This document shows positions 1 to 64,000 of a stretch of 64,000 nucleotides of DNA, piece by piece (position 1 is the first letter of the stretch; every line of letters starts with the position of its first letter). Source of the DNA: Bradyrhizobium sp. 1(2017) (GTDB lineage Bacteria; Pseudomonadota; Alphaproteobacteria; Rhizobiales; Xanthobacteraceae); the NCBI RefSeq assembly GCF_011602485.2, contig NZ_CP050022.2:1116001-1180000 (forward strand), read 5' to 3'. The notes beneath the pieces are model-generated. The model did no database searches and was not told the DNA's origin. It worked only from the letters and a program-made list of their open reading frames with translations. Both the position numbers and the translations under genes were made by a program.

Positions 1-739
1 GCCGGCGGAACATGGCGGCGAATGCGCTCTGGCTGGCGTAACCGCAATCGAAGGCGACGTCGATGATCTTCTCGCCGGATGCGATGCGGCGCAGCGCATG
101 CAGGAGGCGCGCTTGCCGCCGCCATTGCGCGAAGCTCATGCCGGTCTGTTTCGCGAACAGGCGATGAACCGTCTTGGCGGTGATGCCGACGCGCTCTGCC
201 CATTGCTCGACGGTTGAGCTGTCTGACGGATCATCGGCGATCGCTGCGCAGATCGTACGAAGCCTCGCGTCATCGGGGAAAGGCAGATGCAGCGGCAGCA
301 CGTCCGAGACGCGCAGCTCGTCGAGAAGCAGCCGCATCAGCCGGCCGTCGCGACCGGCCTCGTCGTAGTCGACCGGAATGCGCGTGGCTGCGACGATCAG
401 CTCGCGCAACAGCGGCGAGACCGCAATCACGCAGTTCTTCTCCGGAAGATACGGTGAGGCATCGGGGTCGACGAAGACAGTGCGGATGCGCACGCGTCCC
501 GACATAACCGTCTCGTGGTCGAGACCGGGGGCGAGCCATACCGCCCGGTTCGGCGGCACGATCCATGTGCCCGCGATCGAACGCACCACCATGACGCCTT
601 CGATGGCGTAGAGCAGCTGCGCGGTCGGATGTGCGTGCACCCCGGTGGAGACGCCATCCGGATAGTCCACCTCCATCGCGGTCAGGGCTCGATGCGTGGC
701 GTGGAAGGCAAGATGGCGTGTGGTGAGTTCGTCCAGCAT
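1..739 (-). CDS. AraC-family regulator with N-terminal cupin (3' end outside window)
   Basis: The reading frame starts at ATG 739 and stays open to the window edge, so the C-terminus is missing. About 246 residues are visible. Residues 1-95 look like an AraC sensor cupin, rich in His with HAHPTAQLLYAIEG. Residues from about 165 form the AraC DNA-binding domain, with WAERVGITAKTVHRLFAK as the first helix-turn-helix and FDCGYASQSAFAAMFRR as the start of the second. It is divergent from a DMT-family exporter 98 bases away. This arrangement usually means that the regulator controls the exporter, but that is inference. The family assignment is firm; the ligand is unknown. Confidence 0.9.
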   Translation of the reverse strand, partial: MLDELTTRHLAFHATHRALTAMEVDYPDGVSTGVHAHPTAQLLYAIEGVMVVRSIAGTWIVPPNRAVWLAPGLDHETVMSGRVRIRTVFVDPDASPYLPEKNCVIAVSPLLRELIVAATRIPVDYDEAGRDGRLMRLLLDELRVSDVLPLHLPFPDDARLRTICAAIADDPSDSSTVEQWAERVGITAKTVHRLFAKQTGMSFAQWRRQARLLHALRRIASGEKIIDVAFDCGYASQSAFAAMFRR

Positions 740-836
740 GTCTCAATCTCGACAGTCCCGGTCATTCTAGAGCGATACGGACGCCGACGAAAGCGTTACG
801 CCCGGCCTTGCCATCTTGAATTCAATGGATGAAGCC

Positions 837-1757
837 ATGACCAACCGGGCCGCTTTCCTCTTTCCGTTCTTCGCCATCGTGCTGTGGGCGGGCAACGTCA
901 TCGTCTCGCGGCTGTCCGCCCACACCATCGGGCCTGAGGCGATCACGTTTTATCGCTTGCTGCTCGCGGTCGGATTGATGAGCTTGTTCGTCGCGCCGCC
1001 GGCCTGGCGCAACCGCGCGGTGATCTGGCCGCATCTCGGTCAATTCGCCATCCTCGGCTTTCTCGCGATGTGCCTGTTTCAGAGCCTGTCATACCTCGCG
1101 GCCGAGACGACCACCGCGACCAACATGGCCGTGTTTACGGCGCTGACGCCGGTGCTGACGGTGCTCTTGAGCGCGGTGCTGCTGCGGGAGACGCCGACCT
1201 TCGGCCTGATCGGCGGCGGCGCGCTGTCGCTCGCCGGCCTCGTCTATCTCGTCAGCGGCGGGGATCCCGCGGCGTTGCTGCGCAACGGCGTGCATCCCGG
1301 CGATCCCCTGATGTTTGTCGCCGCGTTGGTCTATGCGCTCTATGGCGTCCTGCTGAAGCGCTGGGACCTGCCGGTCGCCGGCTGGCAATCGACCTATATG
1401 CAGGCGCTGTGCGCGCTCGCAGTCATGTTTCCGGCCTTTCTCGCGACGCCGGCGCCGATGCGCGCGCTCAACGCCGAGACGCTGCCGCTGATCGCCTATG
1501 CCGGCGGGCTTGCCTCGATCGTGCTGCCGTTCCTGTGGGTCCGCGGCGTGCAGATCCTCGGTCCCAACCGTTGTGCGATCTTCATGAACCTGCTGCCGAT
1601 ACTCACCGCGCTGGGCGCCATCGCGCTGCTCGGCGAACCCGTCCGCGCCTTCCACGTCATCGGTGGTGGTGTTGCGCTTGCCGGCGTTGCCTGCGCTGCG
1701 CTGTTTCGTCGGCCGTTATGGATTTCGGTGCCGGCTGCGCCGGCGCTGGCCGATTGA
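837..1757 (+). CDS. DMT superfamily (EamA) transporter
   Basis: The protein has 306 residues and about ten hydrophobic segments arranged as two EamA repeats. The first runs from FPFFAIVLWAGNVIVSRL and the second begins near residue 150 with LMFVAALVYALYGVLLKRW. EamA proteins are inner-membrane drug/metabolite exporters with varied substrates. I chose ATG 837 because translation then begins directly with MTNRAAFLFPFF, ahead of the first membrane segment. ATGs at 816 and 825 are in frame and possible. The gene is divergent from the AraC-type regulator, which suggests substrate-responsive control. The substrate cannot be predicted. Confidence 0.9.
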   Translation: MTNRAAFLFPFFAIVLWAGNVIVSRLSAHTIGPEAITFYRLLLAVGLMSLFVAPPAWRNRAVIWPHLGQFAILGFLAMCLFQSLSYLAAETTTATNMAVFTALTPVLTVLLSAVLLRETPTFGLIGGGALSLAGLVYLVSGGDPAALLRNGVHPGDPLMFVAALVYALYGVLLKRWDLPVAGWQSTYMQALCALAVMFPAFLATPAPMRALNAETLPLIAYAGGLASIVLPFLWVRGVQILGPNRCAIFMNLLPILTALGAIALLGEPVRAFHVIGGGVALAGVACAALFRRPLWISVPAAPALAD

Positions 1758-1821
1758 ACGGCAGGCTTCCGCCGCCGCGGAAGGGATGCTTGGTCGTGTT
1801 CGACGGCGGCATCCTGCCAGT

Positions 1822-1920
1822 TCATATGCCGTAGAAGATCTTGATCCCCCACAGCATCACGATGATAGCCGTGATCAACGTGATCGCGGCGACTGCACTT
1901 TCCAGGGAAGCGACTCTCAT
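1822..1920 (-). CDS. Small single-pass membrane protein, 32 aa
   Basis: A short reading frame beginning MRVASLESAV and followed by one hydrophobic segment (AAITLITAIIVMLWGIKIFY). A GGAG ribosome binding site sits eight bases ahead of the ATG. The size, single transmembrane helix and good binding site support a real small membrane protein, but there is no recognised family. It lies alone between the DMT exporter and the acyl-CoA ligase. It could be a chance frame. Confidence 0.5.
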   Translation of the reverse strand: MRVASLESAVAAITLITAIIVMLWGIKIFYGI

Positions 1921-2059
1921 GTCTTACTCCGCTTCCCAGCCCCGTCAGCGGTCTAGTTGATTCCCGGATTCGCGGGCAATCGCGCGGACGTCGCCGGCGC
2001 GTACTCCGTGGCACATTGTGGTGTCCCGGCCACAACAACACCGTAGAATTCCGGGGTAT

Positions 2060-3622
2060 TTACCCTACCATCCGGTCCCGCCCGCTCCAGAAGCCCGCAC
2101 GCAATACCTTCTTGTCGACCTTGCCGACGCCGGTCATCGGCAACTGCTTGACGAACTGGATCTGCTTCGGCGCATGCGCCGAGCCCTTTCGCGTCTTCAC
2201 CAGATTGATCAGCTCGTCCGGATCGGGCCTTGCGCCCTGGCGCGGCACGACGACGGCGGTGACGGCTTCGCCCCATTTCTCGTCGGGAATGCCGACGACG
2301 GCGACCATCGCGACATCGGCGTGTTGCGACAGCACGTCCTCGACCTCGCGCGGAAAGATGTTGAAGCCGCCGGAGACGATCATGTCCTTCTTGCGGTCGA
2401 GGATGAATATGTAGCCGCGCTCGTCCTTGCGCGCGATGTCGCCGGTGTGAACCCAGCCGTTCTTCAGCGTCTCGGCGGTGATGTCCGGCCGTTTCCAGTA
2501 CTCCGCCATCACATGCGGCGCGCGCACGCAGATCTCGCCGGCCTCGCCCGTCTTCACCTCCTGGTCGTCGTCGTCGAGGATCCTGACCTCGCAGGCCGCG
2601 ATCGGGAAGCCGCAGGACAGGAACAGCTCGGGCCGTCTGGGGTCGTGATCCGCCTTGCGCAGCACCGAGACGGGATAACATTCGGTCTGCCCGTAAAGCT
2701 GCGAGAACACCGGCCCGATGCGCTCGATGCCTTCGACCAGCCGGCTCGGCGACATCGCGGAGGCGCCATAGAGCACCAACTCGAGCGAGGAGAGATCTGT
2801 CTTGTCCAGCGCGGGCTGATCAAGCAGTACGTAGATCATGGTCGGCACGAACAGCGTGAAGTTGATGCGCTCGCGCGCAACCGTGGCCAGCACGGCTTCG
2901 GGATCGAAGCCCTTCAGCATGTGCACGGTGCCGCCGCGCATCAGGGTCGGCAGCACCTTGGTGCCGGCGACGTGGCTGATCGGGGCGACCGTGAGATAGC
3001 GCGCGGCCTCGGGGATCTCGAAATCGGCGAGGATCGCGCCGGCGGCGCCGGCGTTTTCGCGGTGATAGCGCAGCGCGCCCTTGGATTTGCCGGTCGTGCC
3101 GCCGGTGTAGTTCAGCGTGGCGAGATCGTCCGGGCCGGCGAGGCACTGCGCGCTGGCGTACCCCGCGCTCTCGATCGCCGCCAGGAGATCGACGCCGTAG
3201 CCGGCCGGCCCCATCGTGAAGACGGCCTTGAGTCGGCCGGCCTTCGCCGCGAGTTCGCCGCCGCGGTCGTGGAAGGCGGCGGCATCGACCACCAGCATCT
3301 CGGCCTCGGAATCCTCGAGCTGAAACAGCTGATCTGTCTCCGATCCCAGCGGATGCAGCCAGGTGATGCAGAGCCGGGCCAATTGCGCCGCGACACCGGC
3401 GCACCAGCTGTCGGCACGGTTCGCGGTGAGGAAGGCGACGCGCGCGCCGGGCTGCAAGCCGAGCCGCATGAACACGCCCTGGATGCGCCCGATCAGGTCG
3501 ATGGTGCCTTGATAGCTCAGCGATCCCCCGGGCCAGGCGAACGCGGTGCGATCGGGATGGCGCGACAGCGCCCGTAGCGTCTGCGCACAAGCCGGGGACG
3601 ATGCGTGGAGCAGATCAGGCAT
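2060..3622 (-). CDS. AMP-forming acyl-CoA ligase / synthetase
   Basis: The protein has 520 residues and belongs to the ANL adenylating superfamily. The P-loop-like LNYTGGTTGKSKGAL, the YGQTE motif, the HTGDIARKDERGYIFILDR hinge region and the C-terminal lysine motif GVGKVDKKVLR are all present, so it should adenylate a carboxylic acid and load it on CoA. A frame extending to 3736 exists, but it would overlap the divergent gene. ATG 3622 is preceded by GAGGA and starts MPDLLHASS. The neighbouring divergent gene is a nitronate monooxygenase. The acyl substrate is unknown; the sequence looks like the fatty/aromatic acid group. Confidence 0.9.
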   Translation of the reverse strand: MPDLLHASSPACAQTLRALSRHPDRTAFAWPGGSLSYQGTIDLIGRIQGVFMRLGLQPGARVAFLTANRADSWCAGVAAQLARLCITWLHPLGSETDQLFQLEDSEAEMLVVDAAAFHDRGGELAAKAGRLKAVFTMGPAGYGVDLLAAIESAGYASAQCLAGPDDLATLNYTGGTTGKSKGALRYHRENAGAAGAILADFEIPEAARYLTVAPISHVAGTKVLPTLMRGGTVHMLKGFDPEAVLATVARERINFTLFVPTMIYVLLDQPALDKTDLSSLELVLYGASAMSPSRLVEGIERIGPVFSQLYGQTECYPVSVLRKADHDPRRPELFLSCGFPIAACEVRILDDDDQEVKTGEAGEICVRAPHVMAEYWKRPDITAETLKNGWVHTGDIARKDERGYIFILDRKKDMIVSGGFNIFPREVEDVLSQHADVAMVAVVGIPDEKWGEAVTAVVVPRQGARPDPDELINLVKTRKGSAHAPKQIQFVKQLPMTGVGKVDKKVLRAGFWSGRDRMVG

Positions 3623-3696
3623 ATGTTTCCTCGTTGCTTTGTCACCGGCTTCTGACGTGCCAATGTTGCCGATGACGCTAGCACAGAGATTGCGGG

Positions 3697-4695
3697 ATGG
3701 AACGACAAAGCCCGCGCAGGGAGGCAGGCTTGCCATCGGATCGACTGCAACGCTTTCGCGATCGTCTCGCTCTGCCGCTGATTGCAGCGCCGATGTTCCT
3801 GGTGTCGGGAGTCGAGTTGATGGTCGCGGCCTGCCGGAGCGGCGTGATCGGCAGCTTCCCCACTGCGAATTGCCGTGACACGGAACAACTCGATGGCTGG
3901 CTCACCGAAATCGAGACGCGGTTGCGGCAGCACGAGGAGCAAACCGGCCGCCGGGCTGCGCCGCTCTGCCCCAACCTCATCGTGCATCGTTCGAACGCCC
4001 GGCTCGAGCAGGATCTCGCCATGCTGCTGCGGCACAGGCCGGAGATCGTCATCACGTCGGTCGGCTCGCCCGCGCCCGTGTTGAAGCCGCTGCATGATTG
4101 CGGCGCCCTGGTGCTGGCGGATGTCGCGTCGATCCGCCACGCCGAACGCGCGGCCGAAGCGGGCGCCGACGGGCTGGTGCTGCTGACCGCCGGCGCCGGC
4201 GGCCAGACCGGCTGGCTCAATCCATTCGCCTTCGTCCGCGCGGTTCGCGCATTCTACGACGGCATCATCGTGCTCGCCGGCGGCATCAGCGACGGCCGCG
4301 CGCTGCGTGCCGCCCAAGTGCTCGGCTGCGATCTCGCTTACATGGGCACGAAGTTCATCGCGACGCGCGAAAGCATGGCGGATGACCGCTACAAACGGAT
4401 GCTGGTCGAGGGCAGCGCCGACGACGTCCTGCTCACCACCGCGTTCACGGGACTTCAGACCAGCATGCTGAGGCCGTCGATCGTGGCCGCAGGGCTCGAT
4501 CCCGACGACCTGCCGGCGCATGGAGCGATCGACATCGCCAAGGACATCGACGTCGCCGCGCGCGAAAGCCGGCCGAAGCGCTGGCGCGACATCTGGAGCG
4601 GCGGCCACTCGATCTCGGGTGTCACCGAGGTGCTCGCCGTCGACGATCTCGTTGCGCGGACGATCACCGAATATCGCGGGGCGGCCGGGCAGTAG
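3697..4695 (+). CDS. Nitronate monooxygenase family flavoprotein (NPD/TIM barrel)
   Basis: The protein has 332 residues with a TIM-barrel FMN fold. The visible motifs are PLIAAPMFLVSGVELMVAA at the N-terminus, GADGLVLLTAGAGGQTGW and the FMN phosphate-binding IIVLAGGISDGRALRAAQ. LAYMGTKFIATRES closes the barrel, as in 2-nitropropane dioxygenase-like enzymes. Members oxidise alkyl nitronates such as propionate-3-nitronate, and some are enoyl reductase-like. The gene is divergent from the acyl-CoA ligase, with only 74 bases between the starts, so the pair probably shares a control region. Confidence 0.88.
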   Translation: MERQSPRREAGLPSDRLQRFRDRLALPLIAAPMFLVSGVELMVAACRSGVIGSFPTANCRDTEQLDGWLTEIETRLRQHEEQTGRRAAPLCPNLIVHRSNARLEQDLAMLLRHRPEIVITSVGSPAPVLKPLHDCGALVLADVASIRHAERAAEAGADGLVLLTAGAGGQTGWLNPFAFVRAVRAFYDGIIVLAGGISDGRALRAAQVLGCDLAYMGTKFIATRESMADDRYKRMLVEGSADDVLLTTAFTGLQTSMLRPSIVAAGLDPDDLPAHGAIDIAKDIDVAARESRPKRWRDIWSGGHSISGVTEVLAVDDLVARTITEYRGAAGQ

Positions 4696-4836
4696 GCATC
4701 GCGGACGGAAGTCCGGGCGCCGTCCCCGATCACGGTTCATCCCGCGCTCTCCCGCCCCGCCCACTTAACGGCAGATTAACCATCGCCAGCCAAGAATCCC
4801 CTTAACGGCCGCCAATCGGGACGAGAGGGACAGGCG

Positions 4837-5085
4837 ATGGATTTTGACTATCTCAACAGCAAGACAGCCGCGACGCTGGACGAAATCCGCGTTCGCGTGG
4901 CCCATGCGCTGGCCCGTCACCCGCTGTGCCGCAATGTCCGCTTCGACATCGTCAGCGTTCCCCGCACCCGCCGGGGCGGCAACTGGACGGTGACGCTGCA
5001 ATCGGTCGAGCCGCGCGCGGTCTGGGAGGCTTCCGAAATCGTCGCCGATATCCAGGACGCCTACGACCTGTCGGCAGCTGCTTGA
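4837..5085 (+). CDS. Conserved hypothetical protein, 82 aa
   Basis: A soluble 82-residue protein (MDFDYLNSKTAATLDEIRVR...) with no signal peptide or membrane segment. A GAGGGACAGG stretch precedes the ATG. The composition, with alternating charged and hydrophobic residues and a Trp-containing beta-like stretch GGNWTVTLQSVEPRAVWEA, fits a small alpha/beta protein. I do not recognise a named family. It stands alone between the nitronate monooxygenase and a run of envelope-protein genes. Confidence 0.75.
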   Translation: MDFDYLNSKTAATLDEIRVRVAHALARHPLCRNVRFDIVSVPRTRRGGNWTVTLQSVEPRAVWEASEIVADIQDAYDLSAAA

Positions 5086-5222
5086 TTTCATTGGACTTTT
5101 TCGAGCGGTGTCGCTACTGGCATACCGATTGTCGCAACGAAGGCACACTCAAGCCTTATTTCGCGCCCTTTTCCCGGGCAACGTTAACAAACTCGTGAAG
5201 CGGCCCCTCCCCGGAGAGACGT

Positions 5223-5936
5223 TTGTCCAAAGCCATCACCATCACCGTGCTGACCTGTTTCCTCGTCCTCGGCGTCGCCACGACCGCCATTCTCGGCCGT
5301 GACAGCGTGCCCAGCGTCAGTGCGGAGATGATCACGCAGACGCCTCCCGCCAAGCCGCTCGCGACCAACCGCGCCGCCAAGGCCGACCGTCTGGTTCCGA
5401 CCCTGGCGCTGGCCTCGGCTGCCTTCGAGCCGGTCCAGGTCGCGGCCGACAAGCTCGCCCAGGCCCCGGTGCTGACCGAGCCGCTGCGCCAGGCCTTTGC
5501 CGCCGCCACCCCGTCCGACTTCCCGATGCCAAAGGCCAGCACGCACGAGGCGCCCGCCACGGCGGAGGTGCCCGCCGTCGAAGTCCCGGCCGCCAAGCCG
5601 AAGGTCGTGGCCAAGCCGCCGCCGCAGAAGCATTATACGCTGCTGTCCGACGCGCAGATCGCGGGCATCCGGGATCGCCTGAAGCTGTCGTCGTCGCAGG
5701 AATATTACTGGCCCTCGGTCGAGACCGCGCTTCGCAACGTCGTCCGCAAGATTTCGGCCAACAAGCTCTCCAATCCGAATGCGCCGGGCGTGCCGATCGA
5801 TCCGAATTGCGACGAGGTCCAGCAGTTGAAGTCGGCGGCGATGCCGCTGCTGTTCCAGCTGCGTGACGACCAGAAGGAGGAAGTGCGCAAGCTCGCCCGC
5901 ATCATCGGGCTGGACAAGGTCGCGCAACAGATCTGA
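5223..5936 (+). CDS. Membrane-anchored hypothetical protein with helical C-terminal domain
   Basis: The protein has 237 residues and starts at TTG 5223, with GGAGAG six bases upstream and no better ATG. One hydrophobic N-terminal segment (residues 4-22) would anchor or export it. A Pro/Ala-rich linker runs to about residue 135. The C-terminal 100 residues begin HYTLLSDAQIAGIRDRLKLS and are predicted helical. The LSDAQ element and helical pattern are reminiscent of LTXXQ/Spy-like periplasmic proteins, but I would not assign the family. A small hairpin (AGTTCC-TTCG-GGAACT) follows the stop. Confidence 0.75.
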   Translation: MSKAITITVLTCFLVLGVATTAILGRDSVPSVSAEMITQTPPAKPLATNRAAKADRLVPTLALASAAFEPVQVAADKLAQAPVLTEPLRQAFAAATPSDFPMPKASTHEAPATAEVPAVEVPAAKPKVVAKPPPQKHYTLLSDAQIAGIRDRLKLSSSQEYYWPSVETALRNVVRKISANKLSNPNAPGVPIDPNCDEVQQLKSAAMPLLFQLRDDQKEEVRKLARIIGLDKVAQQI

Positions 5937-5970
5937 CCCGCAAGTTCCTTCGGGAACTGCGCGCGGATCA

Positions 5971-5996
5971 GGAACATCCGGCAATCAACGTGCGTT
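5971..5996 (+). promoter_or_regulatory. EcfG-type general stress promoter
   Basis: GGAAC at 5971-5975 and CGTT at 5993-5996 are separated by 17 bases, matching the consensus of the alphaproteobacterial EcfG sigma factor. The start codon of the downstream gene is 27 bases past the -10 element. Confidence 0.7.
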
Positions 5997-6022
5997 GCTC
6001 GCCCCAAAGAGGGAGTGGATCA

Positions 6023-6751
6023 ATGCGCGCCTCGACTGCCTATTTCGTCGGTGCCGGAACCATCATCGCGGCCATCGCCATTGGTCTCGGCGGCGGCATC
6101 GTCGCCGGCAACATCATGAACCCTGTGTCCAAGCAGGGCCCGGACACCAGCAAGATGGCGCAGCGCGCCGAATTCGCTAGCGCACCGGCGGCAACCAACG
6201 CCTCATCCGAGCGCGTGAATTACATCACCGGCTCGCAGGCCTTCGGCGCGATGATTGCCACGCCCGCGCAGGCCGAAGCCAAGCCTGAAATCGCCAAGCC
6301 TGAAGCCGCCAAGCCTGACGCCGCAAAGCCCGACCCTCAACCCGTTCAGGCGAACGCTGCGCCGCCGGCGCCACCACCCTCGCAGGCCGCTGCTGTCGAG
6401 CCGCCCAAGGAGCAGGTCAAGCCGGCCATCGCATCGTCACAGAGACCCGCAACTCCGGCCGAGCAGCAGGCATCGGCCGACCCGACCGCCTCGCCTGAAA
6501 ACGCCTATGCCAAGGCAAGAGAGTCCGACGCCAAGCGCGCCGCGTCAGAACGGCGCCGGATCGAGCGCCGCGAGCGCTGGGCCGAGCGCCGCCATTATTA
6601 CGACGCCCGCGAGCCGCGCAGCATGCGCGACCGCACCGATTGGGACGACGTCGCGCGCAACGTCCGGGAAGATTCCGATGCACGCGACTATGGAGGCCGT
6701 TCGCGCAGCGGCTTCCCGCAGATCAGGCTGTTCGGGCCTGACGACGACTGA
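6023..6751 (+). CDS. Membrane-anchored protein with Ala/Pro/Lys repeat linker
   Basis: The protein has 242 residues and starts at ATG 6023, ten bases after GGGAG. Residues 4-29 are hydrophobic and glycine-rich (YFVGAGTIIAAIAIGLGGGI), so it is an inner-membrane anchor or uncleaved signal. Residues ~75-155 form a low-complexity linker built of KPE/AAKPD repeats and Pro-rich stretches. The C-terminal ~75 residues are Arg/Asp-rich (ERRRIERRERWAERR). The overall plan resembles a periplasm-spanning structural protein. No family is recognised. A perfect EcfG-type promoter just upstream suggests stress induction. Confidence 0.75.
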   Translation: MRASTAYFVGAGTIIAAIAIGLGGGIVAGNIMNPVSKQGPDTSKMAQRAEFASAPAATNASSERVNYITGSQAFGAMIATPAQAEAKPEIAKPEAAKPDAAKPDPQPVQANAAPPAPPPSQAAAVEPPKEQVKPAIASSQRPATPAEQQASADPTASPENAYAKARESDAKRAASERRRIERRERWAERRHYYDAREPRSMRDRTDWDDVARNVREDSDARDYGGRSRSGFPQIRLFGPDDD

Positions 6752-6819
6752 CACCGACGACACCAGCGAAACGAAGTCCGGGTTCGCTCTAGGCAAGCGC
6801 ACCCGGACCGCGCACCGGC

Positions 6820-7044
6820 TCAGCCTCCGTGAGATTCCACCACCTTGCGGCAGCTCTCGGAGAGCTTGGCCTTGTTCTGGCGCAGGCAGGCATTCATCTG
6901 CGGCGGCTTGCCGATATGTTCGGCGCAGAATTTGCCGGCATCGCCGCGGCAGGCCATCTGCTCCTGCGGCGTCGGACCGGATTGCGCAGCGGCGGACGCG
7001 GCAGTGGCGGCGAGCAGCAGCGCGGCAAGAACCGAAATCTTCAT
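6820..7044 (-). CDS. Small secreted cysteine-rich repeat protein
   Basis: The protein has 74 residues. A clear signal peptide (MKISVLAALLLAATAASAAA) is followed by about 50 residues with four cysteines spaced as C...FC...C...C in the core MACRGDAGKFCAEHI. This resembles the GLG1-type cysteine-rich repeat found in small periplasmic proteins of rhizobia, and the cysteines probably form two disulphides. The function is unknown. It is convergent with the preceding anchored protein. Confidence 0.75.
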   Translation of the reverse strand: MKISVLAALLLAATAASAAAQSGPTPQEQMACRGDAGKFCAEHIGKPPQMNACLRQNKAKLSESCRKVVESHGG

Positions 7045-7279
7045 AAAGCACCTCTTTGGGAATGTCGTTGGTCCCGCCTGGGATCAAGCGGGCCGGACGA
7101 TCTCGCGAAGGTGGGGCGCATGTCGATGCCATGTTCATGGCACCGGGTGCGTCCACCGGGCCGCGACACCCCATCTTCATGGCATGTATCGGCGCACCGT
7201 CTTTTGCCATTCAGGCTGCACCTCGGCTGCGAAACCCGGTGATTGCACCGGGACGCCGGACGGGAAGCAGGAGAACAAG

Positions 7280-7570
7280 ATGTCGAAAAGAGCGGGAGCG
7301 CTGAGCGCCGGGCTGACGATCATGGCGCTGGCGGGTGCGGCGATGGTGTCGTTGGGCACGAGCCCGGCGCAGGCCGTCGTCTATTGCAAGACGGTCGGCG
7401 TGCCCAAGGGTTGCGTGGTGCGGCCGACCGCGGCCGTGGTGGTCGCGCCGGGAGCTCCGGTTGCGCGGGCGGCGATCGCGACACCCGGTGTCGGCGCGCC
7501 CGGTGTCGGCGTGCGCGCCGGTACGCCGATGAACCGCGGCGGCCCGGTCAATCGCGTCGGCGTGCGCTGA
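7280..7570 (+). CDS. Small exported Gly/Val/Ala-rich protein
   Basis: The protein has 96 residues with ATG 7280 after GCAGGAG. A signal peptide ends near the AQA motif at residues 31-33. The mature part has two cysteines (YCKTVGVPKGCVV) and a low-complexity tail with TPGVGAPGVGV repeats and an MNRGGPVNRVGVR end. Proteins of this type are common, poorly described exported proteins of Bradyrhizobiaceae. No enzymatic motif is seen. Confidence 0.7.
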   Translation: MSKRAGALSAGLTIMALAGAAMVSLGTSPAQAVVYCKTVGVPKGCVVRPTAAVVVAPGAPVARAAIATPGVGAPGVGVRAGTPMNRGGPVNRVGVR

Positions 7571-7706
7571 TCGTCCATTCAAATGATTTGATGGCATTGC
7601 TTCGGGCCAATGGGCCCTGCGGACGAACACCCCCGTCCTCCGCAGGGGCAACACCCGGCCCGTTCCCTCTCTCCGTGCGTCCCACACGTCCGGGGAGGGG
7701 GGCTTT

Positions 7707-9632
7707 TCAGCCCGCGGCGGCGGCGTCGCTGTCGGGAAAACGCTGCGGCAATTGCAGCCGCACGCGCGTGCCTGAGGCATCCGAGCCCAGATCGAGCACC
7801 GCTCCGCAGCGTGCGGCGCGGCTCCTCATGTTGCGCAAGCCCCGCGCGCCCTGGCCGGTGCTCCCGCTGGCGCAACTGCCGGCAAGCGCAAAGCCCTTGC
7901 CGTCATCCGCCACGATGATCTCCCCATACGGCCCGTGACCGTCGTCGCGCGTCTCGATGCTGACCGCGATGTGGCGCGCCTCTGCGTGCTTGACCGCGTT
8001 GGTCACGGCTTCGTCGAGGATACGCACGATCTGGATGACGTGCCATGGCCGCAGCTCGGGATGCAGCGGCAGGCCCTGCGGCGTTGCCACGCGCCAGTCG
8101 AGCGCGATGTCGTGCGGCCGCAATTGCGCCGCCGCGCGCTCGCGCCAGGAGCCGAGTGCGAGCATGAGGTCGCCGCCGATGTCGTCCATGGAGTCGATGA
8201 CGAGCCGCAGGTCCTTCAGCGCGGCCCGGGCGGCATCCGTGATGGTCGCGCCCTCATGGCCGCGTTCGGACAGCGCGACGATGCTGACGAGCTGGCCGCC
8301 GAGACCGTCATGCAGGTCCCGCATCAGGCGCGTGCGCTCGTTGGCGAGCGCCGCGGCGCGGGCGCGTTCCTCCTCGCGGGCAAAGCTCGCCTTCAGCCGC
8401 TCCTCGGCTTCGCGCACGCGTGCAACGAGCTGGCCCGCAAAGCTGTCGACCTGGTTCAGCGCGCGCGCAAAGCGCCAGGTCAGCCCGGCGCCGATCGCGA
8501 CCAGCATGGCCGAATAGGACAGGCGCGAGACGAAGATGCGCTCGTTGGGCATGATGTCGAACACCGACAGCATGTCGTGGACCCAGCAGGTCAGCACGAT
8601 GCTCACCGCGCAGCCGATCGTGAAGCTCGCCGCGTCCTGGCGCCGTACCACCGCCGCCGCCGTGACGCATGCCATCAGAAACAGGCAGAGCCCGACGGTG
8701 GGAATGCCGAGCAGCAGAAACAGGATGCGCGGCATCGGCGGGCCTGCGATCAGCCCCACGGCGAATATGATCAGCCCCGGCGCAAACAGGAGTGTGCCAT
8801 AGCGCGGCCAGCGCCAGCCGAAGAACAGCACGCCGAATACGACGATCAGCGCGCTCTCGATCGGCGCGGAGGCGAGCAGCACGGCGGCGATCCGCGAGGT
8901 CGTCGCCGGCGGTACCGGCGGCGGCAGGAATGCCTGGATGACGCCGAGCACCATTGCCACGGCCAGCACGCCGTAAACCGGCTCGTGCCGCCGCATTAGC
9001 CACATGATCGCGAGGATGACGGCGAGGATCGACTGCCAGGCGGAGAACACCACCTGCAGCGTGATAAACAGCAGCGTGCGCGTCTCATAGGCCGGCCGCA
9101 GGCTTTGGTCGGGGCCGACATAGACGGTGTCGAGAAAGCCCTTGAGCGGCCCCCACACGAACAGCCGCACCGTGAGCTCGTTGCCGCCATCGCGCAGCAG
9201 CGAGGACGGAATCGCCGCGATCTGCGGCGTGTTGCGGTCGGGCCGGTTGGCATTGCCGTCACGCCGGGAATCCAGCACCACGACGCCGTTGACGGCGACC
9301 TCCACGGCGTTGCTGAACCGCGGCAGATACACCGACCATCCCGATCCAGCATCGTCCCTGCGGAACGTGAAGGCGCCGGTATAGAGCGGAGGATCGGCCA
9401 GCGAATGGCGCGATGCGGTGAAATGCGGCAGCGTCACCGCGCGCGTCGCGCCGTCCTCGCGCGCCGAAAACGCGCTCACTGCGAAATCTTCGGGGTCGCT
9501 CGGCTGAAGCAGCCGCAGCCCAAGGATCGTGCTGATCACGATGAGAGCTTGCAGCAGCAGATAGGGCACGAGGCGCGACACGATCAGACGGCGCCTTGTG
9601 CGCGTGGGGGCCTTCGCCGCGATCTCGCTCAC
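7707..9632 (-). CDS. NarL-type sensor histidine kinase with 7TM-DISM-like sensor region
   Basis: The protein has 641 residues. An N-terminal membrane segment (residues ~21-43) is followed by a ~150-residue periplasmic beta-rich domain and then a cluster of six to seven hydrophobic segments (about 195-400), the plan of 7TMR-DISM sensors. The HisKA_3 dimerisation motif MRDLHDGLGGQLVSIVALSE has its phospho-acceptor at about H441. The HATPase contains DEAVTNAVKHAEA and DDGKGF. Its start overlaps the stop of the upstream response regulator by four bases, so regulator and kinase are translationally coupled and form a cognate pair. The signal is unknown. Confidence 0.93.
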   Translation of the reverse strand: MSEIAAKAPTRTRRRLIVSRLVPYLLLQALIVISTILGLRLLQPSDPEDFAVSAFSAREDGATRAVTLPHFTASRHSLADPPLYTGAFTFRRDDAGSGWSVYLPRFSNAVEVAVNGVVVLDSRRDGNANRPDRNTPQIAAIPSSLLRDGGNELTVRLFVWGPLKGFLDTVYVGPDQSLRPAYETRTLLFITLQVVFSAWQSILAVILAIMWLMRRHEPVYGVLAVAMVLGVIQAFLPPPVPPATTSRIAAVLLASAPIESALIVVFGVLFFGWRWPRYGTLLFAPGLIIFAVGLIAGPPMPRILFLLLGIPTVGLCLFLMACVTAAAVVRRQDAASFTIGCAVSIVLTCWVHDMLSVFDIMPNERIFVSRLSYSAMLVAIGAGLTWRFARALNQVDSFAGQLVARVREAEERLKASFAREEERARAAALANERTRLMRDLHDGLGGQLVSIVALSERGHEGATITDAARAALKDLRLVIDSMDDIGGDLMLALGSWRERAAAQLRPHDIALDWRVATPQGLPLHPELRPWHVIQIVRILDEAVTNAVKHAEARHIAVSIETRDDGHGPYGEIIVADDGKGFALAGSCASGSTGQGARGLRNMRSRAARCGAVLDLGSDASGTRVRLQLPQRFPDSDAAAAG

Positions 9633-10318
9633 AGCTTGATCAGGCCCTGCTGCACGGCTTCGAACACCGCTTCGCCGCGCGTGTGCACCTCGAGCTTGCG
9701 GTAGATGTTCTTGATGTGGCCGGGCACGGTCTGCCTGGACAGGCCGAGATGGCTCGCGATCTCGGCATAGCTGAAGCCTTTCGCGATGCCCCAGAGGATG
9801 TCGATCTCCCGCGGGGTCAGCCTGGCCGTGTTGAGCGCGGGGCCGGGCGCTGGCTCCGCCGAATTCTGCGCGGCACCTTGTGTTCTGCGCACGATGAAGC
9901 GGGCGATCGAGGCCGAGATCGGCGAATGGCCGGCGACCAGGTCGCGCACGGTGGTGGCGATGTCGGTCGGGAAGGCATCCTTGAGCAGATAGCCGGTGGC
10001 GCCGACCGTGATCGCCGAGATCACGCTTTCCTCGTCGCCGAGCGCGGAAATCACCATGATCTCGGTATCAGGAAAGCGCTGGCGGGTCTCGCGGATCAGC
10101 TCGACGCCGTGGCCGTCGGGCAGCCTGAGATCGGTAAGCAGCACGCGAGGGGTCGCCTCGCCGAGCGCGACGCGGGCTTCTCCGAGCGCGCCGGCGCTGC
10201 GCACCTCGTAGCCGGCCTTGATCAGCGCGTCCTGGAGCCGCCAGCAGGTCGGCGCGTCGTCCTCGACGAGGAGGATGGTGATGGGCTCACCCGTCTCGCC
10301 CTGTTCGCTCATGTTCAT
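9629..10318 (-). CDS. NarL/LuxR-family response regulator
   Basis: The protein has 229 residues. A receiver domain at the N-terminus (ITILLVEDDAPT) carries the phospho-acceptor Asp at about residue 63 in LLTDLRLPDGHG. The C-terminal LuxR-type helix-turn-helix is LTPREIDILWGIAKGFSYAE followed by ASHLGLSRQTVPGHIKNIY. The gene is first of a two-gene operon with the histidine kinase downstream (ATGA overlap). The targets are not identifiable. Confidence 0.93.
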   Translation of the reverse strand: MNMSEQGETGEPITILLVEDDAPTCWRLQDALIKAGYEVRSAGALGEARVALGEATPRVLLTDLRLPDGHGVELIRETRQRFPDTEIMVISALGDEESVISAITVGATGYLLKDAFPTDIATTVRDLVAGHSPISASIARFIVRRTQGAAQNSAEPAPGPALNTARLTPREIDILWGIAKGFSYAEIASHLGLSRQTVPGHIKNIYRKLEVHTRGEAVFEAVQQGLIKL

Positions 10319-10428
10319 CGTCCCGCGACCCGCGTGTCCCCCGCGGCGCGAGGCAAGTCTAGCCGGAGCGCGGAGGCCGCGACACCCATAATCATGGGGC
10401 GGCGATCATGGGGGCCGCGATGCGGCGG

Positions 10429-13200
10429 TTATTGCTTCATTGCGCCCGCTTTCTCCGGCGGCATCGGAGGACTTGGCCGAGCAAGATTGGGAAGAGCGGG
10501 ACTTGGGAGAGCGGGACTTGGCAGCCGCTGGACGACGATGCGCGCGGTGCCGGCATTGTTGCCGTAGAACTGATCGTACGGACCCTGGACGACATCGAGC
10601 TCCGCCGGGCGCAGCCGGGCCGGCAGCAGCGTCGGGTAGATCTGGACGGCGTCGTTGACATAGAAGAACAGGTCACCGGTGTCGGGCGCGACGAATTCCG
10701 CGACCAGTCGGCCTCCCAGCTTCTGGGCCTCCCAGATCGCGCGCGCCGCGGGGTCGTTCGGCATCGACTCAAACGGCCCGAGCTTGCCGATGGCGAGCTT
10801 GAGCGAATTGTCGCTTGGAAGTGCCTCGAACTCCTTGGTCTCGTCGAGCCTGGTCGGATACCTGCCCTTGTTCTTGTCCCCATCCTGCTCGGGCGGAATT
10901 GTCGGATGCATCCGGCGCGGCAATTCCTCCGCCGGAATCACGTTGACGGCTTCGAGCGCAATATCGCTCATCCCCTTCGTGCCAACCCGGACCACGGGCT
11001 GGAACCAGGCGGCGCCGAACTGACGGAGCGTCGGCAGCGCGAGATAATGGTGCGCGAAATAGGTCTTGAAGCCGTTGGTCCCGCTCATGATGGTGCGATC
11101 GAACCAGGGCTCGTCGATCTCGATCCAGACGCGGTATTTGCGGCCCTTCTCGACCGCAAGGCCGCTCCACCAGCAAAACTCACTGGTCGCGAACCGACCC
11201 CGTGCATCGATCGGCTCGTCCAGCACCGGCGTCCCGGCCTCCGGCCCCGGCGTCGTGCAGATATTTCCGGTCGCGGTGCGCGCCGTGAAGACGCTGGTCG
11301 ATGCGATCAGGAGCGCGGAATAGAAGATGACGAACAGGAAAATTGCGGGCAGCACGAGCCTGGAAAACAACCACCGGGCCGGTCCCCCATTCGCGCGCAT
11401 CCATCGGGCGAAACCGAGCAGCATGCCGGGCTTCTCGGCATGCTGCGGCCTTGCCATCCGGCGCGGCCTGCTCCAGGCCAGCCGGGCGCGTTCCTGAATG
11501 GCGTCGCGCAACACCGTATTGCGGCGCCATACCAGGTAGGTGACGAGAAGGACGAGCGAGGTGAGGAACGGATAGTACAGCGTGATGTCGAGCCACGGCG
11601 CCGCATAGGACGGCAGCACGTTTCTGACCAGATTGGCCAGCGGACCCAGGACGGCGCCGACCAGCCAGTCGATGGTGGTGATGACGCGGAGCACGAGCGT
11701 GCCTTGCAGGCCATTGTCCTTCGACGCCCCGACGAGGCTGCGTGCGACCCATGGCCAGACGACGATCAGACCGGCCATGAACAGCAGCGAGAAATAGGCG
11801 ACACGCCGCCACCACACGGTGTCGCGCGTGAGTCTCGCGATTTCGGCGCTGGGCCGGCCCATGAGGGTGAAGGCTTCGGCCTCCGTCTCGCGTCGCGGGC
11901 CGCCGGCTTTTGCCAGATAGGCCCGTTTCATCGCGTCCTGCGTCGTGTTCTCGGTCAGGTTGAGCTTGCTGCCATCAGGCATCAGCACCAGCGCGTCTGC
12001 CGGCAGCATGATCGGCGCATAGGCGTCGCAGCCAAACAGCATGCGTTCGATGACGGCGAAGTGCACGACCGGCAGCCCGCCATTGACCTCGCCGGCGAGG
12101 ATCGGGCGCGGCCCATAGCGGTAGAAGACCGCCGCGCCGCTGCGCGAATCGTGCATCGGTCCGATCGCCGACTGGTACTCCTTGAAATGCTCGATCTCGC
12201 CGTCCTTGAAGCGGAGCCTGCCTTCGAGCCGATCGGCCATCCAGACCAGCGGCACGAAGGACAGGGTGGATTCCGGATAGCCGCCGCCGATGTCGGAATG
12301 GACGCCTGCGAACCACACCTCCTCGACGGTCTGACCGGCCGCCAAACGGCTCTGGTCGATCCGCAGCGGATGGAAGGTCGTGCGCTCGTCATCCAGCGCC
12401 AGCGCGTGGCAGATGTGCTTCACCTTGTGCGCTGGCCGGTGGTTGCGGAACGAGATCGGCCAGATCGCCCAATCGATCGCAACGCGCAGCTCTTCGACCG
12501 GCACGCCGAAGGCTTCGACCGTGTCGAACAATCCGAGGAACTCGATGTCGACGTCCTTGCGGCCGTTCATCGCCGCGCGGACCTCGGCGTAGGAACGGTG
12601 CCCGCAGATCCAGTGATAGAGGTAGAGCAGGACGTCGCGGATGAGGCGCGCGATCCAGATCGTCGGCAAAGTCTTCCTCAACGGCACAGTGCCGCGGCGG
12701 TATTTGCGCCATGCGGCCATGGCGTTGCGGTCCATCTCCTCGTGCGAGACCGGCGTGTCGCCAATCACCGCAGGCACGAGGCCCTGGCTCGCGATCAGCG
12801 CGGCCAGCGTGCGCGCCGTGAATGCGCCGCGACTGAAGCCGAAGATGTAGATCTCGTCGCCCTCCTGCCAATTCCAGCACAGGAAGCGATAGAGCTTCCG
12901 GACGTTGGAGGGCACGCCGATGCCGGTGGCGCCGTCGAGCGCAGCGAACGGAGCCCAGCCGGCGGTGCCCACGCCCTTGATGTAATAGGCGATCTGGTCC
13001 GGCTGGGTGTGGTCGAGCGCCTCATAGAGTCGCCAGACGCTGGATTCCCGCGTGGTGAAGGCGTTGCCGGTGCCGTCGGCGAACAGCACCAGCTTGCGGC
13101 CGGAAGGCTTGGTAGCCGTCGTGCCGGTGGCATTGGGAACGTCGCGGTGGGCCTCAGATATCGCGGGATCTCTGTTCAGCGCCCCATCTTCTCGTGACAT
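10429..13200 (-). CDS. DUF2235 (Tle1-like alpha/beta hydrolase) protein with C-terminal membrane segments
   Basis: The protein has 923 residues. The start at ATG 13200 is preceded by GGAGG with good spacing. A longer frame to 13542 would run through a separate small gene. The N-terminal ~400 residues are the DUF2235 hydrolase: KLVLFADGTGNAF opens it, GFSRGAFTARTL holds the nucleophile Ser (about S123), and GVHSDIGGGYPE holds further conserved residues. This family includes type VI secretion phospholipase effectors. At least three transmembrane segments follow (about 510-670), then a soluble region. The tail consists of SPALP repeats, because the DNA at 10489-10530 is a short tandem repeat. 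No T6SS genes are seen nearby, so a housekeeping lipid hydrolase is equally possible. Confidence 0.85.
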   Translation of the reverse strand: MSREDGALNRDPAISEAHRDVPNATGTTATKPSGRKLVLFADGTGNAFTTRESSVWRLYEALDHTQPDQIAYYIKGVGTAGWAPFAALDGATGIGVPSNVRKLYRFLCWNWQEGDEIYIFGFSRGAFTARTLAALIASQGLVPAVIGDTPVSHEEMDRNAMAAWRKYRRGTVPLRKTLPTIWIARLIRDVLLYLYHWICGHRSYAEVRAAMNGRKDVDIEFLGLFDTVEAFGVPVEELRVAIDWAIWPISFRNHRPAHKVKHICHALALDDERTTFHPLRIDQSRLAAGQTVEEVWFAGVHSDIGGGYPESTLSFVPLVWMADRLEGRLRFKDGEIEHFKEYQSAIGPMHDSRSGAAVFYRYGPRPILAGEVNGGLPVVHFAVIERMLFGCDAYAPIMLPADALVLMPDGSKLNLTENTTQDAMKRAYLAKAGGPRRETEAEAFTLMGRPSAEIARLTRDTVWWRRVAYFSLLFMAGLIVVWPWVARSLVGASKDNGLQGTLVLRVITTIDWLVGAVLGPLANLVRNVLPSYAAPWLDITLYYPFLTSLVLLVTYLVWRRNTVLRDAIQERARLAWSRPRRMARPQHAEKPGMLLGFARWMRANGGPARWLFSRLVLPAIFLFVIFYSALLIASTSVFTARTATGNICTTPGPEAGTPVLDEPIDARGRFATSEFCWWSGLAVEKGRKYRVWIEIDEPWFDRTIMSGTNGFKTYFAHHYLALPTLRQFGAAWFQPVVRVGTKGMSDIALEAVNVIPAEELPRRMHPTIPPEQDGDKNKGRYPTRLDETKEFEALPSDNSLKLAIGKLGPFESMPNDPAARAIWEAQKLGGRLVAEFVAPDTGDLFFYVNDAVQIYPTLLPARLRPAELDVVQGPYDQFYGNNAGTARIVVQRLPSPALPSPALPNLARPSPPMPPEKAGAMKQ

Positions 13201-13400
13201 GGGCCCCTCCGGCAATCGGAAGCACTTCAAGCCACGGTCGGGCAGTGCTTCCCGGATTTGAGCAATGGTTGAGTGATTGAAAAAAGCGAGTGTATTCTGT
13301 GCATAATCCCGTTGAGGTAGCAAGCAGGATCGAGCGCCTCGACGTGGCGGACGGTCGCCGGGATGATGGCGGCGCCGACCGGGGGGCCGCGCCCACCGGT

Positions 13401-13634
13401 CTACGAGAGATCGGCGCGCGGCGGCGGATAGCGCCGCGCCAGCGCCGATAGCGGCAGCTGCCGTTCGTCTAGCGGCAGCTCCAGATAGGCCAGCACCAGC
13501 GGCCGCTTCCAGCCACCGACGCCGAAATCCATCGCCATCCATTTCTGTGGCTCGGGCCCTTCGAGGCCCCGGACCCAGACGAAATAGCGGGGCAGGTCGT
13601 CGGCGTCAGTATCCGTCGTGCGTCTCCTGGCCAT
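13401..13634 (-). CDS. Conserved hypothetical protein, 77 aa
   Basis: A small basic soluble protein (MARRRTTDTDADDLPRYFVW...) with an internal WMAMDFGVGGWKRPLVLAYLE stretch and no signal or membrane segment. I take it as real because its codon use and composition are protein-like. Accepting it also argues against the longer start of the downstream DUF2235 gene. It lies 200 bases upstream of that gene on the same strand, with no obvious shared operon. Function unknown. Confidence 0.6.
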   Translation of the reverse strand: MARRRTTDTDADDLPRYFVWVRGLEGPEPQKWMAMDFGVGGWKRPLVLAYLELPLDERQLPLSALARRYPPPRADLS

Positions 13635-13767
13635 CGAAGCTGTCCCGCTGCGTCAACAATCATTGCCGCACGATATAGGGACTATCCGGGCGAAGTCGAA
13701 TGCCCTGAGGCGATCGGCGAGGCTTGCCACGCGTGCCGGCGCCGAGCGGCATGGCTGCCGTCGCCCG

Positions 13768-14634
13768 CTAGGATTCGATCCGTTCCAGAAACGATCGCAT
13801 CAGCGAAACAACCTCATCGAGGTTGGTTTCCAGCAGCCAATGGCCGCCATTCAGGAGATGCAGTTCGGCATTTGGCAGGTCGCGGAGATAGGCCCGCGCT
13901 GACTCTTCGGGCATGTAATGATCTTGCGGCCCCCACACGATCAATGTCGGCGGCTTGTGCTGCCGAAGATATCGGCGGTGCTCGGGAAACCATCGGCGGT
14001 TCGCCTTGAGGCCAGACAGAACGTCCGCGCTGACGTCCTTCCGCCGCTCGGTCATCAGCGACCAGTGCAATTGCCAAAGGTCCGGTGCGATGAGTTGAGC
14101 CAAATCTGCACGCACGTCATTCAAGAACTCGTCGCGGAAATTCTCTTCAGTGACGGCCTCCCTCATCGCAGCACGCATCTCCTGATCGGGCAGCGACCAG
14201 GACTTCTCGATGTCGGCGTATTTCGGGCCCAGCGCATCTTCGTAAGGTATGTCACCGTTCTGAATGATCTGGGCCGCCACCCTCTCAGGCCGCATGATGG
14301 CCAGCCTCGCGCCAATCGGTGAGCCGAAATCATGAAGGTAGATCACGAAGCGCTCGATCTTCAGCTGCGTCACGAACCGGTCGAGCCACATGGCATAGCC
14401 GTCGAAGCTGTAGTCGAAGTCATCAGGTGTGCCGCTATAGCCGAACCCGGGATAGTCGGGCGCAATCAGCCGCCATTTGTCGGCCAGTCGCGGCATCAGA
14501 TTGCGGAATTCGTAGGATGAACAGGGATAACCGTGCGGCAGGAGAATGACGGGCGCGCGTTCTGGTCCGGCTTCACGGTAGAAAGTATCCACCTTTCCGA
14601 TCTGAACCCTGCGATGTCTGACGCGTGTGTCCAT
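13768..14634 (-). CDS. Alpha/beta hydrolase with Asp nucleophile (epoxide hydrolase / dehalogenase type)
   Basis: The protein has 288 residues from ATG 14634 (MDTRVRHRRVQIGK). The oxyanion-hole motif is LLPHGYPCSSYEF. The nucleophile elbow is YLHDFGSPIGARLA, with Asp (about D102) in place of Ser, as in epoxide hydrolases and haloalkane dehalogenases. The late His is in LLNGGHWLLETN and LIVWGPQDHYMP carries the likely acid. The frame is open upstream to 15009, but that part overlaps the divergent VOC gene and its promoter. The substrate is unknown; epoxide hydrolase is my best guess. Confidence 0.87.
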   Translation of the reverse strand: MDTRVRHRRVQIGKVDTFYREAGPERAPVILLPHGYPCSSYEFRNLMPRLADKWRLIAPDYPGFGYSGTPDDFDYSFDGYAMWLDRFVTQLKIERFVIYLHDFGSPIGARLAIMRPERVAAQIIQNGDIPYEDALGPKYADIEKSWSLPDQEMRAAMREAVTEENFRDEFLNDVRADLAQLIAPDLWQLHWSLMTERRKDVSADVLSGLKANRRWFPEHRRYLRQHKPPTLIVWGPQDHYMPEESARAYLRDLPNAELHLLNGGHWLLETNLDEVVSLMRSFLERIES

Positions 14635-14715
14635 GGTTTGCTTCCTTTGTAAATAAAGCCCCTTTCTGCGACGGCGTTCCCGGCATCTGCATCGTCTGGC
14701 GCTGGGTGTTCTGAC

Positions 14716-14740
14716 GGAACAACGCCCGAAAGCCATCGTT
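14716..14740 (+). promoter_or_regulatory. EcfG-type general stress promoter
   Basis: GGAAC at 14716-14720 and CGTT at 14737-14740 have a 16-base spacer. The start codon of the VOC gene lies 30 bases downstream, so the VOC-ureohydrolase pair is likely part of the general stress regulon. Confidence 0.72.
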
Positions 14741-14769
14741 ACGAAACAACATCGGAACGGGAGGTCGTC

Positions 14770-15147
14770 GTGATCCACCATGTCTCGGTAGGGACGAATG
14801 ATGTTCAGCGGGCGAAGCGCTTCTACGATGCCGTCTTGCCCATCGTCGGCATCATGCCGATGGCCGAGGACGAGGGTGGACTGGGTTACGGCAGCGGCAC
14901 GTTTCACTTCAGCGTTCAGGTTCCAATCGATGGAAAACCCGCGACGGTGGGCAATGGCACTCATATCGCCTTTGCCGTCGAGGACCGATCGATGGTCGAT
15001 CGTTTTCACGCGGCAGCATTAAAACATGGTGGCAGCGATGATGGCGCCCCGGGGCTGCGACCGACTTACGATGCCAACTACTATGGGGCGTTCGTCCGTG
15101 ATCCGGACGGTCACAAGATCGAGGCAGTGACCTACTCGGCGAAATAG
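14770..15147 (+). CDS. VOC (glyoxalase/bleomycin resistance) family protein
   Basis: The protein has 125 residues with two beta-alpha-beta-beta-beta modules of the vicinal oxygen chelate fold. [20 protein letters not shown] opens it and [17 protein letters not shown] closes it with the typical metal-ligand Glu. Such proteins are glyoxalases, dioxygenases or antibiotic-binding proteins; nothing here decides which. It stands behind a perfect EcfG-type promoter and is followed after 19 bases by a ureohydrolase, so the two are probably co-transcribed. Confidence 0.88.
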
Positions 15148-15166
15148 TCGCGAACGGGAGGCGTCC

Positions 15167-16060
15167 ATGCCGGCCATTCCCTATGCCATTATCGAAGCTC
15201 CTTCCACGCTGGGCCTTGCGACCGACGGCGTGGAGCGCTTGCCCGAGCGGCTCCTGAACCTCGGACTTGCGGAGCGCATCGGCGCGCGCCGCGCCGGCCG
15301 GCTTGTGGTGCCTCCGAAGAATCCGGTGCCCGATCCCGGGACCGGCACATTGAATGCCGCGGCAATCGCGGCGTGGTCGCCCAAGCTCGCCGACGCGGTG
15401 GAAGCTGTGCTCGATGCGGGCGAGTTTCCGGTGGTGCTGGGCGGCGATTGCACGATCGTGCTGGGCTCGATGCTCGCGCTTCGACGCCGCGGCCGCTACG
15501 GCCTGTTCTTCATCGACGGCCACGCCGATTTCTTCCAGCCGGAGGCCGAACCCAATGGTGAGGGCGCTTCGATGGACCTCGCCTTCGTCACGGGCTTCGG
15601 TCCGTCGCTCCTGGCCGACATCGAAGGCCGCGGTCCCCTGGTCCGCCCTGAAGACGTTGTCGCGTTCGCTTATCGCGACCACAGGGATCAGCAGGAGTAC
15701 GGAAGCCAGCTGCTTCCCGAAGCGCTCAAGGCACTTGACCTCCCCGCTGTGCGCGCGATCGGCATCGAGGCCGCAGCACGCGAGGCGGTCGATCATCTGA
15801 CGCGCGCCGAGCTGGACGGCTTCTTCATCCATCTCGACGTCGACTGTCTCGACGACGTCATCATGCCGGCTGTCGATTTTCGCGTGCCGGGCGGGTTGTC
15901 GTGGGACGAGCTATCGATGGCACTCCGGTTAGCCCTGAGGAGTGGCAAGGCAATCGGCCTTGAAATCACCATCTACAATCCGCGCCTGGATGAAAACGGA
16001 AGCGCCGGGCGCGGCCTGGTCGATGTGCTCACGGCAACGCTCGAAATAGCGGGAGCCTGA
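15167..16060 (+). CDS. Ureohydrolase (arginase/agmatinase/formimidoylglutamase family)
   Basis: The protein has 297 residues. The dinuclear manganese site is recognisable: [14 protein letters not shown] (Cys where His is usual in GGDHS), [13 protein letters not shown] (DGHAD, variant of DAHxD) and [13 protein letters not shown] (DxDxxD). Family enzymes hydrolyse guanidino or formimino compounds to urea or formamide. The replaced His in the first motif means activity or metal preference may differ. A second, unrelated-in-sequence member lies at 59.47 kb. It shares a likely stress-induced transcript with the VOC gene. Confidence 0.87.
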
Positions 16061-16139
16061 ACACGCTGAATGACGTCTGCGCAACCCGACGGACCTTGAT
16101 GGCGCGTGATCGAAAGCCGATCCGACATTTCCGATTGAC

Positions 16140-16690
16140 AGAAATTCGGAAATATCGTAGATGTGAGCCATCCCGGCCCAAGGATAAGGGGCGTTTCGCG
16201 ATCGTCACGTTACGCGGGCCGGGTGGCGGTGGACGTGGAGCGCAGCGGCGCGCTGCGCAATCGCAGGGCGGGTTTGACCCGTGAGCGGTTGAGCTGCGCG
16301 CATACGACGCGTGCGATTCGCGTACGGCAAAAGCGTGTCGTCCTGACGCCCGGGGCCTGTGCGTCAAGGCTTGCGGTGATGCGTGCTGCCCGACCGGGCG
16401 GGCGCATCAGTCATCCGCAAGACGACGGGGGCAATAGTGCATCGCTCCCCGGGGAGAGCGCGCCATAAGCCGTCAAACCACTGCGCAGGGAAGGCCGGGA
16501 TGTCCAGGCTGCCCTGTATGCCGCTGTGCATCCATCTCGCGCAATTTGCGCACAGCGGACCGTGGGTGCCAGCCGGCACCCGGTCTTCCCTGCGCCCTTT
16601 CCATGGAAGGGGGCGTCGAGAGAAGCACAAGGCTCGGGCGTCATGCGTCGCGAGGCCGTACGGGCGCGTCTTGCAGCTCTTTGAAAATTG
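16140..16690 (+). repeat. Dispersed Bradyrhizobium-type repeat, non-coding
   Basis: About 550 bases with no credible gene. The order of short blocks (a ccatcccggcccaaggataa block, a cgcgatcgtcac block, a block ending in gcgccataagccgtcaaacc and one with ccggcacccggtcttccctg) matches, from memory, a dispersed sequence widely present in Bradyrhizobium genomes. Its antisense reading frames are often mis-annotated as small proteins (here 16411-16644 and 16364-16630). It has no terminal inverted repeats or transposase that I can see. Recognition is from memory, not a search. Confidence 0.6.
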
Positions 16691-16708
16691 AAACGCTCGT
16701 CCTTCCCG

Positions 16709-17011
16709 TCACTGCCAGAGCTCGCTCTCTGCCACGCGATTGATGTCGGCGAGCCGGCGGGGGGCGTCGGCGTTCAGGTCGATGCTCTCAACCAGCGTCA
16801 GCAAGCGCCGATAGGCGCCGTCCGCGATCTCGACCGGCAGTGGGTCCTCGTCAAACGCCTCGACGTAGTCGCCGACGAGACCGCTGAGCAGGCGGCACAG
16901 TCCGCGCTGGGCGGGGTCGTCCCGGCCGAGCGTCTCGAGCTTTTGCTGGAATGTCCGGAAAGTCCGCAGGCCGTGATGCTGCTGCGAAAGCCAATGATGC
17001 AGGTGGTTCAT
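16709..17011 (-). CDS. Hypothetical protein, 100 aa
   Basis: A soluble, mainly helical protein (MNHLHHWLSQQHHGLRTFRT...) with a His/Gln-rich N-terminus, no cysteine motif and no membrane segment. AGAGG lies seven bases ahead of the ATG. The composition is protein-like, with many Leu/Glu/Asp and a balanced pattern. No family recognised. It is the last intact gene before the repeat- and relic-rich tract that begins at 17.1 kb. Confidence 0.6.
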   Translation of the reverse strand: MNHLHHWLSQQHHGLRTFRTFQQKLETLGRDDPAQRGLCRLLSGLVGDYVEAFDEDPLPVEIADGAYRRLLTLVESIDLNADAPRRLADINRVAESELWQ

Positions 17012-17190
17012 GGGAGCCTCTTCGGGTCATGGAAGAAGCTACCGGTTTATACAGTGTGGATATGACGATTGCTAGGGAGGGGAGGATCAAGAGTTGCTGA
17101 ACCCGTCCGTCTTCGCCAAGAGGCTTCGCCGGCCACGCTTCGCCCTTCGGTCTAACCCGGCTGCGCCACGCGAAGCCCGACGGGCGAAGC

Positions 17191-17288
17191 GTGGTGCCCC
17201 TGGCCGATAATTGCCTAGAGCCATAACCATCTGAATTTGAAACCACTTTTATCGTCGATTGCTGCCGATACCAGCACAAATACCAGCA
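17191..17288 (+). repeat. 98-base direct repeat, copy 1
   Basis: This stretch and 40374-40471 align without gaps over 98 bases with 15 mismatches (about 85% identity). Both begin gtggtgcccctggccga and end ccgataccagcacaaatacc. The opening resembles the 3' end of a tRNA gene read on the minus strand. The two copies are in the same orientation and bracket 23 kb. Confidence 0.8.
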
Positions 17289-17668
17289 GGATGATGCGCG
17301 GTATTCGCCGACAAAGATAAATCAGCGGGCTTCCCGCAGCGGGCACGCCTATGCCGTTCCGGGCTCCACAATCGCGCTGATCGGAATCGAAATCGGAATC
17401 GAACCCGGCTCGGGACCCGAAAATCCCGGAGAGATCTACCGCGAGGTTAAGGGTAGGCTCCTGTCATGCGTGCCCCATCCATTGTCCTTCACGATGCCGA
17501 GGGGGAGACCTAATTCGTACTGGACGACCTTGGGGCGACTCGATTGCCGCTCGGTGCGGGACCGACGCCGAAATCGCTGATCGCGCGCCGCTGATTTCGT
17601 ACCGCGGTCAGATATTTTGCGTTCGCAACGCTTAGTTGGGCCGGCCACTCCCATTGTGATTACCGTTG

Positions 17669-17740
17669 CGTGGGTTTGACTCCCACTCCCTCCGCCATTT
17701 TCCCGTTCGTGTACGCCAAGATGCGATTTCCTGCGACTCG
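17669..17740 (+). repeat. tRNA-Ser 3' fragment plus flank, copy 1 of a direct repeat
   Basis: 17669-17697 reads as the T-arm, acceptor 3' half and CCA of a serine tRNA (GTGGG stem, TTTGACT loop, CCCAC, TCCCTCC, G, CCA). No tRNA body or matching GGAGGGA lies upstream, so it is a fragment rather than a gene. It and the following 40 bases are repeated imperfectly (about 75%) at 33804-33871. This is the usual appearance of an integration attachment scar. Confidence 0.65.
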
Positions 17741-17839
17741 GTTCGCCCGCTTTGGCGTACCGCGACACGTCGACCTTGTGACGATACCGTGGCATTCCGC
17801 GCACTTGCACACGGGCCAGGCAGTGCGCGGACCTCGCGT

Positions 17840-18501
17840 TCACGATGTAATCAACGGCGAACGACGCAACCAGGCATCGGTATGCAGTTGGTCCAAGACG
17901 AAGGTCGCAACGTCTCTTCGCGATATGGTCCCACCATGGAAGTCGGAGAGATCCGTCAAAGCGCGGATCGAGCCGCGGCCGGGCTTGTCGCTAAGACGGA
18001 GGGATGAACCAGGATCCAGTCGAGTCCGCTGTTTCTGATGGCGGCCTCCTGCCGGTTCTTGTCGGCGTAGACGTTCTTCAGGAGAAACGGGAAGATCACC
18101 TTGTCGAACAGAAAGCCGCCGTGGCCGGCACTGTCGCCGGCGCCGATGCCCGTGATGCAAACCAGGCGAGAGACATGCTCGGCGCGTTGACGAGCACGCG
18201 CGTCGCGGTTGAGAGCAGCGTCACCTCGCGGAAGGGGGCTCGCCGGTGTACCCAGCGCGCTGACGACGGCGTCCTGACCTTTGAGAGCTTCGCGCAACGC
18301 TTTTTCGTCGCGGACATCTCCGACAACGAGCCTGGCGCCGTTCAGTTTGCTCGCCTTCTCGGGTGACCGCACCAGCGCCGAGACCTGATGTCCACGCTCC
18401 AGCGCCTGGCTGGCGATCAGACGTCCGGTAGCGCCGGTTGCTCCAAGGACCAGTACCTTCGATCGGACGGTCTTGACGCCATCGTTGGTGAGATCGTTCA
18501 T
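17840..18501 (-). pseudogene. NAD(P)-binding SDR/NmrA-like protein, frameshifted three times
   Basis: The N-terminus is intact from ATG 18501, with the Rossmann motif VLVLGATGATGRLIASQAL. Continuity of the family pattern then needs three frame changes. One is near 18238, where the frame goes on as FREVTLLSTATRVLVNA. One near 18180 returns to SRLVCITGIGAGDSAGHGGF. One near 18020 goes on as SDKPGRGSIRALTDLSDFHG to the natural-looking end LRRSPLITS at 17840. Joined, they give about 218 residues of a typical NAD(P)H-binding oxidoreductase, with no foreign sequence inserted. This is a decayed gene unless the assembly has errors here. Confidence 0.85.
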
Positions 18502-18564
18502 AGATGCCTCCTTGGCGGAATGCCTCCGAGGAGGCCGTCCCGCGGTTTCGATTTCGGGTGATGG

Positions 18565-19038
18565 TCAGAGCTTGCCGTCCGCGAGCAGCTCGCGGGTCCG
18601 CTTCAACGTTGACAGCAAGGCGGCTTTGTAGCCCTTGTCGCCGTCGAACAACGCCTGCTCGGCCTGCTCTTCCGGACCGAAAGGTTTCTTGCCGCGCAAG
18701 CCGGTATAGCAATAGAACCGCAGTTGCAGCGCGCCGGTCTCGTCCTTGAATAGCTCGTTGACGATGGCGCCTTCGCGCGGGCCGGTGGCCTGGAAGAAGG
18801 TGACCTTCTGTTCCGGATCGAAGGTAATGATCTCATGCAGGTCATCGCCCGCGATGGTCGCTTCACGCACGATGTGCGTCGCGCTTTCCTCCACCACCTC
18901 ACAACGGGTGCAGAGGTTGGGCGGCAGAAACAGCCGGGCGTCGCGAGCCTTGAGAACCAGGCCCTTCCACACCTGCACGCGAGTCAGCGGGGTCTCACCG
19001 TCCGGATTAATCCGGACGGTGGCAGTCGAATAGATCAT
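18565..19038 (-). CDS. DUF1857 / AtaL-like SRPBCC protein
   Basis: The protein has 157 residues (MIYSTATVRINPDGETPLTR). The early PLTRVQVWKGLVLKARDARL pattern and the later REGAIVNELFKDETGALQLR match the AtaL-like family of SRPBCC hydrophobic-cavity proteins. Such proteins bind small hydrophobic ligands, and some assist aromatic or polyketide reactions. It is followed by the frameshifted NAD(P)-binding gene and preceded by an NmrA gene on the same strand, so the three may once have formed an operon. Confidence 0.75.
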   Translation of the reverse strand: MIYSTATVRINPDGETPLTRVQVWKGLVLKARDARLFLPPNLCTRCEVVEESATHIVREATIAGDDLHEIITFDPEQKVTFFQATGPREGAIVNELFKDETGALQLRFYCYTGLRGKKPFGPEEQAEQALFDGDKGYKAALLSTLKRTRELLADGKL

Positions 19039-19081
19039 GGTCGTATTCCTTGATTGTCGTGGTCGGGTATTGCCGCTGCCC

Positions 19082-19951
19082 TCAGGCCGCGGCCGCGATC
19101 TCGGCGACGAAGTCCCGATAAGAGCGCAGAGGTCGGCCCAGGAGAGCGGTCAAACGCTCGACGTCGCCGGCTTCGGGGATCATTCCGTCCTTGAGGAAGC
19201 GCTCGCTCATCAGCCGCATGTCGAAGGCCATCCAGCTCGGCATGAACTGCCGCAGATTCGTCTCGAAGCCCGCGGTGTCGTCGCCGGGATAGGCGATCGT
19301 GCGGCCCAGCACGTCCGACCAGATGGCAGCGGCCTTTGCACCGGTCAGCGTGTCCGGACCGACGAGATTGATCCGGAGAAGCGGAAGCGGCGTGGCGGAC
19401 GTCTCGCGGCGGACGAGCTCGATGGCGGCGATTTCGCCAATGTCGCGCGCGTCGATCATGGCGAGTCCCTTGCTGCCAATCGGCATCGGGTAGATGCCGT
19501 AGCTGGTCACGATGTCCTTGATCGTGAGCTCGTTGTTCATGAAGTAGGCGGGGCGCAGGATGGTCGCCTTGAAACCCATCTGCTCGATCATGCGCTCGAC
19601 GCCGAACTTGCCGGCGAAGTGCGGCACGTTCACATAGACCTCGCTGTGGATGACGGAGAGGTAGACGAGCCGCTCGACGCCGGCTTCGCGCGCCAGGTTG
19701 AGCGCAATCAGCGCTTGGGTGAATTCGTCCGGCACGACGGCGTTGAGCAGGAACAGGGTCGAAACGCCTGAGAACGCGCTGCGCAACGAGTCGACGTCCA
19801 GCAGATCGCCCTTCACGGCGGTCACGCCGGCCGGGAAGTTGGCCTTCGCGGGATCGCGGACGAGGGCGCGGACATCGGCACCGCGTTTGACGAGTTGTTC
19901 GACAACGCTGCGGCCGACGGTGCCAGTGGCGCCAGTAACGAGGATGGTCAT
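19082..19951 (-). CDS. NmrA-like NAD(P)-binding protein
   Basis: The protein has 289 residues. The N-terminal Rossmann motif MTILVTGATGTVGRSVVEQL is complete, and the family pattern continues with GVERLVYLSVIHSEVYVNVP and ILRPAYFMNNELTIKDI. The catalytic YxxxK of classical SDRs is lacking, as in NmrA/NAD(P)-sensing or quinone-reductase relatives. A LysR-type regulator is divergent with about 100 bases between starts, so control by that regulator is likely. Function at substrate level unknown. Confidence 0.87.
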   Translation of the reverse strand: MTILVTGATGTVGRSVVEQLVKRGADVRALVRDPAKANFPAGVTAVKGDLLDVDSLRSAFSGVSTLFLLNAVVPDEFTQALIALNLAREAGVERLVYLSVIHSEVYVNVPHFAGKFGVERMIEQMGFKATILRPAYFMNNELTIKDIVTSYGIYPMPIGSKGLAMIDARDIGEIAAIELVRRETSATPLPLLRINLVGPDTLTGAKAAAIWSDVLGRTIAYPGDDTAGFETNLRQFMPSWMAFDMRLMSERFLKDGMIPEAGDVERLTALLGRPLRSYRDFVAEIAAAA

Positions 19952-20054
19952 GGGATCACTCCGGGGTTGGGTTAGTGCGTACCCCGCAAATTATCGATCC
20001 GCATTTGGACCGATAGACGATATATTTGGACACACTGTCTCAGTGGTGGAACAT

Positions 20055-20945
20055 ATGGATTTGCTTGCCCTCGCCGACTTCAACCTCGTGGCCCGTCACG
20101 GCGGGTTTGGACGGGCTGCCCGGGCTGCCGGTCGCCCGAAAGCGACACTCTCCCGCCGGGTTTCCGAATTGGAGCGCAGCCTCGACCTACGCCTCTTCGA
20201 GCGTGGGGCGCGCACATTGAAGCTGACCCAGGAAGGAAGCGCACTCTACGAGCGGACCGGCGTGCTGCTCGCCGAACTCGACGAGACAGCCGCGGCGATC
20301 GCTTCCGGCGGGGACAAGCCGCGAGGCAAGTTGCGGGTGAGCGCACCCCTGCTGTTTTCGCAGACCGCGATGGGGAAGCTCGCTGCCGCCTTCGCACTGA
20401 AGTATCCAGAGGTTCGGCTCGAGATCACGACAGAGGACCGCACCGTCGACATGATCGAGGAAGGCTATGACGTGGTGATCAGGGTCAATCCGGATCCGGA
20501 CGAAAGCCTTGTCGGACGAATCCTCATGCGCGATCGGCTGGTGGTCGTCGCGAGCCCGAGCCTGGATCGTCCTACCGGCGATCGCGCCGTTCCGGCCGTG
20601 GCGCGCGGGACAAGCGATGTGACTTCCAGCTGGGATGTGGTCGCTTCAAGTGGAAACGCACGCATCATGATCGAACCGGTGCTTCGCCTGTCGTCGCTCA
20701 TCATGGTCCGCGATGCGGTCCGGGCGTGCGTGGGCGCCGCGCGTCTTCCCGTCTCGCTTGTGAGTCACGACCTGGCAGCGGGAAGGCTTGTCCGCTGGGG
20801 TGACATCGACGGACCGGAAATCGCTCTCTGGACGCTCTATCCGTCGCGCCGACTCCTGAGCGCTCGCGTGTCCGCGTTTCTCGACTTTCTAAAGGAAGCC
20901 TTCCCCTCCGGGACACCCGAGGAGCTTGCATCGTTCATCGACTGA
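20055..20945 (+). CDS. LysR-family transcriptional regulator
   Basis: The protein has 296 residues from ATG 20055. The winged helix-turn-helix is at residues 1-60 (LADFNLVARHGGFGRAARAA, then RPKATLSRRVSELERSLDLR). The effector-binding domain from about residue 90 shows the CrgA/AphB-like pattern GKLRVSAPLLFSQTAMGKLA and later VRACVGAARLPVSLV. The frame is open far upstream, but that part overlaps the divergent NmrA gene. The neighbouring divergent oxidoreductase is the probable target. Confidence 0.9.
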   Translation: MDLLALADFNLVARHGGFGRAARAAGRPKATLSRRVSELERSLDLRLFERGARTLKLTQEGSALYERTGVLLAELDETAAAIASGGDKPRGKLRVSAPLLFSQTAMGKLAAAFALKYPEVRLEITTEDRTVDMIEEGYDVVIRVNPDPDESLVGRILMRDRLVVVASPSLDRPTGDRAVPAVARGTSDVTSSWDVVASSGNARIMIEPVLRLSSLIMVRDAVRACVGAARLPVSLVSHDLAAGRLVRWGDIDGPEIALWTLYPSRRLLSARVSAFLDFLKEAFPSGTPEELASFID

Positions 20946-21015
20946 GCAAACTGGCATTACTTTTGATCAGGAGCACGCGTTCAATCCAGTCGATGAAGAC
21001 GCGGACAGGATCTGA

Positions 21016-21597
21016 TCAAAGCGGTGGAAGGGCTAGGTGAGGAGGTTTAGGCAGGACCGCGCGGATCGAGTCCCCCGCTGACACTTCGCCACCCTCAGAT
21101 ACGACGGCCATGACGCCGGCCCTGAAGCGCAGTCCGAGCGGGCCGTTTCGCAACTCATCCTTCAATCCGGCCTCGAAGCGATCGATTAGTACGCAGGGCG
21201 TGCGTAGGCCGGTCAGCCGAACGGTCGCCGAGGCGCCAAGGCGGAGCATGGTGCCCAGAGAAAGGCATTCGAGATAGAGGCCCATGGTCGTGATGTTTTC
21301 GCCCAGGTTTCCTGGATAGACTTGGTAGCCGCACGTCCGCAGCGCATCGAACAGTTCGCTCGGGATGAGATGGACCTGACGGAGGTTAGGCGCCGTAGGG
21401 GCGCGCCGCGCGAGGTATCGATGCCTCACGACAGGTCCGTAATGCGCATCGCCTTCGATGCCGTGGCCTTTCGTCAGATTGATGGACAAGCGAGGCGTCT
21501 TGCTGAAGCGATGCTTGTCGTCGATCGACTCGGCGACTACCGAGCCTTCCGTGGCGGGATGATCATGTTGATGGATTTGGTACTCAGTTTCGCACAC
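21016..21597 (-). CDS. MOSC-domain protein
   Basis: The protein has 193 residues. The MOSC (molybdenum cofactor sulfurase C-terminal) pattern is visible in KGHGIEGDAHYGPVVRHRY, PGNLGENITTMGLYLECLSL and the conserved Cys in RLTGLRTPCVLIDRF. MOSC proteins handle sulphur on molybdenum-cofactor enzymes or reduce N-hydroxylated compounds. Its first 14 bases overlap the end of the TspO-like gene, so the two are translationally coupled. Confidence 0.87.
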   Translation of the reverse strand: MCETEYQIHQHDHPATEGSVVAESIDDKHRFSKTPRLSINLTKGHGIEGDAHYGPVVRHRYLARRAPTAPNLRQVHLIPSELFDALRTCGYQVYPGNLGENITTMGLYLECLSLGTMLRLGASATVRLTGLRTPCVLIDRFEAGLKDELRNGPLGLRFRAGVMAVVSEGGEVSAGDSIRAVLPKPPHLALPPL

Positions 21598-22105
21598 GTG
21601 CGCGGAACGGCTGGTTCAACCGGACAATCTGGAGATTCAGAACGGCCGCGAAAGTCACCCAAAGCAGGTAGGGCAAAAGAAGCCAGATGGCCAATGTCGA
21701 ATACCGCCCGACCCCGAACATGAGGGCGGCGATCGAAAGCCACAGGAACAGAACTTCGGCCAAGGCCCAGTCTGGTCTTTTCAGCGCGAAGAAAAGGGGA
21801 CTCCAAAGCATGTGCAGGACGATATTGCTGGCGAAAAGCGAAAGGATAAGAATTCGTCCCGCTTCGTCCGTGGCGTTCATCCACGCCAGAACGCCGGACC
21901 AGGCGGCCAAGGCCAATATAGCCGTCCAAGCCGGCCCGAAGAGCCAATTCGGAGGGTTCCACGGCGGCTTACGCAGATCCTCGTACCAAGCCCCGACTGT
22001 CGTGGTCCTGCCGCCGACGGCCAGCATCAATATCACAATGAGAATCGCTGCGACGACAGGGAGGGTCAAATGCGGCACTCTGATCAAAATGACGGCGACA
22101 TCCAT
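21584..22105 (-). CDS. TspO/MBR family membrane protein
   Basis: The protein has 173 residues with five hydrophobic segments. The family signature is clear: WYEDLRKPPWNPPNWLFGPA after the first segment, WSGVLAW in the second, LHMLWSPLFF in the middle and a C-terminal LQIVRLN. Bacterial TspO proteins bind tetrapyrroles and act in oxidative or light-dependent regulation. The gene overlaps the MOSC gene downstream. Start ATG 22105 gives a slightly long N-terminal extension before the usual first helix. Confidence 0.88.
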   Translation of the reverse strand: MDVAVILIRVPHLTLPVVAAILIVILMLAVGGRTTTVGAWYEDLRKPPWNPPNWLFGPAWTAILALAAWSGVLAWMNATDEAGRILILSLFASNIVLHMLWSPLFFALKRPDWALAEVLFLWLSIAALMFGVGRYSTLAIWLLLPYLLWVTFAAVLNLQIVRLNQPFRARVRN

Positions 22106-22236
22106 CTCGCTCGGAACTCGTTTGATTTAGGATAGCGCCGGTAGACTACAAGCGCTGCCTCGCGGGACATGTCATATCCGTCGGCAATCGCGCCCGAACA
22201 GGCGCTACCGGGTGACTTGAGGCAGGTAGAAGGACC

Positions 22237-22395
22237 TTGGGCAGCACGACTAGGAGTTCGACTTCGCGCTGCAGGATCCGGCTCGCCACATCGGCAGCTG
22301 GCGGCCAGCAGAGAGAAGTCGTCCTCGATATCGCCGAATTTGACGGCGAAACCGTGCTTGCGCGGAGCCGCTGGACACTAGCCGTTAAGCCGCGC
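22237..22395 (+). pseudogene. Possible fragment of an ABC-type auxiliary lipoprotein (PqiC/YmbA-like)
   Basis: A short in-frame stretch reads QREVVLDIAEFDGETVLARS followed by RWTLAVK, which resembles the core strand-turn of the PqiC/YmbA auxiliary lipoprotein family. There is no start, signal peptide or lipobox, and no neighbouring MlaD/MlaE genes, so at most it is a relic. It runs into the 3' end of the convergent DUF892 gene. Weak evidence. Confidence 0.3.
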
Positions 22396-22900
22396 TCGAC
22401 GCCTTCGCGTTCACCCCCTTGCGCAACGCCACCGTGTTCAGCTTGGTGTTCGCCGCTTTTTCCTCGTTGAGGTTCGTGTTGAGGAAGCGGACGATCTCGT
22501 CATGGCCGAGCTCCTCGGCCCAGGCGATTAGCGTGCCGTACCGGCACATCTCATAGTGCTCCACTGCCTGCGCGTTCGCGACGATAGCCGCGTCCAACAC
22601 GGCCTTGTCCTCGATTTCGCTGGCGGTCTCGTCGGATTCCTTGATGATGCCGTCGATTGCAGGGCACGTCGTGCCGCTTGGCTGCTTGCCGAGTTTTGCG
22701 AAGGCCTTCTCAAGTCGCTCGACCTGCTTGTTGGTTTCCTCGAGATGGCTCTTGAGCCCTGCGACGAGATCGCGATTGGTGGCCTTGTTGATCATCTTGG
22801 GCAGCGATTTCAGAATTTGCTGCTCGGCGTAATAGATATCCTGAAGACCGTGGATCAGCAGGTCTTCCATCGTCTTGATGTCCTTGGTGAAGATTCCCAT
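22385..22900 (-). CDS. DUF892 ferritin-like stress protein (YciE/YciF family)
   Basis: The protein has 171 residues (MGIFTKDIKTMEDLLIHGLQ). Helical ferritin-like pattern with DIYYAEQQILKSLPKMINKA, HLEETNKQVERLEKAFAKLG and AVEHYEMCRYGTLIAWAEEL, carrying the Glu/His residues of a carboxylate-bridged metal site. YciE/YciF-type proteins accumulate under osmotic and oxidative stress. A near-identical paralogue lies at 50470-50985 (same length, similar promoter) and a third copy is fused to the manganese catalase at 57.74 kb. A perfect EcfG-type promoter sits 31 bases upstream. Confidence 0.92.
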   Translation of the reverse strand: MGIFTKDIKTMEDLLIHGLQDIYYAEQQILKSLPKMINKATNRDLVAGLKSHLEETNKQVERLEKAFAKLGKQPSGTTCPAIDGIIKESDETASEIEDKAVLDAAIVANAQAVEHYEMCRYGTLIAWAEELGHDEIVRFLNTNLNEEKAANTKLNTVALRKGVNAKASSAA

Positions 22901-22930
22901 AATCGTTTCTCCTCACAACGATGGCAAGGA

Positions 22931-22955
22931 AACGCAGCCTCTCGCTGCTGGTTCC
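22931..22955 (-). promoter_or_regulatory. EcfG-type general stress promoter
   Basis: On the minus strand GGAAC (22955-22951) and CGTT (22934-22931) are spaced by 16 bases. The DUF892 start codon is 31 bases beyond. The paralogous gene at 50985 has the same arrangement. Confidence 0.75.
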
Positions 22956-23363
22956 GTGTCAAAAACCATCGCCCGGTGGCTCGGCCGATTGGTGAATCCT
23001 GGGCAGGTAACAGATGTCCCCGTGGCAACGAAGGGCCATCAGTTGACGGTAGGGTCGGCCGTACCCATTGGATCAGGTGTGCTACCGCCGGATCGGACCG
23101 ATGATCAAGCGATAGGTTGGCACTTGCCTGTCGGTCCAGGTCTCAAGCGTCTATCCGCAGATCAAACATTCGAAGTCGCCGATCTCGGTCATCGGGGTCG
23201 TGATCACGATACGACGATAGACCGCGCCGCACTCACACGACCGATGCTCTGCTGCGGCGATGGCTGACATGAAAGTCCTATGAGCCCACTTGCGGCAGTT
23301 TCCGCGTGAAGGCGATCGAGCGAGGTCGGAGATTTCTCGCGGAAGTGCGCTTGCAGCCGTGCC
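22956..23363. other. Intergenic, no feature recognised
   Basis: About 400 bases between the DUF892 promoter and a small hypothetical gene. Reading frames present are short and lack ribosome binding sites or protein-like composition. No repeat or RNA structure stood out. Confidence 0.5.
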
Positions 23364-23594
23364 TCAGTTGATGCTGGCCGAATCATGAAGCTGCCACACA
23401 TCGCCCCGACGAATAATTTCGATCGTCTCCCCACGCGGTCCGAAAGCCTCATCGAGCAAATGGGCGCACCACCCCTCGGGAATGGCGTTTAGAACCCTAT
23501 CGACCGCTTCCTCCCGGGGAGTCGCGGCTGCCCAAAGCTGATGTGTACCGTCATCGGGCGTGACTTGAACAACATGTATATCGTTGGGATTCAT
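23364..23594 (-). CDS. Hypothetical protein, 76 aa
   Basis: A small soluble protein starting MNPNDIHVVQVTPDDGTHQL with the core REEAVDRVLNAIPEGWCAHL. ATG 23594 follows an AAAGG at about ten bases. The frame is open to 23645, but the upstream part looks non-coding. The composition is convincingly protein-like, with one cysteine. No family recognised. It lies upstream of, and divergent to, the hybrid histidine kinase. Confidence 0.6.
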   Translation of the reverse strand: MNPNDIHVVQVTPDDGTHQLWAAATPREEAVDRVLNAIPEGWCAHLLDEAFGPRGETIEIIRRGDVWQLHDSASIN

Positions 23595-23856
23595 TGCAAT
23601 CGCCTTTGTGCAATCGTTGACCTTGGGACCCGCGTTGTCAACCACGGCGCGATTACCCGAGAGGCGACTTAGTGCATGGCGCGAAATGAGTAATTTACGC
23701 TTTTCCGTTGCGGCTGATCGGATCGCGTTGCGAGATTGTTGATCTGGGACGGTTCCGGACCCTCGAGATCCCAGGCGGAGCCGGCCGGAACCTGATCAAC
23801 CAAGCAATGTTTGACTCATACGGAAACCGCTCTCCCGGGGCGGGATAGGACTCTGC

Positions 23857-26220
23857 ATGGAAACTTCAAGCTCCTTCGAAGCCGCCCAGTCCAGCGACGG
23901 CCGCTACCGGCTCCTCGTCGAGGCGATCACTGATTACGCGATCTATATGCTGGATCGCGAGGGCCGCGTGACCAGTTGGAACCCCGGTGCCAGGCGCTTC
24001 AAAGGTTATGAGGCCGACGAGATCATCGGTCGCCATTTCTCGATCTTCTACACCGACGCTGAACGGGCGGAGAACATCCCCGCGCTGGCGTTGGCGGAAG
24101 CTGAGCGCACTGGCCGCTTCGAGCGCGAGGGCTGGCGCGTGCGCAAGGACGGCTCTCAGTTCTGGGCCCACGTTGTCATTGACGCAATCCGCTCCCCCGA
24201 AGGCGACCTTGTCGGCTTCGCCAAAATCACACGCGACTTGACCGAGCGAAGGGCCGCCGAGACTAAATTGCGCGAAAGCGAACAGCAGTTCCGAATGCTG
24301 GTGCACAGCGTCACCGATTATGCCATCTACATGCTGGATGTGGACGGGCACGTGGCGAGCTGGAACGCCGGTGCCCAGCGCATCAAGGGCTATGCCCCCG
24401 AAGAGATCATTGGCCGTCACTTCTCCAACTTCTACACCGAAGCTGACCGTGCTGCCGGCCTTCCGCGTACCGGCCTCGACACCGCGACCCGAAATGGACG
24501 CTGGGAGAACGAAGGTCAACGAGTCCGAAAGGACGGCACGGCGTTCTGGGCGCACGTCGTGATCGACGCCATACGCGACGACGACGGCAAGCTTGTCGGC
24601 TTCGCCAAAGTGACGAGGGATATCACCGAACGCCGCGAGGCGGAGGCTGCTCTTCAGGCGGCGCAAGCGACGATGATCCGTTCGCAAAAACTGGAGGCGA
24701 TCGGGCAACTCACAGGCGGCGTCGCTCACGACTTCAACAATCTGCTGCAGGTCATCAGTGGAAATCTGCAACTGCTGAGCAAGGATATCGCCGGCAATGC
24801 CCGGGCCGAGATGCGGGTCCAAAGCGCGCTGGCGGGCGTTGCCCGCGGTTCGAAACTTGCCTCCCAATTGCTTGCCTTCGCACGGCGCCAGCCGCTGGAG
24901 CCGAGGGTGGTGAACGCGGGCCGTCTGATCAAAGGCATGGATGAGATGCTTCGTCGCGCCCTCGGTGGGGAGATCGAGGTCGAAACGGTAGTCGCCGGCG
25001 GGCTTTGGAATAGCTTGATCGATCCGGATCAATTCGAAAACGCGGTCTTGAACCTCGCGATAAACGCCCGCGACGCGATGAACGGTGATGGTCGCCTGAC
25101 GATCGAGGCCAGCAACGCCTTCCTCGACGACGACTATGTCCGGCAGCATGATGAACTGTCCGCGGGACAATACGTGATGATCGCGGTGACCGACACGGGT
25201 ACAGGCATTCCAGCGGACATCCTGGAGCGGGTCTATGAACCGTTTTTCACTACCAAAACGGAAGACAAGGGTACCGGTCTGGGCCTTGCCATGGTTTACG
25301 GCTTCCTCAAGCAATCTGGTGGACACGTAAAAATCTATAGCGAGATGGGCTCCGGAACGACAGTCAAGCTCTATTTCCCACGAAATCTTGCCAGTGAGGA
25401 CGCTCTAGTCACTGCTCCCCACGGTGAGATCGAAGGCGGCGAAGAAACCGTGCTTGTGGTCGAGGACGACGATGAGGTCCGCGAGGTTGCGGTCTCCATG
25501 CTCACCCAACTCGGGTACCGCGTGGTCAAGGCGAAAGACGCGGCAAGCGCACTTGTTGTCGTCGATAGCGGCATTCCGATCGATCTGATCTTCACAGACG
25601 TCATGATGCCGGGCGCGCTGCGTAGCCCGGAACTGGCGCGAAAGGCCAAAGAACGGTTGCCCAACGTCGCGGTGCTTTTCACGTCCGGCTATACGCAGAA
25701 CGCCATTGTGCACGGCGGACGACTCGATCCCGGGGTGGAGTTGCTCGCCAAACCCTACACGCGCGAGGCGCTCGCCCGGAAGATCAGACACGTGTTGGCC
25801 AATCAAGCTCAACGGCGCGTCGCTCAGGGATCGCAACACCCGGCAAACGAAAGAGCTCTCAAGGGGACGACCGTATTGTTGGTAGAAGACGACGACCTCA
25901 TCCGTCTTACGTCGACGGAGATGCTGAGCGATATCGGATGCAAGGTGAGAGAAGCCAGCACGGCTCAGGAGGCTCTGAAGATCCTGGATGAGGGAACCGT
26001 GGACATCCTCCTTACCGACGTTGGCCTGCCTGGAGTTTCCGGCCTGCAACTCGCAAGAGACGTTTACGCGCGCTGGCCCGGTCTACTCCTCGTTCTCGCA
26101 ACAGGAGACAGCGGGGTCAAATCTGAAGCCGCACGCTTGGGGGCACTATTCATCATGAAGCCCTACACGCCGGAGTCTCTTCGCCTTGGCTTAGAACAGG
26201 CGCTGAAGAAGCAACCCTGA
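23857..26220 (+). CDS. Hybrid sensor histidine kinase: PAS-PAS-HisKA-HATPase-REC-REC
   Basis: The protein has 787 residues and is cytoplasmic, with no membrane segment. Two tandem PAS domains are close copies of each other: residues ~18-130 and ~145-265 share ITDYAIYMLDREGRVTSWNP-like and YGEADEIIGRHFS-like patterns. HisKA has GGVAHDFNNLLQVISG with acceptor His291. The HATPase has NAVLNLAINARDAM and GTGLGLAMVYGFL. Two receiver domains follow, with acceptors about D581 (LIFTDVMMPG) and D721 (ILLTDVGLPG). A GGAAC-N16-TGTT element at 23787-23811 is a weak stress-promoter candidate. Signal and output are unknown; no DNA-binding domain is present. Confidence 0.94.
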   Translation: METSSSFEAAQSSDGRYRLLVEAITDYAIYMLDREGRVTSWNPGARRFKGYEADEIIGRHFSIFYTDAERAENIPALALAEAERTGRFEREGWRVRKDGSQFWAHVVIDAIRSPEGDLVGFAKITRDLTERRAAETKLRESEQQFRMLVHSVTDYAIYMLDVDGHVASWNAGAQRIKGYAPEEIIGRHFSNFYTEADRAAGLPRTGLDTATRNGRWENEGQRVRKDGTAFWAHVVIDAIRDDDGKLVGFAKVTRDITERREAEAALQAAQATMIRSQKLEAIGQLTGGVAHDFNNLLQVISGNLQLLSKDIAGNARAEMRVQSALAGVARGSKLASQLLAFARRQPLEPRVVNAGRLIKGMDEMLRRALGGEIEVETVVAGGLWNSLIDPDQFENAVLNLAINARDAMNGDGRLTIEASNAFLDDDYVRQHDELSAGQYVMIAVTDTGTGIPADILERVYEPFFTTKTEDKGTGLGLAMVYGFLKQSGGHVKIYSEMGSGTTVKLYFPRNLASEDALVTAPHGEIEGGEETVLVVEDDDEVREVAVSMLTQLGYRVVKAKDAASALVVVDSGIPIDLIFTDVMMPGALRSPELARKAKERLPNVAVLFTSGYTQNAIVHGGRLDPGVELLAKPYTREALARKIRHVLANQAQRRVAQGSQHPANERALKGTTVLLVEDDDLIRLTSTEMLSDIGCKVREASTAQEALKILDEGTVDILLTDVGLPGVSGLQLARDVYARWPGLLLVLATGDSGVKSEAARLGALFIMKPYTPESLRLGLEQALKKQP

Positions 26221-26225
26221 GCGTC

Positions 26226-26345
26226 GATTAGGGCGTGAACCTATAAACTTGGAGCGGTCGGCGGACGTCCGCTTTGGTGCCGATAACGGACCCATGTCGG
26301 ACATGGCCCCATGTCCGAAAAGTGACAGACGCGATCTGCAACGCT
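26226..26345 (+). repeat. Dispersed short repeat with palindromic core
   Basis: About 120 non-coding bases. The segment ggtgccgataacggaccc followed by a palindrome around catgtcggacatggccccat, then tgtccgaaaagtgacagacg, is a pattern I recall as scattered in Bradyrhizobium genomes. It lies directly after the hybrid kinase. Recognition is from memory only. Confidence 0.4.
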
Positions 26346-26459
26346 TTTTGCTCGATATCACGATTCTCTGCTCGTCAGGTAAACTGACAGATCGCAAAGG
26401 CGGGACCTCCGGAACGCTGAGCTATCCGGAGGTAATGGTGATCGGCAAGCGCGCGAGCT

Positions 26460-26660
26460 TCATGCGCAGTCGGACTCGATGGCTCTATCGCACTTCGGAG
26501 GCTTCAAGGATCCATCCAGAAGTCGACGGACTTGCGGCGACCGCAGTGGATCGTCGCAACGGGTCGCGGAAGGCCGGGCTGGGGGAGTTTGCGCGAACTT
26601 GGCCATCCATCGACGTTCGATGCGGTTCAGCACGTCTCGGGGCAATCCTATGTCCGCCAT
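26460..26660 (-). CDS. Small hypothetical protein, 66 aa
   Basis: Starts MADIGLPRDVLNRIERRWMA at ATG 26660, with GGAGG five bases ahead. A longer start at 26672 is in frame, but then the strong binding site would lie inside the gene. The start is 14 bases past the stop of the preceding small gene on the same strand, so the two form a tight pair. The basic, helical N-terminus (NRIERRWMAKFAQ) is the only feature. No family recognised. Confidence 0.6.
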   Translation of the reverse strand: MADIGLPRDVLNRIERRWMAKFAQTPPARPSATRCDDPLRSPQVRRLLDGSLKPPKCDRAIESDCA

Positions 26661-26673
26661 CGAAACCTCCATC

Positions 26674-26997
26674 TCAGGCGGCCAGAACCCTGGATGTCGA
26701 GCGGAGGCGATTCGGTCTGCCTCCGGGGGGATTGCGTGGACCACCGTCGAGTTCGCACAGCGCCTCGAGGATCTCGTCGATGGTGACCGGCGCTTTCAGC
26801 CCCGCCGGCGCCCTCAACGACGGGCAGGAGGCAATGGCCGATGCGTCGGACGCCCAGGATGCCAAGATAGCGCGTTTCTCGGAGGTCGAGAGCGAAGCGT
26901 TCGTCAGCACGTCCCGCGGGTGGCCAAACACCGTCCCGGGATGCAGGAGCGCGTTGAAGTCGATCACGTTGTCGTCGGAAGCGGTCGTCGGCCGCAT
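26674..26997 (-). CDS. Conserved hypothetical protein, 107 aa
   Basis: From ATG 26997, which has GGAGG at ideal distance, it reads MRPTTASDDNVIDFNALLHP. The middle has TLSLSEKRAILASWASD-like sequence (here NASLSTSEKRAILASWASDA) and the end has KAPVTIDEILEALCELDGGP. I recall this pattern from Bradyrhizobium hypothetical proteins. It is soluble, has no metal motif, and is first of a pair with the 66-residue gene. Function unknown. Confidence 0.75.
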   Translation of the reverse strand: MRPTTASDDNVIDFNALLHPGTVFGHPRDVLTNASLSTSEKRAILASWASDASAIASCPSLRAPAGLKAPVTIDEILEALCELDGGPRNPPGGRPNRLRSTSRVLAA

Positions 26998-27071
26998 GGT
27001 GTCCTCCATTCTTTGGACGAAGCCAGTGGCCGCGCGTCGGAAGACGCGCGGCATTCTCGGAGAGTGATGGA

Positions 27072-27530
27072 TCAGGCCGCCTTGGACTCGATCTGGTGGA
27101 CGTTGCCGGAAACCGATGCGCCGGCGATGGCGATGCGCCGCGGCTTCATGGCTTCCGGGATTTCCCGGAACAGTTCGATCTTCAGCAGGCCGTTGTCGAA
27201 GGCAGCGCCCTTGACCTGGACGTAATCCGCCAGGTTGAACTGACGCTTGAAATGGCGGGTCGAGATGCCCCGATACAGAAATTCCCGCTCGGTCTTCTCG
27301 GTCTTGCCGCCTTCGATGGTGACGACGTTTTGCTCTGCAGTGATCGAGATTTCATCCGGCGAGAAACCCGCGACCGCCAGCGTGATCTGGTAACGGTCTT
27401 CGGCAAGCCGTTCGATGTTATAGGGCGGATAGCTTTCCTCGGCACCGCGCTGGGCGGTCTCGGCGAGGTCGAATAGACGATCGAAACCGATGGTCGACCG
27501 GAAGAGGGGAGCGAAGTCATAAGTGCGCAT
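27072..27530 (-). CDS. Small heat shock protein Hsp20 (IbpA-like)
   Basis: The protein has 152 residues. The alpha-crystallin domain spans about residues 35-130 (YPPYNIERLAEDRYQITLAV, then GISTRHFKRQFNLADYVQVK). The conserved A-x-x-x-x-G-L motif is AAFDNGLLKIEL, and a short C-terminal extension follows. The N-terminus MRTYDFAPLFRSTIGFDRLF is typical of class A rhizobial sHsps, ATP-independent holdases of unfolding proteins. The leader contains a ROSE thermosensor whose final hairpin covers the AGGAGG binding site, so translation should be heat-induced. Confidence 0.95.
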   Translation of the reverse strand: MRTYDFAPLFRSTIGFDRLFDLAETAQRGAEESYPPYNIERLAEDRYQITLAVAGFSPDEISITAEQNVVTIEGGKTEKTEREFLYRGISTRHFKRQFNLADYVQVKGAAFDNGLLKIELFREIPEAMKPRRIAIAGASVSGNVHQIESKAA

Positions 27531-27640
27531 AGCCAGATCCTCCTAAGAGCAAAATGGTTAATAGCGGCACCGGACACGACCGGTGCCCGTCTGGATTTCC
27601 TGGGCCCATCAGGCGCCCGGGAGCCACCCTGTGGTGGCGA
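27531..27640 (-). promoter_or_regulatory. ROSE-type RNA thermometer in the hsp20 leader
   Basis: Read on the minus strand the ~110-base leader holds three stems. They are GCCACC/GGTGGC around 27620-27635, the strong GGCACCGG/CCGGTGCC around 27564-27587, and a terminal stem-loop TTGCTCTTAGGAGGATCT just ahead of the ATG in which TTGCTCTT can pair with the AGGAGG binding site. This UUGCU-against-SD design and position are hallmarks of ROSE elements of Bradyrhizobium small heat shock genes. Confidence 0.88.
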
Positions 27641-27645
27641 TTCAG

Positions 27646-27673
27646 AAAATACAAAACCCGTTTTTGGTTTCAA
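27646..27673 (-). promoter_or_regulatory. Housekeeping-type promoter of hsp20
   Basis: Minus strand TTGAAA (27673-27668) and TATTTT (27651-27646) with a 16-base spacer. This puts the transcript start just ahead of the ROSE leader, consistent with ROSE genes being transcribed by sigma-70 and controlled at translation. Confidence 0.55.
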
Positions 27674-27938
27674 GGGGAGTCAAAATTTTTTCGCTGATTT
27701 GGATCGGTCGGCCGGGGCGATACGTCAGCAGGCAGGGCGCCTTGACGGCGCTCATTCGCCGTGAGCTATGGGCAGGCCCGGCGCACGGTGAGATCCAGCT
27801 TTTAATTCTGCTTCTCCAAACGGGCGTTTCGGCTTGCGAGCGCTTTCACAATGCGGCCCGCTTGGCCGCGTGGCCTGGTCGAAGAAGCCCAGCGAGGTTT
27901 GCTAGGTCTTCAGCTTTCTTGCGATGAGGCCCGGCCCT

Positions 27939-28409
27939 CTACTCTGCGGGCGGGACCGTTGGGGTCGCGTTAAGAAGCTGGGATATAGCAGTTACGATTT
28001 GAGCGGGGGCAAAAGGCTTTGTAAGCAGCAGGCTGTTAGGGACGCCCTTGGACGTCCATTCCTCCCCGTGAGTGCCGGTCATGTAGATGATGGGCATCGT
28101 CGGATCAATCTCCTGGGCAAAGCGACCGACCTCCCATCCATCGAGCTTTCCCAGCAGGTTGATGTCGGTCACGATCGCCCGGTATTTGGATTTGTTGTCC
28201 CGGAGAAGCGTAATTGCTTCCTCCCCGGACGCTGTCAGGGCCGACGCAAAGCCGCCTTCTGAAAGAGCTTCTTCGACCATAGCCTGAATGAGCTGGTCGT
28301 CCTCGATGACCAGAATCTTAACCGCATCGTTCAAAGCCGTATTCCCCTGGCTGCCTCGTTGCAGTCCTCCGGGCAGGACAACAGGTGGCGGAACAATAGG
28401 TTCCGTCAT
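27939..28409 (-). CDS. Single-domain response regulator
   Basis: The protein has 156 residues from ATG 28409 (MTEPIVPPPV). A ~30-residue N-terminal extension precedes one receiver domain: ILVIEDDQLIQAMVEEAL, acceptor about D82 in AIVTDINLLGKLDG, TGTHG switch region and LLLTKPFAP with the conserved Lys. There is no output domain. It is divergent from the GAF/HWE kinase at 28.58 kb and a plausible partner for it or for the hybrid kinase at 23.86 kb. The frame continues upstream to 28517 without a good start. Confidence 0.88.
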   Translation of the reverse strand: MTEPIVPPPVVLPGGLQRGSQGNTALNDAVKILVIEDDQLIQAMVEEALSEGGFASALTASGEEAITLLRDNKSKYRAIVTDINLLGKLDGWEVGRFAQEIDPTMPIIYMTGTHGEEWTSKGVPNSLLLTKPFAPAQIVTAISQLLNATPTVPPAE

Positions 28410-28575
28410 TAAACATACCGAAGAGTCTTCCAGCAATGCCGGGCCTGGCACTGGACGGTAGAGCGCCCGATCTCCCATCCCGCAAGACAAACCTAAGCGC
28501 GCTCGTCCGGTCGGCAACTTATCATGCTACAAGTGGAGGGCGGGCCGCTCGCCGGCATTTCGAAGGGACGAATAT

Positions 28576-29772
28576 ATGCCAACCCCCGCAGGGACAGAAT
28601 CCGTAACGTCTCCCGTCGCGTCGAGCGCTGCAACCAGGCAGGAACTTCCTTACCGGTTGAGGCAACAGTCCTTGTTGGGCGAATTCGGCCGAACCGCGCT
28701 CCAGACCCGCGACATCAGCCAGATACTGCAACGTGCGACGGAGCTCTGCGCACAGGGTCTCGAAACACCGTTCGCCAAGGTCCTGGAGTACATTCCGGAG
28801 GCAAAAAGGTTGCTGGTGAGCGCAGGCGTCGGATGGGCGCCAGAGACGATCGGCCAAGTATCTTTGGGCGTCGACTTAGAGTCACCCGCCGGCTATGCGT
28901 TCCATACCGGCCAAATCGTCATTTCCAATCACCTTCAAGAAGAAACCCGCTTTCGGACGCCGAAACTGCTGTCGGAGCACGGCATCAAGCGCGCTATCAA
29001 CGTTCTCATCGCGCGCGGCGGCGAAGGTCATCTACCGTTTGGAGTTCTAGAAGTCGACAGCGCGGACTCAGGTCAGTTCGATCTTGCAGATGCCGATTTC
29101 CTTGCGGGCTTTGCGGGCCTGCTCGGCATCGCCATCGAGCGGCAGCATGCCGACGCCGAGCTTCAAAAAGCCCTCGAGCATCAAGCCATGTTGACACGAG
29201 AGATGAGCCATCGTGTCAAGAACAGCCTGGCGTCGGTGGTAGGGCTGCTTCACGTCCAGTCGCGTAGCGCGCAGTCCAAGGAAGTGCAAAACGCACTCAA
29301 GGACGCCGCTTCCCGCATCACCACGATCGCGCAGGTTCACGACCACCTGTGGCGCAGCACCCGGATCGGATTCGTTGACATTGCGGACTTCGCGGGCGAG
29401 CTTTGCAGGAAACTGCAGGAGACGCTCGCCTACAAGATTGACTGCAACTTCGACCACCTGATGATTCCGGCGGACAAGGCAATTCCCCTTGGCCTCCTGA
29501 TTAATGAGCTTGTCACGAACGCGGCGAAGCACGCCTATTCCGACAAATCCGGCGAAATCCAGGTGGCGGGCGCGGGGCGCGGAGCGGATTTGCATGTCTT
29601 AGTAGCGGATCAGGGTGTGGGACTGCCGGCGGATTTCGATATGGACCAGCCACGAGCGAGCCTGGGCTTCAAGGTGATCAAGAGTTTGCTTGCCCAACTC
29701 AATGGACGCATCGCTGTCTCATCAAACGAGCCAAAGGGCACAACAATCCAACTTGATGTACCGCTCGATTAG
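28576..29772 (+). CDS. GAF-domain sensor kinase, HisKA_2/HWE type
   Basis: The protein has 398 residues and is cytoplasmic. The GAF domain is at about 40-190 (FAKVLEYIPEAKRLLVSAGV, FGVLEVDSAD). The HisKA_2 motif MLTREMSHRVKNSLASVVGL has the acceptor about H212. The HATPase carries GLLINELVTNAAKHAYS and DQGVGLP, ending with the GTTIQLDVPLD strand. Kinases of the HWE/HisKA_2 class commonly feed the general stress response in alphaproteobacteria. A lone response regulator is divergent from it, making the two a probable pair. Confidence 0.92.
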   Translation: MPTPAGTESVTSPVASSAATRQELPYRLRQQSLLGEFGRTALQTRDISQILQRATELCAQGLETPFAKVLEYIPEAKRLLVSAGVGWAPETIGQVSLGVDLESPAGYAFHTGQIVISNHLQEETRFRTPKLLSEHGIKRAINVLIARGGEGHLPFGVLEVDSADSGQFDLADADFLAGFAGLLGIAIERQHADAELQKALEHQAMLTREMSHRVKNSLASVVGLLHVQSRSAQSKEVQNALKDAASRITTIAQVHDHLWRSTRIGFVDIADFAGELCRKLQETLAYKIDCNFDHLMIPADKAIPLGLLINELVTNAAKHAYSDKSGEIQVAGAGRGADLHVLVADQGVGLPADFDMDQPRASLGFKVIKSLLAQLNGRIAVSSNEPKGTTIQLDVPLD

Positions 29773-29805
29773 AGAAAGTTCCGCCCATCCTGCATCCGGG
29801 ACCTG

Positions 29806-30438
29806 TCAGGGCTTCACGAACCGATAGGCGAAGCGATCGGTCTCGCCCTTGATCGAGGGATCGAACACCTTGATCGAGTGCGGATCGTCCTTGTTCGCGA
29901 GCATGGTGCTTTCCCCGTCCAGTACGAAGCCAGTCGCCTCCACCTCCTCGCGAACGGAGGTAGGCTCAATCCGATGCAACGACGGGGCGTCGCTCGTGCC
30001 CGCCCCAACGACGGCGGCGTGGTCTACGATGACGTAGAGCCCACCGGGCTTCAGCCGCTCGTAGACAGCTCGATTGAAGTGGGCCGCCGTCGCGCCCTTG
30101 GCCTGGATCAGCGCGGTGTGGAGATCGTGATAGAACAGGTGCAGCCACAGGACATCCGCTGGTTGGGTGACCTCCGGCATCGCCACGAGGTCCGCCGAGA
30201 CGACTTCGACGTTCTCTCGGTCCGGCTCCTTCGCGAGCGTCCGCATGCGACCGACCGGATCGTTCTTGAAGTGGGCGACTTCGGTCGGCACGAAGCTGTA
30301 GACGCGTCCTTCGGGTCCTACGACGTCGGAGAAGAGGTGGGTCCAGTCGCCGTCGCCTGGGTAAACGTCGATGACGACGGAGCCCGCATTGACTCGTGCG
30401 AACTGGATCAACAAGGATAGCTTGGATTGGTCGTACAT
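29806..30438 (-). CDS. Class I SAM-dependent methyltransferase-like protein
   Basis: The protein has 210 residues from ATG 30438, with AGGAG ahead. The early GSVVIDVYPGDGDWTHLFSD and the acidic ENVEVVSADLVAMPEV fit motif I and II regions of a Rossmann-like methyltransferase. KPGGLYVIVDHAAVVGAG matches the later strand. The first motif reads DVYPGDG instead of the usual E/DxGxGxG, which is also seen in a group of exported rhizobial methyltransferases; here no signal peptide is present. The substrate is unknown. It may form an operon with the following decayed genes. Confidence 0.75.
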   Translation of the reverse strand: MYDQSKLSLLIQFARVNAGSVVIDVYPGDGDWTHLFSDVVGPEGRVYSFVPTEVAHFKNDPVGRMRTLAKEPDRENVEVVSADLVAMPEVTQPADVLWLHLFYHDLHTALIQAKGATAAHFNRAVYERLKPGGLYVIVDHAAVVGAGTSDAPSLHRIEPTSVREEVEATGFVLDGESTMLANKDDPHSIKVFDPSIKGETDRFAYRFVKP

Positions 30439-30541
30439 TGGAATCTCCTTTACGGCGGCATTCGACAAGCGCGCGGCGTGCGAGGGCGATTTACGGCTGA
30501 TCCACCGTCTATCGCGAACCGACGGCCGCAGATCGGCAGCG

Positions 30542-30954
30542 CTACGCCGTCCCGGACGCGTCCATCTGCGCGGCCCGCGCCAGTGCCTGCGTGTCGACGT
30601 ATTCTCGTATGTTGGTCACCTGCCGTCCCGGACCGTGATGGCGAAGATCCAGTCGTCCTCGAAAGTCTTGTTCGTTGCTTTGATCTTCCCTTTCGCGAAG
30701 CCGACGACCAGGACCCGGTCTCCCTGCGCGACGAACTCCCGGGGTTCCGTGGAGGTCTCTATCGACTCGGATGCCGTCTTGAGCAAATCCGCCAGCCCCG
30801 CGTGCCCGCGGTGCGTGCCGGCCAGCGGCCAGTCCTCGCCGGGGACGATCCACTCGATGTCTTCGGCGACAAGCGCCAACAGATCCTCCCTGTCGCCGCG
30901 GCCTATCGCGGCGAAGAAGTCCTTCACGGTCTGTACGTTCCGTTCAATGCTCAT
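30542..30954 (-). pseudogene. NTF2-like (SnoaL) protein, single frameshift
   Basis: From ATG 30954 it reads MSIERNVQTVKDFFAAIGRG through the NTF2-like fold to WIFAITVRDGR and then stops at 30616. One base inserted in GGCAGGTGACC near 30630 restores the expected continuation VTNIREYVDTQALARAAQMD to a stop at 30542, giving 137 residues. This is the usual family length. The break therefore looks like a one-base deletion, either genuine decay or a sequencing error. The truncated product lacks the last strand of the cone fold. Confidence 0.8.
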
Positions 30955-31009
30955 CGACGCATCTTCCTTGTCTCTCGATTGATGACGGTGGATCGGCCGG
31001 TGCCTGCGC

Positions 31010-31448
31010 CTACGCCCAGCGACCGGCCTCCTCGAAGCTCAGGCGGGGATTGCGCGGGAAGACGGAAGCCGGATCGCCGTGTCCGATGCTGCAGATGAAG
31101 TTCGACTTGATCCGCGTGCCCGCGAAGAACGCCTTGTCCACGCCCACGTTGTCGAAGCCGGACATGGGGCCGCAATCTAGTCCCAGCGCCCGCGCGGCGA
31201 CGATGAGGTAGGCGCCCTGCAGCGTCCCGTTGCGCATCGCCGTCGCCTCGGCCACTTCGGGCGGAGCGAAATACTTCTGCATCATCTCGGCGGCGTGCGG
31301 CATGAGCTTCGGCAATTCGCCGGCGAAATCCATATCGTGCCCGACGATCACCGTGACGGGAGCCGCCAGAATCTTCGGCCTGTTCGCGTCGGCGGCCAAC
31401 CTGGCGAGCGTGGCCTTGGCGTCGGCGCTGCGCACCCAGACAAAACGC
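31010..31448 (-). pseudogene. Nitroreductase-family (RutE-like) protein, N-terminus missing
   Basis: About 145 residues of a RutE-type nitroreductase are present. [17 protein letters not shown] is followed by [34 protein letters not shown] and the C-terminal [13 protein letters not shown]. RutE-like proteins are about 195 residues long and begin with the FMN-binding R-x-x and N-x-x-P motifs, which are absent here. Upstream of 31448 the sequence changes abruptly to a tail of an unrelated oxidase on the other strand. The gene was therefore cut by a deletion or rearrangement. An internal ATG at 31435 could give a product, but without the flavin site. Confidence 0.8.
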
Positions 31449-31472
31449 TGTCATTCGGCCTGCAATATTTGA

Positions 31473-31721
31473 ACGCCGATTGACACCTGGGGCGGCTTCG
31501 TCGATTGCACGCCGGACGCAGTGCCCGTGGTATCGCAGGTGGACGGGGTGAAAGGCCTGGTCCTCGCGGCGGGCTGCTCGGGTCACGGCTTTGGTTTGGG
31601 CCCGGGGCTCGGCTATCTGGCCGCAGAGCTTGTCGTAAACGACACGCCTTGCGTCGATCCCACACCGTTCCGGCTGTCGCGTCTGGTCGATGGCTCCAAG
31701 CTGGACATCGCCGCCATCTGA
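31473..31721 (+). pseudogene. C-terminal fragment of a D-amino-acid oxidase-like flavoprotein
   Basis: About 82 codons read IDTWGGFVDCTPDAVPVVSQ, LAAGCSGHGFGLGPGLGYLA and DPTPFRLSRLVDGSKLDIAAI, ending in a natural stop. This is the C-terminal FAD-closing part of DAO-type oxidoreductases (normal length 370-430). There is no start codon and everything upstream is missing. The junction with the nitroreductase relic lies within about 25 bases at 31448-31473. Confidence 0.8.
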
Positions 31722-31748
31722 AGATCGAGCTGGAAGTCAGGCCTGACG

Positions 31749-31898
31749 TGCACCCTGGCGAGCAAAGGATTCGGAGCTGAGCTCGAAGATCCCCATCTGC
31801 GTGCGGGACTTAATGTCCATCGCGGATGGCTAACTTCAAGGGCGGTGGCCGAGAGTCTCGGCCTGCCATGCTCACTGATTGAACAGGTCGCGGCCTGA
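31749..31898 (+). pseudogene. C-terminal fragment of alanine dehydrogenase
   Basis: Fifty codons read TLASKGFGAELEDPHLRAGL, then NVHRGWLTSRAVAESLGLP and a stop. This matches the tail of bacterial alanine dehydrogenases (GLN...G.VT..AVA...GLP). No start and no dehydrogenase body are present. Together with the oxidase tail just upstream, it looks like the rump of an amino-acid catabolic operon. A terminator follows. Confidence 0.65.
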
Positions 31899-31941
31899 TC
31901 GCGATTTAGCAGTCCCTAAAGGGCGTTTCCTCCCCCAACTT

Positions 31942-31972
31942 GAGCCACTCCTTCGGAGTGGCTCTCTCTTTA
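31942..31972 (+). terminator. Rho-independent terminator
   Basis: GAGCCACTCC-TTC-GGAGTGGCTC forms a ten-pair stem followed by TCTCTCTTTAT. It would have ended the transcript of the oxidase/alanine dehydrogenase relics. Confidence 0.75.
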
Positions 31973-32064
31973 TGGACAAGACGATTTGGCTGATCGAGGT
32001 GACTCTGCCGAAGATGCACCGTTTGGTTCGGGACGAAAGCAACGCCAACTGGCCGGCCGATGGT

Positions 32065-33504
32065 TCAACGGGCAGACTTCTCTCCCAAGGGGCAAACGAT
32101 CGCGCCGGCGTTCATGATGTCCGCCGGATCAAAGGCGGTCTTGATCCGGCGCATCGCCGCAATACGCCCGACATCACCGTACCGTTCCAGAAGGTGCTTC
32201 TTGAAACGACCGACGCCGTGCTCCGCGCTGAACGTGCCGCCGAGCGTCGCGGCCGTATCGTAGAGTTGCAACGACAGGCTGCCTTCGATCCGCCTGGTGA
32301 ATTCCAGCCGGTCGACGTCGGGAGGAATGAGCACATTGTAGTGCAGATTGCCGTCGCCGACATGGCCGTAGACGGACAGCTCAAGCTGGGCGTCATACGA
32401 TCGCACCTGCGAGCCGGCCAGATTCAGAAAGCGCTGAATGGAGGAAAGCGGTACCGAGATGTCGTGCTTGACCGATCCGTTCCGGCATTTCTCGCCCTCG
32501 GGGATGGTCTCGCGGAGCTGCCACATCGCGGTCCGCTGCGATCCACTCTGCGCCAAGAATGCGTCCTCGATCCATCCAGCCTCGATCGCCTCGGCCAGAA
32601 CGGCTTCCATCAGTTCGTCTAGATCGAGATGGCATGAGGAAGAGGCGAACTCGACGAGGACGGCGCCTGCTGAGCCCGCTCCAAGGGATGGCGGGTCCGT
32701 CATTGCGTCGCTCGCAAGCGCGATGGATCGGGCCGCCATGAATTCGAAAGTGGTCAGCAGATCCGCGGACTCGCGACGGACCGGGGCGAGAAGCTCAGCG
32801 AGCGGCGCGCCGCTCGCGAGCTTCAGCCAGGCAGTCGCGCGGCGGGTCGGCAAGGGCGCGAGACGCAACACCGCGCCGGTGACGATGCCGAGAGTCCCCT
32901 CGCTTCCGACGAAGCACTGTTTGACGTCGTAGCCGGTATTGTTCTTCCGCAGCTTGCGCATGTCGGAGACTACCGTGCCGTCCGCGAGCACCGCCTCGAT
33001 TCCGAGCAGCAGATCGCGCGTCATCCCGTACCTGACGACCGACAGCCCGCCGGCGTTGGTGCCGATATTGCCGCCGATCCGGCAACTGCCCTCCGCGCCG
33101 AGGCTGAGCGGGAACAGAAGTCCGGCAGCCGCTGCGGCGTCCTGTGCGTTCTTCAGGATGACGCCGGCGTCGACAGAGATGCTCATGGAGACGGGATCGA
33201 TTTAGCGAATCCTGTCCATCCGCTCGAGGCTCACGATGATTTGGCGTCCGGACGCGTCAGGCGTCGCACCGCCGCAGTAGCTAGTGTTGCCACCCTGCGG
33301 AACGATTCCGATACCGTGGTACGCGGCGAGCCGCACGATGTCGGCGACCTGCTTCGTCGTCTTCGGCTTCAGCACGGCAAACGTCGAGCCCGTGGAGAGC
33401 CGGCGTTGATCCGTCGTGTAGGTAGCCATCCGCTCCGGGTCGTCAACGACGCCTCCGTCGCCTACAAGGTCGCGAAAGGCTCGAACGTGTACTGACTGGG
33501 ACAT
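32065..33504 (-). pseudogene. FAD-linked D-2-hydroxyacid dehydrogenase (GlcD/Dld-like) with in-frame stop
   Basis: The gene would encode 479 residues starting MSQSVHVRAFRDLVGDGGVV. An in-frame TAA at 33202-33204 separates the first 100 codons, with the FAD-binding GIGIVPQGGNTSYCGGATPD, from the rest (GSCRIGGNIGTNAGGLSVVR, GHVGDGNLHYNVLIP with the metal-binding His, FSAEHGVGRFKKHLL). The reading frame is the same on both sides of the stop and no bases are lost. A single substitution (AAA to TAA) would explain it. A restart at ATG 33186 would lack the PP-loop half of the FAD site, so it is probably inactive. Confidence 0.85.
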
Positions 33505-33803
33505 GCTCAGCTCCCGATTGGCATCGGGTCATCTTTGCGCGTTTGTGCCGCATTGGCTGCTGTTGGGGGGGCATTCAGAAGAAACCAATGCCGAATTGCT
33601 ACGATTGTCGGCAGCTTGCGCCGCGCATCGAACAGTTTCATCGCGAGGACTTAGGGACTTCAGAGGAGCAATCGATTACTTCACCGGTAATCTATCGCGG
33701 CTTGGTCGCCGAAGTGCGGCGTCGGCCGTTCGCCGGGTCGCCACCGGTAGCCAAGATCGTAGGTTGCCCTGTGCTGAAATGAAAAACGACTTATATTTCA
33801 ACG

Positions 33804-33871
33804 GGGATTGACTGACACTGTCTCCGCCAATTCCACGAATTTGTACGCCAAATCTGCGATTCCATGCGACT
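33804..33871 (+). repeat. Copy 2 of the tRNA-Ser-linked direct repeat
   Basis: Aligns with 17672-17738 in the same orientation at roughly 75% identity with one single-base gap. Shared blocks are ttgact, ctccgcca, tgtacgccaa and tgcgact. It is less tRNA-like than copy 1. The flanking 33505-33945 is otherwise gene-free; a 79-codon frame at 33543 is not convincing. Confidence 0.55.
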
Positions 33872-33945
33872 TTCCCCTCGGGATTCGTAAACTGTGCCGA
33901 ATGGACGCTAGTCGCCAAGGCATAAGCAGAAACCGCAGCCGGACC

Positions 33946-34785
33946 TCAGATCGGTGTTTCCCTTCGCTGCGTCTGCGACCGGGGAGGCTGCGGCTCGGCC
34001 GTGTCGTCCGGAGACCCCGAGAGTGCATCCTTGCATCGGGCCGCGAATGTCATGAGGTACTCGCCGAGCTCTGCGCCAAGCACTTCGTTGGGCTCGACGT
34101 CCTGCACGCTCATGTTGAGTGCGTAAATCGGCAAACCGTCCAAAACGATCGGCGTTGCTACGGCGAGCACGCCAGGTTGCCAGGAGACCGCACAGTATCC
34201 GTCGCGCCGGATCGCGCGGATTGATTTCTGGATGTCGGCGATCAGCGCCTTCGTCGCGGCGGCAGAGCGTCGTCTGAATTGCGCGATTAGCCTGTCGCGG
34301 TCTGCGTCCGGGACGGCCGCGAGATAGGCGCGCCCGAGCGAGGTCAATTCCATCGGCACTTGTTGGCCGGCAACGATGCTGCGCAGTGTCGGGCGCGAGT
34401 TGTAGCGAATGGATTCCAGATAGACCATCATTGCACGATCAGCAGTCGCGAGACCGACGTTCAGTCGACGCCGCGTCGATTCGGCCCGCATCAGGGGACC
34501 AAGTACCTTGAGGACCGGCGATCCCATGCGAACGGCGTGGCCAAGGCTGAGAACGGCGGCTGAAAGGCGATAGTTTCGCGCAGTCCGGACTTCGTCGAGC
34601 ATGCCGAACTCGACCAGCGTCTTGGTCAGGCGGCTGACGGTGGAGCGGGGCAGGCCGGTGCGCTCGGCAATCTCGCCGTTGCCGAGCGTATCGACGCCAG
34701 GCCGGAACGTGCGCAGGATTTCGATGCCGCGCTCCAGCGATCGATTTCCGTTTGCGCCACCCGAATATTGCCTCGCCAAAGCCAT
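33946..34785 (-). CDS. IclR-family transcriptional regulator
   Basis: The protein has 279 residues from ATG 34785 (MALARQYSGGANGNRSLERG). The winged helix-turn-helix is at about 20-80 (NGEIAERTGLPRSTVSRLTK). The effector domain spans about 95-255, with RRDGYCAVSWQPGVLAVATP and the typical ALNMSV strand. A longer frame to 34899 covers the putative operator and is unlikely. The gene is divergent from the enoyl-CoA hydratase operon, and a 15-base palindrome lies just ahead of its start. It very likely controls that operon in response to a carboxylic acid. Confidence 0.9.
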   Translation of the reverse strand: MALARQYSGGANGNRSLERGIEILRTFRPGVDTLGNGEIAERTGLPRSTVSRLTKTLVEFGMLDEVRTARNYRLSAAVLSLGHAVRMGSPVLKVLGPLMRAESTRRRLNVGLATADRAMMVYLESIRYNSRPTLRSIVAGQQVPMELTSLGRAYLAAVPDADRDRLIAQFRRRSAAATKALIADIQKSIRAIRRDGYCAVSWQPGVLAVATPIVLDGLPIYALNMSVQDVEPNEVLGAELGEYLMTFAARCKDALSGSPDDTAEPQPPRSQTQRRETPI

Positions 34786-34799
34786 GCTGCCGGGACCAA

Positions 34800-34814
34800 T
34801 TCCACTTAGTGGAA
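34800..34814. promoter_or_regulatory. Palindromic operator, probable IclR-family site
   Basis: TTCCAC-TTA-GTGGAA is a perfect 6+3+6 palindrome 15 bases upstream of the IclR-type start. Its spacing and TTCC/GGAA arms resemble sites of IclR-family regulators. Its place suggests autoregulation; the divergent operon start is about 290 bases away. Confidence 0.6.
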
Positions 34815-35102
34815 ATAGGGGATATCTGCTTTTATGACGGTTCAGTATAGAAGCAAGCAATAAAACAAGCACAAAGCATCTCGGGAGTACGAAACGCAAT
34901 GTCTGAAAACCCTGTTGAGTAATGTCCGGCGTGGTGCGGTTCGTCGATGAGGCGACGGACGCCGGTTTGAAATCGATACATCGTTGGTCCCCCGGCGCGT
35001 GCGCCGAGCTAGCCGGTCGGCATCAGCCAACGCGGCTGGAGTGATGTGTCCTCCACGATGCAGATCCGCGCATAGCGCCGAACCACAATCGAAGGCTTGC
35101 TC

Positions 35103-35894
35103 ATGACCTATCAGCTCATCGAACTCTCAGTCGACGCCGGCGTTGCCACCATCGCCCTGAACAGGCCCGACCGCCGCAACGCAATGAGCGACGAGATGCG
35201 CTCGGAATTTGTGGACGCGCTTCAGAAGGTCACGAGCGACAACGCCATCAAAGCGCTGGTGCTGACGGGCCGCGGCAGCGCGTTTTGCGCGGGCGGCGAT
35301 ATCAGCGGCATGAAACGGCGTCTGGAAGCTCCGCAAGGCGAGGTCGCATTCAATGGCTGGAGTCGGCAGCAGGGCGTGCACCGGGTCCAGTCCCTGCTGC
35401 TCAACCTGCCCAAGCCGACCATTGCGGCGGTGAACGGAGCCGCGGCCGGTCTCGGCGCCGATACCGCGCTCGCGTGTGATTTCCTGATCGGCTCGGAGCG
35501 TTCGAAATTCACTTGGTCCTACATCAAGCGCGGACTGATCCCGGACGGCGGCGGATCCTATTTCTTGCCGCGCCGCGTCGGGCTTCCCAAGGCCAAGGAA
35601 TTGATCTTCACCGGGCGGATGGTCCAGGCAGAAGAGGCCCTGGCGCTCGGCATTCTCGATCGCAAGGTGGTCTCCAGCGAACTCTTGTCGGCCGCGCAGG
35701 CATGGGCCGTCGAGCTCGCGCAGGGATCGGCGACCGCGCTGGCATTGAGCAAGAAGATCCTCAACCAGACTTTCGAGCGTTCGGCCCACGAGATCTTCGA
35801 CCTTGGCAGCCAGGCGCAAGCCATCTGCTACACCAGCGCCGAGCACCGCGAAGCGGTGATGGCGTTTCTCGCACAGTCCTCCGCGAAGGAGTGA
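35103..35894 (+). CDS. Enoyl-CoA hydratase/isomerase
   Basis: The protein has 263 residues from ATG 35103 (a TTG at 35097 is also in frame). Crotonase fold: the first oxyanion-hole motif is GRGSAFCAGGDISGM and the second is NGAAAGLGADTALACDFL. The catalytic region has IPDGGGSYFLPRRVG with Asp where hydratases have Glu (position of E144/E164-type acids), so isomerase or thioesterase activity is possible. The stop is only five bases before the acyl-CoA ligase, so it is first gene of the operon. Confidence 0.92.
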   Translation: MTYQLIELSVDAGVATIALNRPDRRNAMSDEMRSEFVDALQKVTSDNAIKALVLTGRGSAFCAGGDISGMKRRLEAPQGEVAFNGWSRQQGVHRVQSLLLNLPKPTIAAVNGAAAGLGADTALACDFLIGSERSKFTWSYIKRGLIPDGGGSYFLPRRVGLPKAKELIFTGRMVQAEEALALGILDRKVVSSELLSAAQAWAVELAQGSATALALSKKILNQTFERSAHEIFDLGSQAQAICYTSAEHREAVMAFLAQSSAKE

Positions 35895-35898
35895 TGCC

Positions 35899-37995
35899 AT
35901 GAATGCCATCGCACGCCTCATCCGGCCGCGCAGTGTCGCCGTCATCGGCGCTTCCGCCGATCCAGCCAAGACCTCCGGGCGGCCAGTGTCATTCCTGCAA
36001 AAGCACGGCTTCTCTGGCGCGATTTACCCCGTCAATCCCAAGGTCGAGCGCATCGGTGACCTCACCTGCTATCCCGATGTTGGGGCGCTGCCGGCTGTCC
36101 CCGATGTCGGGATTGTCCTTCTCGGGGCAGAGCGCGCGCATCTCGCGGTCCGCGAGCTGTCGAAACGCGGCGCCGCTGCCGCGATCGTCCTTGCCAGCGG
36201 CTATACGGAAACGGGCGAAGAGGGGGCCTTGCGCCAGATGCAGCTCCTGGACGCTGCCGGCTCGATGCGGATCCTCGGCCCCAACACGATCGGCCTCGTC
36301 AACCTGACCGACAACATCGTGCTGTCGGCCTCGGGCGCGCTGGCGATGGACCACTTCCCGGCCGGTCCAATCGGGCTGGTGTCGCAAAGCGGCGGAATCC
36401 TTGGGGCGTTGCTCTCCCGCGCGGCAGCCCGTGGTATCGGGCTGTCGAAGCTCGTCTCCACCAGCAACGAAGCCGATCTCGAGCTTTCGGACTTCATCGA
36501 GTTTCTTGCCGACGACGAAGCCACCAGGGTGATCGCCCTGTATGTCGAGGCAATCCGGCATCCGGCTCGCTTCCGCGAGGCGGTGCGAAAGGCGCGCGAG
36601 GCCGGTAAGCCGGTGGTGGCCTTCAAGATCGGCCGCTCGGAGGCCGGAGCCAAGGCTGCCGTTTCACATACTGGCGCGCTGGCCGGCTCGGATCGGATGT
36701 ACGACGCCCTGTTCAGGCAGCTCGGCGTGATCCGGGCGAAGACGTTCGAGGAGTTGCTCGACATTCCGGCTGCTCTGGCGGCTGGACGGAAGCTCGGCGG
36801 TAAGCGCGTGGCGATTCTCACCTCCACCGGGGGCGCCGGAACGATCGTCTCCGACAGCCTCGGTGTCGCCGGCTTCGAGACACCGGCGCCCGATGCGGAG
36901 ACCGCGGCTCAGCTCGCCTCGCTGCAATCGGGCTCCTACGCCAGTCTCGACCGCAATCCGGTCGACTTGACTCTGGCCGGCCTGCATCCGGACATCTTGC
37001 GCGGCGCGATCCGCACTCTGCTAACCAGCCCCTCCTATGATGCCCTGGTCATCATCGCGGGGTCCTCCGCCGTTGGATCTCCGGCGTTGCTTGCAGACGC
37101 CGTTCACGACTGCCTGCCGCTGTCGGACAAACCGGTCATTGCCTATGTCAGCCCTCACGCGCCGAACGTCGGCGCAGTTCTCACCGAGCGCGGCGTGCCG
37201 GCCTATACGTCGGCCGAAAGCTGCGCATCTGCATTCTCGGGCTTGCTCCTGGCAGCTCAGTCCTCGCAAGGCGATTTTGCCGTGCGGGCCGAACGGCGGG
37301 TCGACATCGGCGATTTTCCGCCGGGCTCGCTCGACGAAGCTCAGGCCAAGGTGCTGTTCACCCGGTTTGGCATTCCCGCCGTAGCCGAGCAGATCGTCAG
37401 TACGCCGGCGGAGGCAGAAGTCGCCGCTCGCGAGCTTGGCGGAAAAGTGGTCCTCAAGATTCTCTCCGGCGAGATCACGCACAAGAGCGACGTCGGCGGC
37501 GTCGCCGTCAATCTGACGCCCGACACGATCAGCGCTCGCCTGACTGCCATGGCGGCCGACGTGGAAGCGGCAACCGGTCGGCGCCCACAACGCTTCCTGG
37601 TGCAGGAGATGATCGCGGGCGGCACCGAGCTGATCTTGGGCATGCATCGCGATGCGCTTGGCACCGCGGTTCTGATCGGCATGGGCGGTGTCACCGCGGA
37701 GCTCTTCAAGGATACGAGCATGCGCCTTCTACCGCCGCAGGGCGGCCTCAGCCGGGAGGAGGCGCTCTCGATGCTGCGTGACCTCATCACCTGGCCGCTG
37801 CTCGACAGATTTCGGGGAAGAGCAAAGGCGGACGTCGAGGCGCTGGTGTCGACGATCGTGGCTTTCTCGCTGATGGTGGCACAGCTCGGCGAGCGCCTGA
37901 TCGAGGCCGAGATCAACCCCGTCTTCGTCTTGCCGGCGGGCCATGGCGTGCGGGCCGCGGACGGCGTCGTGGTGCTGGGAGCGGCAGGCGGCTGA
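35899..37995 (+). CDS. ADP-forming acyl-CoA ligase (acetate-CoA ligase family)
   Basis: The protein has 698 residues with both subunits fused. The CoA-binding domain is at residues 1-130 (SVAVIGASADPAKTSGRPVS), the succinyl-CoA-ligase-like domain at about 150-460 (KAAVSHTGALAGSDRMYDAL with the phospho-His), and the ATP-grasp domain at 480-690 (GKVVLKILSGEITHKSDVGG, EAEINPVFVLPAG). Such enzymes make acyl-CoA from acid, CoA and ATP with ADP as product, or run in reverse to gain ATP. Between a hydratase and an acid transporter, it probably activates the imported acid. Confidence 0.92.
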   Translation: MNAIARLIRPRSVAVIGASADPAKTSGRPVSFLQKHGFSGAIYPVNPKVERIGDLTCYPDVGALPAVPDVGIVLLGAERAHLAVRELSKRGAAAAIVLASGYTETGEEGALRQMQLLDAAGSMRILGPNTIGLVNLTDNIVLSASGALAMDHFPAGPIGLVSQSGGILGALLSRAAARGIGLSKLVSTSNEADLELSDFIEFLADDEATRVIALYVEAIRHPARFREAVRKAREAGKPVVAFKIGRSEAGAKAAVSHTGALAGSDRMYDALFRQLGVIRAKTFEELLDIPAALAAGRKLGGKRVAILTSTGGAGTIVSDSLGVAGFETPAPDAETAAQLASLQSGSYASLDRNPVDLTLAGLHPDILRGAIRTLLTSPSYDALVIIAGSSAVGSPALLADAVHDCLPLSDKPVIAYVSPHAPNVGAVLTERGVPAYTSAESCASAFSGLLLAAQSSQGDFAVRAERRVDIGDFPPGSLDEAQAKVLFTRFGIPAVAEQIVSTPAEAEVAARELGGKVVLKILSGEITHKSDVGGVAVNLTPDTISARLTAMAADVEAATGRRPQRFLVQEMIAGGTELILGMHRDALGTAVLIGMGGVTAELFKDTSMRLLPPQGGLSREEALSMLRDLITWPLLDRFRGRAKADVEALVSTIVAFSLMVAQLGERLIEAEINPVFVLPAGHGVRAADGVVVLGAAGG

Positions 37996-38113
37996 GCAGG
38001 TCCTGCTCGCTCGGGGTAACTTGGCACTGAACTCTGACGAAGATCAGACCGCAACGATCATCAAAAAGCATCGGCACTTCGTCGGTGACCAAGAATCAAA
38101 ATGGAGGATACGC

Positions 38114-39610
38114 ATGTCGACGCTGGTTCATGCTGCGTCCGAAACGAACGGGGCGAGCACAAGGAAATTCCTGACCGTGCTGATCGGTCTGGCGATCATG
38201 GTGGCAATCATCATGGCTCCATCGCCGGCGGGTCTTTCGCCAGCGGGGCAGCGCGTCATCGCCGTGATGGCCTTTGTGGTGCTGATGTGGATCACCGAGG
38301 GGATCCCTTATGGGGTGAGCGCGGTCGCGCTGGTATTCCTGTTGATCCTCGCGCTCGGCTTTTCACCCGCAGGGAACGACGGAGGCGCTATTCTAGGAAC
38401 CGCAAAGGCCATACCGCTGGCCCTCAGCGGCTTCTCGAACAGCGGCTGGCTATTCGTTGCGGCAGGTCTCGCCATGGCGGCGGCGATCACGAGCACTGGG
38501 CTCGAGAAGCGCGTCGCCTATCTGATCCTCAAGCTGGTCGGGGCGAACACCCATGCGATCATGTTCGGCATCATTCTGACCGCTTTCGCTCTCACCTTCT
38601 TCATTCCCTCGGTGATCGCGCGTGCAGCGACGCTGGTTCCGATCGTGATCGGGTTGACCGAGGCATTTGGTCTTCCGCGCAGCAGTCAGATCGGCAAGGC
38701 TATGCTCCTGCTCGCCGGCATCCTGCCGTCGGTGACCGGAGTCGGCGTGCTCACCGGAGCCGCGCCCAATCCGGTGATGGTCAATTTCCTGACCGGGGCT
38801 GGCCAGCCCCAGCTCGGCTATGTCGATTGGCTGACCTACCTTTTTCCTTATACCGTCGTGTTTTCGATCGGCCTCTATTTTCTGGCGACTAGGCTGTTCA
38901 AGTTTGAATTTACGGAATTGCCCGGAGGAAGCGATTACATCGCTGCCCGCGTCGCCGAATTGGGGCCGATGTCCACGGCCGAGAAGCGGGCATCTTTCAT
39001 TATGGCGCTGACGATCGTGCTCTGGGCGACCGACAAAGTCCACCATGTCGAGTCTTCCGCCATTTCGGTGCTATGCGTGCTGTTGCTCGTGATGCCGGGC
39101 GTCGGCGTTACGACCTGCAATGATCTCTATAAACGAATCGATTGGAACTCGATCCTGCTGTTCGGCGCAGGAATATCGATGGCGGAGATGTTGACCAGGA
39201 CCGGCGGCGCGGCGTGGCTGTCGGAGGTGGCATTCGTCGAGTCCGGGATGGCAGGCTTGTCTGTCACGGCGCTGGCGATCAAGATCTTCGTCGTCGTGTT
39301 CTTCGTCCGCTTCTGTTTCACCAGCATCACGTCGTGCCTGACCGCGATTACGCCGGCGATCATCGGCTTTCTGGTCTCCCTGCACAATCCGGACCTGCCG
39401 ATCGTGGGAATCGTGCTGGGGGTGGCTCTCATTGCGCAATGCCTGTCGATCATCCCGGTGACGTCAGCTCCGGCTATGATCGCCTATGGCGCCGGCGGCT
39501 TCACGACGCGGGACATGATGCGGCTCGGCCTACCGCTCGCGGCCATCATGTACGGCCTGATCGTGCTGTTCATGTTCACTTACTGGCCGCTCGTGGGTCT
39601 CTGGAAGTGA
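38114..39610 (+). CDS. SLC13/DASS-type anion transporter
   Basis: The protein has 498 residues from ATG 38114 with GGAGG six bases ahead. About 12 membrane segments. The DASS landmarks are present: ITEGIPYGVSAVALVFLLIL early, a re-entrant AAPNPVMVNFLTGAG in place of the usual SNT motif of the first half, and SCLTAITPAIIGFL plus VTSAPAMIAYGAGGFTTRDM in the second half. Family members carry dicarboxylates, citrate, sulphate or related anions, usually with sodium. Its position in the IclR-controlled operon makes it the likely uptake system for the compound that the ligase activates. Confidence 0.88.
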   Translation: MSTLVHAASETNGASTRKFLTVLIGLAIMVAIIMAPSPAGLSPAGQRVIAVMAFVVLMWITEGIPYGVSAVALVFLLILALGFSPAGNDGGAILGTAKAIPLALSGFSNSGWLFVAAGLAMAAAITSTGLEKRVAYLILKLVGANTHAIMFGIILTAFALTFFIPSVIARAATLVPIVIGLTEAFGLPRSSQIGKAMLLLAGILPSVTGVGVLTGAAPNPVMVNFLTGAGQPQLGYVDWLTYLFPYTVVFSIGLYFLATRLFKFEFTELPGGSDYIAARVAELGPMSTAEKRASFIMALTIVLWATDKVHHVESSAISVLCVLLLVMPGVGVTTCNDLYKRIDWNSILLFGAGISMAEMLTRTGGAAWLSEVAFVESGMAGLSVTALAIKIFVVVFFVRFCFTSITSCLTAITPAIIGFLVSLHNPDLPIVGIVLGVALIAQCLSIIPVTSAPAMIAYGAGGFTTRDMMRLGLPLAAIMYGLIVLFMFTYWPLVGLWK

Positions 39611-39790
39611 ACGGTGAAGTGCGCATGGACCGGGGGAGAACGCGCTGGCCTCGATCGCATTTGGCTGGCGTGGTGGCAGCGTTACTGGCCGGCTTTCCCC
39701 AGACTGCCATCGTCACGTCGAGAAAATCAATGACTTAGAAAACACTCACTGCGTTCGGGACGCAGGTGTCAAATTGCCACCTGAACCGAA

Positions 39791-39836
39791 TGTCGGTATC
39801 GGTGGTTGCGCCTCTCCGCAACCACCGATACCGACA
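39791..39836. repeat. Perfect 20-base inverted repeat with 6-base loop
   Basis: TGTCGGTATCGGTGGTTGCG at 39791-39810 is followed after cctctc by its exact reverse complement at 39817-39836. No T-run follows on either strand, so it is not a simple terminator. A smaller nested pair (CAGGTG/CACCTG) lies just to its left at 39765-39785. Confidence 0.85.
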
Positions 39837-40373
39837 CTCTAGGAGCCATCGCTGCTGCGGGGATTTTCGTTTGAGATCAGGAGCGCGCTCATCGAGCTCA
39901 ACGATTAGTCAATAAGCTTACGCACGAGATGCACACATCTGCGGCTCGACGACATCGCCGTCCCATGCCTTGGTGTCCTTGATCTCTTCGTGGTGAGACA
40001 GGGCCGAGAAGGTGATCAGCTTTGCCGGCCTGCTATTGTCCGGCGTTACCAAGAGGTAGACCGCAGCCGGTCACGTCGAGAATGTTGGCAGGGATCCACG
40101 TGCCCTAGTCGAATTTACGTCGGGCGCCGCGGCAGTCGACGTGTTCGCCTTGGCGCTCATGCCATCGTCTTGCGGGCCATCTGCTCGATGCCTTCGTTCG
40201 GAATATCGAAAGTCGCTGGCAACGTTTGTTCGCCCGATACCAGCAAAAATGCCAGCAAACTGGACGGCCGTAGCGAATTTTTACGGGTGTTTTCAACGTG
40301 TCGCGAAAGTTTTCTCGTGAGAACCGGAATCGAACCAGCGACTTAAGTTATTGTTATTATTTGAATTTTTTTC
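39837..40373. other. Gene-free tract with coding-like debris on the minus strand
   Basis: No intact gene. On the minus strand a frame reads TFDIPNEGIEQMARKTMA to a stop near 40155, overlapped by an ATG frame MSAKANTSTAAAPDVNSTRA. That frame meets an in-frame TGA and then continues as VYLLVTPDNSRPAKLITFSA to about 39918. The composition is protein-like, but no family is recognised, so these are probably relics. At 40318-40345 ggaatcgaaccagcgac resembles a tRNA T-arm on the minus strand. Confidence 0.4.
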
Positions 40374-40471
40374 GTGGTGCCCCTGGCCGACAATCACCTA
40401 GTACCATAACTAATTGAATTTGAAGTCACTTTTGTCATCAATTGCCACCGATACCAGCACAAATACCAGCA
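40374..40471 (+). repeat. 98-base direct repeat, copy 2
   Basis: Gap-free partner of 17191-17288 with 15 mismatches. The last 21 bases, ending ccagcacaaataccagca, are identical in both. A related word, ccgataccagcaaaaatgcc, occurs again at 40236. Confidence 0.8.
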
Positions 40472-40557
40472 ACGTGAGTTAGCTGGCAAAAAAAAATAAG
40501 TGCGTGGCTTCACGAAAGGAGGCGCGCCGGCTGCCGCCGTCCTCCGGGAGGGAGTGC

Positions 40558-40941
40558 CTAAGCTGTGACCGGACCGGATGGCGGCATACCTTCGAAGATC
40601 TTGTCGATCGTGAGCCGTAGTTCGTCCAGCCAGACCGGCTTGCGAAGCAGCGGGTGTCCCTTGAGTAGCGACGGAAGAACCTCGGGGCCGTAGCCGGACG
40701 CGAATAAGAACGGTTTGCGGCGAAGGGCTATCAGATCCGCCACGGGATCCACGTAGCGGCCGTGCAGATTGATGTCGAGGATGGCGAGGTCGTACTCGGC
40801 CGTCATGGCGAAGGACGAGGCGCTCTCGATGTCTCCAGCCTCACCGGCCACGCGATGACCGAGTTCGTCGAGCATGTCGGACAAGTTCATCCTTATTAGG
40901 ACCTCGTCCTCGACCAGCAATACCGCGAGCGAGCGCTTCAT
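40558..40941 (-). CDS. Single-domain response regulator
   Basis: The protein has 127 residues from ATG 40941 (MKRSLAVLLVEDEVLIRMNL). One receiver domain with acceptor about D56 in LAILDINLHGRYVDP and the conserved Lys in LLRKPVWLDELR. The usual T/S switch is FLFASGYGPE. There is no output domain. It resembles receivers that pair with HWE kinases; the only kinase trace nearby is the relic at 42.57 kb, so its partner may have been lost. Confidence 0.85.
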   Translation of the reverse strand: MKRSLAVLLVEDEVLIRMNLSDMLDELGHRVAGEAGDIESASSFAMTAEYDLAILDINLHGRYVDPVADLIALRRKPFLFASGYGPEVLPSLLKGHPLLRKPVWLDELRLTIDKIFEGMPPSGPVTA

Positions 40942-41155
40942 GACTATAGGGTCCTGGCGAGAACCTGCGTTCGCGCCTCCTTGCGCTGTGTAGCCTCTCA
41001 CTAAGACCGCGGCAAATCCATGGGGAATGGCTGCTTCGCAGGTCCACACTTCTGGAAATGGAACTACTTGAGAATTCGCTCGGCGCGGCATGAATTCGTC
41101 GGAGAAGAGGCCGCCCGCATCGGTGCGGACGGCTTCAAAAGTTCGTCGCTTCTGG

Positions 41156-41236
41156 CTACGCTGCCTTCTCGTTCACGCGAAGGGCCATCGTATTGAGCTC
41201 CTCGTCCGTCGACTTATCCTCACCGAGGTTCTGCTG
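41156..41236 (-). pseudogene. C-terminal relic of a DUF892-type protein
   Basis: Twenty-six codons read QQNLGEDKSTDEELNTMALR, then VNEKAA and a stop. This matches the end of the intact DUF892 proteins in this window (NLNEEKAANTKLNTVALRKG). Upstream frame continuity is lost. It would be the fourth DUF892 trace in 64 kb. Confidence 0.5.
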
Positions 41237-41361
41237 AGAGGAACCGAAGCGCAGTCGCCGCGGTCGAGCTTTTTGGCCCGACGATCAGGGCTCCGTAGCG
41301 CGCGTGTTTACTCATTCCACCTGGTGGCGAACCGGTCCAGGTAGATGTGGAGCGCGCGGTC

Positions 41362-42513
41362 TCACGATCGGGCGGTCCCGACGGTGTCCGCCATCTTCGC
41401 GCCTCTGGCGCCGAGCGGCTTAGGCTCTCCCGTCGTCGTGTCGCGTGCCGTCTGGTGCTCCATCTCCGCGTTGAGCTCGGCACCCAGAAGGATCACGATG
41501 GCCGAGATCCAGAGCCAGGTCATGAATCCTATCACCGCGCCCAAGGACCCGTAGGTGGCGTTGAAGGTGCCGAAATTGGCGGCGTAGAAAGAAAAGATCG
41601 CGGAAGCCGCAAGCCAGAGGGTAGTGGCGGCGGCGCTGCCCCAGGTTATCCAGGTCCACCGCGGCGCCTCGCGGCTCGGACCGAACCGGTAGATGCAGGC
41701 CAGCGCAAGGGCCAGAGCGACGAAAAGAGCGGGCCAGCGTCCGATCCGGACGAGAAGGTCCGTCGCATTCGACAATCCTACGTACTGCAGCACCACGGGG
41801 ATGACGACGACGGCGCCCAGCGCCGCCAACACGAACGCGATTCCGCCGACGGTGAATCCGAGCGAAATCGCGTTCAGTTTCACCAACCCGCGCTTTTCCT
41901 CCTCCCCATAGACGATGTTCAGGGTGTCAAACAGCGACTTCATGGCGGCGTTGGCGCTCCAGAGTGAGATGGCGAGGCCGATAGCGAAAGTGAAGCCGAG
42001 GGTCCGGTCGCCCTTGGTGGCGACGCGCGTTAGCTGCTCGCGCGCCACGTCCACGGCCCCGCCGGGAATGAAGCCGGACACGTCGTCGAGATGCTTCGCG
42101 ATGCTGCCGGGATCGGAAAAGAATCCGTAGATCGCGACGAGTGCGGCGATCGCGGGAAAGATCGCTAGAAGGCTGTAGTAGGTCATGCCGGCAGCGAGCG
42201 CGAGAATACGATGCTCGCCGATGTTGCCGTACACGCGCCACAGGATGTCCTTCCATCCTCTCGCCGGGATTTCTGCGGGCGAAGTCGCCTGTCGTCCGCG
42301 ATCTCCAACTTCGGTCGACATCTCGGTGGGCGAGGCGTCCCGATTGGCCTCTCGATTTTCGGGGAAGTCGTGATCGTTTTCGGGCCGCGCGACGCGATCG
42401 GGCGGGGCCAGCCGATCCCACAGGAAGGCGACGGCCAACAGCCCCAGCGCTGCGGCGAAACTCCACTTTTCGCTCTGCGATCTTCCTGCGCGAGTTTTTC
42501 CGAATTCGGCCAT
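41362..42513 (-). CDS. YihY/BrkB family membrane protein
   Basis: The protein has 383 residues. A hydrophobic N-terminal segment (residues ~17-32) and a polar linker precede the YihY core with about six membrane helices. The core begins ILALAAGMTYYSLLAIFPAI and includes LWSANAAMKSLFDTLNIVYG and GSLGAVIGFMTWLWISAIVI. The family was once misnamed ribonuclease BN; its role is unknown, perhaps transport. The extra N-terminal helix and linker are unusual for the core family but are seen in rhizobia. It is a single gene. Confidence 0.9.
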   Translation of the reverse strand: MAEFGKTRAGRSQSEKWSFAAALGLLAVAFLWDRLAPPDRVARPENDHDFPENREANRDASPTEMSTEVGDRGRQATSPAEIPARGWKDILWRVYGNIGEHRILALAAGMTYYSLLAIFPAIAALVAIYGFFSDPGSIAKHLDDVSGFIPGGAVDVAREQLTRVATKGDRTLGFTFAIGLAISLWSANAAMKSLFDTLNIVYGEEEKRGLVKLNAISLGFTVGGIAFVLAALGAVVVIPVVLQYVGLSNATDLLVRIGRWPALFVALALALACIYRFGPSREAPRWTWITWGSAAATTLWLAASAIFSFYAANFGTFNATYGSLGAVIGFMTWLWISAIVILLGAELNAEMEHQTARDTTTGEPKPLGARGAKMADTVGTARS

Positions 42514-42573
42514 CGATCTCCTCCGCGGACTTCAATCGCCGCGGAAGGAGCCGGTTCCTGCTCGGGGGCTCCG

Positions 42574-42690
42574 TCAGCCTCGCAACGCGCCGAGCGGTAG
42601 CGTAATCCGGACGCAAAGGCCACGCTTCAGCCAATCGCGCTCGATCTCGCCGCCGACCCTTTCGATCGTCGTCTCGACAAGCTTCGATGA
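42574..42690 (-). pseudogene. C-terminal fragment of an HWE-type histidine kinase
   Basis: The last ~38 residues of a kinase ATPase domain are readable: SKLVETTIERVGGEIERDWL, then KRGLCVRITLPLGALRG and a stop. The rest of the gene is missing: the sequence changes to the start of the small gene at 42687. The kinase was evidently removed by recombination here. Confidence 0.6.
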
Positions 42691-42899
42691 AACAACTCGA
42701 TCGACGCACCAAGGCCGCCCTCGATGCCGTGCTCGAAGACGCCTGTCGCGACCTGCCGCACGGCGGAGATCACCTTTTCCGAAAAGCGATTGCCCAGAAG
42801 CTCATCCACAGCGCGCGCAAGGGCAACACCACAATCGAAGGCTTGATGATTGTCGCCCGCAATGCCATTCGTGAGACCACGGAACGCAAGTCGGCTTAG
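42687..42899 (+). CDS. Small hypothetical protein, 70 aa
   Basis: MKQLDRRTKAALDAVLEDACRDL... is a helical, basic soluble protein without cysteine motif or membrane segment. Its ATG lies within the last bases of the broken kinase relic on the other strand, so its promoter may derive from that gene's interior. Composition and codon use are protein-like. No named family. Confidence 0.6.
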   Translation: MKQLDRRTKAALDAVLEDACRDLPHGGDHLFRKAIAQKLIHSARKGNTTIEGLMIVARNAIRETTERKSA

Positions 42900-42930
42900 A
42901 AATAATGCGCGCGCGTGACGAGTGAGTGCC

Positions 42931-43341
42931 ATGCCGCATGTCTTCGTATTCGGAACGCTAAAAAGAGGGCGGCCTCTTCACAAATGCGGTCTCGATGGGG
43001 CCTTGCTGCTCGGCGAGTACCGAACGGTCGAGCGTTTTCCGCTCGTTATTGCCGGACCGTGGTTCGCGCCAATGATGTTCAATGAACCTAGTTGCGGACA
43101 TTGGATCACCGGCGAGGTGTATCGCATTGATGCGTACCGGCTTCAGAAGCTTGACAGGCTGGAATCGCTCGGCAAGCCAGGCAACTTCCGCGTCGCCATA
43201 GACGTCGTCCCAGTTAGTCTCGGCCAAACTGTCAGGGCCTTCGCCTATATGAAATCGCGCGATCTCGCCGAGGCGGCATATCACAGCGATCTCCTTGAAA
43301 GATACGAGGACGACCGATTTGTCGCTCCATGGCGACGATAA
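42931..43341 (+). CDS. Gamma-glutamylcyclotransferase-like (AIG2) protein
   Basis: The protein has 136 residues from ATG 42931. The GGCT fold opens with HVFVFGTLKRGRPLHKCGLD, the typical YGTLxxG substrate loop with F for Y. ITGEVYRIDAYRLQKLDRLE includes the conserved acidic residues. Members release 5-oxoproline from gamma-glutamyl amines or peptides. The gene follows the 70-residue gene after 31 bases and may be co-transcribed with it. Confidence 0.85.
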   Translation: MPHVFVFGTLKRGRPLHKCGLDGALLLGEYRTVERFPLVIAGPWFAPMMFNEPSCGHWITGEVYRIDAYRLQKLDRLESLGKPGNFRVAIDVVPVSLGQTVRAFAYMKSRDLAEAAYHSDLLERYEDDRFVAPWRR

Positions 43342-43429
43342 GATCAGACACGCGTTTACGATGCGCAACAATCGTCGCACGCGGCAGGGCGTTTTGAGGA
43401 TAGATCCGCACCTTCTCCGCGCGCGGCGC

Positions 43430-43685
43430 GCGGCGCGCGATCGTGTCTGCGATGGCAGTTCGCCGAATAGTCTCCGATAGGCGCGCGAAAAATCACCGAG
43501 ATGCCAGAAGCCATTTTCAAGCGCGACAGCCTTGACTCTAGGCGTCACCTCGCAGGAGGCTGCGCTGCATGGCCTGTAGCCTTTTCTGGCGTATGTAGTC
43601 GTGCAAGCGCATCCCCAGCACGGACCATGTAGCTTCTCGCAATGTGCGCACGGAGGTGCCGAGAGATCGGGCCAAGTCGATACTA
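43430..43685 (-). pseudogene. AraC-family DNA-binding domain relic
   Basis: Two frames together show an AraC C-terminal domain. LARSLGTSVRTLREATWSVL, then RLQAMQRSLLRGDA, is in one frame. After a one-base shift near 43548, PRVKAVALENGFWHLGDFSR, then AYRRLFGELPSQT, follows in the other. The sensor domain is absent and the normal stop is lost. It is a dead regulator remnant. Confidence 0.7.
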
Positions 43686-43742
43686 TAGACGGGAGACGCT
43701 AATCCGCCCAGATTGAATGAACGCTTAAACGGCGGTTAAGTT

Positions 43743-43767
43743 GGAACCGGCAACCGACGATCGCGTT
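43743..43767 (+). promoter_or_regulatory. EcfG-type general stress promoter
   Basis: GGAAC 43743-43747 and CGTT 43764-43767 with a 16-base spacer; the DUF2934 start codon is 33 bases downstream. Confidence 0.75.
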
Positions 43768-43799
43768 TGCGCCTGCACAATCCAATGTGGGAGGACAGC

Positions 43800-43970
43800 A
43801 TGGCAAAGCCGACGGATGAGCAGATACGCGAGCGCGCTCACTTGCTGTGGCAAGCGGCGGGCGAGCCTGAAGGGCAGCAGGATCGGTTTTGGTTCGAAGC
43901 CGAGCGCGAGCTGACGCGGTCCGATCCGGCGCTCAATGCGGACGAGAAGTCTGGTAACTTTACCGAGTAG
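43800..43970 (+). CDS. DUF2934 protein, 56 aa
   Basis: From ATG 43800, preceded by GGGAGGAC, it reads MAKPTDEQIRERAHLLWQAA. The short DUF2934 pattern R-x-x-x-L-W-x-x-x-G-x-P-x-G-x-x-x-x-x-W/F-x-x-A-E-x-E-L is met by HLLWQAAGEPEGQQDRFWFE, then AERELTR. These tiny acidic proteins are abundant in rhizobia and often found with stress genes. A perfect EcfG-type promoter precedes it. Its last 11 bases overlap the convergent membrane-protein gene. Confidence 0.88.
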   Translation: MAKPTDEQIRERAHLLWQAAGEPEGQQDRFWFEAERELTRSDPALNADEKSGNFTE

Positions 43971-44403
43971 CGGCTCCGGTTCCAGGCAACGTGCGCCGGA
44001 GCCGCCACATGCCCACGGCGACGGCGAACCAGACCAGAGAGGCGGCAGCCAGGCAGAGCGCCGGATTGAGACGGGGTGCCTGCCACCAGATCACCAGCGC
44101 GAACCCGGCCATGCCGATGCTGCCCCAGCCAGCTCCGGCGGCATCAAGCGCGGCGGCGCCCTTGCCGCGCTGCTCGCCCCGCAGGCCCTTTTGTTGCTTG
44201 CGCTCGCGTTCATGCTTTTCGATCAAGGTCGCACTGGCGCAGAAAATCGCCGGAAAGGCCAGCATCAGCCCGCCGGCCTCGGACCCTGCCAAGTCCGCCA
44301 CGAGACCGGCAACGACAGTCGCGAACCCGCCGAGGGCGAAGCGCGCGACATATTCATAAGGTCGTCCCTGCTTGAGCGCGGAAAACTTAAAATGTGCCGC
44401 CAT
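43960..44403 (-). CDS. Small membrane protein, 147 aa (DUF3147-like)
   Basis: From ATG 44403 it reads MAAHFKFSALKQGRPYEYVA. About four hydrophobic segments are seen, including GGFATVVAGLVADLAGSEAG with GGLMLAFPAIFCASATLIEK, and WFAVAVGMWRL near the end. A basic KHERERKQQKG loop lies between. It resembles DUF3147-type proteins, as does the preceding gene, whose stop is only five bases away. Both follow the Nramp-like transporter, which suggests one operon. Function unknown. Confidence 0.7.
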   Translation of the reverse strand: MAAHFKFSALKQGRPYEYVARFALGGFATVVAGLVADLAGSEAGGLMLAFPAIFCASATLIEKHERERKQQKGLRGEQRGKGAAALDAAGAGWGSIGMAGFALVIWWQAPRLNPALCLAAASLVWFAVAVGMWRLRRTLPGTGAATR

Positions 44404-44408
44404 GACCG

Positions 44409-44747
44409 TTACCCGATGAGGGCTTGCTTGAGGCCTGCCGCCATCACGATCCAGACCACGAGAGCCGCGAGAGTGGATTTGAGCGCCGACCAGTCGGCCC
44501 GCATCAGCAACTGGCAAACAACCATGCTGTAGGCGGCCAGCGCAACCGAACCGAGGATCATCGAGCGAGCTTCGATCGCAACATAGTCGCCGCCATGCTT
44601 CCAGAAAGCGAGGCCGAGCGTGGCAAGCGCCACCGAGGGCGCGGCGCCGAACAATCCCGCGAAACTCTTAGGCCGCAGCACGTCGCCTATGACCGCGAAC
44701 AGTGAGACCACAAGGCCGCCGATGATGAATCGCAATGCATAATCCAC
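44409..44747 (-). CDS. Small membrane protein, 112 aa (DUF3147-like)
   Basis: Starts at GTG 44747 with AAGGAG six bases ahead. Four hydrophobic segments: ALRFIIGGLVVSLFAVIGDV, then RPKSFAGLFGAAPSVALATL, a central ARSMILGSVALAAYSMVV and a C-terminal AALVVWIVMAAGL. The pattern matches small rhizobial DUF3147-type membrane proteins. It is 22 bases after the Nramp-like gene and directly before another of the same type. The pair could form a small hetero-oligomer; that is inference. Confidence 0.75.
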   Translation of the reverse strand: MDYALRFIIGGLVVSLFAVIGDVLRPKSFAGLFGAAPSVALATLGLAFWKHGGDYVAIEARSMILGSVALAAYSMVVCQLLMRADWSALKSTLAALVVWIVMAAGLKQALIG

Positions 44748-44769
44748 GACAGCTCCTTGCTTCTCGCTT

Positions 44770-46080
44770 TTAGGACGTTGTCGGCATCAGCATGCTGGCG
44801 GCCATGCCGACGATGCAAAGAGCCATCGCGGCTGTTGACGCCCAGCCGAGCCAGTACAGCCAGCCTTCGACGACAAGCTTGCCCATCACGTCACGGCGCC
44901 TGACCAGCAGCATCAGCATGGTCATCACCGGCGCCGCCAGTACGCCATTGATGACCGCGCTCCAGTAAAGCGCCTTGATTGGATCGATGGGCGTGAAATT
45001 GAGCGCAACACCGAGGCCGACCGAGAGGGCAAGCACCGAATAGAAAGCCACCGCTTGCTTCGGTTTGCGCGCGAGACCAACCGGCCATTTGCGGCCTTCG
45101 CCGATGGCATAGGCGGTCGATCCGGCCAGCACCGGCACGGCGAGCAAACCCGTGCCAATGATGCCGAGCGCAAAAACCAGTTCGGCCAGCGGCCCCGCAA
45201 TTGGCTTCAAGGCGGCGGCCGCCTGCGCCGATGACTGCACATCGGTCACCCCCTGCTGATGCAGCGTGGCGGCCGTCGTGATGATGATCGCGATCGCAAT
45301 TATGTTCGAGAAGGCCATGCCAATCATCGTGTCGAGCCGAATGCGCCAGAGCTCGCGCTCTTCAGTACGCGCGTCCTCCTTGAGCGGTTTCTTGTCGGGA
45401 TGAATGCGCTGTTCCTCGGCTTCCTGCGAGGATTGCCAGATAAACAGGTACGGCGAGATCGTGGTGCCGAGGATGGCGACCAGCGTCGTCAGAAAGGCGC
45501 CGCTCCATTCGACCTTCGGGATGAACAGTCCCTTGAGCGCGTCAGGCCAGGGCACTTTGACGACCGCCAGCGCAACCACATAAGCAAAAAGCACCAGCGT
45601 CAGCCATTTGAGGATCGCGACATAGCGCTTGTAGGCGATGAAGATCTGCGCCAGTACCGAGACGACCGCAAAGGCAACGACATAGATGATCGCCGAGCCG
45701 CCAATCACCAGCTTCGCGGCATCCGCCATGGCGCCGAGATCGGCCGCAACATTGATCGTGTTGGCGACAAAGAGAAGACCGACGAGCGACCCAATCACCC
45801 AGCTGGGATAATTGCGGCAGACATTGCCGGCGATGCCGTGACCGGTCACCCTTCCGATCCGGCCCGAAATCTCCTGGATCGCTACCATTAATGGATAGCT
45901 GAGAAGCATCGTCCAGCCGATGCCAAAACCAAGCTGCGCGCCGGCCTGGCTGTAAGTGCCGATGCCGGAAGGATCATCGTCCGATGCGCCCGTAATCAGT
46001 CCAGGACCGAGCCGTTTCAGAAGGCCATTCTTCTCATCCGGCTTTTTGTCATCCGGCGTTTTGGCCTCGGCTTTTGCCAT
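44770..46080 (-). CDS. Nramp-like divalent metal transporter
   Basis: The protein has 436 residues from ATG 46080 with GAGGAG ahead. About 11 membrane segments in the LeuT-like Nramp arrangement. The metal-site motif of helix 1 is DPSG (ASDDDPSGIGTYSQAG) instead of DPGN. The helix 6 region reads GTTISPYLFIWQSSQEAEE, without the usual Met-Pro-His. Classical Nramps import Mn or Fe; these changes place this protein in a divergent branch whose substrate may be different. An EcfG promoter upstream of the small gene ahead suggests stress-induced expression. Confidence 0.88.
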   Translation of the reverse strand: MAKAEAKTPDDKKPDEKNGLLKRLGPGLITGASDDDPSGIGTYSQAGAQLGFGIGWTMLLSYPLMVAIQEISGRIGRVTGHGIAGNVCRNYPSWVIGSLVGLLFVANTINVAADLGAMADAAKLVIGGSAIIYVVAFAVVSVLAQIFIAYKRYVAILKWLTLVLFAYVVALAVVKVPWPDALKGLFIPKVEWSGAFLTTLVAILGTTISPYLFIWQSSQEAEEQRIHPDKKPLKEDARTEERELWRIRLDTMIGMAFSNIIAIAIIITTAATLHQQGVTDVQSSAQAAAALKPIAGPLAELVFALGIIGTGLLAVPVLAGSTAYAIGEGRKWPVGLARKPKQAVAFYSVLALSVGLGVALNFTPIDPIKALYWSAVINGVLAAPVMTMLMLLVRRRDVMGKLVVEGWLYWLGWASTAAMALCIVGMAASMLMPTTS

Positions 46081-46206
46081 GTGCTCCTCGGGATCAGGGC
46101 TGCGCAGCGTCCCGTTTGCCACGTCAAGAAGCAACGAGGACTTCTTCGGTCAGAGTTCAACGCGCGATAGGGGACGCCCGCGCCGCCGGGGACGCGGCTC
46201 GCCAGC

Positions 46207-46293
46207 CTAATGGTGCCAGAAGATCGCCAGCAGCAGAATGATCGGCAGCGGGATACCCAGCAACCACAACAATGCGCCTCGTCCAAAACCCAT
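46207..46293 (-). CDS. 28-residue membrane peptide
   Basis: MGFGRGALLWLLGIPLPIILL and a short LAIFWHH tail form a single transmembrane helix. GGAGG lies ten bases ahead of the ATG, and a perfect EcfG-type promoter is 35 bases upstream. I recall near-identical small proteins in other Bradyrhizobium genomes. It lies 127 bases upstream of the Nramp-like gene on the same strand and may be its leader gene or a separate stress peptide. Confidence 0.75.
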   Translation of the reverse strand: MGFGRGALLWLLGIPLPIILLLAIFWHH

Positions 46294-46327
46294 GGCTCTT
46301 TCCTCCAATCATCTGTCCCACGCTTTC

Positions 46328-46353
46328 AACGCCACCGTCCGCCGCACAGTTCC
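46328..46353 (-). promoter_or_regulatory. EcfG-type general stress promoter
   Basis: Minus strand GGAAC (46353-46349) and CGTT (46331-46328) with a 17-base spacer, driving the 28-residue peptide and probably the Nramp-like operon. Confidence 0.75.
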
Positions 46354-46472
46354 TCGCTGGGAACGGTTTTCGCGGCTGTTGATTGAGAGACCGAGATGAC
46401 CTGCTCCGCTTGCCAATCGCTATTTTATGGGATTGCGGCAGGCCGATCGTGGAAAGGAGGTCAAGGCTATCG

Positions 46473-47027
46473 ATGACAATACGCGTGCACCCTTTGCCTG
46501 CCGACACCGCGCTCGCACGCATGATCGCGCGCAACACACGGCCTCTGCCTGAAGACGTATTCTCGATCATCACTTGGGGAGCCGATGGACATGTCCTGAC
46601 GGCGCTCGCCGTCGGATGGTGGCTCTGGTCGCGCTCCAAGCCACCCGCGCAGCGACGGGTAAGCGATCATGTGCTGCTGACGACGCTAGCGGCGGTTCTG
46701 CTGCCTCACCTTTTGAAAACGCAGTTCGATCAGGTCCGGCCCGATCGTCGCACCGTGCGCGGCCATCTTCATGGCATTCCGCTCTCGGGCAAGGCGCTGG
46801 ATGCGTTTCCGTCGGGTCACGCTGTGCATGTCGGCGCCCTTGCTTCCGCCGCAACCGAGTTGCCTCCAGTCAAGAGAAACCTTGTCTGGGCCGTCGGTGC
46901 CGTTCTCGTCTCGACGCGCATCGTTTTGCTCGCGCACTGGGCAAGCGACGTGATCGCGGGTCTGGCGATCGGCGCGGTCCTCGAGCGCCTGATGCGGCGG
47001 CTGACCGGCTTCGGAAGGTCGCGCTAG
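46473..47027 (+). CDS. PAP2-family phosphatase
   Basis: The protein has 184 residues from ATG 46473; AGGAGG lies twelve bases ahead. The three phosphatase signatures are present: KTQFDQVRPDRR, then FPSGHAVH, then STRIVLLAHWASDVIAGL with the catalytic His/Asp. Several hydrophobic segments make it an integral membrane lipid phosphatase type, acting on phosphatidic acid, undecaprenyl diphosphate or similar. The downstream cysteine hydrolase starts three bases after its stop, so the two are one transcript. Confidence 0.9.
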   Translation: MTIRVHPLPADTALARMIARNTRPLPEDVFSIITWGADGHVLTALAVGWWLWSRSKPPAQRRVSDHVLLTTLAAVLLPHLLKTQFDQVRPDRRTVRGHLHGIPLSGKALDAFPSGHAVHVGALASAATELPPVKRNLVWAVGAVLVSTRIVLLAHWASDVIAGLAIGAVLERLMRRLTGFGRSR

Positions 47028-47029
47028 TC

Positions 47030-47638
47030 ATGGGGCAATTGCTCTCACCGCCTGGCCCGCATGCCGTCCATCTCTGCATCGATATGCAAGGATTGTTCGC
47101 GCCCGGTGCTCCATGGGCAACGCCTTGGCTTGAGCATGCGCTACCCGAGGCGGTCAGGTTGATTGCACATGCGCCGCAGCGTACCGTCTTCACGCGATTC
47201 ATACCCGTCCGCAACAAGGCCGAGGCGCGCGGCGTCTGGAAGGCCTATTACGAGAAATGGGAATGCGTAACACGTGATAGGATCGATCCGGCGCTGCTGG
47301 AACTGATGCCGGCCCTGCTACGCTTCGTGCCGCCTGCCACTGTCATCGACCGCCAAACCTACTGCGCTTTCGCCAATGGGCGGCTGCAAGGCTTCCTTGA
47401 TGGGCATCAGGTGGATACGCTGATCGTTTCCGGCGGCGAGACCGATGTTTGTGTGCTGGCCACCGTGCTTGCCGCGGTCGATATTGGCTACCGCGTGATC
47501 CTTGCCGAAGACGCGCTATGCAGCTCATCCGATGAGAGCCACGACGCGCTGATCGAGCTCTATACCAAGCGCTTCAGCCTGCAGATCGAGGTGGCATCGG
47601 TTGACCGCATTCTAGCGAGTTGGGCGGTCGATGACTGA
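47030..47638 (+). CDS. Isochorismatase-like cysteine hydrolase
   Basis: The protein has 202 residues (MGQLLSPPGPHAVHLCIDMQ). The catalytic triad is visible: Asp in LCIDMQGLF, a Lys in the central region, and Cys141 in SGGETDVCVLATVLAAVDIG preceded by the cis-peptide-type GG. The family includes nicotinamidases, N-carbamoyl hydrolases and isochorismatases; nothing fixes the substrate. It follows the PAP2 gene directly. Confidence 0.9.
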   Translation: MGQLLSPPGPHAVHLCIDMQGLFAPGAPWATPWLEHALPEAVRLIAHAPQRTVFTRFIPVRNKAEARGVWKAYYEKWECVTRDRIDPALLELMPALLRFVPPATVIDRQTYCAFANGRLQGFLDGHQVDTLIVSGGETDVCVLATVLAAVDIGYRVILAEDALCSSSDESHDALIELYTKRFSLQIEVASVDRILASWAVDD

Positions 47639-47782
47639 GCGCGTAGGATGATGGAACTTCTAGGGCGCGCTTAACATAGGTTAGACTTGTGCTTGCAAAG
47701 CAAACACTTCGATCAACGGGCTTGAATTGAAGCCGATCACATGGCCCGATGGGTGGGCGTCCCGCCGATCAGGATCGAAACT

Positions 47783-49183
47783 GTGAGCCGTACCAAAAGG
47801 CGCCTTTACCAATTGCTTCTCGCCGCCGCGCTGCTGGCGGCGGGGGCAGCGGCCGCCCAGGAAAACAAGAAGACCGACGACGATAAGCCGGCCGATCCCG
47901 ATACGGGCGAAAGTACCGTGGAGGAAAAGACGCTGGGTCTCCTTCCCAACCCTTTCCAAAAATACGGCGTCAAATTCGCAGCCACCTATATCGGCGAAGT
48001 GCTGGGCAACCCTTCCGGCGGACTGAAACAGGGTTCGGTCTACGAAGGTCGGTTGAATCTCGCCGTGGACCTAGACCTGCAAAAGCTCGCCGGCCTCGAT
48101 CAGCTGACATTCCATGCCAACTTGTTCCAAATCCATGGCGGCGGGTTGTCGCGCGGCAGTCTACAGAATTACTTTGTGGTCAGCGGGATCGAGGCGTTGC
48201 CGTCCACGCGTCTTTACGAGGCATATTTTGAAAAGCAGTGGGGCAACAAGAAAGTCTCAATCAAAATGGGGCAACTCGCGGCCGACAGCGAGTTCTTCAA
48301 TACCAAATACACCGACGTGCTGACAAACGCCTCGATGGGCTGGCCGGCTATCACCTCGCTTGATTTGCCAAGCGGCGGTCCGTCGCCTCCCTTGGCTGCC
48401 ATGGGAGCCCGGCTTCTGGTGAATGTCACTGAGCAGTTGTCCGTTCTTGGCGGCATCTTCGATGGCGATCAGGCTGGGCCCGGCCCCGGGGATCCGCAGG
48501 AGCGTAACCGCTATGGCCTCAACTTCCGCGTCAACGATCCGCCCCTCCTGCTCGGCCAGATCCAGTATGCCTGGAATAACACAAAGGGCGATCCGAACCC
48601 GGCCGGCCAGATCAAGTTTGGCGGCTGGCGACATTTTGGGTCTTTCGCCGATCAGAGATTGGCGTCCAAAGGCGTCTCACTCGCTTCACCCGTTAGCAGC
48701 GGCGAACCTCTGCTCTTGTCCGGTGATGTCGGCGGCTGGATGGTATTCGAGCAGAAGCTCTATCGTGTGCCGAAAAGCGACGACCGTGGCATTGGCATCT
48801 TTGCGCGTATCTCGGGTGCGCCTGCCGACCGCAATCTTATTGATCGCTACGCCGACGCCGGCATCGAATTCATCGGACTCGACGACCGCCGTCCCGACGA
48901 CAAGTTCGGAATTGCAGCCGGCTACGCACATGTATCGAAGCGCGCACAGGCGCTCGATGCGGATTATCGCACATTTGTCGATCCAACCTGGCCGATGCGA
49001 AGTTTTGAAGGCCTTCTGACGGCCGTGTATCAATATCAGATCAGGGACGGGTGGACGTTACAGCCCAATCTTCAATACATCATCCATCCGGGTGGAAGTG
49101 CCACCAGCCCTTCCAGTGCAATGCCCGGCAAGGCGCTTCACAATGCGACAGTGCTTGGCCTGCGAACGACCCTGAAGTTTTGA
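47783..49183 (+). CDS. OprB-like carbohydrate-selective porin
   Basis: The protein has 466 residues if GTG 47783 is the start, which puts a clean signal peptide (MSRTKRRLYQLLLAAALLAA to AAAAQE) at the N-terminus; ATG 47741 is 14 codons upstream and possible. The mature protein shows the OprB pattern: LNLAVDLDLQKLAGLDQLTF, then EAYFEKQWGNKKVSIKMGQL. Aromatic-ended beta strands run to the C-terminal phenylalanine (LRTTLKF), the sign of an outer-membrane barrel. It probably admits sugars or polyols. No sugar transporter lies nearby. Confidence 0.87.
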   Translation: MSRTKRRLYQLLLAAALLAAGAAAAQENKKTDDDKPADPDTGESTVEEKTLGLLPNPFQKYGVKFAATYIGEVLGNPSGGLKQGSVYEGRLNLAVDLDLQKLAGLDQLTFHANLFQIHGGGLSRGSLQNYFVVSGIEALPSTRLYEAYFEKQWGNKKVSIKMGQLAADSEFFNTKYTDVLTNASMGWPAITSLDLPSGGPSPPLAAMGARLLVNVTEQLSVLGGIFDGDQAGPGPGDPQERNRYGLNFRVNDPPLLLGQIQYAWNNTKGDPNPAGQIKFGGWRHFGSFADQRLASKGVSLASPVSSGEPLLLSGDVGGWMVFEQKLYRVPKSDDRGIGIFARISGAPADRNLIDRYADAGIEFIGLDDRRPDDKFGIAAGYAHVSKRAQALDADYRTFVDPTWPMRSFEGLLTAVYQYQIRDGWTLQPNLQYIIHPGGSATSPSSAMPGKALHNATVLGLRTTLKF

Positions 49184-49276
49184 GCCATGTGCCTGGAAAC
49201 CTGGCGCCACGCGTTGCAGGAAACGTCGAGACGTCCCGAATGACGCGTGACTGCGCAGTGCCTGAATATTGCCCCG

Positions 49277-49483
49277 TTACTTCTTTTTCTTGGGGACTTT
49301 CTTGCCTTTTTTGCGGGCCTTGGAGAGGCCGATCGCGATTGCCTGCTTCTTGCTTTTCACCTTGCCGCCCTTTCCACCACGGCCGCTTTTGGCGGTCCCC
49401 TTCTTGTACCGTCGCATCTCGCTCTTGACGTCCGAGCCTGAGCTCTTCGAGGTGCGACGCTTCTTCTTTGCTTTCTTTGCCAT
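49277..49483 (-). CDS. Lys/Arg-rich DUF6496 protein, 68 aa
   Basis: From ATG 49483 (AGGAAG ahead) it reads MAKKAKKKRRTSKSSGSDVK. The DUF6496 pattern is EMRRYKKGTAKSGRGGKGGK followed by KQAIAIGLSKARKKGKK. The very high Lys/Arg content suggests nucleic-acid binding; such proteins are widespread near stress genes, but their role is unproven. It is convergent with the porin gene. Confidence 0.8.
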   Translation of the reverse strand: MAKKAKKKRRTSKSSGSDVKSEMRRYKKGTAKSGRGGKGGKVKSKKQAIAIGLSKARKKGKKVPKKKK

Positions 49484-49886
49484 GGGTTTCTTCCTTTCCG
49501 TGTTCGGATAACGACAGACGTTGTCAAGTCGTCGGGCTGTCACCACCCCCACCGACCATCCAATCCTCGATGCCTTCGTCGTCTTCCTCAGTACTCAGCC
49601 GCCAACTGCGTCGGCGGAATCGGTCGGATATCTGTTGCTTCAGCTGAGTTCTGGTGCGGCGCATCGATCAAGGGTTCTCCACGCCATCAACCATGCAACA
49701 TCTGGCGGCGTTCCTATGCGGTCAATCCTATTCATCGCGTGCTAGGTCGGATGCGCGGAGCTGTACCTTGGAATTTGCCCGCGCCATCGAAATGTGTCGC
49801 CACACAGCTTAGCCGCGCGACGGATCAGCAAGATACACGCTCTAGTCACCAGTGATGAGTACGATGGCGATGACTGAGAGTGCAGC
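49484..49886. other. Intergenic, no feature recognised
   Basis: About 400 bases between the DUF6496 gene and the pyrophosphatase gene. One 74-codon frame on the plus strand has neither a binding site nor a protein-like composition. No repeat or promoter motif was seen. Confidence 0.5.
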
Positions 49887-50402
49887 TCAGCGGGCCAGCC
49901 GTTTGATGGCCTTGGTCGTACGGTTTGGCCCATGCCAGCCGAGAAACTTCAGATCCTTGTTCTCCAGGGCATTCGTTGCCCGGAAGAACTGCTCGAGATC
50001 ATCGCGCGCATGCGATGGAAGATTGCGGATATCCTTGAGATCGGTTTCGAGCGGTGACCGGTCCGGTACCGCAAAAATGCGGTCGTTTCGCTCGCTCTTG
50101 CCCTTTTTCTTCTGCTCGACTTCGAGAATGCCGATCGGCCGGCAGCGTAGCACAACACCGGGATAGGTTTGCGCGTCGTGCAGGATCAGCACATCCAGCG
50201 GATCGCCATCCTCGGCCTTGGTCGAGGGAATGAAACCCCAATCGTAGGGATAGGTCAGGCCCGCAATCAACGGCTTCGCCAGAGCAAAAGCACCGAGCTT
50301 AGGATCGAATTCGAGCTTGCACGAACTACCGCGCGGCGTCTCGACCACGGCGAAGATGTTGTTATCGTCAGCCCAACTCGGCAGTTTTATCAGATTGGTC
50401 AT
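49887..50402 (-). CDS. Inorganic diphosphatase (family I)
   Basis: The protein has 171 residues (MTNLIKLPSWADDNNIFAVV). The signature EDGDPLDVLIL carries the three metal-binding aspartates, and YPYDWGFIPST and KSERNDRIFAVPD match the family. It cleaves pyrophosphate, pulling biosynthetic reactions. The sequence differs from the usual housekeeping Ppa in having an extended C-terminal region with RTTKAIKRLAR, so it is probably an accessory copy. It follows the DUF892 gene after 67 bases, so it may share the stress promoter at 51.0 kb. Confidence 0.88.
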   Translation of the reverse strand: MTNLIKLPSWADDNNIFAVVETPRGSSCKLEFDPKLGAFALAKPLIAGLTYPYDWGFIPSTKAEDGDPLDVLILHDAQTYPGVVLRCRPIGILEVEQKKKGKSERNDRIFAVPDRSPLETDLKDIRNLPSHARDDLEQFFRATNALENKDLKFLGWHGPNRTTKAIKRLAR

Positions 50403-50469
50403 GACGGATGACTTGGCCTCGCAAGGAGTAGCAGGCCCGATGGAAAACGATCCGTCGGGCCCTGCCGGA

Positions 50470-50985
50470 TCATGCGGCGGTGGAGGCCTTCTTGTTGACG
50501 CCCTTGCGCAACGCGACTGTGTTGAGCTTGGTGTTCGCCGCCTTTTCTTCGTTGAGGTTCGTCGTCAGGAAGCGCACGATGTCGTCGTGGCCGAGCTCTT
50601 CCGCCCAAGCGATCAAGGTGCCATAGCGGCAAATCTCGTAGTGCTCGACGGCCTGCGCGTTGGCTACGATCGCCGCATCCAGCACCGTCTTGTCTTCGAT
50701 CTCGCCGGCCGTTTCGTCGGCTTCCTTGATGATGCCGTCGATGGCCGGGCATTGCGTGCCGCTTGGCGATTGGCCGAGTTTCTCGAAGACCTTCTCAAGC
50801 CGTTCGATCTGCTTGTTGGTTTCCTCGAGATGATTCTTAAGGCCAGTGGCCAGATCACGGTTGGTGGCCTTGTCGATCATTTTCGGCAAGGCCTTGGTGA
50901 TCTGCTGTTCGGCATAATAGATGTCCTGCAAGCCATGCAGCAGCAGGTCGTCCATCGTCTTGATGTCTTTGGTGAATAGTCCCAT
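50470..50985 (-). CDS. DUF892 ferritin-like stress protein (paralogue)
   Basis: The protein has 171 residues and is nearly the same as the protein at 22385-22900, differing at scattered positions only (for example MGLFTKDIKTMDDLLLHGLQ against MGIFTKDIKTMEDLLIHGLQ). The Glu/His metal pattern is intact (DIYYAEQQITKALPKMIDKA, AVEHYEICRYGTLIAWAEEL). The EcfG-type promoter is at the same distance in both. Gene duplication or shared acquisition of two copies in one region is implied. Pyrophosphatase follows. Confidence 0.92.
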   Translation of the reverse strand: MGLFTKDIKTMDDLLLHGLQDIYYAEQQITKALPKMIDKATNRDLATGLKNHLEETNKQIERLEKVFEKLGQSPSGTQCPAIDGIIKEADETAGEIEDKTVLDAAIVANAQAVEHYEICRYGTLIAWAEELGHDDIVRFLTTNLNEEKAANTKLNTVALRKGVNKKASTAA

Positions 50986-51013
50986 GGCTTACTCCTTGCT
51001 CCAAAGCGGGGGA

Positions 51014-51038
51014 AACGCACGCTCAGCGTGCCGGTTCC
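51014..51038 (-). promoter_or_regulatory. EcfG-type general stress promoter (DUF892 side)
   Basis: Minus strand GGAAC (51038-51034) and CGTT (51017-51014), 16-base spacer, 29 bases ahead of the DUF892 start. It is divergent from the one at 51098. Confidence 0.78.
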
Positions 51039-51097
51039 TATGCGACAACGCCGCAGCCGGCCGGGAAGATGATGACATGGCGTATCGCGCGTCCGCA

Positions 51098-51122
51098 GGA
51101 ACTCGCGCGAACAGGCCGCGTT
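51098..51122 (+). promoter_or_regulatory. EcfG-type general stress promoter (FAD-Rieske side)
   Basis: GGAAC 51098-51102 and CGTT 51119-51122, 16-base spacer, 25 bases ahead of the FAD-Rieske start codon. Together with 51014 it forms a divergent pair in 108 bases. Confidence 0.78.
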
Positions 51123-51146
51123 TTGCCTCTTTGGGTGGAGTTCAAC

Positions 51147-52652
51147 ATGGTCAGCACCTCGCTCTGGATGGAGACCGAGATCCGGCCGGAGGCGGGGGCG
51201 CTTAAAGGCGATGTGCACTGCGATGTCGCCGTGGTCGGCTCCGGCATCGCCGGGCTCTCGACGGCGTACGAACTCATGAAGCGCGGCCGGTCAGTCGTCG
51301 TCATTGATCGCAAAGGCATCGCAAGCGGTATGACGGCGCGCACGTCGGCGCACCTTGCGCCGCTTTGTGATGATCTGATGAGCGAATTCAAGAAGCTGCG
51401 CGGCGCCGATGCCGCCAAGCTGTTCTACGAAAGTCAGGCTGCCGCCGTCGACCGGATCGAGGACATCCAGGCCGGCGAGAATATTGCCTGCGACTTCCTC
51501 CGTACTAACGGCTATCTTTTTCAAGGCAACGGCATGCCGGCCGATATATTCGATGAGGAGCTGGAAGCGGTGCGCGAGGTCGGCGCTCCCGTTCACCGGC
51601 TGGTCGGCGTGCCCCTCAAAGGCTGCGAGAACCGGCATGTCCTTCGATATCCACGCCAAGGAAAATTCCACCCCCTTAAATATCTCGCCGGACTTGCGGC
51701 CGTTTGCGAGAGCGGCGGCGTTCGTTTCTTTGCCAACAGTCCAGTGGAAGAAGTTGCCGAGCAGGACGGCGCCGTCACGCTGCGAACATCGCAAGGGCAG
51801 GTCACGGCCAGCCACGCCGTGATCGCGACCAACGCATCCATCGCCGATCGGTTTCAACTGCACACGAAGGTGGCTCCCTATCGCACGTATGTCGTCGCTT
51901 TCGACATTGAACGGGGCGAACTTCCCGATGCGCTCTATTGGGACACCGAAGATCCCTACCACTATGTACGGCTGCAAACCGGCCCAGACGATCATGATTT
52001 CGTCCTTGTCGGCGGCGAAGACCATAAAAGCGGCGAGGCCAACGACGCCGACAAACGCTTTGCCCGGCTGGAAAGCTGGGCACGCGACCTGATCCCGGCT
52101 TTGGGCCGCATCACCCATCGCTGGTCGGGTCAGGTTCTCGATACGATCGACTATGCCGGCTTCATCGGCCGCGAGCCCGGCAGCGAGCGCATCTACCTCG
52201 CGATGGGAGATTCAGGCCAGGGTCTGACCCATGGCGTGATGGGCGCGATGCTGAACACGGCGCTCATTCTGGGCGAAGATCATCCCTGGAAGCCCGTCTA
52301 TGCGCCGGATCGCAAGCCGCTCGCAGCGGCGCGGAACTTCCTACGCGAGAACATGACGATCCTGCAAAATCTCGCGGAATATGTGGCACCGGGTGAAATC
52401 GCTTCCCTCGAAGAGCTTGAGCCGGGTGAGGGCGCTATCCTGCGGCGGGGACTCGAAAAGATCGCCGCCTACAAGGACAAGGCCGGCGAACTGCATCTTC
52501 ATTCGGCCAGTTGCACCCATATCGGCTGTCATCTGCACTGGAACAGCTTTGAGAGCTGCTGGGACTGCCCGTGCCACGGTTCGATCTTTGCCCCCAACGG
52601 ACAGCCGATCAATGCACCGGCCGTGTCGGCCTTGCGCCCGGTGAAGGTCTAG
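51147..52652 (+). CDS. FAD-dependent oxidoreductase with C-terminal Rieske domain
   Basis: The protein has 501 residues from ATG 51147, with GTGGAG ahead. The DAO-type FAD domain spans about 28-400 (VAVVGSGIAGLSTAYELMKR; LAMGDSGQGLTHGVMGAML near its end). The last ~60 residues form a Rieske domain with C456-T-H458, C461, C474-P-C476-H477. The protein resembles YhfW of Bacillus in plan. Electrons would pass between FAD and the [2Fe-2S] cluster. Substrate unknown; amine or aldehyde-linked oxidation is a guess. A perfect EcfG promoter drives it, and a second FAD enzyme follows. Confidence 0.9.
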   Translation: MVSTSLWMETEIRPEAGALKGDVHCDVAVVGSGIAGLSTAYELMKRGRSVVVIDRKGIASGMTARTSAHLAPLCDDLMSEFKKLRGADAAKLFYESQAAAVDRIEDIQAGENIACDFLRTNGYLFQGNGMPADIFDEELEAVREVGAPVHRLVGVPLKGCENRHVLRYPRQGKFHPLKYLAGLAAVCESGGVRFFANSPVEEVAEQDGAVTLRTSQGQVTASHAVIATNASIADRFQLHTKVAPYRTYVVAFDIERGELPDALYWDTEDPYHYVRLQTGPDDHDFVLVGGEDHKSGEANDADKRFARLESWARDLIPALGRITHRWSGQVLDTIDYAGFIGREPGSERIYLAMGDSGQGLTHGVMGAMLNTALILGEDHPWKPVYAPDRKPLAAARNFLRENMTILQNLAEYVAPGEIASLEELEPGEGAILRRGLEKIAAYKDKAGELHLHSASCTHIGCHLHWNSFESCWDCPCHGSIFAPNGQPINAPAVSALRPVKV

Positions 52653-53905
52653 GGGGTCAAGGCACCTGGGAGCGTTCCATCTTCAAAAATGATGACATCG
52701 AGCAGGACGATCTGCGCAGCCCGCGCGCACCGTGGGCCGTCCTGCCGCCGCCGCCGATTGAACCGATAGCTGACAGCTTTCGATGCGAGGTTCTGATCAT
52801 CGGCGCCGGCATCACCGGCGCGCTGGTGGCCGAGCGTCTGACACGGCAAGGCCATCAGGTTGTCATTATCGATCGCGAGCTTCCGAGTCTCGGTAGCACG
52901 GCTGCCAGCACCGCCATGCTACTCTGGGAAATCGACCGGCCGCTGTTCGAACTCGCGCAGCTCTATGGCTTCGAGAAGGCGGCGCGTTGCTATCGAGCCA
53001 GCCACCATGCTGCGCAAGGCCTGCTGTCCCTGGTTGCGCAGCATGGAATTGCCTGCGAGATGCGGCCACGTCTATCGCTCTATCTCGCCATCGATGACAG
53101 TCGGAAGCTTGTTCAGGATGAATATGCTCTGAGGAGCCGCGCCGGTCTGCCGTCGCTCTATCTCGAACATGCCGCGCTGCTGAAGCGCTTCGGCATCGCG
53201 CGGGCGAGCGCCCTTTTGTCAAGGGACGCGGCTGATGCCGATCCCGTGCTGCTCACGCATGGCCTGCTCGATATCTCCGTCCAGCGCCGTGCACGCCTTC
53301 TCAAGGCCAATGCGGTTGCCTTTGATAGCGCGGCCCAAAGCGTAACCGTCGGCCTCGAAAGCGGGCTTTCGATCGAGGCCCGCCATGTCGTGCTGGCGAC
53401 CGGCTACGTGGCACCCGACATCGTGAAGCTCAAAACCCGACCAGCCTCCAGTTGGGCTATCGCGACCCGGCGGCAGCCAGGTAATCTGTGGCCCGAACAG
53501 GCGCTGATCTGGGAAGCGAGCCGGAACTATCATTATGCGCGGACCACAGCTGATGGCCGCATCATCCTTGGCGGCGAGGACGATCATGCGCTGATCGAGC
53601 CCGAGGTTCGTAATAATGTCACACCGGCAAAGGTGGTTGCGCTCAAGAATTATTTGAAGGCACTTTGGCCGCATGCATCGGACCGGGTCGACTTCGCCTG
53701 GTCGGGCGCTTTCGATACCACCCATGACGGCCTGCCGCTGATCGGCGCGGTGCCCAGCTGCAAGAATATCTTCGCCGCCTTTGGCTATGGCGGCAACGGC
53801 ATTACCTTCAGCTTTCTTGCGGCGGGACTTCTGGCCGCGCTGCTTGCCGGAGGCTCTTCGCCCCTGCTCGATGATCTTGCGATTGACCGCGATATTCTCG
53901 GCTAA
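52571..53905 (+). CDS. DAO-type FAD oxidoreductase with no standard start codon after the upstream gene
   Basis: About 400 residues of a DAO-fold oxidase: VLIIGAGITGALVAERLTRQ, RHVVLATGYVAPDIVKLKT, a C-terminal DGLPLIGAVPSCKNIFAAFG and GGNGITFSF. Between the end of the Rieske gene and the FAD motif there is no ATG, GTG or TTG in frame. The only usual start is GTG 52571, inside the Rieske coding region. Homologous N-termini would begin close to IFKNDDIEQDDL (52688), where ATC follows GGGAG by five bases, so an ATC start is possible. It is probably the operon partner of the FAD-Rieske enzyme. Confidence 0.8.
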   Translation: MPRFDLCPQRTADQCTGRVGLAPGEGLGGQGTWERSIFKNDDIEQDDLRSPRAPWAVLPPPPIEPIADSFRCEVLIIGAGITGALVAERLTRQGHQVVIIDRELPSLGSTAASTAMLLWEIDRPLFELAQLYGFEKAARCYRASHHAAQGLLSLVAQHGIACEMRPRLSLYLAIDDSRKLVQDEYALRSRAGLPSLYLEHAALLKRFGIARASALLSRDAADADPVLLTHGLLDISVQRRARLLKANAVAFDSAAQSVTVGLESGLSIEARHVVLATGYVAPDIVKLKTRPASSWAIATRRQPGNLWPEQALIWEASRNYHYARTTADGRIILGGEDDHALIEPEVRNNVTPAKVVALKNYLKALWPHASDRVDFAWSGAFDTTHDGLPLIGAVPSCKNIFAAFGYGGNGITFSFLAAGLLAALLAGGSSPLLDDLAIDRDILG

Positions 53906-54102
53906 CGACGCGCGATCAGGCAGCCCAGCATGAAGGCGACGAGTAGCGAGGGCAGCGGGGCCTCTCGCACCACGTCGCGCAGAAAGGCGAGCGCCTGACC
54001 CGGCGGCTGTCCCTCTTCCAGGCTCTGCCGCACCGTGCGGGCGGTCTCACGCACGCCTTCCGAAACGTCCTTCACTTTTGCCAAGGCGTCTTCGGTGTCC
54101 AT
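53902..54102 (-). CDS. Small membrane-anchored protein, 66 aa (ElaB-like plan)
   Basis: From ATG 54102, with GGAGGAGG ahead, it reads MDTEDALAKVKDVSEGVRET. A helical, charged region is followed by a C-terminal hydrophobic anchor LPSLLVAFMLGCLIARR. This plan resembles ElaB/YgaM-type ribosome-associated tail-anchored proteins, but I cannot assign the family firmly. A longer frame to 54180 has protein-like sequence without a binding site. Its stop overlaps the stop of the convergent FAD enzyme by four bases. Confidence 0.65.
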   Translation of the reverse strand: MDTEDALAKVKDVSEGVRETARTVRQSLEEGQPPGQALAFLRDVVREAPLPSLLVAFMLGCLIARR

Positions 54103-54315
54103 CTGATCCTCCTCCGGCATGTCCAGCAAGCCAAGCTCATGGATGCCCAGTCGTTCCTCCACCGTTCTGGCTTTCACCATGAAGCCGTTCTAGGAGCCAT
54201 CAGCGGAAGCTTGCCTCGGCGCCTGAGACGAAAGACGGAGAGCAAGCCCCAGCGACTCCGCTTATCGTAGCGTAATGGTTCGTCCTCGCGTGTGCCGTAC
54301 GGAAGACCTGATTTA

Positions 54316-54341
54316 GGAACTTCTGATCTCGGCCGGGCGTT
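54316..54341 (+). promoter_or_regulatory. EcfG-type general stress promoter
   Basis: GGAAC 54316-54320 and CGTT 54338-54341 with a 17-base spacer, giving a ~100-base leader for the PAS/GAF/HWE kinase. Because transcription would start near 54350, the ATG at 54347 cannot be the start codon. Confidence 0.75.
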
Positions 54342-54445
54342 TAGGCATGTTTCGCGGAGTCGGGAACCAACCGGCCAAGGCGACCCAGGGGCAGGAAAAA
54401 CAATGGTACCGCACCCCTCTGGTCCTGGCGCGGGGGATGAGGCCT

Positions 54446-57157
54446 ATGAATATTCAGCAGACGGCGGTCGATCTTGACAGTCTCGAGCCGCTCGCAGCGC
54501 TCGGTTTGCAAAGCCCGTCACCCGCTTTCCTCGCGCAGCTTCCCATCGCAATCCACGCCTGTGACGCGGAGGGGCGTATTCTGTGGTTCAATTCACGCGC
54601 GGCGGACTTGTGGGGCCGCGCGCCGCGGGTTGGCGACAATAGCGAACTCTTCTGCGGCTCCTACAAGCTCTTCCTTGATGGACGGCCGATCTCGCGCGAA
54701 CAGACGCCAATGGCCGAAGTGCTGCGGACCGGAACTCCGGTCCGTGGCCTCGAAGGTCGCCTGGAAAGGCCCGATGGCTCACACGTCTGGGCCACCATCC
54801 ATATTGCGCCGGTGTTCGATGAGGACGGTGTCCTGGCCGGGGCCATCAACTGCTTTCACGAGCGCATCGGCGGCCGACCGGAAATGTCGGACGCCCGTTC
54901 CGACGACTGGGTGCAGGCCCGCGACGAACGGCTTGCGGCCACCTATGAGCATGTCGGTGCCGGCATCGTCGAAATCGATCGCGACGGCCGCATGCTCCGG
55001 GTCAACCAGCAGCTTTGCCGGCTGACCGGATATACGGCCTCCGAGCTTCTGGGGCGAACGATCTTCGAGGAGACGCTGCCCGATGATATTGCCGAGGACC
55101 GCGCGCAATTCAGCCGCCAGATCGCGGGCGAATTCGATCGCTACAGCATCGAAAAGCGCATCTACCGCAAGGATGGCGGACATATCTGGGCGGCCGTCAC
55201 GTCATCGAGCATTCGCGACGCCGCCGGCCAATTTCTCTACGCCGTCCGCGTGCAGCACGATATTACGGACCGCAAGCGCGCCGAACAGGCGCTCGCCCGG
55301 CGCATGGAAGAGCAAGCCGCCTTGTTCGCTTTCTCGGAGCGACTTCAGCACTGCCAATCGGCCGAGCAAGTCCACCAGGCCGCGCTTGATGCCATCACGC
55401 GCGCGCTGGGCTGCACGCGGGCCTCGATTCTGCTCTATGATCAAGCCGAGGTCATGCGGTTCGCGGCTTGGCATGACCTCTCGGAAGCCTACCGGAAGGC
55501 GGTGGAAGGACATTCCCCGTGGGACCGCAATGAGACAAGGCCGGCGCCTGTCTGCATCGAAGACGTTGCCCGTAGCGACCTGCCTGATGATCTGAAACAG
55601 ACAATCCTCAACGAAGGCATTCAAGCCGCGGCCTTTACGCCCATTGTCCAGGATGGCCGGCTTGCCGGCAAGTTCATGGCCTACCATGGTGAGCCCCATC
55701 ACTTCACGCCATCCGAGCTCGATACGGCGCTCACGCTGGCACGCCTGCTCGGCTTTGCCCTTGCGCGCCTTGCCGGCGATGAAGCCCGCCGCCTGGCCGA
55801 GCGCGATGCCCAGCAACTGGCGGCCATCGTTGAATCGTCAGCCGATGCCATCGTCAGCAAGAATCTTGATGGCATTATCCAGACCTGGAATGACGGTGCC
55901 CGGCGTCTGTTCGGCTACAGCCGAGATGAGGCTGTCGGCCGGTCGATCGCGATGCTTATCCCGTCCGACCGGCAGGATGAGGAGCCGCACATTCTGGCCA
56001 AGATCAAAGCCGGCGAGCGGGTGGATCATTTCGAGACCGTGCGTCGCCGCAAGGATGGCAGTCTGGTCGACATTTCGCTGACAATCTCGCCGATCCGCGA
56101 TCGCATGGGGCGCGTCATTGGAGCCTCGAAGATCGCCCGCGATATCACAGAGCGCAAGCTCTCCGAAAGGAGATTGCAGGAGAGCGAACAGCGGTTGCAG
56201 GAATTGCTCGACGCCATACCGGCCGCCATCTACACGACCGACGCCGACGGCAAGATCACCTATTTCAACCAGACAGCCGTCGAATTTGCCGGCCGGACAC
56301 CGTCGCTCGGCAGCGACGAATGGTGCGTGACCTGGAAGCTCTATCTTCCCGACGGTACGCCGTTGCCACATGAGCAATGCCCGATGGCCATCGCCCTCAA
56401 GGAAGGCCGTCCGGTGCGCGGGGTCGAGGCGGTTGCCGAACGGCCCGATGGCACACGCGTTCCCTTCATCCCGTTCCCGACGCCCCTGTTCGATGCATCC
56501 GGCCGGGTCACCGGCGCCATCAACATGCTGGTTGATCTGAGCGAGCGAAAGCAGGCTGAGACCCAGCAGCGCCTGCTGCTCAATGAACTCAACCACCGCA
56601 CCAAGAACAACATGCAGATGCTCCAGGGGCTCCTGTACACGGCGGCCCGCAGCGCCCGGAGCGAGGAGGCCCGGCGTGTGCTCGACGATGCCTGTAGCCG
56701 GATTGCCGCCATGGCCGCTGCCCAGCGTGTTCTTTATGGCACCACCGACGCGACCAGCTTCGCGGCGGATGAGTTTCTTAGCGCAGTGGTCGAAACGATC
56801 CAGCAGACGCTGCCAGCGAGAATCAAGATCACGCATACGCAGGCTACCGGTGCTCTGTCCAACGATATTGCCATGCCGCTCGCCCTGATCCTCAATGAAT
56901 TGCTGACCAACGCAGCCAAGCACGGGATCAGCGATCCGGCCGCCGACAGTATTCGCGTCAGCCTTGTTGAGCATGATGGACAGTTCGAGCTTCATGTCGA
57001 GGATGACGGGCCCGGATTTGACTTGAATGCGGTGCGACAAACGTCGTCGGGCCTGCGTCTGATACTTGGCCTTGCCCGCCAGCTCCATGCCGAGTTTACC
57101 GTGAGCCGATCGCCTTCGCGCGCTACGCTTCGTTTCGGCGCATCGCGAGGTGCATGA
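54446..57157 (+). CDS. Multi-sensor HWE/HisKA_2 histidine kinase: PAS-PAS-GAF-PAS-PAS
   Basis: The protein has 903 residues from ATG 54446 (GAGG ahead); ATG 54437 is also possible. The five sensor domains in order are PAS (about 15-140, IAIHACDAEGRILWFNSRAA), PAS (165-290, HVGAGIVEIDRDGRMLRVNQ), GAF (310-450), PAS (460-580, VSKNLDGIIQTWNDGARRLF) and PAS (590-710, AIYTTDADGKITYFNQTAVE). Domains 1 and 5 share an unusual WKLYLPDGTPLPHEQCPMA-type pattern. HisKA_2 has LLLNELNHRTKNNMQMLQGL with acceptor H717; LNELLTNAAKHG marks the HATPase. It is soluble. Its stop overlaps the receiver gene (ATGA), so the two are a cognate pair, likely feeding the stress response. Confidence 0.93.
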   Translation: MNIQQTAVDLDSLEPLAALGLQSPSPAFLAQLPIAIHACDAEGRILWFNSRAADLWGRAPRVGDNSELFCGSYKLFLDGRPISREQTPMAEVLRTGTPVRGLEGRLERPDGSHVWATIHIAPVFDEDGVLAGAINCFHERIGGRPEMSDARSDDWVQARDERLAATYEHVGAGIVEIDRDGRMLRVNQQLCRLTGYTASELLGRTIFEETLPDDIAEDRAQFSRQIAGEFDRYSIEKRIYRKDGGHIWAAVTSSSIRDAAGQFLYAVRVQHDITDRKRAEQALARRMEEQAALFAFSERLQHCQSAEQVHQAALDAITRALGCTRASILLYDQAEVMRFAAWHDLSEAYRKAVEGHSPWDRNETRPAPVCIEDVARSDLPDDLKQTILNEGIQAAAFTPIVQDGRLAGKFMAYHGEPHHFTPSELDTALTLARLLGFALARLAGDEARRLAERDAQQLAAIVESSADAIVSKNLDGIIQTWNDGARRLFGYSRDEAVGRSIAMLIPSDRQDEEPHILAKIKAGERVDHFETVRRRKDGSLVDISLTISPIRDRMGRVIGASKIARDITERKLSERRLQESEQRLQELLDAIPAAIYTTDADGKITYFNQTAVEFAGRTPSLGSDEWCVTWKLYLPDGTPLPHEQCPMAIALKEGRPVRGVEAVAERPDGTRVPFIPFPTPLFDASGRVTGAINMLVDLSERKQAETQQRLLLNELNHRTKNNMQMLQGLLYTAARSARSEEARRVLDDACSRIAAMAAAQRVLYGTTDATSFAADEFLSAVVETIQQTLPARIKITHTQATGALSNDIAMPLALILNELLTNAAKHGISDPAADSIRVSLVEHDGQFELHVEDDGPGFDLNAVRQTSSGLRLILGLARQLHAEFTVSRSPSRATLRFGASRGA

Positions 57158-57636
57158 TGACACAGGCGAGCATGTCCGAAAGCCATGAGCTGGCCGATCC
57201 GACCGATCGTTCGCCTGATGATAAAGTGGCGCCCGCCGCCGACGAACCGAACGATCATGTTGATCAGTCCCGCGCGGTCCTGATCGTCGAAGACGATTTT
57301 TTGATCGCCATGCAGGCTGAAGCCGCGTTGCTCGATGCTGGCTTTCGGGTGACCGGCATTGCAACCACCGCCGAGGAAGCCTTGACGATGGCAAGGGAAC
57401 AGAAGCCGGCCCTTGCTATCATGGATATACGTCTGGCCGGCCGACGCGACGGCGTCGAGGCAGCCGGTGATCTCTTTCGCGAGCTCGGCTTGCGCTGTGT
57501 CTTTGCTACGGCCCATGATGATCTCTTGACCCGCACGCGGGCCGAGCCGTTCGCGCCGCTTGGCTGGCTCTCGAAGCCTTATACCATGGCTTCCCTGACG
57601 AGCGTGGTCCGTGCAGCGTTGACGCGGCCAGCCTAG
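57154..57636 (+). CDS. Single-domain response regulator
   Basis: The protein has 160 residues with a ~38-residue acidic leader, then one receiver domain: RAVLIVEDDFLIAMQAEAAL, acceptor D91 in LAIMDIRLAGRRDG, conserved Thr in CVFATAHDD and Lys in GWLSKPYTM. No output domain. It is translationally coupled to the HWE kinase and is its evident phospho-acceptor. Single receivers of this kind can act in phosphorelays that modulate the PhyR-NepR-EcfG switch; that role here is inference. Confidence 0.9.
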   Translation: MMTQASMSESHELADPTDRSPDDKVAPAADEPNDHVDQSRAVLIVEDDFLIAMQAEAALLDAGFRVTGIATTAEEALTMAREQKPALAIMDIRLAGRRDGVEAAGDLFRELGLRCVFATAHDDLLTRTRAEPFAPLGWLSKPYTMASLTSVVRAALTRPA

Positions 57637-57679
57637 CTTCTGCGCGTCCAGCGTCGATGGCGCGACACTTCAGTAGATA

Positions 57680-57704
57680 GGAACGACCGCGTTGCGAGGC
57701 CGTT
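57680..57704 (+). promoter_or_regulatory. EcfG-type general stress promoter
   Basis: GGAAC 57680-57684 and CGTT 57701-57704, 16-base spacer, 36 bases ahead of the manganese catalase start codon. Confidence 0.78.
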
Positions 57705-57739
57705 TGGGACTCATCTCCCTTCAAGCCCGAGGCTCTTTC

Positions 57740-59014
57740 ATGTATCACCACGTCAAGAAGTTGATGTTCACCGTCCGCGTCGATGAGCCGGACCCGCGCT
57801 TTGGCAATATGCTTCTTGAACAGTTCGGCGGCGCCAACGGCGAACTTGCAGCCGCGATGCAGTATTCGATCCAGGGCCTCAATTGCGAGGACCCCGATCG
57901 CAAGGACCTCCTGATGGATATCGGCACCGAAGAGCTGAGCCATCTGGAAGTCGTCGGTACGCTGGCCCGCATGCATCTCAAGCCGGCGAAGTTTGATCGC
58001 CAGGCGGCCGAGGCCGATCCGCTGATCGCGATCGCGGGTGGGGGCGGCGTGAATCTCTTCAATTCGCAAGGCAATGCCTGGACCGCCGATTACCTGAAGA
58101 TCACGGGCGAACTGGACGTGGACCTGCGCAGCAATATTGCCGCCGAAGCGCGGGCGAAGATCGTCTACGAACGCCTGATCAACTTTACTGACGACGCCGG
58201 CACTAAGGACGCCTTGCAGTTCCTCATGACCCGCGAAATCACCCATATGAAGGCATTCTCGCTCGCCCTCGAGAGCATGAGCAAGCCGGCCTTCAGCATT
58301 GGCCGCATCGCGCCCACACCGGGTCTCGTCGACCAGTTCTTCAACGACTCCACGGGCACCGGCGATCATGGTGAGATCGACACCCGCGGGCCCTGGAACG
58401 AGGGCGGCGAATGGGTCTTCACGGAATCGCCGGCCATTCAGGCCGGGGAACCAGGACCCGCGGCGGCTATCGTCACCGAAAGCTCACCGCCGGTCGACGA
58501 GGCCGGTCTTGGCGACCTGCTGATCGACGAGCTCCGCGACATCCTTCACGCCGAGAAGCAGTTGACGAAGGCGCTTCCCAAGATGGCGGAAGCGGCGCGA
58601 TTCGACCAGTTGCGCGAGCTGTTCGAGCTGCATCTCGGCGAGACCGAAACCCAGATCGAGCGCATCAATGAATGCTTTGAGTTGCTCGGCAAGTCCGCGC
58701 GCGCCAAGCCCTGCAAGGGCATGATGGGTCTTGTCGAAGAAGGTCAGGAAGTCATGACCGAGGGCGAGGAGAAGGAAGACGCCGCGGCCGACCTCGCCCT
58801 GATCGGCGCGGCGCAGCGGGTCGAGCATTATGAGATTGCCGGCTACACGACAGCGCGCAACCTTGCCCAGCAGCTACGCCATAGCGCCGTCGTCAGCCTC
58901 CTATCGAAGTCACTGGCAGAAGAGGAAAACGCGGACCAATTGCTCAACCAGGTCGCGCGGTCCCTGATGTCCGTCGCCAAGATGCCGGCCGCCGTCGAAC
59001 AGACCGAACAGTAG
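57740..59014 (+). CDS. Manganese catalase fused to a DUF892 (YciE-like) domain
   Basis: The protein has 424 residues from ATG 57740. Residues 1-250 are a non-haem manganese catalase: MYHHVKKLMFTVRVDEPDPR, E35 in NGELAAAMQ, E65 and H68 in GTEELSHLE, E136 in IAAEARAKI and H169 in REITHMKAF are the expected dimanganese ligands. Residues ~262-410 form a DUF892 ferritin-like domain (GLGDLLIDELRDILHAEKQL, RVEHYEIAGYTTARNLAQQL), homologous to the two stand-alone DUF892 proteins here. Catalases of this type split hydrogen peroxide; normal length is about 270-300. The fusion joins peroxide removal to a second metal-binding four-helix bundle. Confidence 0.92.
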   Translation: MYHHVKKLMFTVRVDEPDPRFGNMLLEQFGGANGELAAAMQYSIQGLNCEDPDRKDLLMDIGTEELSHLEVVGTLARMHLKPAKFDRQAAEADPLIAIAGGGGVNLFNSQGNAWTADYLKITGELDVDLRSNIAAEARAKIVYERLINFTDDAGTKDALQFLMTREITHMKAFSLALESMSKPAFSIGRIAPTPGLVDQFFNDSTGTGDHGEIDTRGPWNEGGEWVFTESPAIQAGEPGPAAAIVTESSPPVDEAGLGDLLIDELRDILHAEKQLTKALPKMAEAARFDQLRELFELHLGETETQIERINECFELLGKSARAKPCKGMMGLVEEGQEVMTEGEEKEDAAADLALIGAAQRVEHYEIAGYTTARNLAQQLRHSAVVSLLSKSLAEEENADQLLNQVARSLMSVAKMPAAVEQTEQ

Positions 59015-59108
59015 GCGGATGAGGGCGGTCCCGAGCAATGCCACGGTAACTGCGCAGCTTTGAGTCTGCGTCAGCCGCCGTGCCTTGCTGTAGTCGGAGG
59101 CGTTGCCG

Positions 59109-59451
59109 ATGTCGTCCATCGTCCCTCAGCGTGACGAGCAGGACATCTATCTCGGTGAAGACGATGGTGGCGCCTCGGGCCCTGTCTGGTGCGAGGCGCC
59201 CGTCCTTGGCAACGACTTCGAAGCCGTTGTGATGGATCTGCTGGAGGGAAACTATCAATGCCCGCGCCGGGTCGCGGTCTATCGCTCAAGGTTGGGTGCG
59301 CGATGCGTCGGCCGAGGTGGTTCACGAATTGCGGCGGCGCTGCGATCTCCAGCTCCGCGATATACCGGAGGCCCTGCATGCCTTTACCGACCGCTATGAA
59401 GGACGCTTCGCGGACGTGCAATTGCCGTTGCCAATACCAATAGGCATTTAA
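59109..59451 (+). pseudogene. Conserved small hypothetical protein, frameshifted
   Basis: From ATG 59109 it reads MSSIVPQRDEQDIYLGEDDG and FEAVVMDLLEGNYQCPRRVA. After about 59280 the expected sequence continues in another frame as AQGWVRDASAEVVHELRRRC, then RDIPEALHAFTDRYEGRFAD, to a stop at 59451. I recall this pattern (a strand ending ...AFNTAEGWSRD...) from rhizobial hypothetical proteins of about 110 residues. A loss of five bases, or a gain of one, near 59275-59285 would explain the break. If the sequence is right, the gene is dead. Confidence 0.7.
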
Positions 59452-59467
59452 GCCTTCCACACACGCC

Positions 59468-60412
59468 ATGACACAACCTGTCACCCCTGCCACCTTTCTA
59501 AGCCTTCCTGCGGGCGCGCCCGACATGGTCTCAAGCGCGGATGTCGTGATCTTTGGTGCGCCGGACGCGACGCCGCATGTTCCGGGCGCCACCAGCCATG
59601 CCGCACGGGCTCCTTCGGCTCTACGGGAAAGTACCCAGCAAATTGCGCGTGATCCCTTGCGGTGGGATTTCGATCAGGACGGCCCGTTGATCCCCGAAGG
59701 ATTGCGGGCGGTTGATCTTGGCGACCTTCCAACCGATCCGGCAACACCGCAGGAGAACCGCTCGCTGATCACATCCACAACCGTGAGCATTCTGAAGGCG
59801 GGCGTCGTGCCTCTGCTGCTCGGCGGGGATGACTCGGTTCCCATTCCATTCTTCGCGGGGTTCGAGCGGTTTGGCCCCGTCACCATCCTGCAAATCGATG
59901 CGCATCTCGACTGGCGTGACGAGCGGGATGGCCTCAAGCATACATTCTCCAGCACCATGCGCCGCGCCAGCGAAATGCCATGGGTGGAGCGGATCATTCA
60001 GGTTGGACAGCGCGGCATCGGTGGTTCGCGGGAACGGGATCTTGCCGACGCCCAAGCTTGGGGCGTGACACTGTTCAGTGCGGCGACCGTGCGCCGACAT
60101 GGCGTGCAGCCAGTCATCGACCTCATCCCGCCGGGCAGCCAATGCGTCGTTACGCTCGATTGCGACGGCCTCGACCCGACTGTTATTCCCGCGGTGCTGG
60201 TCCCACAGCCGGGCGGTCTCGGCTATCTCGATATCGTCGAGCTGTTGCATGGCGTTACGCAACGGGCGCGGATCGTTGGTTTTGATCTCGTGGAATTGGT
60301 GCCGGATGCGGATGTACGAGGCTTAGGCGTGCTCGCCGCCTCGCGCATTCTCTGCGTTGCCCTCGGATGCGTGGCGCGACAGCGATCCGCTATGAGGCTA
60401 GCGGATCAATGA
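59468..60412 (+). CDS. Ureohydrolase (agmatinase/guanidino-acid hydrolase type)
   Basis: The protein has 314 residues. Metal motifs: LLLGGDDSVPIPFF (Asp in place of the usual His of GGDHS), ILQIDAHLDWRDE (DAHxD) and VVTLDCDGLDPTVIPA (DxDxxDP). The N-terminal FGAPDATPHVPGATSHAARA resembles the agmatinase substrate loop. Enzymes of this type hydrolyse guanidino compounds with manganese (or nickel). The frame starts 17 bases after the broken small gene. It is unlike the ureohydrolase at 15.2 kb in sequence. Confidence 0.9.
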   Translation: MTQPVTPATFLSLPAGAPDMVSSADVVIFGAPDATPHVPGATSHAARAPSALRESTQQIARDPLRWDFDQDGPLIPEGLRAVDLGDLPTDPATPQENRSLITSTTVSILKAGVVPLLLGGDDSVPIPFFAGFERFGPVTILQIDAHLDWRDERDGLKHTFSSTMRRASEMPWVERIIQVGQRGIGGSRERDLADAQAWGVTLFSAATVRRHGVQPVIDLIPPGSQCVVTLDCDGLDPTVIPAVLVPQPGGLGYLDIVELLHGVTQRARIVGFDLVELVPDADVRGLGVLAASRILCVALGCVARQRSAMRLADQ

Positions 60413-60429
60413 CAGCACGAGAGACCTGA

Positions 60430-61215
60430 TCAGGATTTTGCGGTGCCGGGCTCCGCCTGTTTGCGATGCTGCTTGGCGAGTGTTTCGGCCGGCGTCACAT
60501 TGGCAACCGCCGACTGGATCTTGTTCTTGAGGCCGGTCACGACATCGCCTTCGCCATTCATCATCGCCTCGAAACCCTTGCGGGCGACCATCGCCGCATC
60601 GTCCTTGTCCTCAGAGCCCACTTTGGTGTCGAGCATATCTGCGCGTGCGAAGAACTCGGTCTCGGTGGCGCCCGGCATCAGGCAGGTGACCGTCACTTTC
60701 GTGTCGCGCAGTTCCTCGCGCAGCGCAAAAGAGAGGGAGTTCAGGTACGACTTCGAGGCGTTGTAGACGGCCTGGAAGCTCCCCGGGGTGAAGCCCGCGA
60801 TCGAACCGGTAATAAGGATCTGTCCCTCATTGCGCCGGCGCATGTCCTGGCCAACCCGATGGAGCAGGTAGGTCGTCCCCATGACGTTGGTGTCGATCAC
60901 CTGACGGACACGCGCCCACTCCTGATCCAGGAAAGCATGGCCCAGGCCGCGGCCGGCATTGGCCATCAGCACGTCGACCTTGCGACCTTGTGCAACCTCG
61001 TAGAGCTCGTCGACGCCTTCAATGGTAGCTAGATCGGCTTGCAACGCCACAACGGCGATGCTGTTGACTTCTTTGCGCAGCGCCTCCGCGGCCGCCTCGA
61101 TCTCGGGTTCATCCGCGGCGACGAGAAGGTCATATCCTTTGGAGGCGCAGAGCCGGGCAAGCTCAAAGCCGATGCCGGTCGAGGCACCCGTCACAATTGC
61201 AAACTGTCCGGCCAT
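60430..61215 (-). CDS. Short-chain dehydrogenase/reductase
   Basis: The protein has 261 residues. Cofactor motif IVTGASTGIGFELARLC (TGxxxGIG), NAG in VDVLMANAGRGLGH (NAGR), catalytic Ser in ILITGSIAGF and YxxxK in AVYNASKSYLNSLSFALREE. Acidic DEPEIEA after the second strand argues for NAD rather than NADP; this is inference. The C-terminal extension ends AKQHRKQAEPGTAKS. An EcfG-like promoter with CATT as -10 is upstream, and the gene is divergent from the zinc alcohol dehydrogenase. Confidence 0.92.
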   Translation of the reverse strand: MAGQFAIVTGASTGIGFELARLCASKGYDLLVAADEPEIEAAAEALRKEVNSIAVVALQADLATIEGVDELYEVAQGRKVDVLMANAGRGLGHAFLDQEWARVRQVIDTNVMGTTYLLHRVGQDMRRRNEGQILITGSIAGFTPGSFQAVYNASKSYLNSLSFALREELRDTKVTVTCLMPGATETEFFARADMLDTKVGSEDKDDAAMVARKGFEAMMNGEGDVVTGLKNKIQSAVANVTPAETLAKQHRKQAEPGTAKS

Positions 61216-61257
61216 GGGCGCATTCCCTCTCGGTTTTTTTTACGTGGCTCTGAGCCT

Positions 61258-61282
61258 AATGGGGCACAGGCGAGAGCGTTCC
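61258..61282 (-). promoter_or_regulatory. EcfG-like promoter, CATT variant
   Basis: Minus strand GGAAC (61282-61278) with CATT (61261-61258), 16-base spacer, 43 bases ahead of the SDR start. The GGAAC is one arm of the inverted repeat GTTCCTAA-gcgg-TTAGGAAC at 61278-61297; the other arm faces the alcohol dehydrogenase but has only a GCTT/CTTG at the -10 distance. Confidence 0.55.
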
Positions 61283-61347
61283 TAAGCGGTTAGGAACCAG
61301 CCGCAAGATTGATGCTTGGTCTGGTCGCGCAACCTTTGGAGCGGAGC

Positions 61348-62523
61348 ATGAAAGCCCTCACCTGGCACGGCAAGAGCGACATCCGCTGTGAATCCGTTCC
61401 CGATCCCAAGATCCAGGACGGACGTGACGCGATCATCAAGGTGACGGCCTGTGCGATCTGCGGCTCGGACCTTCATCTGTTCGACGGCATCATGCCCACC
61501 ATGGAAAAAGGCGATGTGCTCGGCCACGAGACAATGGGCGAGGTTGTCGAGGTCGGCAAGGACAATAGCAAGCTCAAGGTCGGCGACCGCGTGGTGGTGC
61601 CCTTCACCATTGCCTGTGGCGAATGCTTTTTCTGCAAGAACGGCTTCTACTCCGGTTGCGAGCGCTCCAACCCCAACGCCAAAGAGGCTGAGAAAATGTG
61701 GGGGCATTCGCCCGCTGGCCTGTTCGGCTATTCGCACATGTTGGGCGGCTTTGCCGGCGGCCAGGCCGAGTATATGCGCGTACCGTACGCGGATGTCGGG
61801 CCTTATAAGGTCCCGGAGGGGCTCACGGACGAACAGGTCTTGTTTCTCTCGGATATTTTCCCGACCGGCTATATGGCCGCGGAATTTTGCAACCTCAAAG
61901 GCGGCGAGACAGTCGCCGTCTGGGGCGGCGGACCAGTCGGCCAGTTTGCCATCAAGAGCGCATTTCTGCTGGGCGCCGAACGGGTGATCGCCATCGACAC
62001 GGTGCCCGAGCGATTGACCCTCGCCATGCAATCGGGCGCCATCACGCTCGATTTTATGAAAGAGGATGTCTACGAGCGCATCCAGCAACTCACGCAAGGG
62101 CGCGGCGCCGATGCCTGCATCGATGCGGTCGGCACCGAGCCTGACACCATGGCAAGCAAGGATTCTGTGATCGATCGCATCAAGGTCGCGACCTTCATGG
62201 GAACCGATCGCCCGCATGTTTTGCGGCAGGCCATCCAATGCTGCCGCAACTTCGGTACTGTCTCGATTGTCGGCGTCTATGGCGGCGTGCTCGACAACAT
62301 CCCGATGGGCAGTGCCATCAATCGCGGACTAACCTTCCGCATGGCCCAGACCCCTGTTCAGCATTACCTGCCCAAGCTTTTGCAACGCATCGAAAAGGGC
62401 GAGATCGATCCAAGCTTCGTTATCACCCATCGAGCGACGCTTGAGGAAGGGCCCGATCTCTACAAGACGTTCCGCGCCAAACAGGATGGCTGCATCAAGG
62501 TCGTGATGAAGCCGTTCGGCTGA
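61348..62523 (+). CDS. Zinc-dependent alcohol dehydrogenase (formaldehyde-dehydrogenase-like)
   Basis: The protein has 391 residues from ATG 61348, with GGAGCGGAGC ahead. Catalytic zinc site: [11 protein letters not shown] (Cys) and [16 protein letters not shown] (His-Glu). Structural zinc: [20 protein letters not shown], four Cys. NAD-binding [37 protein letters not shown] and [17 protein letters not shown] match the glutathione-independent formaldehyde dehydrogenase branch. It probably oxidises short aldehydes or alcohols. The downstream DUF305 gene starts within the stop codon (TGATG), so both are co-translated. Confidence 0.93.
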
Positions 62524-63641
62524 TGGGAGAGGGCGCCGCGAAAGAGTCGAAGTCGAATTGGCTGGCGGCCGCTCAACTCGGGCTTGTCAGCAGCACGTTT
62601 TCGACGCTCATCAGCCAGCTTGCGGCGTCACAGTTGGGACGGGACGCGGCGGTCGACTGGATGACGGTCGCTGCCATTCCAGGTCGCGACGCCATGCTGA
62701 GCGCGTCGCCTTCGGTTCACGCGATTGCCCTTGGCATCGCCTTTCATCAATGGGCGGACTTTTCCTGGGCGCTGGTCTTCTTCGGTCTGTTTGGGCGCTG
62801 GACGAGCCGTCTTGTGCCCGGCACTCTCTTTTGGCTGGCGATACCCTGGGCCGCGGTTACTTCGGCGACCGAGTGGTTTGGACTGGTGCCGCTGTTTCCG
62901 TTCTTCCAGCCGATCTTCACTTTGCAGCAACCCTACTGGATCGGCTTTCTCGTTCATCTCTCGTCCGCTTTGATCTATCCCCTGTTCGCCTGGCTGCGTT
63001 GGCCGCTGGGGCGCGCGCCGCCAACATCCGCGGTGCGCTTTGCCAAACGGTGGGCAGCGGGAGCACTTCTCGTGCTTGCAACGTTCGGCCTTGTTTCCGT
63101 GATTGATGGGTTGGGTTGGCCGCTGCCAATCCTCAGCCGCGATGTTGCCGGTGATCAGCGCTATATCCGCCATATGGTCACGCATCATGAGCAAGGAATT
63201 GAGCTTGCTAAGCTCGGCCAGCAGCGTGCGCAGGACCCGCACCTGCGCGCGCTCGCGGCCTTGATGATCGCCAGCCAGCAGGGCGAGAACCGCATCTTCG
63301 ATCGTTGGTGGCGCGGGTGGTTCAGCGAGCCGATGGCGCTCTGCTCGAGCGAGGAGCGGGTGGCCATGCCTGGCTATCTGACGTCGGCACAAATGGCGGA
63401 TGCGCGCAACGCGGCCGATGGTGAGTTTGATGCGATGTTTATCCGTCTGATGAGCCTGCATCATGCCGGCGCCGTCCAGATGGCGGATAACCAATGGCAT
63501 TCGTCCGGCGATCCCCGCCTGCGTCTGATGGCGCATGCCATACGACATGAGCAGCAAGGCGAGATTGCTTTGATGAACAACGTCACGGGCATCGAAGCCG
63601 TGCGGCAGGCGACGCGCAACATGCTGGCCAACAATCTCTGA
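62523..63641 (+). CDS. Membrane protein with C-terminal DUF305 domain
   Basis: The protein has 372 residues. The N-terminal half holds four to five hydrophobic segments (for example ALVFFGLFGRWTSRLVPGTL, FWLAIPWAAVTSATEW). The C-terminal half is DUF305, a four-helix domain with two His-pair motifs RYIRHMVTHHEQGIELAKLG and FIRLMSLHHAGAVQMAD, likely metal ligands, in the periplasm. DUF305 proteins are often linked to copper or iron handling. The fusion to a multi-pass membrane part is unusual. It is co-translated with the alcohol dehydrogenase. Confidence 0.87.
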   Translation: MGEGAAKESKSNWLAAAQLGLVSSTFSTLISQLAASQLGRDAAVDWMTVAAIPGRDAMLSASPSVHAIALGIAFHQWADFSWALVFFGLFGRWTSRLVPGTLFWLAIPWAAVTSATEWFGLVPLFPFFQPIFTLQQPYWIGFLVHLSSALIYPLFAWLRWPLGRAPPTSAVRFAKRWAAGALLVLATFGLVSVIDGLGWPLPILSRDVAGDQRYIRHMVTHHEQGIELAKLGQQRAQDPHLRALAALMIASQQGENRIFDRWWRGWFSEPMALCSSEERVAMPGYLTSAQMADARNAADGEFDAMFIRLMSLHHAGAVQMADNQWHSSGDPRLRLMAHAIRHEQQGEIALMNNVTGIEAVRQATRNMLANNL

Positions 63642-63662
63642 CCAACCTTAATCTTTCTCTCA

Positions 63663-63687
63663 GGAACGAGCTTCTGATCTCGCCATT
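63663..63687 (+). promoter_or_regulatory. EcfG-like promoter, CATT variant
   Basis: GGAAC 63663-63667, 16 bases, CATT 63684-63687; the KGG-protein start codon is 39 bases downstream. One mismatch from the -10 consensus. Confidence 0.6.
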
Positions 63688-63725
63688 AGCCTTCATGGGC
63701 CGGGCAACAAACAAGGAGAAGATTG

Positions 63726-63953
63726 ATGGCAGACGAACAACGTGGTGGCTCCGGAAATTTCGCCAACGATCCGCAGCGCGCGTCTGAGGCCGGCAAGAAG
63801 GGTGGCGAGCAAAGCCACGGCCAGCAGGGACAGCAGACCCAGGGCGGAAGCAAGCCCGGCCAGCAGGGCGGGAGCTCGACGGACAATCCGGGCAATTTCG
63901 CCAACGATCGCGAGAAGGCCAGCGAAGCCGGACGTAAAGGCGGCCAGTCCTAA
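63726..63953 (+). CDS. KGG-motif stress-induced protein
   Basis: The protein has 75 residues from ATG 63726 with AGGAG ahead. Two copies of the stress motif, GNFANDPQRASEAGKKGG and GNFANDREKASEAGRKGG, flank a Gln/Gly/Ser-rich linker. It is highly hydrophilic and probably disordered, like the GsiB/YciG family of desiccation- and stress-induced proteins. It is separate from the alcohol dehydrogenase operon, with its own EcfG-like promoter. Confidence 0.9.
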   Translation: MADEQRGGSGNFANDPQRASEAGKKGGEQSHGQQGQQTQGGSKPGQQGGSSTDNPGNFANDREKASEAGRKGGQS

Positions 63954-63973
63954 GGCTTCACTGACCCAGCAAG

Positions 63974-64000
63974 GCCAGGACGTCGATGAGATGTCCTGGC
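63974..64000 (+). terminator. Likely terminator hairpin at window edge
   Basis: GCCAGGAC and GTCCTGGC form an eight-pair stem around an eleven-base loop, 20 bases after the KGG stop codon. The following T-run, if any, is outside the window. Confidence 0.5.

Follow-up and report, generated by a model that had tools for sequence, protein, structure and literature searches.

Genes and candidate promoters of the block

The window, that is, the whole 64,000-nucleotide stretch of Bradyrhizobium sp. 1(2017) DNA that we analysed and to which coordinates refer, ends in a block of stress-type genes (43719..64000) delimited by its blastn copies, GC content and flanking genes. The block runs to genome position 1181992, ~2 kb past the window end, where DNA ligase and DUF72 genes lie, and its GC fraction is 0.61 versus ~0.65 outside.

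From the left, the block encodes a 56-amino-acid DUF2934 protein (43800..43970, + strand; PF11154), two DUF3147 proteins (43960..44403 and 44409..44747, both -; PF11345) and an NRAMP metal transporter (44770..46080, -; PF01566), for which Mn2+ would be our guess at a substrate. The DUF3147 gene at 44409..44747 lies 22 bases from the NRAMP gene and probably shares its transcript. PAP2 phosphatase, isochorismatase-like and OprB porin genes follow (46473..49183, +), then genes for a DUF6496 protein (49277..49483, -; PF20106), an inorganic pyrophosphatase (49887..50402, -; PF00719) and, 67 bases from the latter, a DUF892 (YciF-like ferritin-fold) protein (50470..50985, -; PF05974), from which the pyrophosphatase is probably read through. 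An FAD oxidoreductase of the DAO family with a Rieske domain (51147..52652, +; PF01266, PF00355) is overlapped by a second DAO oxidoreductase (52571..53905, +; PF01266). Beyond a histidine kinase and a lone receiver lie genes for a Mn-catalase fused to a DUF892 ferritin-like domain (57740..59014, +; PF05067, PF05974), an arginase/agmatinase-family enzyme (59468..60412, +; PF00491; best NCBIfam match agmatinase, below its cut-off), a short-chain dehydrogenase (SDR; 60430..61215, -; PF00106), a Zn alcohol dehydrogenase with a DUF305 protein (61348..63641, +), and a KGG stress-repeat protein (63726..63953, +; PF10685).

Eight candidate EcfG-type promoters serve these genes. Six match GGAAC-N16/17-CGTT fully and lie ahead of the DUF2934 gene (43743..43767, +; N16; also in genomes G123 and G002), a 28-codon reading frame followed by NRAMP (46328..46353, -; N17; also in G123, G002 and G180), the DUF892 gene (51014..51038, -; also in relatives' upstream regions), the Rieske oxidoreductase gene (51098..51122, +; divergent from the DUF892 promoter), the kinase gene (54316..54341, +; N17) and the Mn-catalase gene (57680..57704, +). 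Two CATT variants, one base off the consensus, precede the SDR (61258..61282, -) and KGG (63663..63687, +) genes. An earlier, sequence-only reading had listed all eight, together with three perfect sites outside the block at 5971, 14716 and 22931, and each was found where it had been placed. That list lacked one perfect site, which is antisense within the kinase gene (56439..56463, -). Our judgement, given this position and its absence from G123, G002 and G058, is to leave it out of the promoter count, although G180 and G027 have it at the matching position; a conserved motif alone is thus no proof of a promoter. No EcfG site, even at one mismatch, was found for the PAP2-isochorismatase-OprB, DUF6496, alcohol dehydrogenase-DUF305 or arginase-family genes.

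Perfect elements numbered 10 in the window, a count reached by 0 of 100 shuffles; the shuffle mean of 1.06 agrees with the earlier estimate of about one per 64 kb by chance. The CATT variants showed no excess by number in the window (2 versus 0.98 expected). For six of the eight sites, 25-43 bases separate the end of the element from the called start. It had been claimed that seven lie 20-45 bases from a start, and this holds once the 46328 element is assigned to the 28-codon frame, 34 bases away; the eighth, at 54316, has the ~105-base leader already ascribed to it, counted to a kinase start near 54446.

The 28-codon frame (46207..46293, -), which the gene caller missed, has a good ribosome site and would encode a membrane microprotein. 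It displaces a long NRAMP leader or riboswitch as an explanation for the 248 bases between the 46328 element and the NRAMP start, and an Rfam search over the window returned only a ROSE element, located elsewhere. Silent and amino acid changes in the frame numbered 8 and 0 in locus L223, 6 and 1 in L228, and 7 and 3 in L084. Both boxes of the element are kept in L223 and L228, with a diverged spacer, and the element is not kept in L084. Short frames follow 27 of 146 genomic sites and few are membrane-like; we do not claim a general wave of EcfG-driven microproteins.

Conservation ahead of relatives' genes, with each distinct upstream sequence counted once, differed among the elements. The DUF892 element was found in 18 of 18 distinct regions (relatives at at least 70%), and the DAO-Rieske element in 12 of 14 as CGTT and 14 of 14 as NGTT. 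For the Mn-catalase the counts were 41/81 (CGTT) and 70/81 (NGTT); the element reads TGTT in the three sister copies G123, G002 and Arg816, and neither a CGTT nor a CATT site was found upstream in G180 and G106. The SDR variant occurred in 4 of 13 distinct upstreams and is kept in G123, G002, Arg816, G180 and G106. Weakly conserved were the DUF2934 element (1/10) and the KGG element (1/3; present in G123, G002 and G180 and absent from Arg816). Control upstreams of 14 window genes without a site gave 2/111 (NGTT 3/111), a set that leaves out the kinase (11/22), NRAMP (0/2, its site being further upstream), one gene at 0/1 and genes without relatives. Both positives belong to the pyrophosphatase, whose relatives have an element of their own in 2 of 12 cases, and the reversed pattern was found 0 times in the relatives' upstreams. 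Among the records compared, L138 is the same as the G058 stretch and Arg816 is G088; one flank stretch reading N was left out.

The kinase-receiver pair

The kinase (54446..57157, +) combines PAS and GAF domains with a HisKA_2 domain (PF07568, 57.6 bits). A longer frame opens at 54347; the start near 54446 is taken mainly from one relative at 87%, in which the resemblance sets in from residue 33, with a stop codon ahead of that point. The sequence-only reading had named it an HWE kinase, a model that also passes its cut-off (27.6 bits) and fits less well than HisKA_2. The adjoining receiver (57157..57636, +; PF00072) has, after itself, its closest match in its own genome in the receiver of PhyR (37% identity), and it matches the NCBIfam PhyR model at 2.7e-27 and 96 bits, the cut-off of 240 being set for the full-length protein. 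Among solved structures, PhyR (4qic, 56.5 bits) is one of its six best matches. It carries FAT without the rest of what we take to be the FATGUY string.

The receiver gene lies directly downstream of the kinase gene in 21 of 22 non-self relatives. An EcfG-type element stands directly ahead of the kinase in four of the 22 (L183-L186, the closest) and several hundred bases upstream in 16, where it precedes a signal-peptide-like frame in the five that were aligned; in one it lies ahead of a MEDS gene, and one was unplaced. Three partial block copies, those in Arg816 and G106 and one at 6.06 Mb in the genome studied here, lack the pair. Judged by this distribution the pair is a removable cassette, and the earlier description of it as dedicated to one unit was not borne out.

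By analogy, the pair most likely exchanges phosphate with the PhyR pathway and would act as a LovK/LovR-like feedback on the general stress response (GSR). Its strongest competitor, which we consider a serious possibility and still the less probable one, is that the pair is an EcfG output acting on another process, such as motility or c-di-GMP, with no GSR crosstalk. HisKA_2 kinases are diverse, the identity to the PhyR receiver is just 37%, and the receiver of a diguanylate cyclase (3cg0, 59.6 bits) scores above the PhyR structure, all of which would suit such an output. Against it stand PhyR as the best match both within the genome and in NCBIfam, and the repeated occurrence of the pair downstream of an EcfG-type site in relatives.

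Variation of the block among genomes

Colinear copies of the block occur in G123 and G002, and most of it also in G180, with blastn identities of 94.7-95.8% in the first two and 95.7% in G180 from 46189. In these three genomes the block is 95.5-96.3% identical at the nucleotide level and 0.887-0.913 at four-fold sites. The corresponding values for core DNA, 90.3-90.8% and 0.787-0.811, come from a single 12-kb stretch (the ecfG-phyR locus was the other region compared) in which two of nine genes were apparently called in the wrong frame, with four-fold identity close to or above overall identity, inflating the core figure. The G123 and G002 copies are nearly alike and hence not independent. The three left-most genes (43.8-44.7 kb) diverge about as much as the core does, and the NRAMP gene therefore probably lies near the left end of the transferred part.

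From these comparisons we infer a recent transfer of the block, which seems to have passed from species to species, with the kinase-receiver pair travelling along in some copies. Atypical GC and patchy distribution, two marks of a genomic island, were both found. The marks of an integrase or a tRNA site were not: no integrase or transposase Pfam domain occurred in 62/63 window gene calls and eight right-flank calls, and no tRNA in the window.

A different view, which we regard as unlikely, accepts the EcfG promoters as real and holds that the cluster is vertical and ordinary, that stress genes gather in an accessory region, and that the closeness of the copies reflects slow evolution. EcfG sites do occur genome-wide, with further clusters at 4.0, 6.06 and 7.12 Mb; the Arg816 block has a four-fold identity of 0.804, like the core of other genomes; and colinearity extends a few hundred bases beyond the left edge of the block, at ~80%. 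Slow evolution fits poorly with the four-fold sites, which in three genomes are themselves closer than the core. Inheritance in place also fits poorly with the distance from the block to ecfG-phyR (~0.1 Mb here and ~1.5 Mb in G123 and G002) and with the flank at 35-42.9 kb, which was mostly elsewhere or unmatched in the comparison.

Less probable still is the version of the sequence-only reading itself, in which the genes form one co-regulated stress unit that was inherited whole and has a dedicated kinase and receiver. The same motif on most units and the colinear copies in G123 and G002 speak for it. What we found instead are eight candidate promoters, several genes with no site, and a block that is accessory and mosaic: among 264 other genomes of the genus, only G002, G123 and G180 have one match spanning most of it, with the pieces reshuffled elsewhere; gene content around the Mn-catalase differs across 79 loci; the pair is missing from the three partial copies. 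The copy at 6.06 Mb (82-87% identity) has kept three perfect elements.

Motif placement, proposed mechanism and known systems

The stress block is the densest 20 kb for the motif in the 7.86-Mb genome, and the densest 64 kb lies here too. The maximum of 7 sites per 20 kb equals the largest of 2000 uniform draws, and the 64-kb maximum of 11 sites exceeds all 2000. Using gene calls from a simple custom caller, we found 123 of 146 sites (the listing holds 146 of the 151 in the genome) to be intergenic and 50 of 146 to have a called start 12-70 bases downstream. Control motifs of matched composition, taken from a 284-kb region only, were intergenic in 332 of 1,054 cases and promoter-placed in 52; motif sites in the same 284 kb were intergenic in 18 of 20 cases and promoter-placed in 11. 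A whole-genome scan, which the sequence-only reading had proposed for background, supported non-random local density and placement, whereas the raw total of 151 was not above the 157 of the reversed pattern. The non-randomness lies in the placement of the sites and not in their genome-wide number. Chance matches in GC-rich DNA would suit that equal total and are scarcely credible in view of the local density, intergenic placement, spacing and conservation.

In placement, spacing, conservation in relatives and the stress-type genes that follow, the elements fit the EcfG promoter class, as first proposed, and ecfG, nepR and phyR themselves lie at 1.285 Mb in this genome (phyR at 1.286 Mb), ~105 kb beyond the window end. 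These features suggest regulation by EcfG. We favour, with a probability of roughly 0.75, a mosaic of accessory stress genes, exchanged laterally, in which eight units each have their own EcfG promoter and the kinase-receiver cassette is likely to provide GSR feedback. Under this model, stress kinases would phosphorylate PhyR, which would remove NepR from sigma-EcfG, and EcfG-RNA polymerase would then start transcription separately at each of the eight units. The expected products would include the Mn-catalase and ferritin-fold proteins, the NRAMP importer behind the 28-amino-acid membrane protein, and the FAD-Rieske oxidoreductases, as well as the SDR, pyrophosphatase, DUF2934 and KGG proteins. 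Made from the same kind of promoter, the kinase-receiver cassette would exchange phosphate with the PhyR pathway and feed back as LovK and LovR do.

A bolder version, which we offer only tentatively, is a travelling, pre-wired package. Its EcfG promoters would obey the PhyR-NepR-EcfG system of a new host at once, a swappable HisKA_2 kinase and a stolen PhyR-like receiver would retune the switch, and an EcfG-driven microprotein would come with them. The promoter class is already known, and what draws interest is a package that comes ready-wired. If true, stress tolerance in soil and nodule bacteria would spread as units already carrying the promoter of a conserved host switch, with a regulator of the switch in some of them. 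How strains differ in their tolerance of drought and peroxide could then be predicted from sequence, and one kinase, one receiver and eight promoters would make a compact test bed for GSR tuning. Among the titles and abstract openings consulted, none dealt with this block or with EcfG islands as mobile elements.

The closest known relative of the promoters is the alphaproteobacterial EcfG (sigma-EcfG/RpoE2/SigT) regulon. The sigma-EcfG1 promoter of R. etli is reported as GGAAC-N16-CGTT (PMC3892343), the S. melonis regulon as including catalases and ferritin-like proteins (PMC6599016), and that of B. diazoefficiens as comprising >100 genes (PMC8092242). Promoter, catalases and ferritin-like proteins are shared with our block; unlike those regulons, the block holds eight units together in a ~20-kb mosaic whose make-up varies from species to species. 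In Caulobacter crescentus the LovK/LovR system, described as SigT-controlled and as draining phosphate from the GSR (PMC5964349), likewise couples a kinase to a lone receiver in one operon; the pair here has a candidate GSR sigma-factor promoter. The kinase here differs in having several PAS domains and a GAF domain, and no LOV-specific model passed its cut-off (blue-light-kinase 133 bits versus 450); the receiver differs from LovR, compared by description only, in resembling that of PhyR, and the pair is accessory. HWE/HisKA2 kinases are also reported to feed lone receivers upstream of PhyR in the Pak/SdrG and MrrA modules (PMC5964349, PMC6599016), whose FATGUY receivers likewise pair with an HWE/HisKA2 kinase; the receiver here, in contrast, matches SdrG at 23 bits and PhyR (4qic) at 56.5 bits.

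EcfG-type elements and the units behind them

The window, positions 1116001-1180000 on one contig of 7.86 Mb, holds ten perfect EcfG elements (GGAAC-N16/17-CGTT) compared with a mean of 1.06 expected, and none of 100 dinucleotide shuffles reached ten. The two variants with a CATT box are at chance level. In the block, the stress-gene stretch that runs from window position 43719 to about 2 kb past the window end, six of the eight sites precede a called start by 25 to 43 bases. At 54316, a leader of ~105 bases separates the site from the kinase start, and the site at 46328 lies 34 bases ahead of a 28-codon frame absent from the initial gene calls.

Judged by the short gaps between genes, the sites would serve eight transcription units: DUF2934; a 28-aa membrane protein with NRAMP and two DUF3147 proteins; DUF892 with pyrophosphatase; DAO-Rieske with DAO; kinase with receiver; a Mn-catalase fused to DUF892; and, behind CATT variants, an SDR and a KGG protein. 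PAP2-isochorismatase-OprB, DUF6496, arginase and ADH-DUF305 had no EcfG site, even with one mismatch allowed. We therefore replace the single co-regulated stress unit of the sequence-only reading with independently promoted units, assembled as a mosaic in a probably exchanged accessory block. A 92-codon frame at 53902-54180 (-) lacked a Pfam match and recurs 5' of Mn-catalase (or kinase) in several relatives (69-95%).

The 28-aa gene looks real, because its protein is nearly unchanged in relatives' loci L223 (eight silent and no amino-acid changes) and L228 (one residue differs), and in L084, a second copy located at 6.26 Mb of our genome (three residues differ). L223 and L228 retain both promoter boxes around a spacer that differs; no EcfG element was found upstream in L084. 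NRAMP follows the gene in L223, but the L228 and L084 stretches gave no NRAMP match, so this link is not universal.

Elsewhere in the window, a ROSE RNA thermometer (27524-27620 (-), 61.6 bits) lies immediately 5' of an Hsp20 gene (27072-27530), two adjacent frames at 32065-33504 (-) share split FAD-linked oxidase domains, possibly a broken gene, and a large protein at 10429-13200 (-) has a T6SS Tle1-like phospholipase domain.

Genomic background and conservation

The genome-wide scan proposed as a background check gave a divided answer. The genome has 151 EcfG motif sites and 157 for the reversed pattern, and since the latter is equally common, the count alone is uninformative. Placement did discriminate: 123/146 listed sites were intergenic and 50/146 lay 12-70 bases before a called gene in sense, versus 332/1054 intergenic and 52/1054 promoter-placed for 200 composition-matched control motifs scanned across a 284-kb region that contains the window. 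Within that region, the EcfG motif was intergenic in 18/20 cases and promoter-placed in 11/20. A longer pattern, the element plus an ATGGG start 20-45 bases on, occurred six times in the genome (reverse, 0) and was present in all 98 genus genomes searched.

The block is the densest 20 kb of the genome, with seven sites (uniform draws: mean 3.6, maximum 7, n = 2000), and its surroundings are the densest 64 kb, with 11 (mean 5.6, maximum 10). The genome has smaller clusters too, at 4.0, 6.06 and 7.12 Mb; element clusters span 3995831-4048509 and 7111052-7128896, the latter with a strongly hydrophobic 51-aa frame (7120018-7120173) behind an element. Single elements precede an Fe/Mn superoxide dismutase gene (1300303-1300899) by 36 bases and a dodecin gene (1204407-1204628) by 55 bases.

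Upstream regions of relatives were drawn from 79 Mn-catalase loci (75/79 of the named loci labelled Bradyrhizobium, hence our choice of genus), kinase loci and block copies. The element was found in 18/18 distinct upstreams of DUF892, 12/14 of DAO-Rieske (14/14 with the relaxed NGTT box), 41/81 of Mn-catalase (NGTT, 70/81) and 1/10 of DUF2934, and in 11/22 kinase upstreams within the stretch examined; the CATT form was found in 4/13 for SDR and 1/3 for KGG. As a control, 14 window genes without a site gave 2/111 (NGTT, 3/111), and the reversed pattern was never seen in relatives' upstream regions. In the DAO-Rieske promoters of our genome, Arg816, G123, G002, G180 and G106, all Bradyrhizobium, the spacer varies and both boxes are constant; the Mn-catalase site reads TGTT in G123, G002 and Arg816. 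Motif conservation calls for caution as an argument, as an antisense match at 56439 is kept in two relatives. Because conservation agrees with placement, we trusted placement over the raw count where the two disagreed. The motif observation of the sequence-only reading was correct and significant, and its EcfG interpretation is well supported by the sequence.

A mosaic, probably exchanged block

We read the block as having undergone lateral exchange and module shuffling because of its GC content, patchy distribution, greater similarity than the core, and a second partial copy. GC in 5-kb bins was 0.593-0.632 across window 20-70 kb and mostly 0.64-0.67 outside, with a few other low bins. In the genus search, 217/265 genomes (own included) matched some part of the block, and besides our genome only G002, G123 and G180 gave a single match over most of it. 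G123 and G002 are colinear over 43719-65992 (94.7-95.8% identity), and G180 shares 46189-65800 (95.7%). The core ecfG-nepR-phyR-hsp90 genes are below this (87-90% in G123, 88% in G002), as is a 12-kb core stretch (88-91% in G123, G002, G180 and Arg816), and the block lies ~0.1 Mb from ecfG-phyR here versus ~1.5 Mb in G123 and G002. Four-fold site identity, gene by gene, was 0.887, 0.887 and 0.913 for the block in G123, G002 and G180, and 0.811, 0.796 and 0.787 for the core, where two of nine calls are apparently out of frame, raising the value. The Arg816 block reached 0.804, and the three left-most block genes, outside the close stretch, 0.58-0.74. Longer matches to the 35-42.9 kb flank in these genomes are located elsewhere; next to the block there are just two, a 62-base match near 42.8 kb and one of 80% over 42930-43609. 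For the sequence to the right, an Hsp20 region (genome 1182119-1183706), the matches in G123 and G002 (78-82%) fall on the left side of the block, which looks like a permuted order.

The partial copy, at 6.06 Mb, comprises DUF892, DAO-Rieske, DAO and Mn-catalase at 82-87% and retains three perfect elements. The kinase-receiver pair is missing from this copy, Arg816 and G106, though both flanks are there, and therefore behaves as a cassette. No mobility genes were recognised among 62 of the 63 window gene calls and eight right-flank calls. Neither the promoter class nor most of the gene families is new; the new points are the apparent pre-wired transfer of the block, the cassette-like nature of the pair and the putative hidden 28-aa gene.

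The kinase-receiver pair

Pfam places four PAS stretches, a GAF domain and HisKA_2 (57.6 bits; HWE, 27.6) in the kinase. After itself, the receiver best matches the PhyR receiver in our genome (37%). PhyR is also its top NCBIfam model, with a score far under the full-length cut-off, as expected of a lone receiver. Its top six solved structures include a named PhyR (4qic, 56.5 bits); among the rest, mostly under generic names, is one diguanylate-cyclase receiver. At L029 (genome 2150850-2157850), an EcfG motif at 2154350 lies 188 bases 5' of a heme oxygenase-like gene and a bacteriophytochrome HWE kinase, whose C-terminal receiver is the genome's second-best match to the lone receiver; light input may possibly be tied to the stress response there.

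The kinase occurs in 23/146 genomes, own included, at E <= 1e-150. Placement of the element was assigned in 21 of 22 kinase relatives, all but L204. It is immediately 5' of the kinase in the four closest; the distance grows to roughly 420-640 bases in 16 more remote relatives, and in the five of these that were aligned the element immediately precedes a signal-peptide-like frame. This conserved ORF (L195 834-1250, 138 codons, no Pfam hit; aligned in L188, L189, L193 and L197) sits just 3' of the element and 5' of the related pair. At L199, a MEDS-domain gene (3834-4463 (-)) lies 26 bases behind an element, 5' of a related kinase.

Published work on Caulobacter describes LovK/LovR as SigT-controlled and as drawing phosphate off the stress pathway (PMC5964349). 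By analogy, we propose that the block pair may exert feedback on PhyR signalling; that it would provide an additional input is almost as likely.
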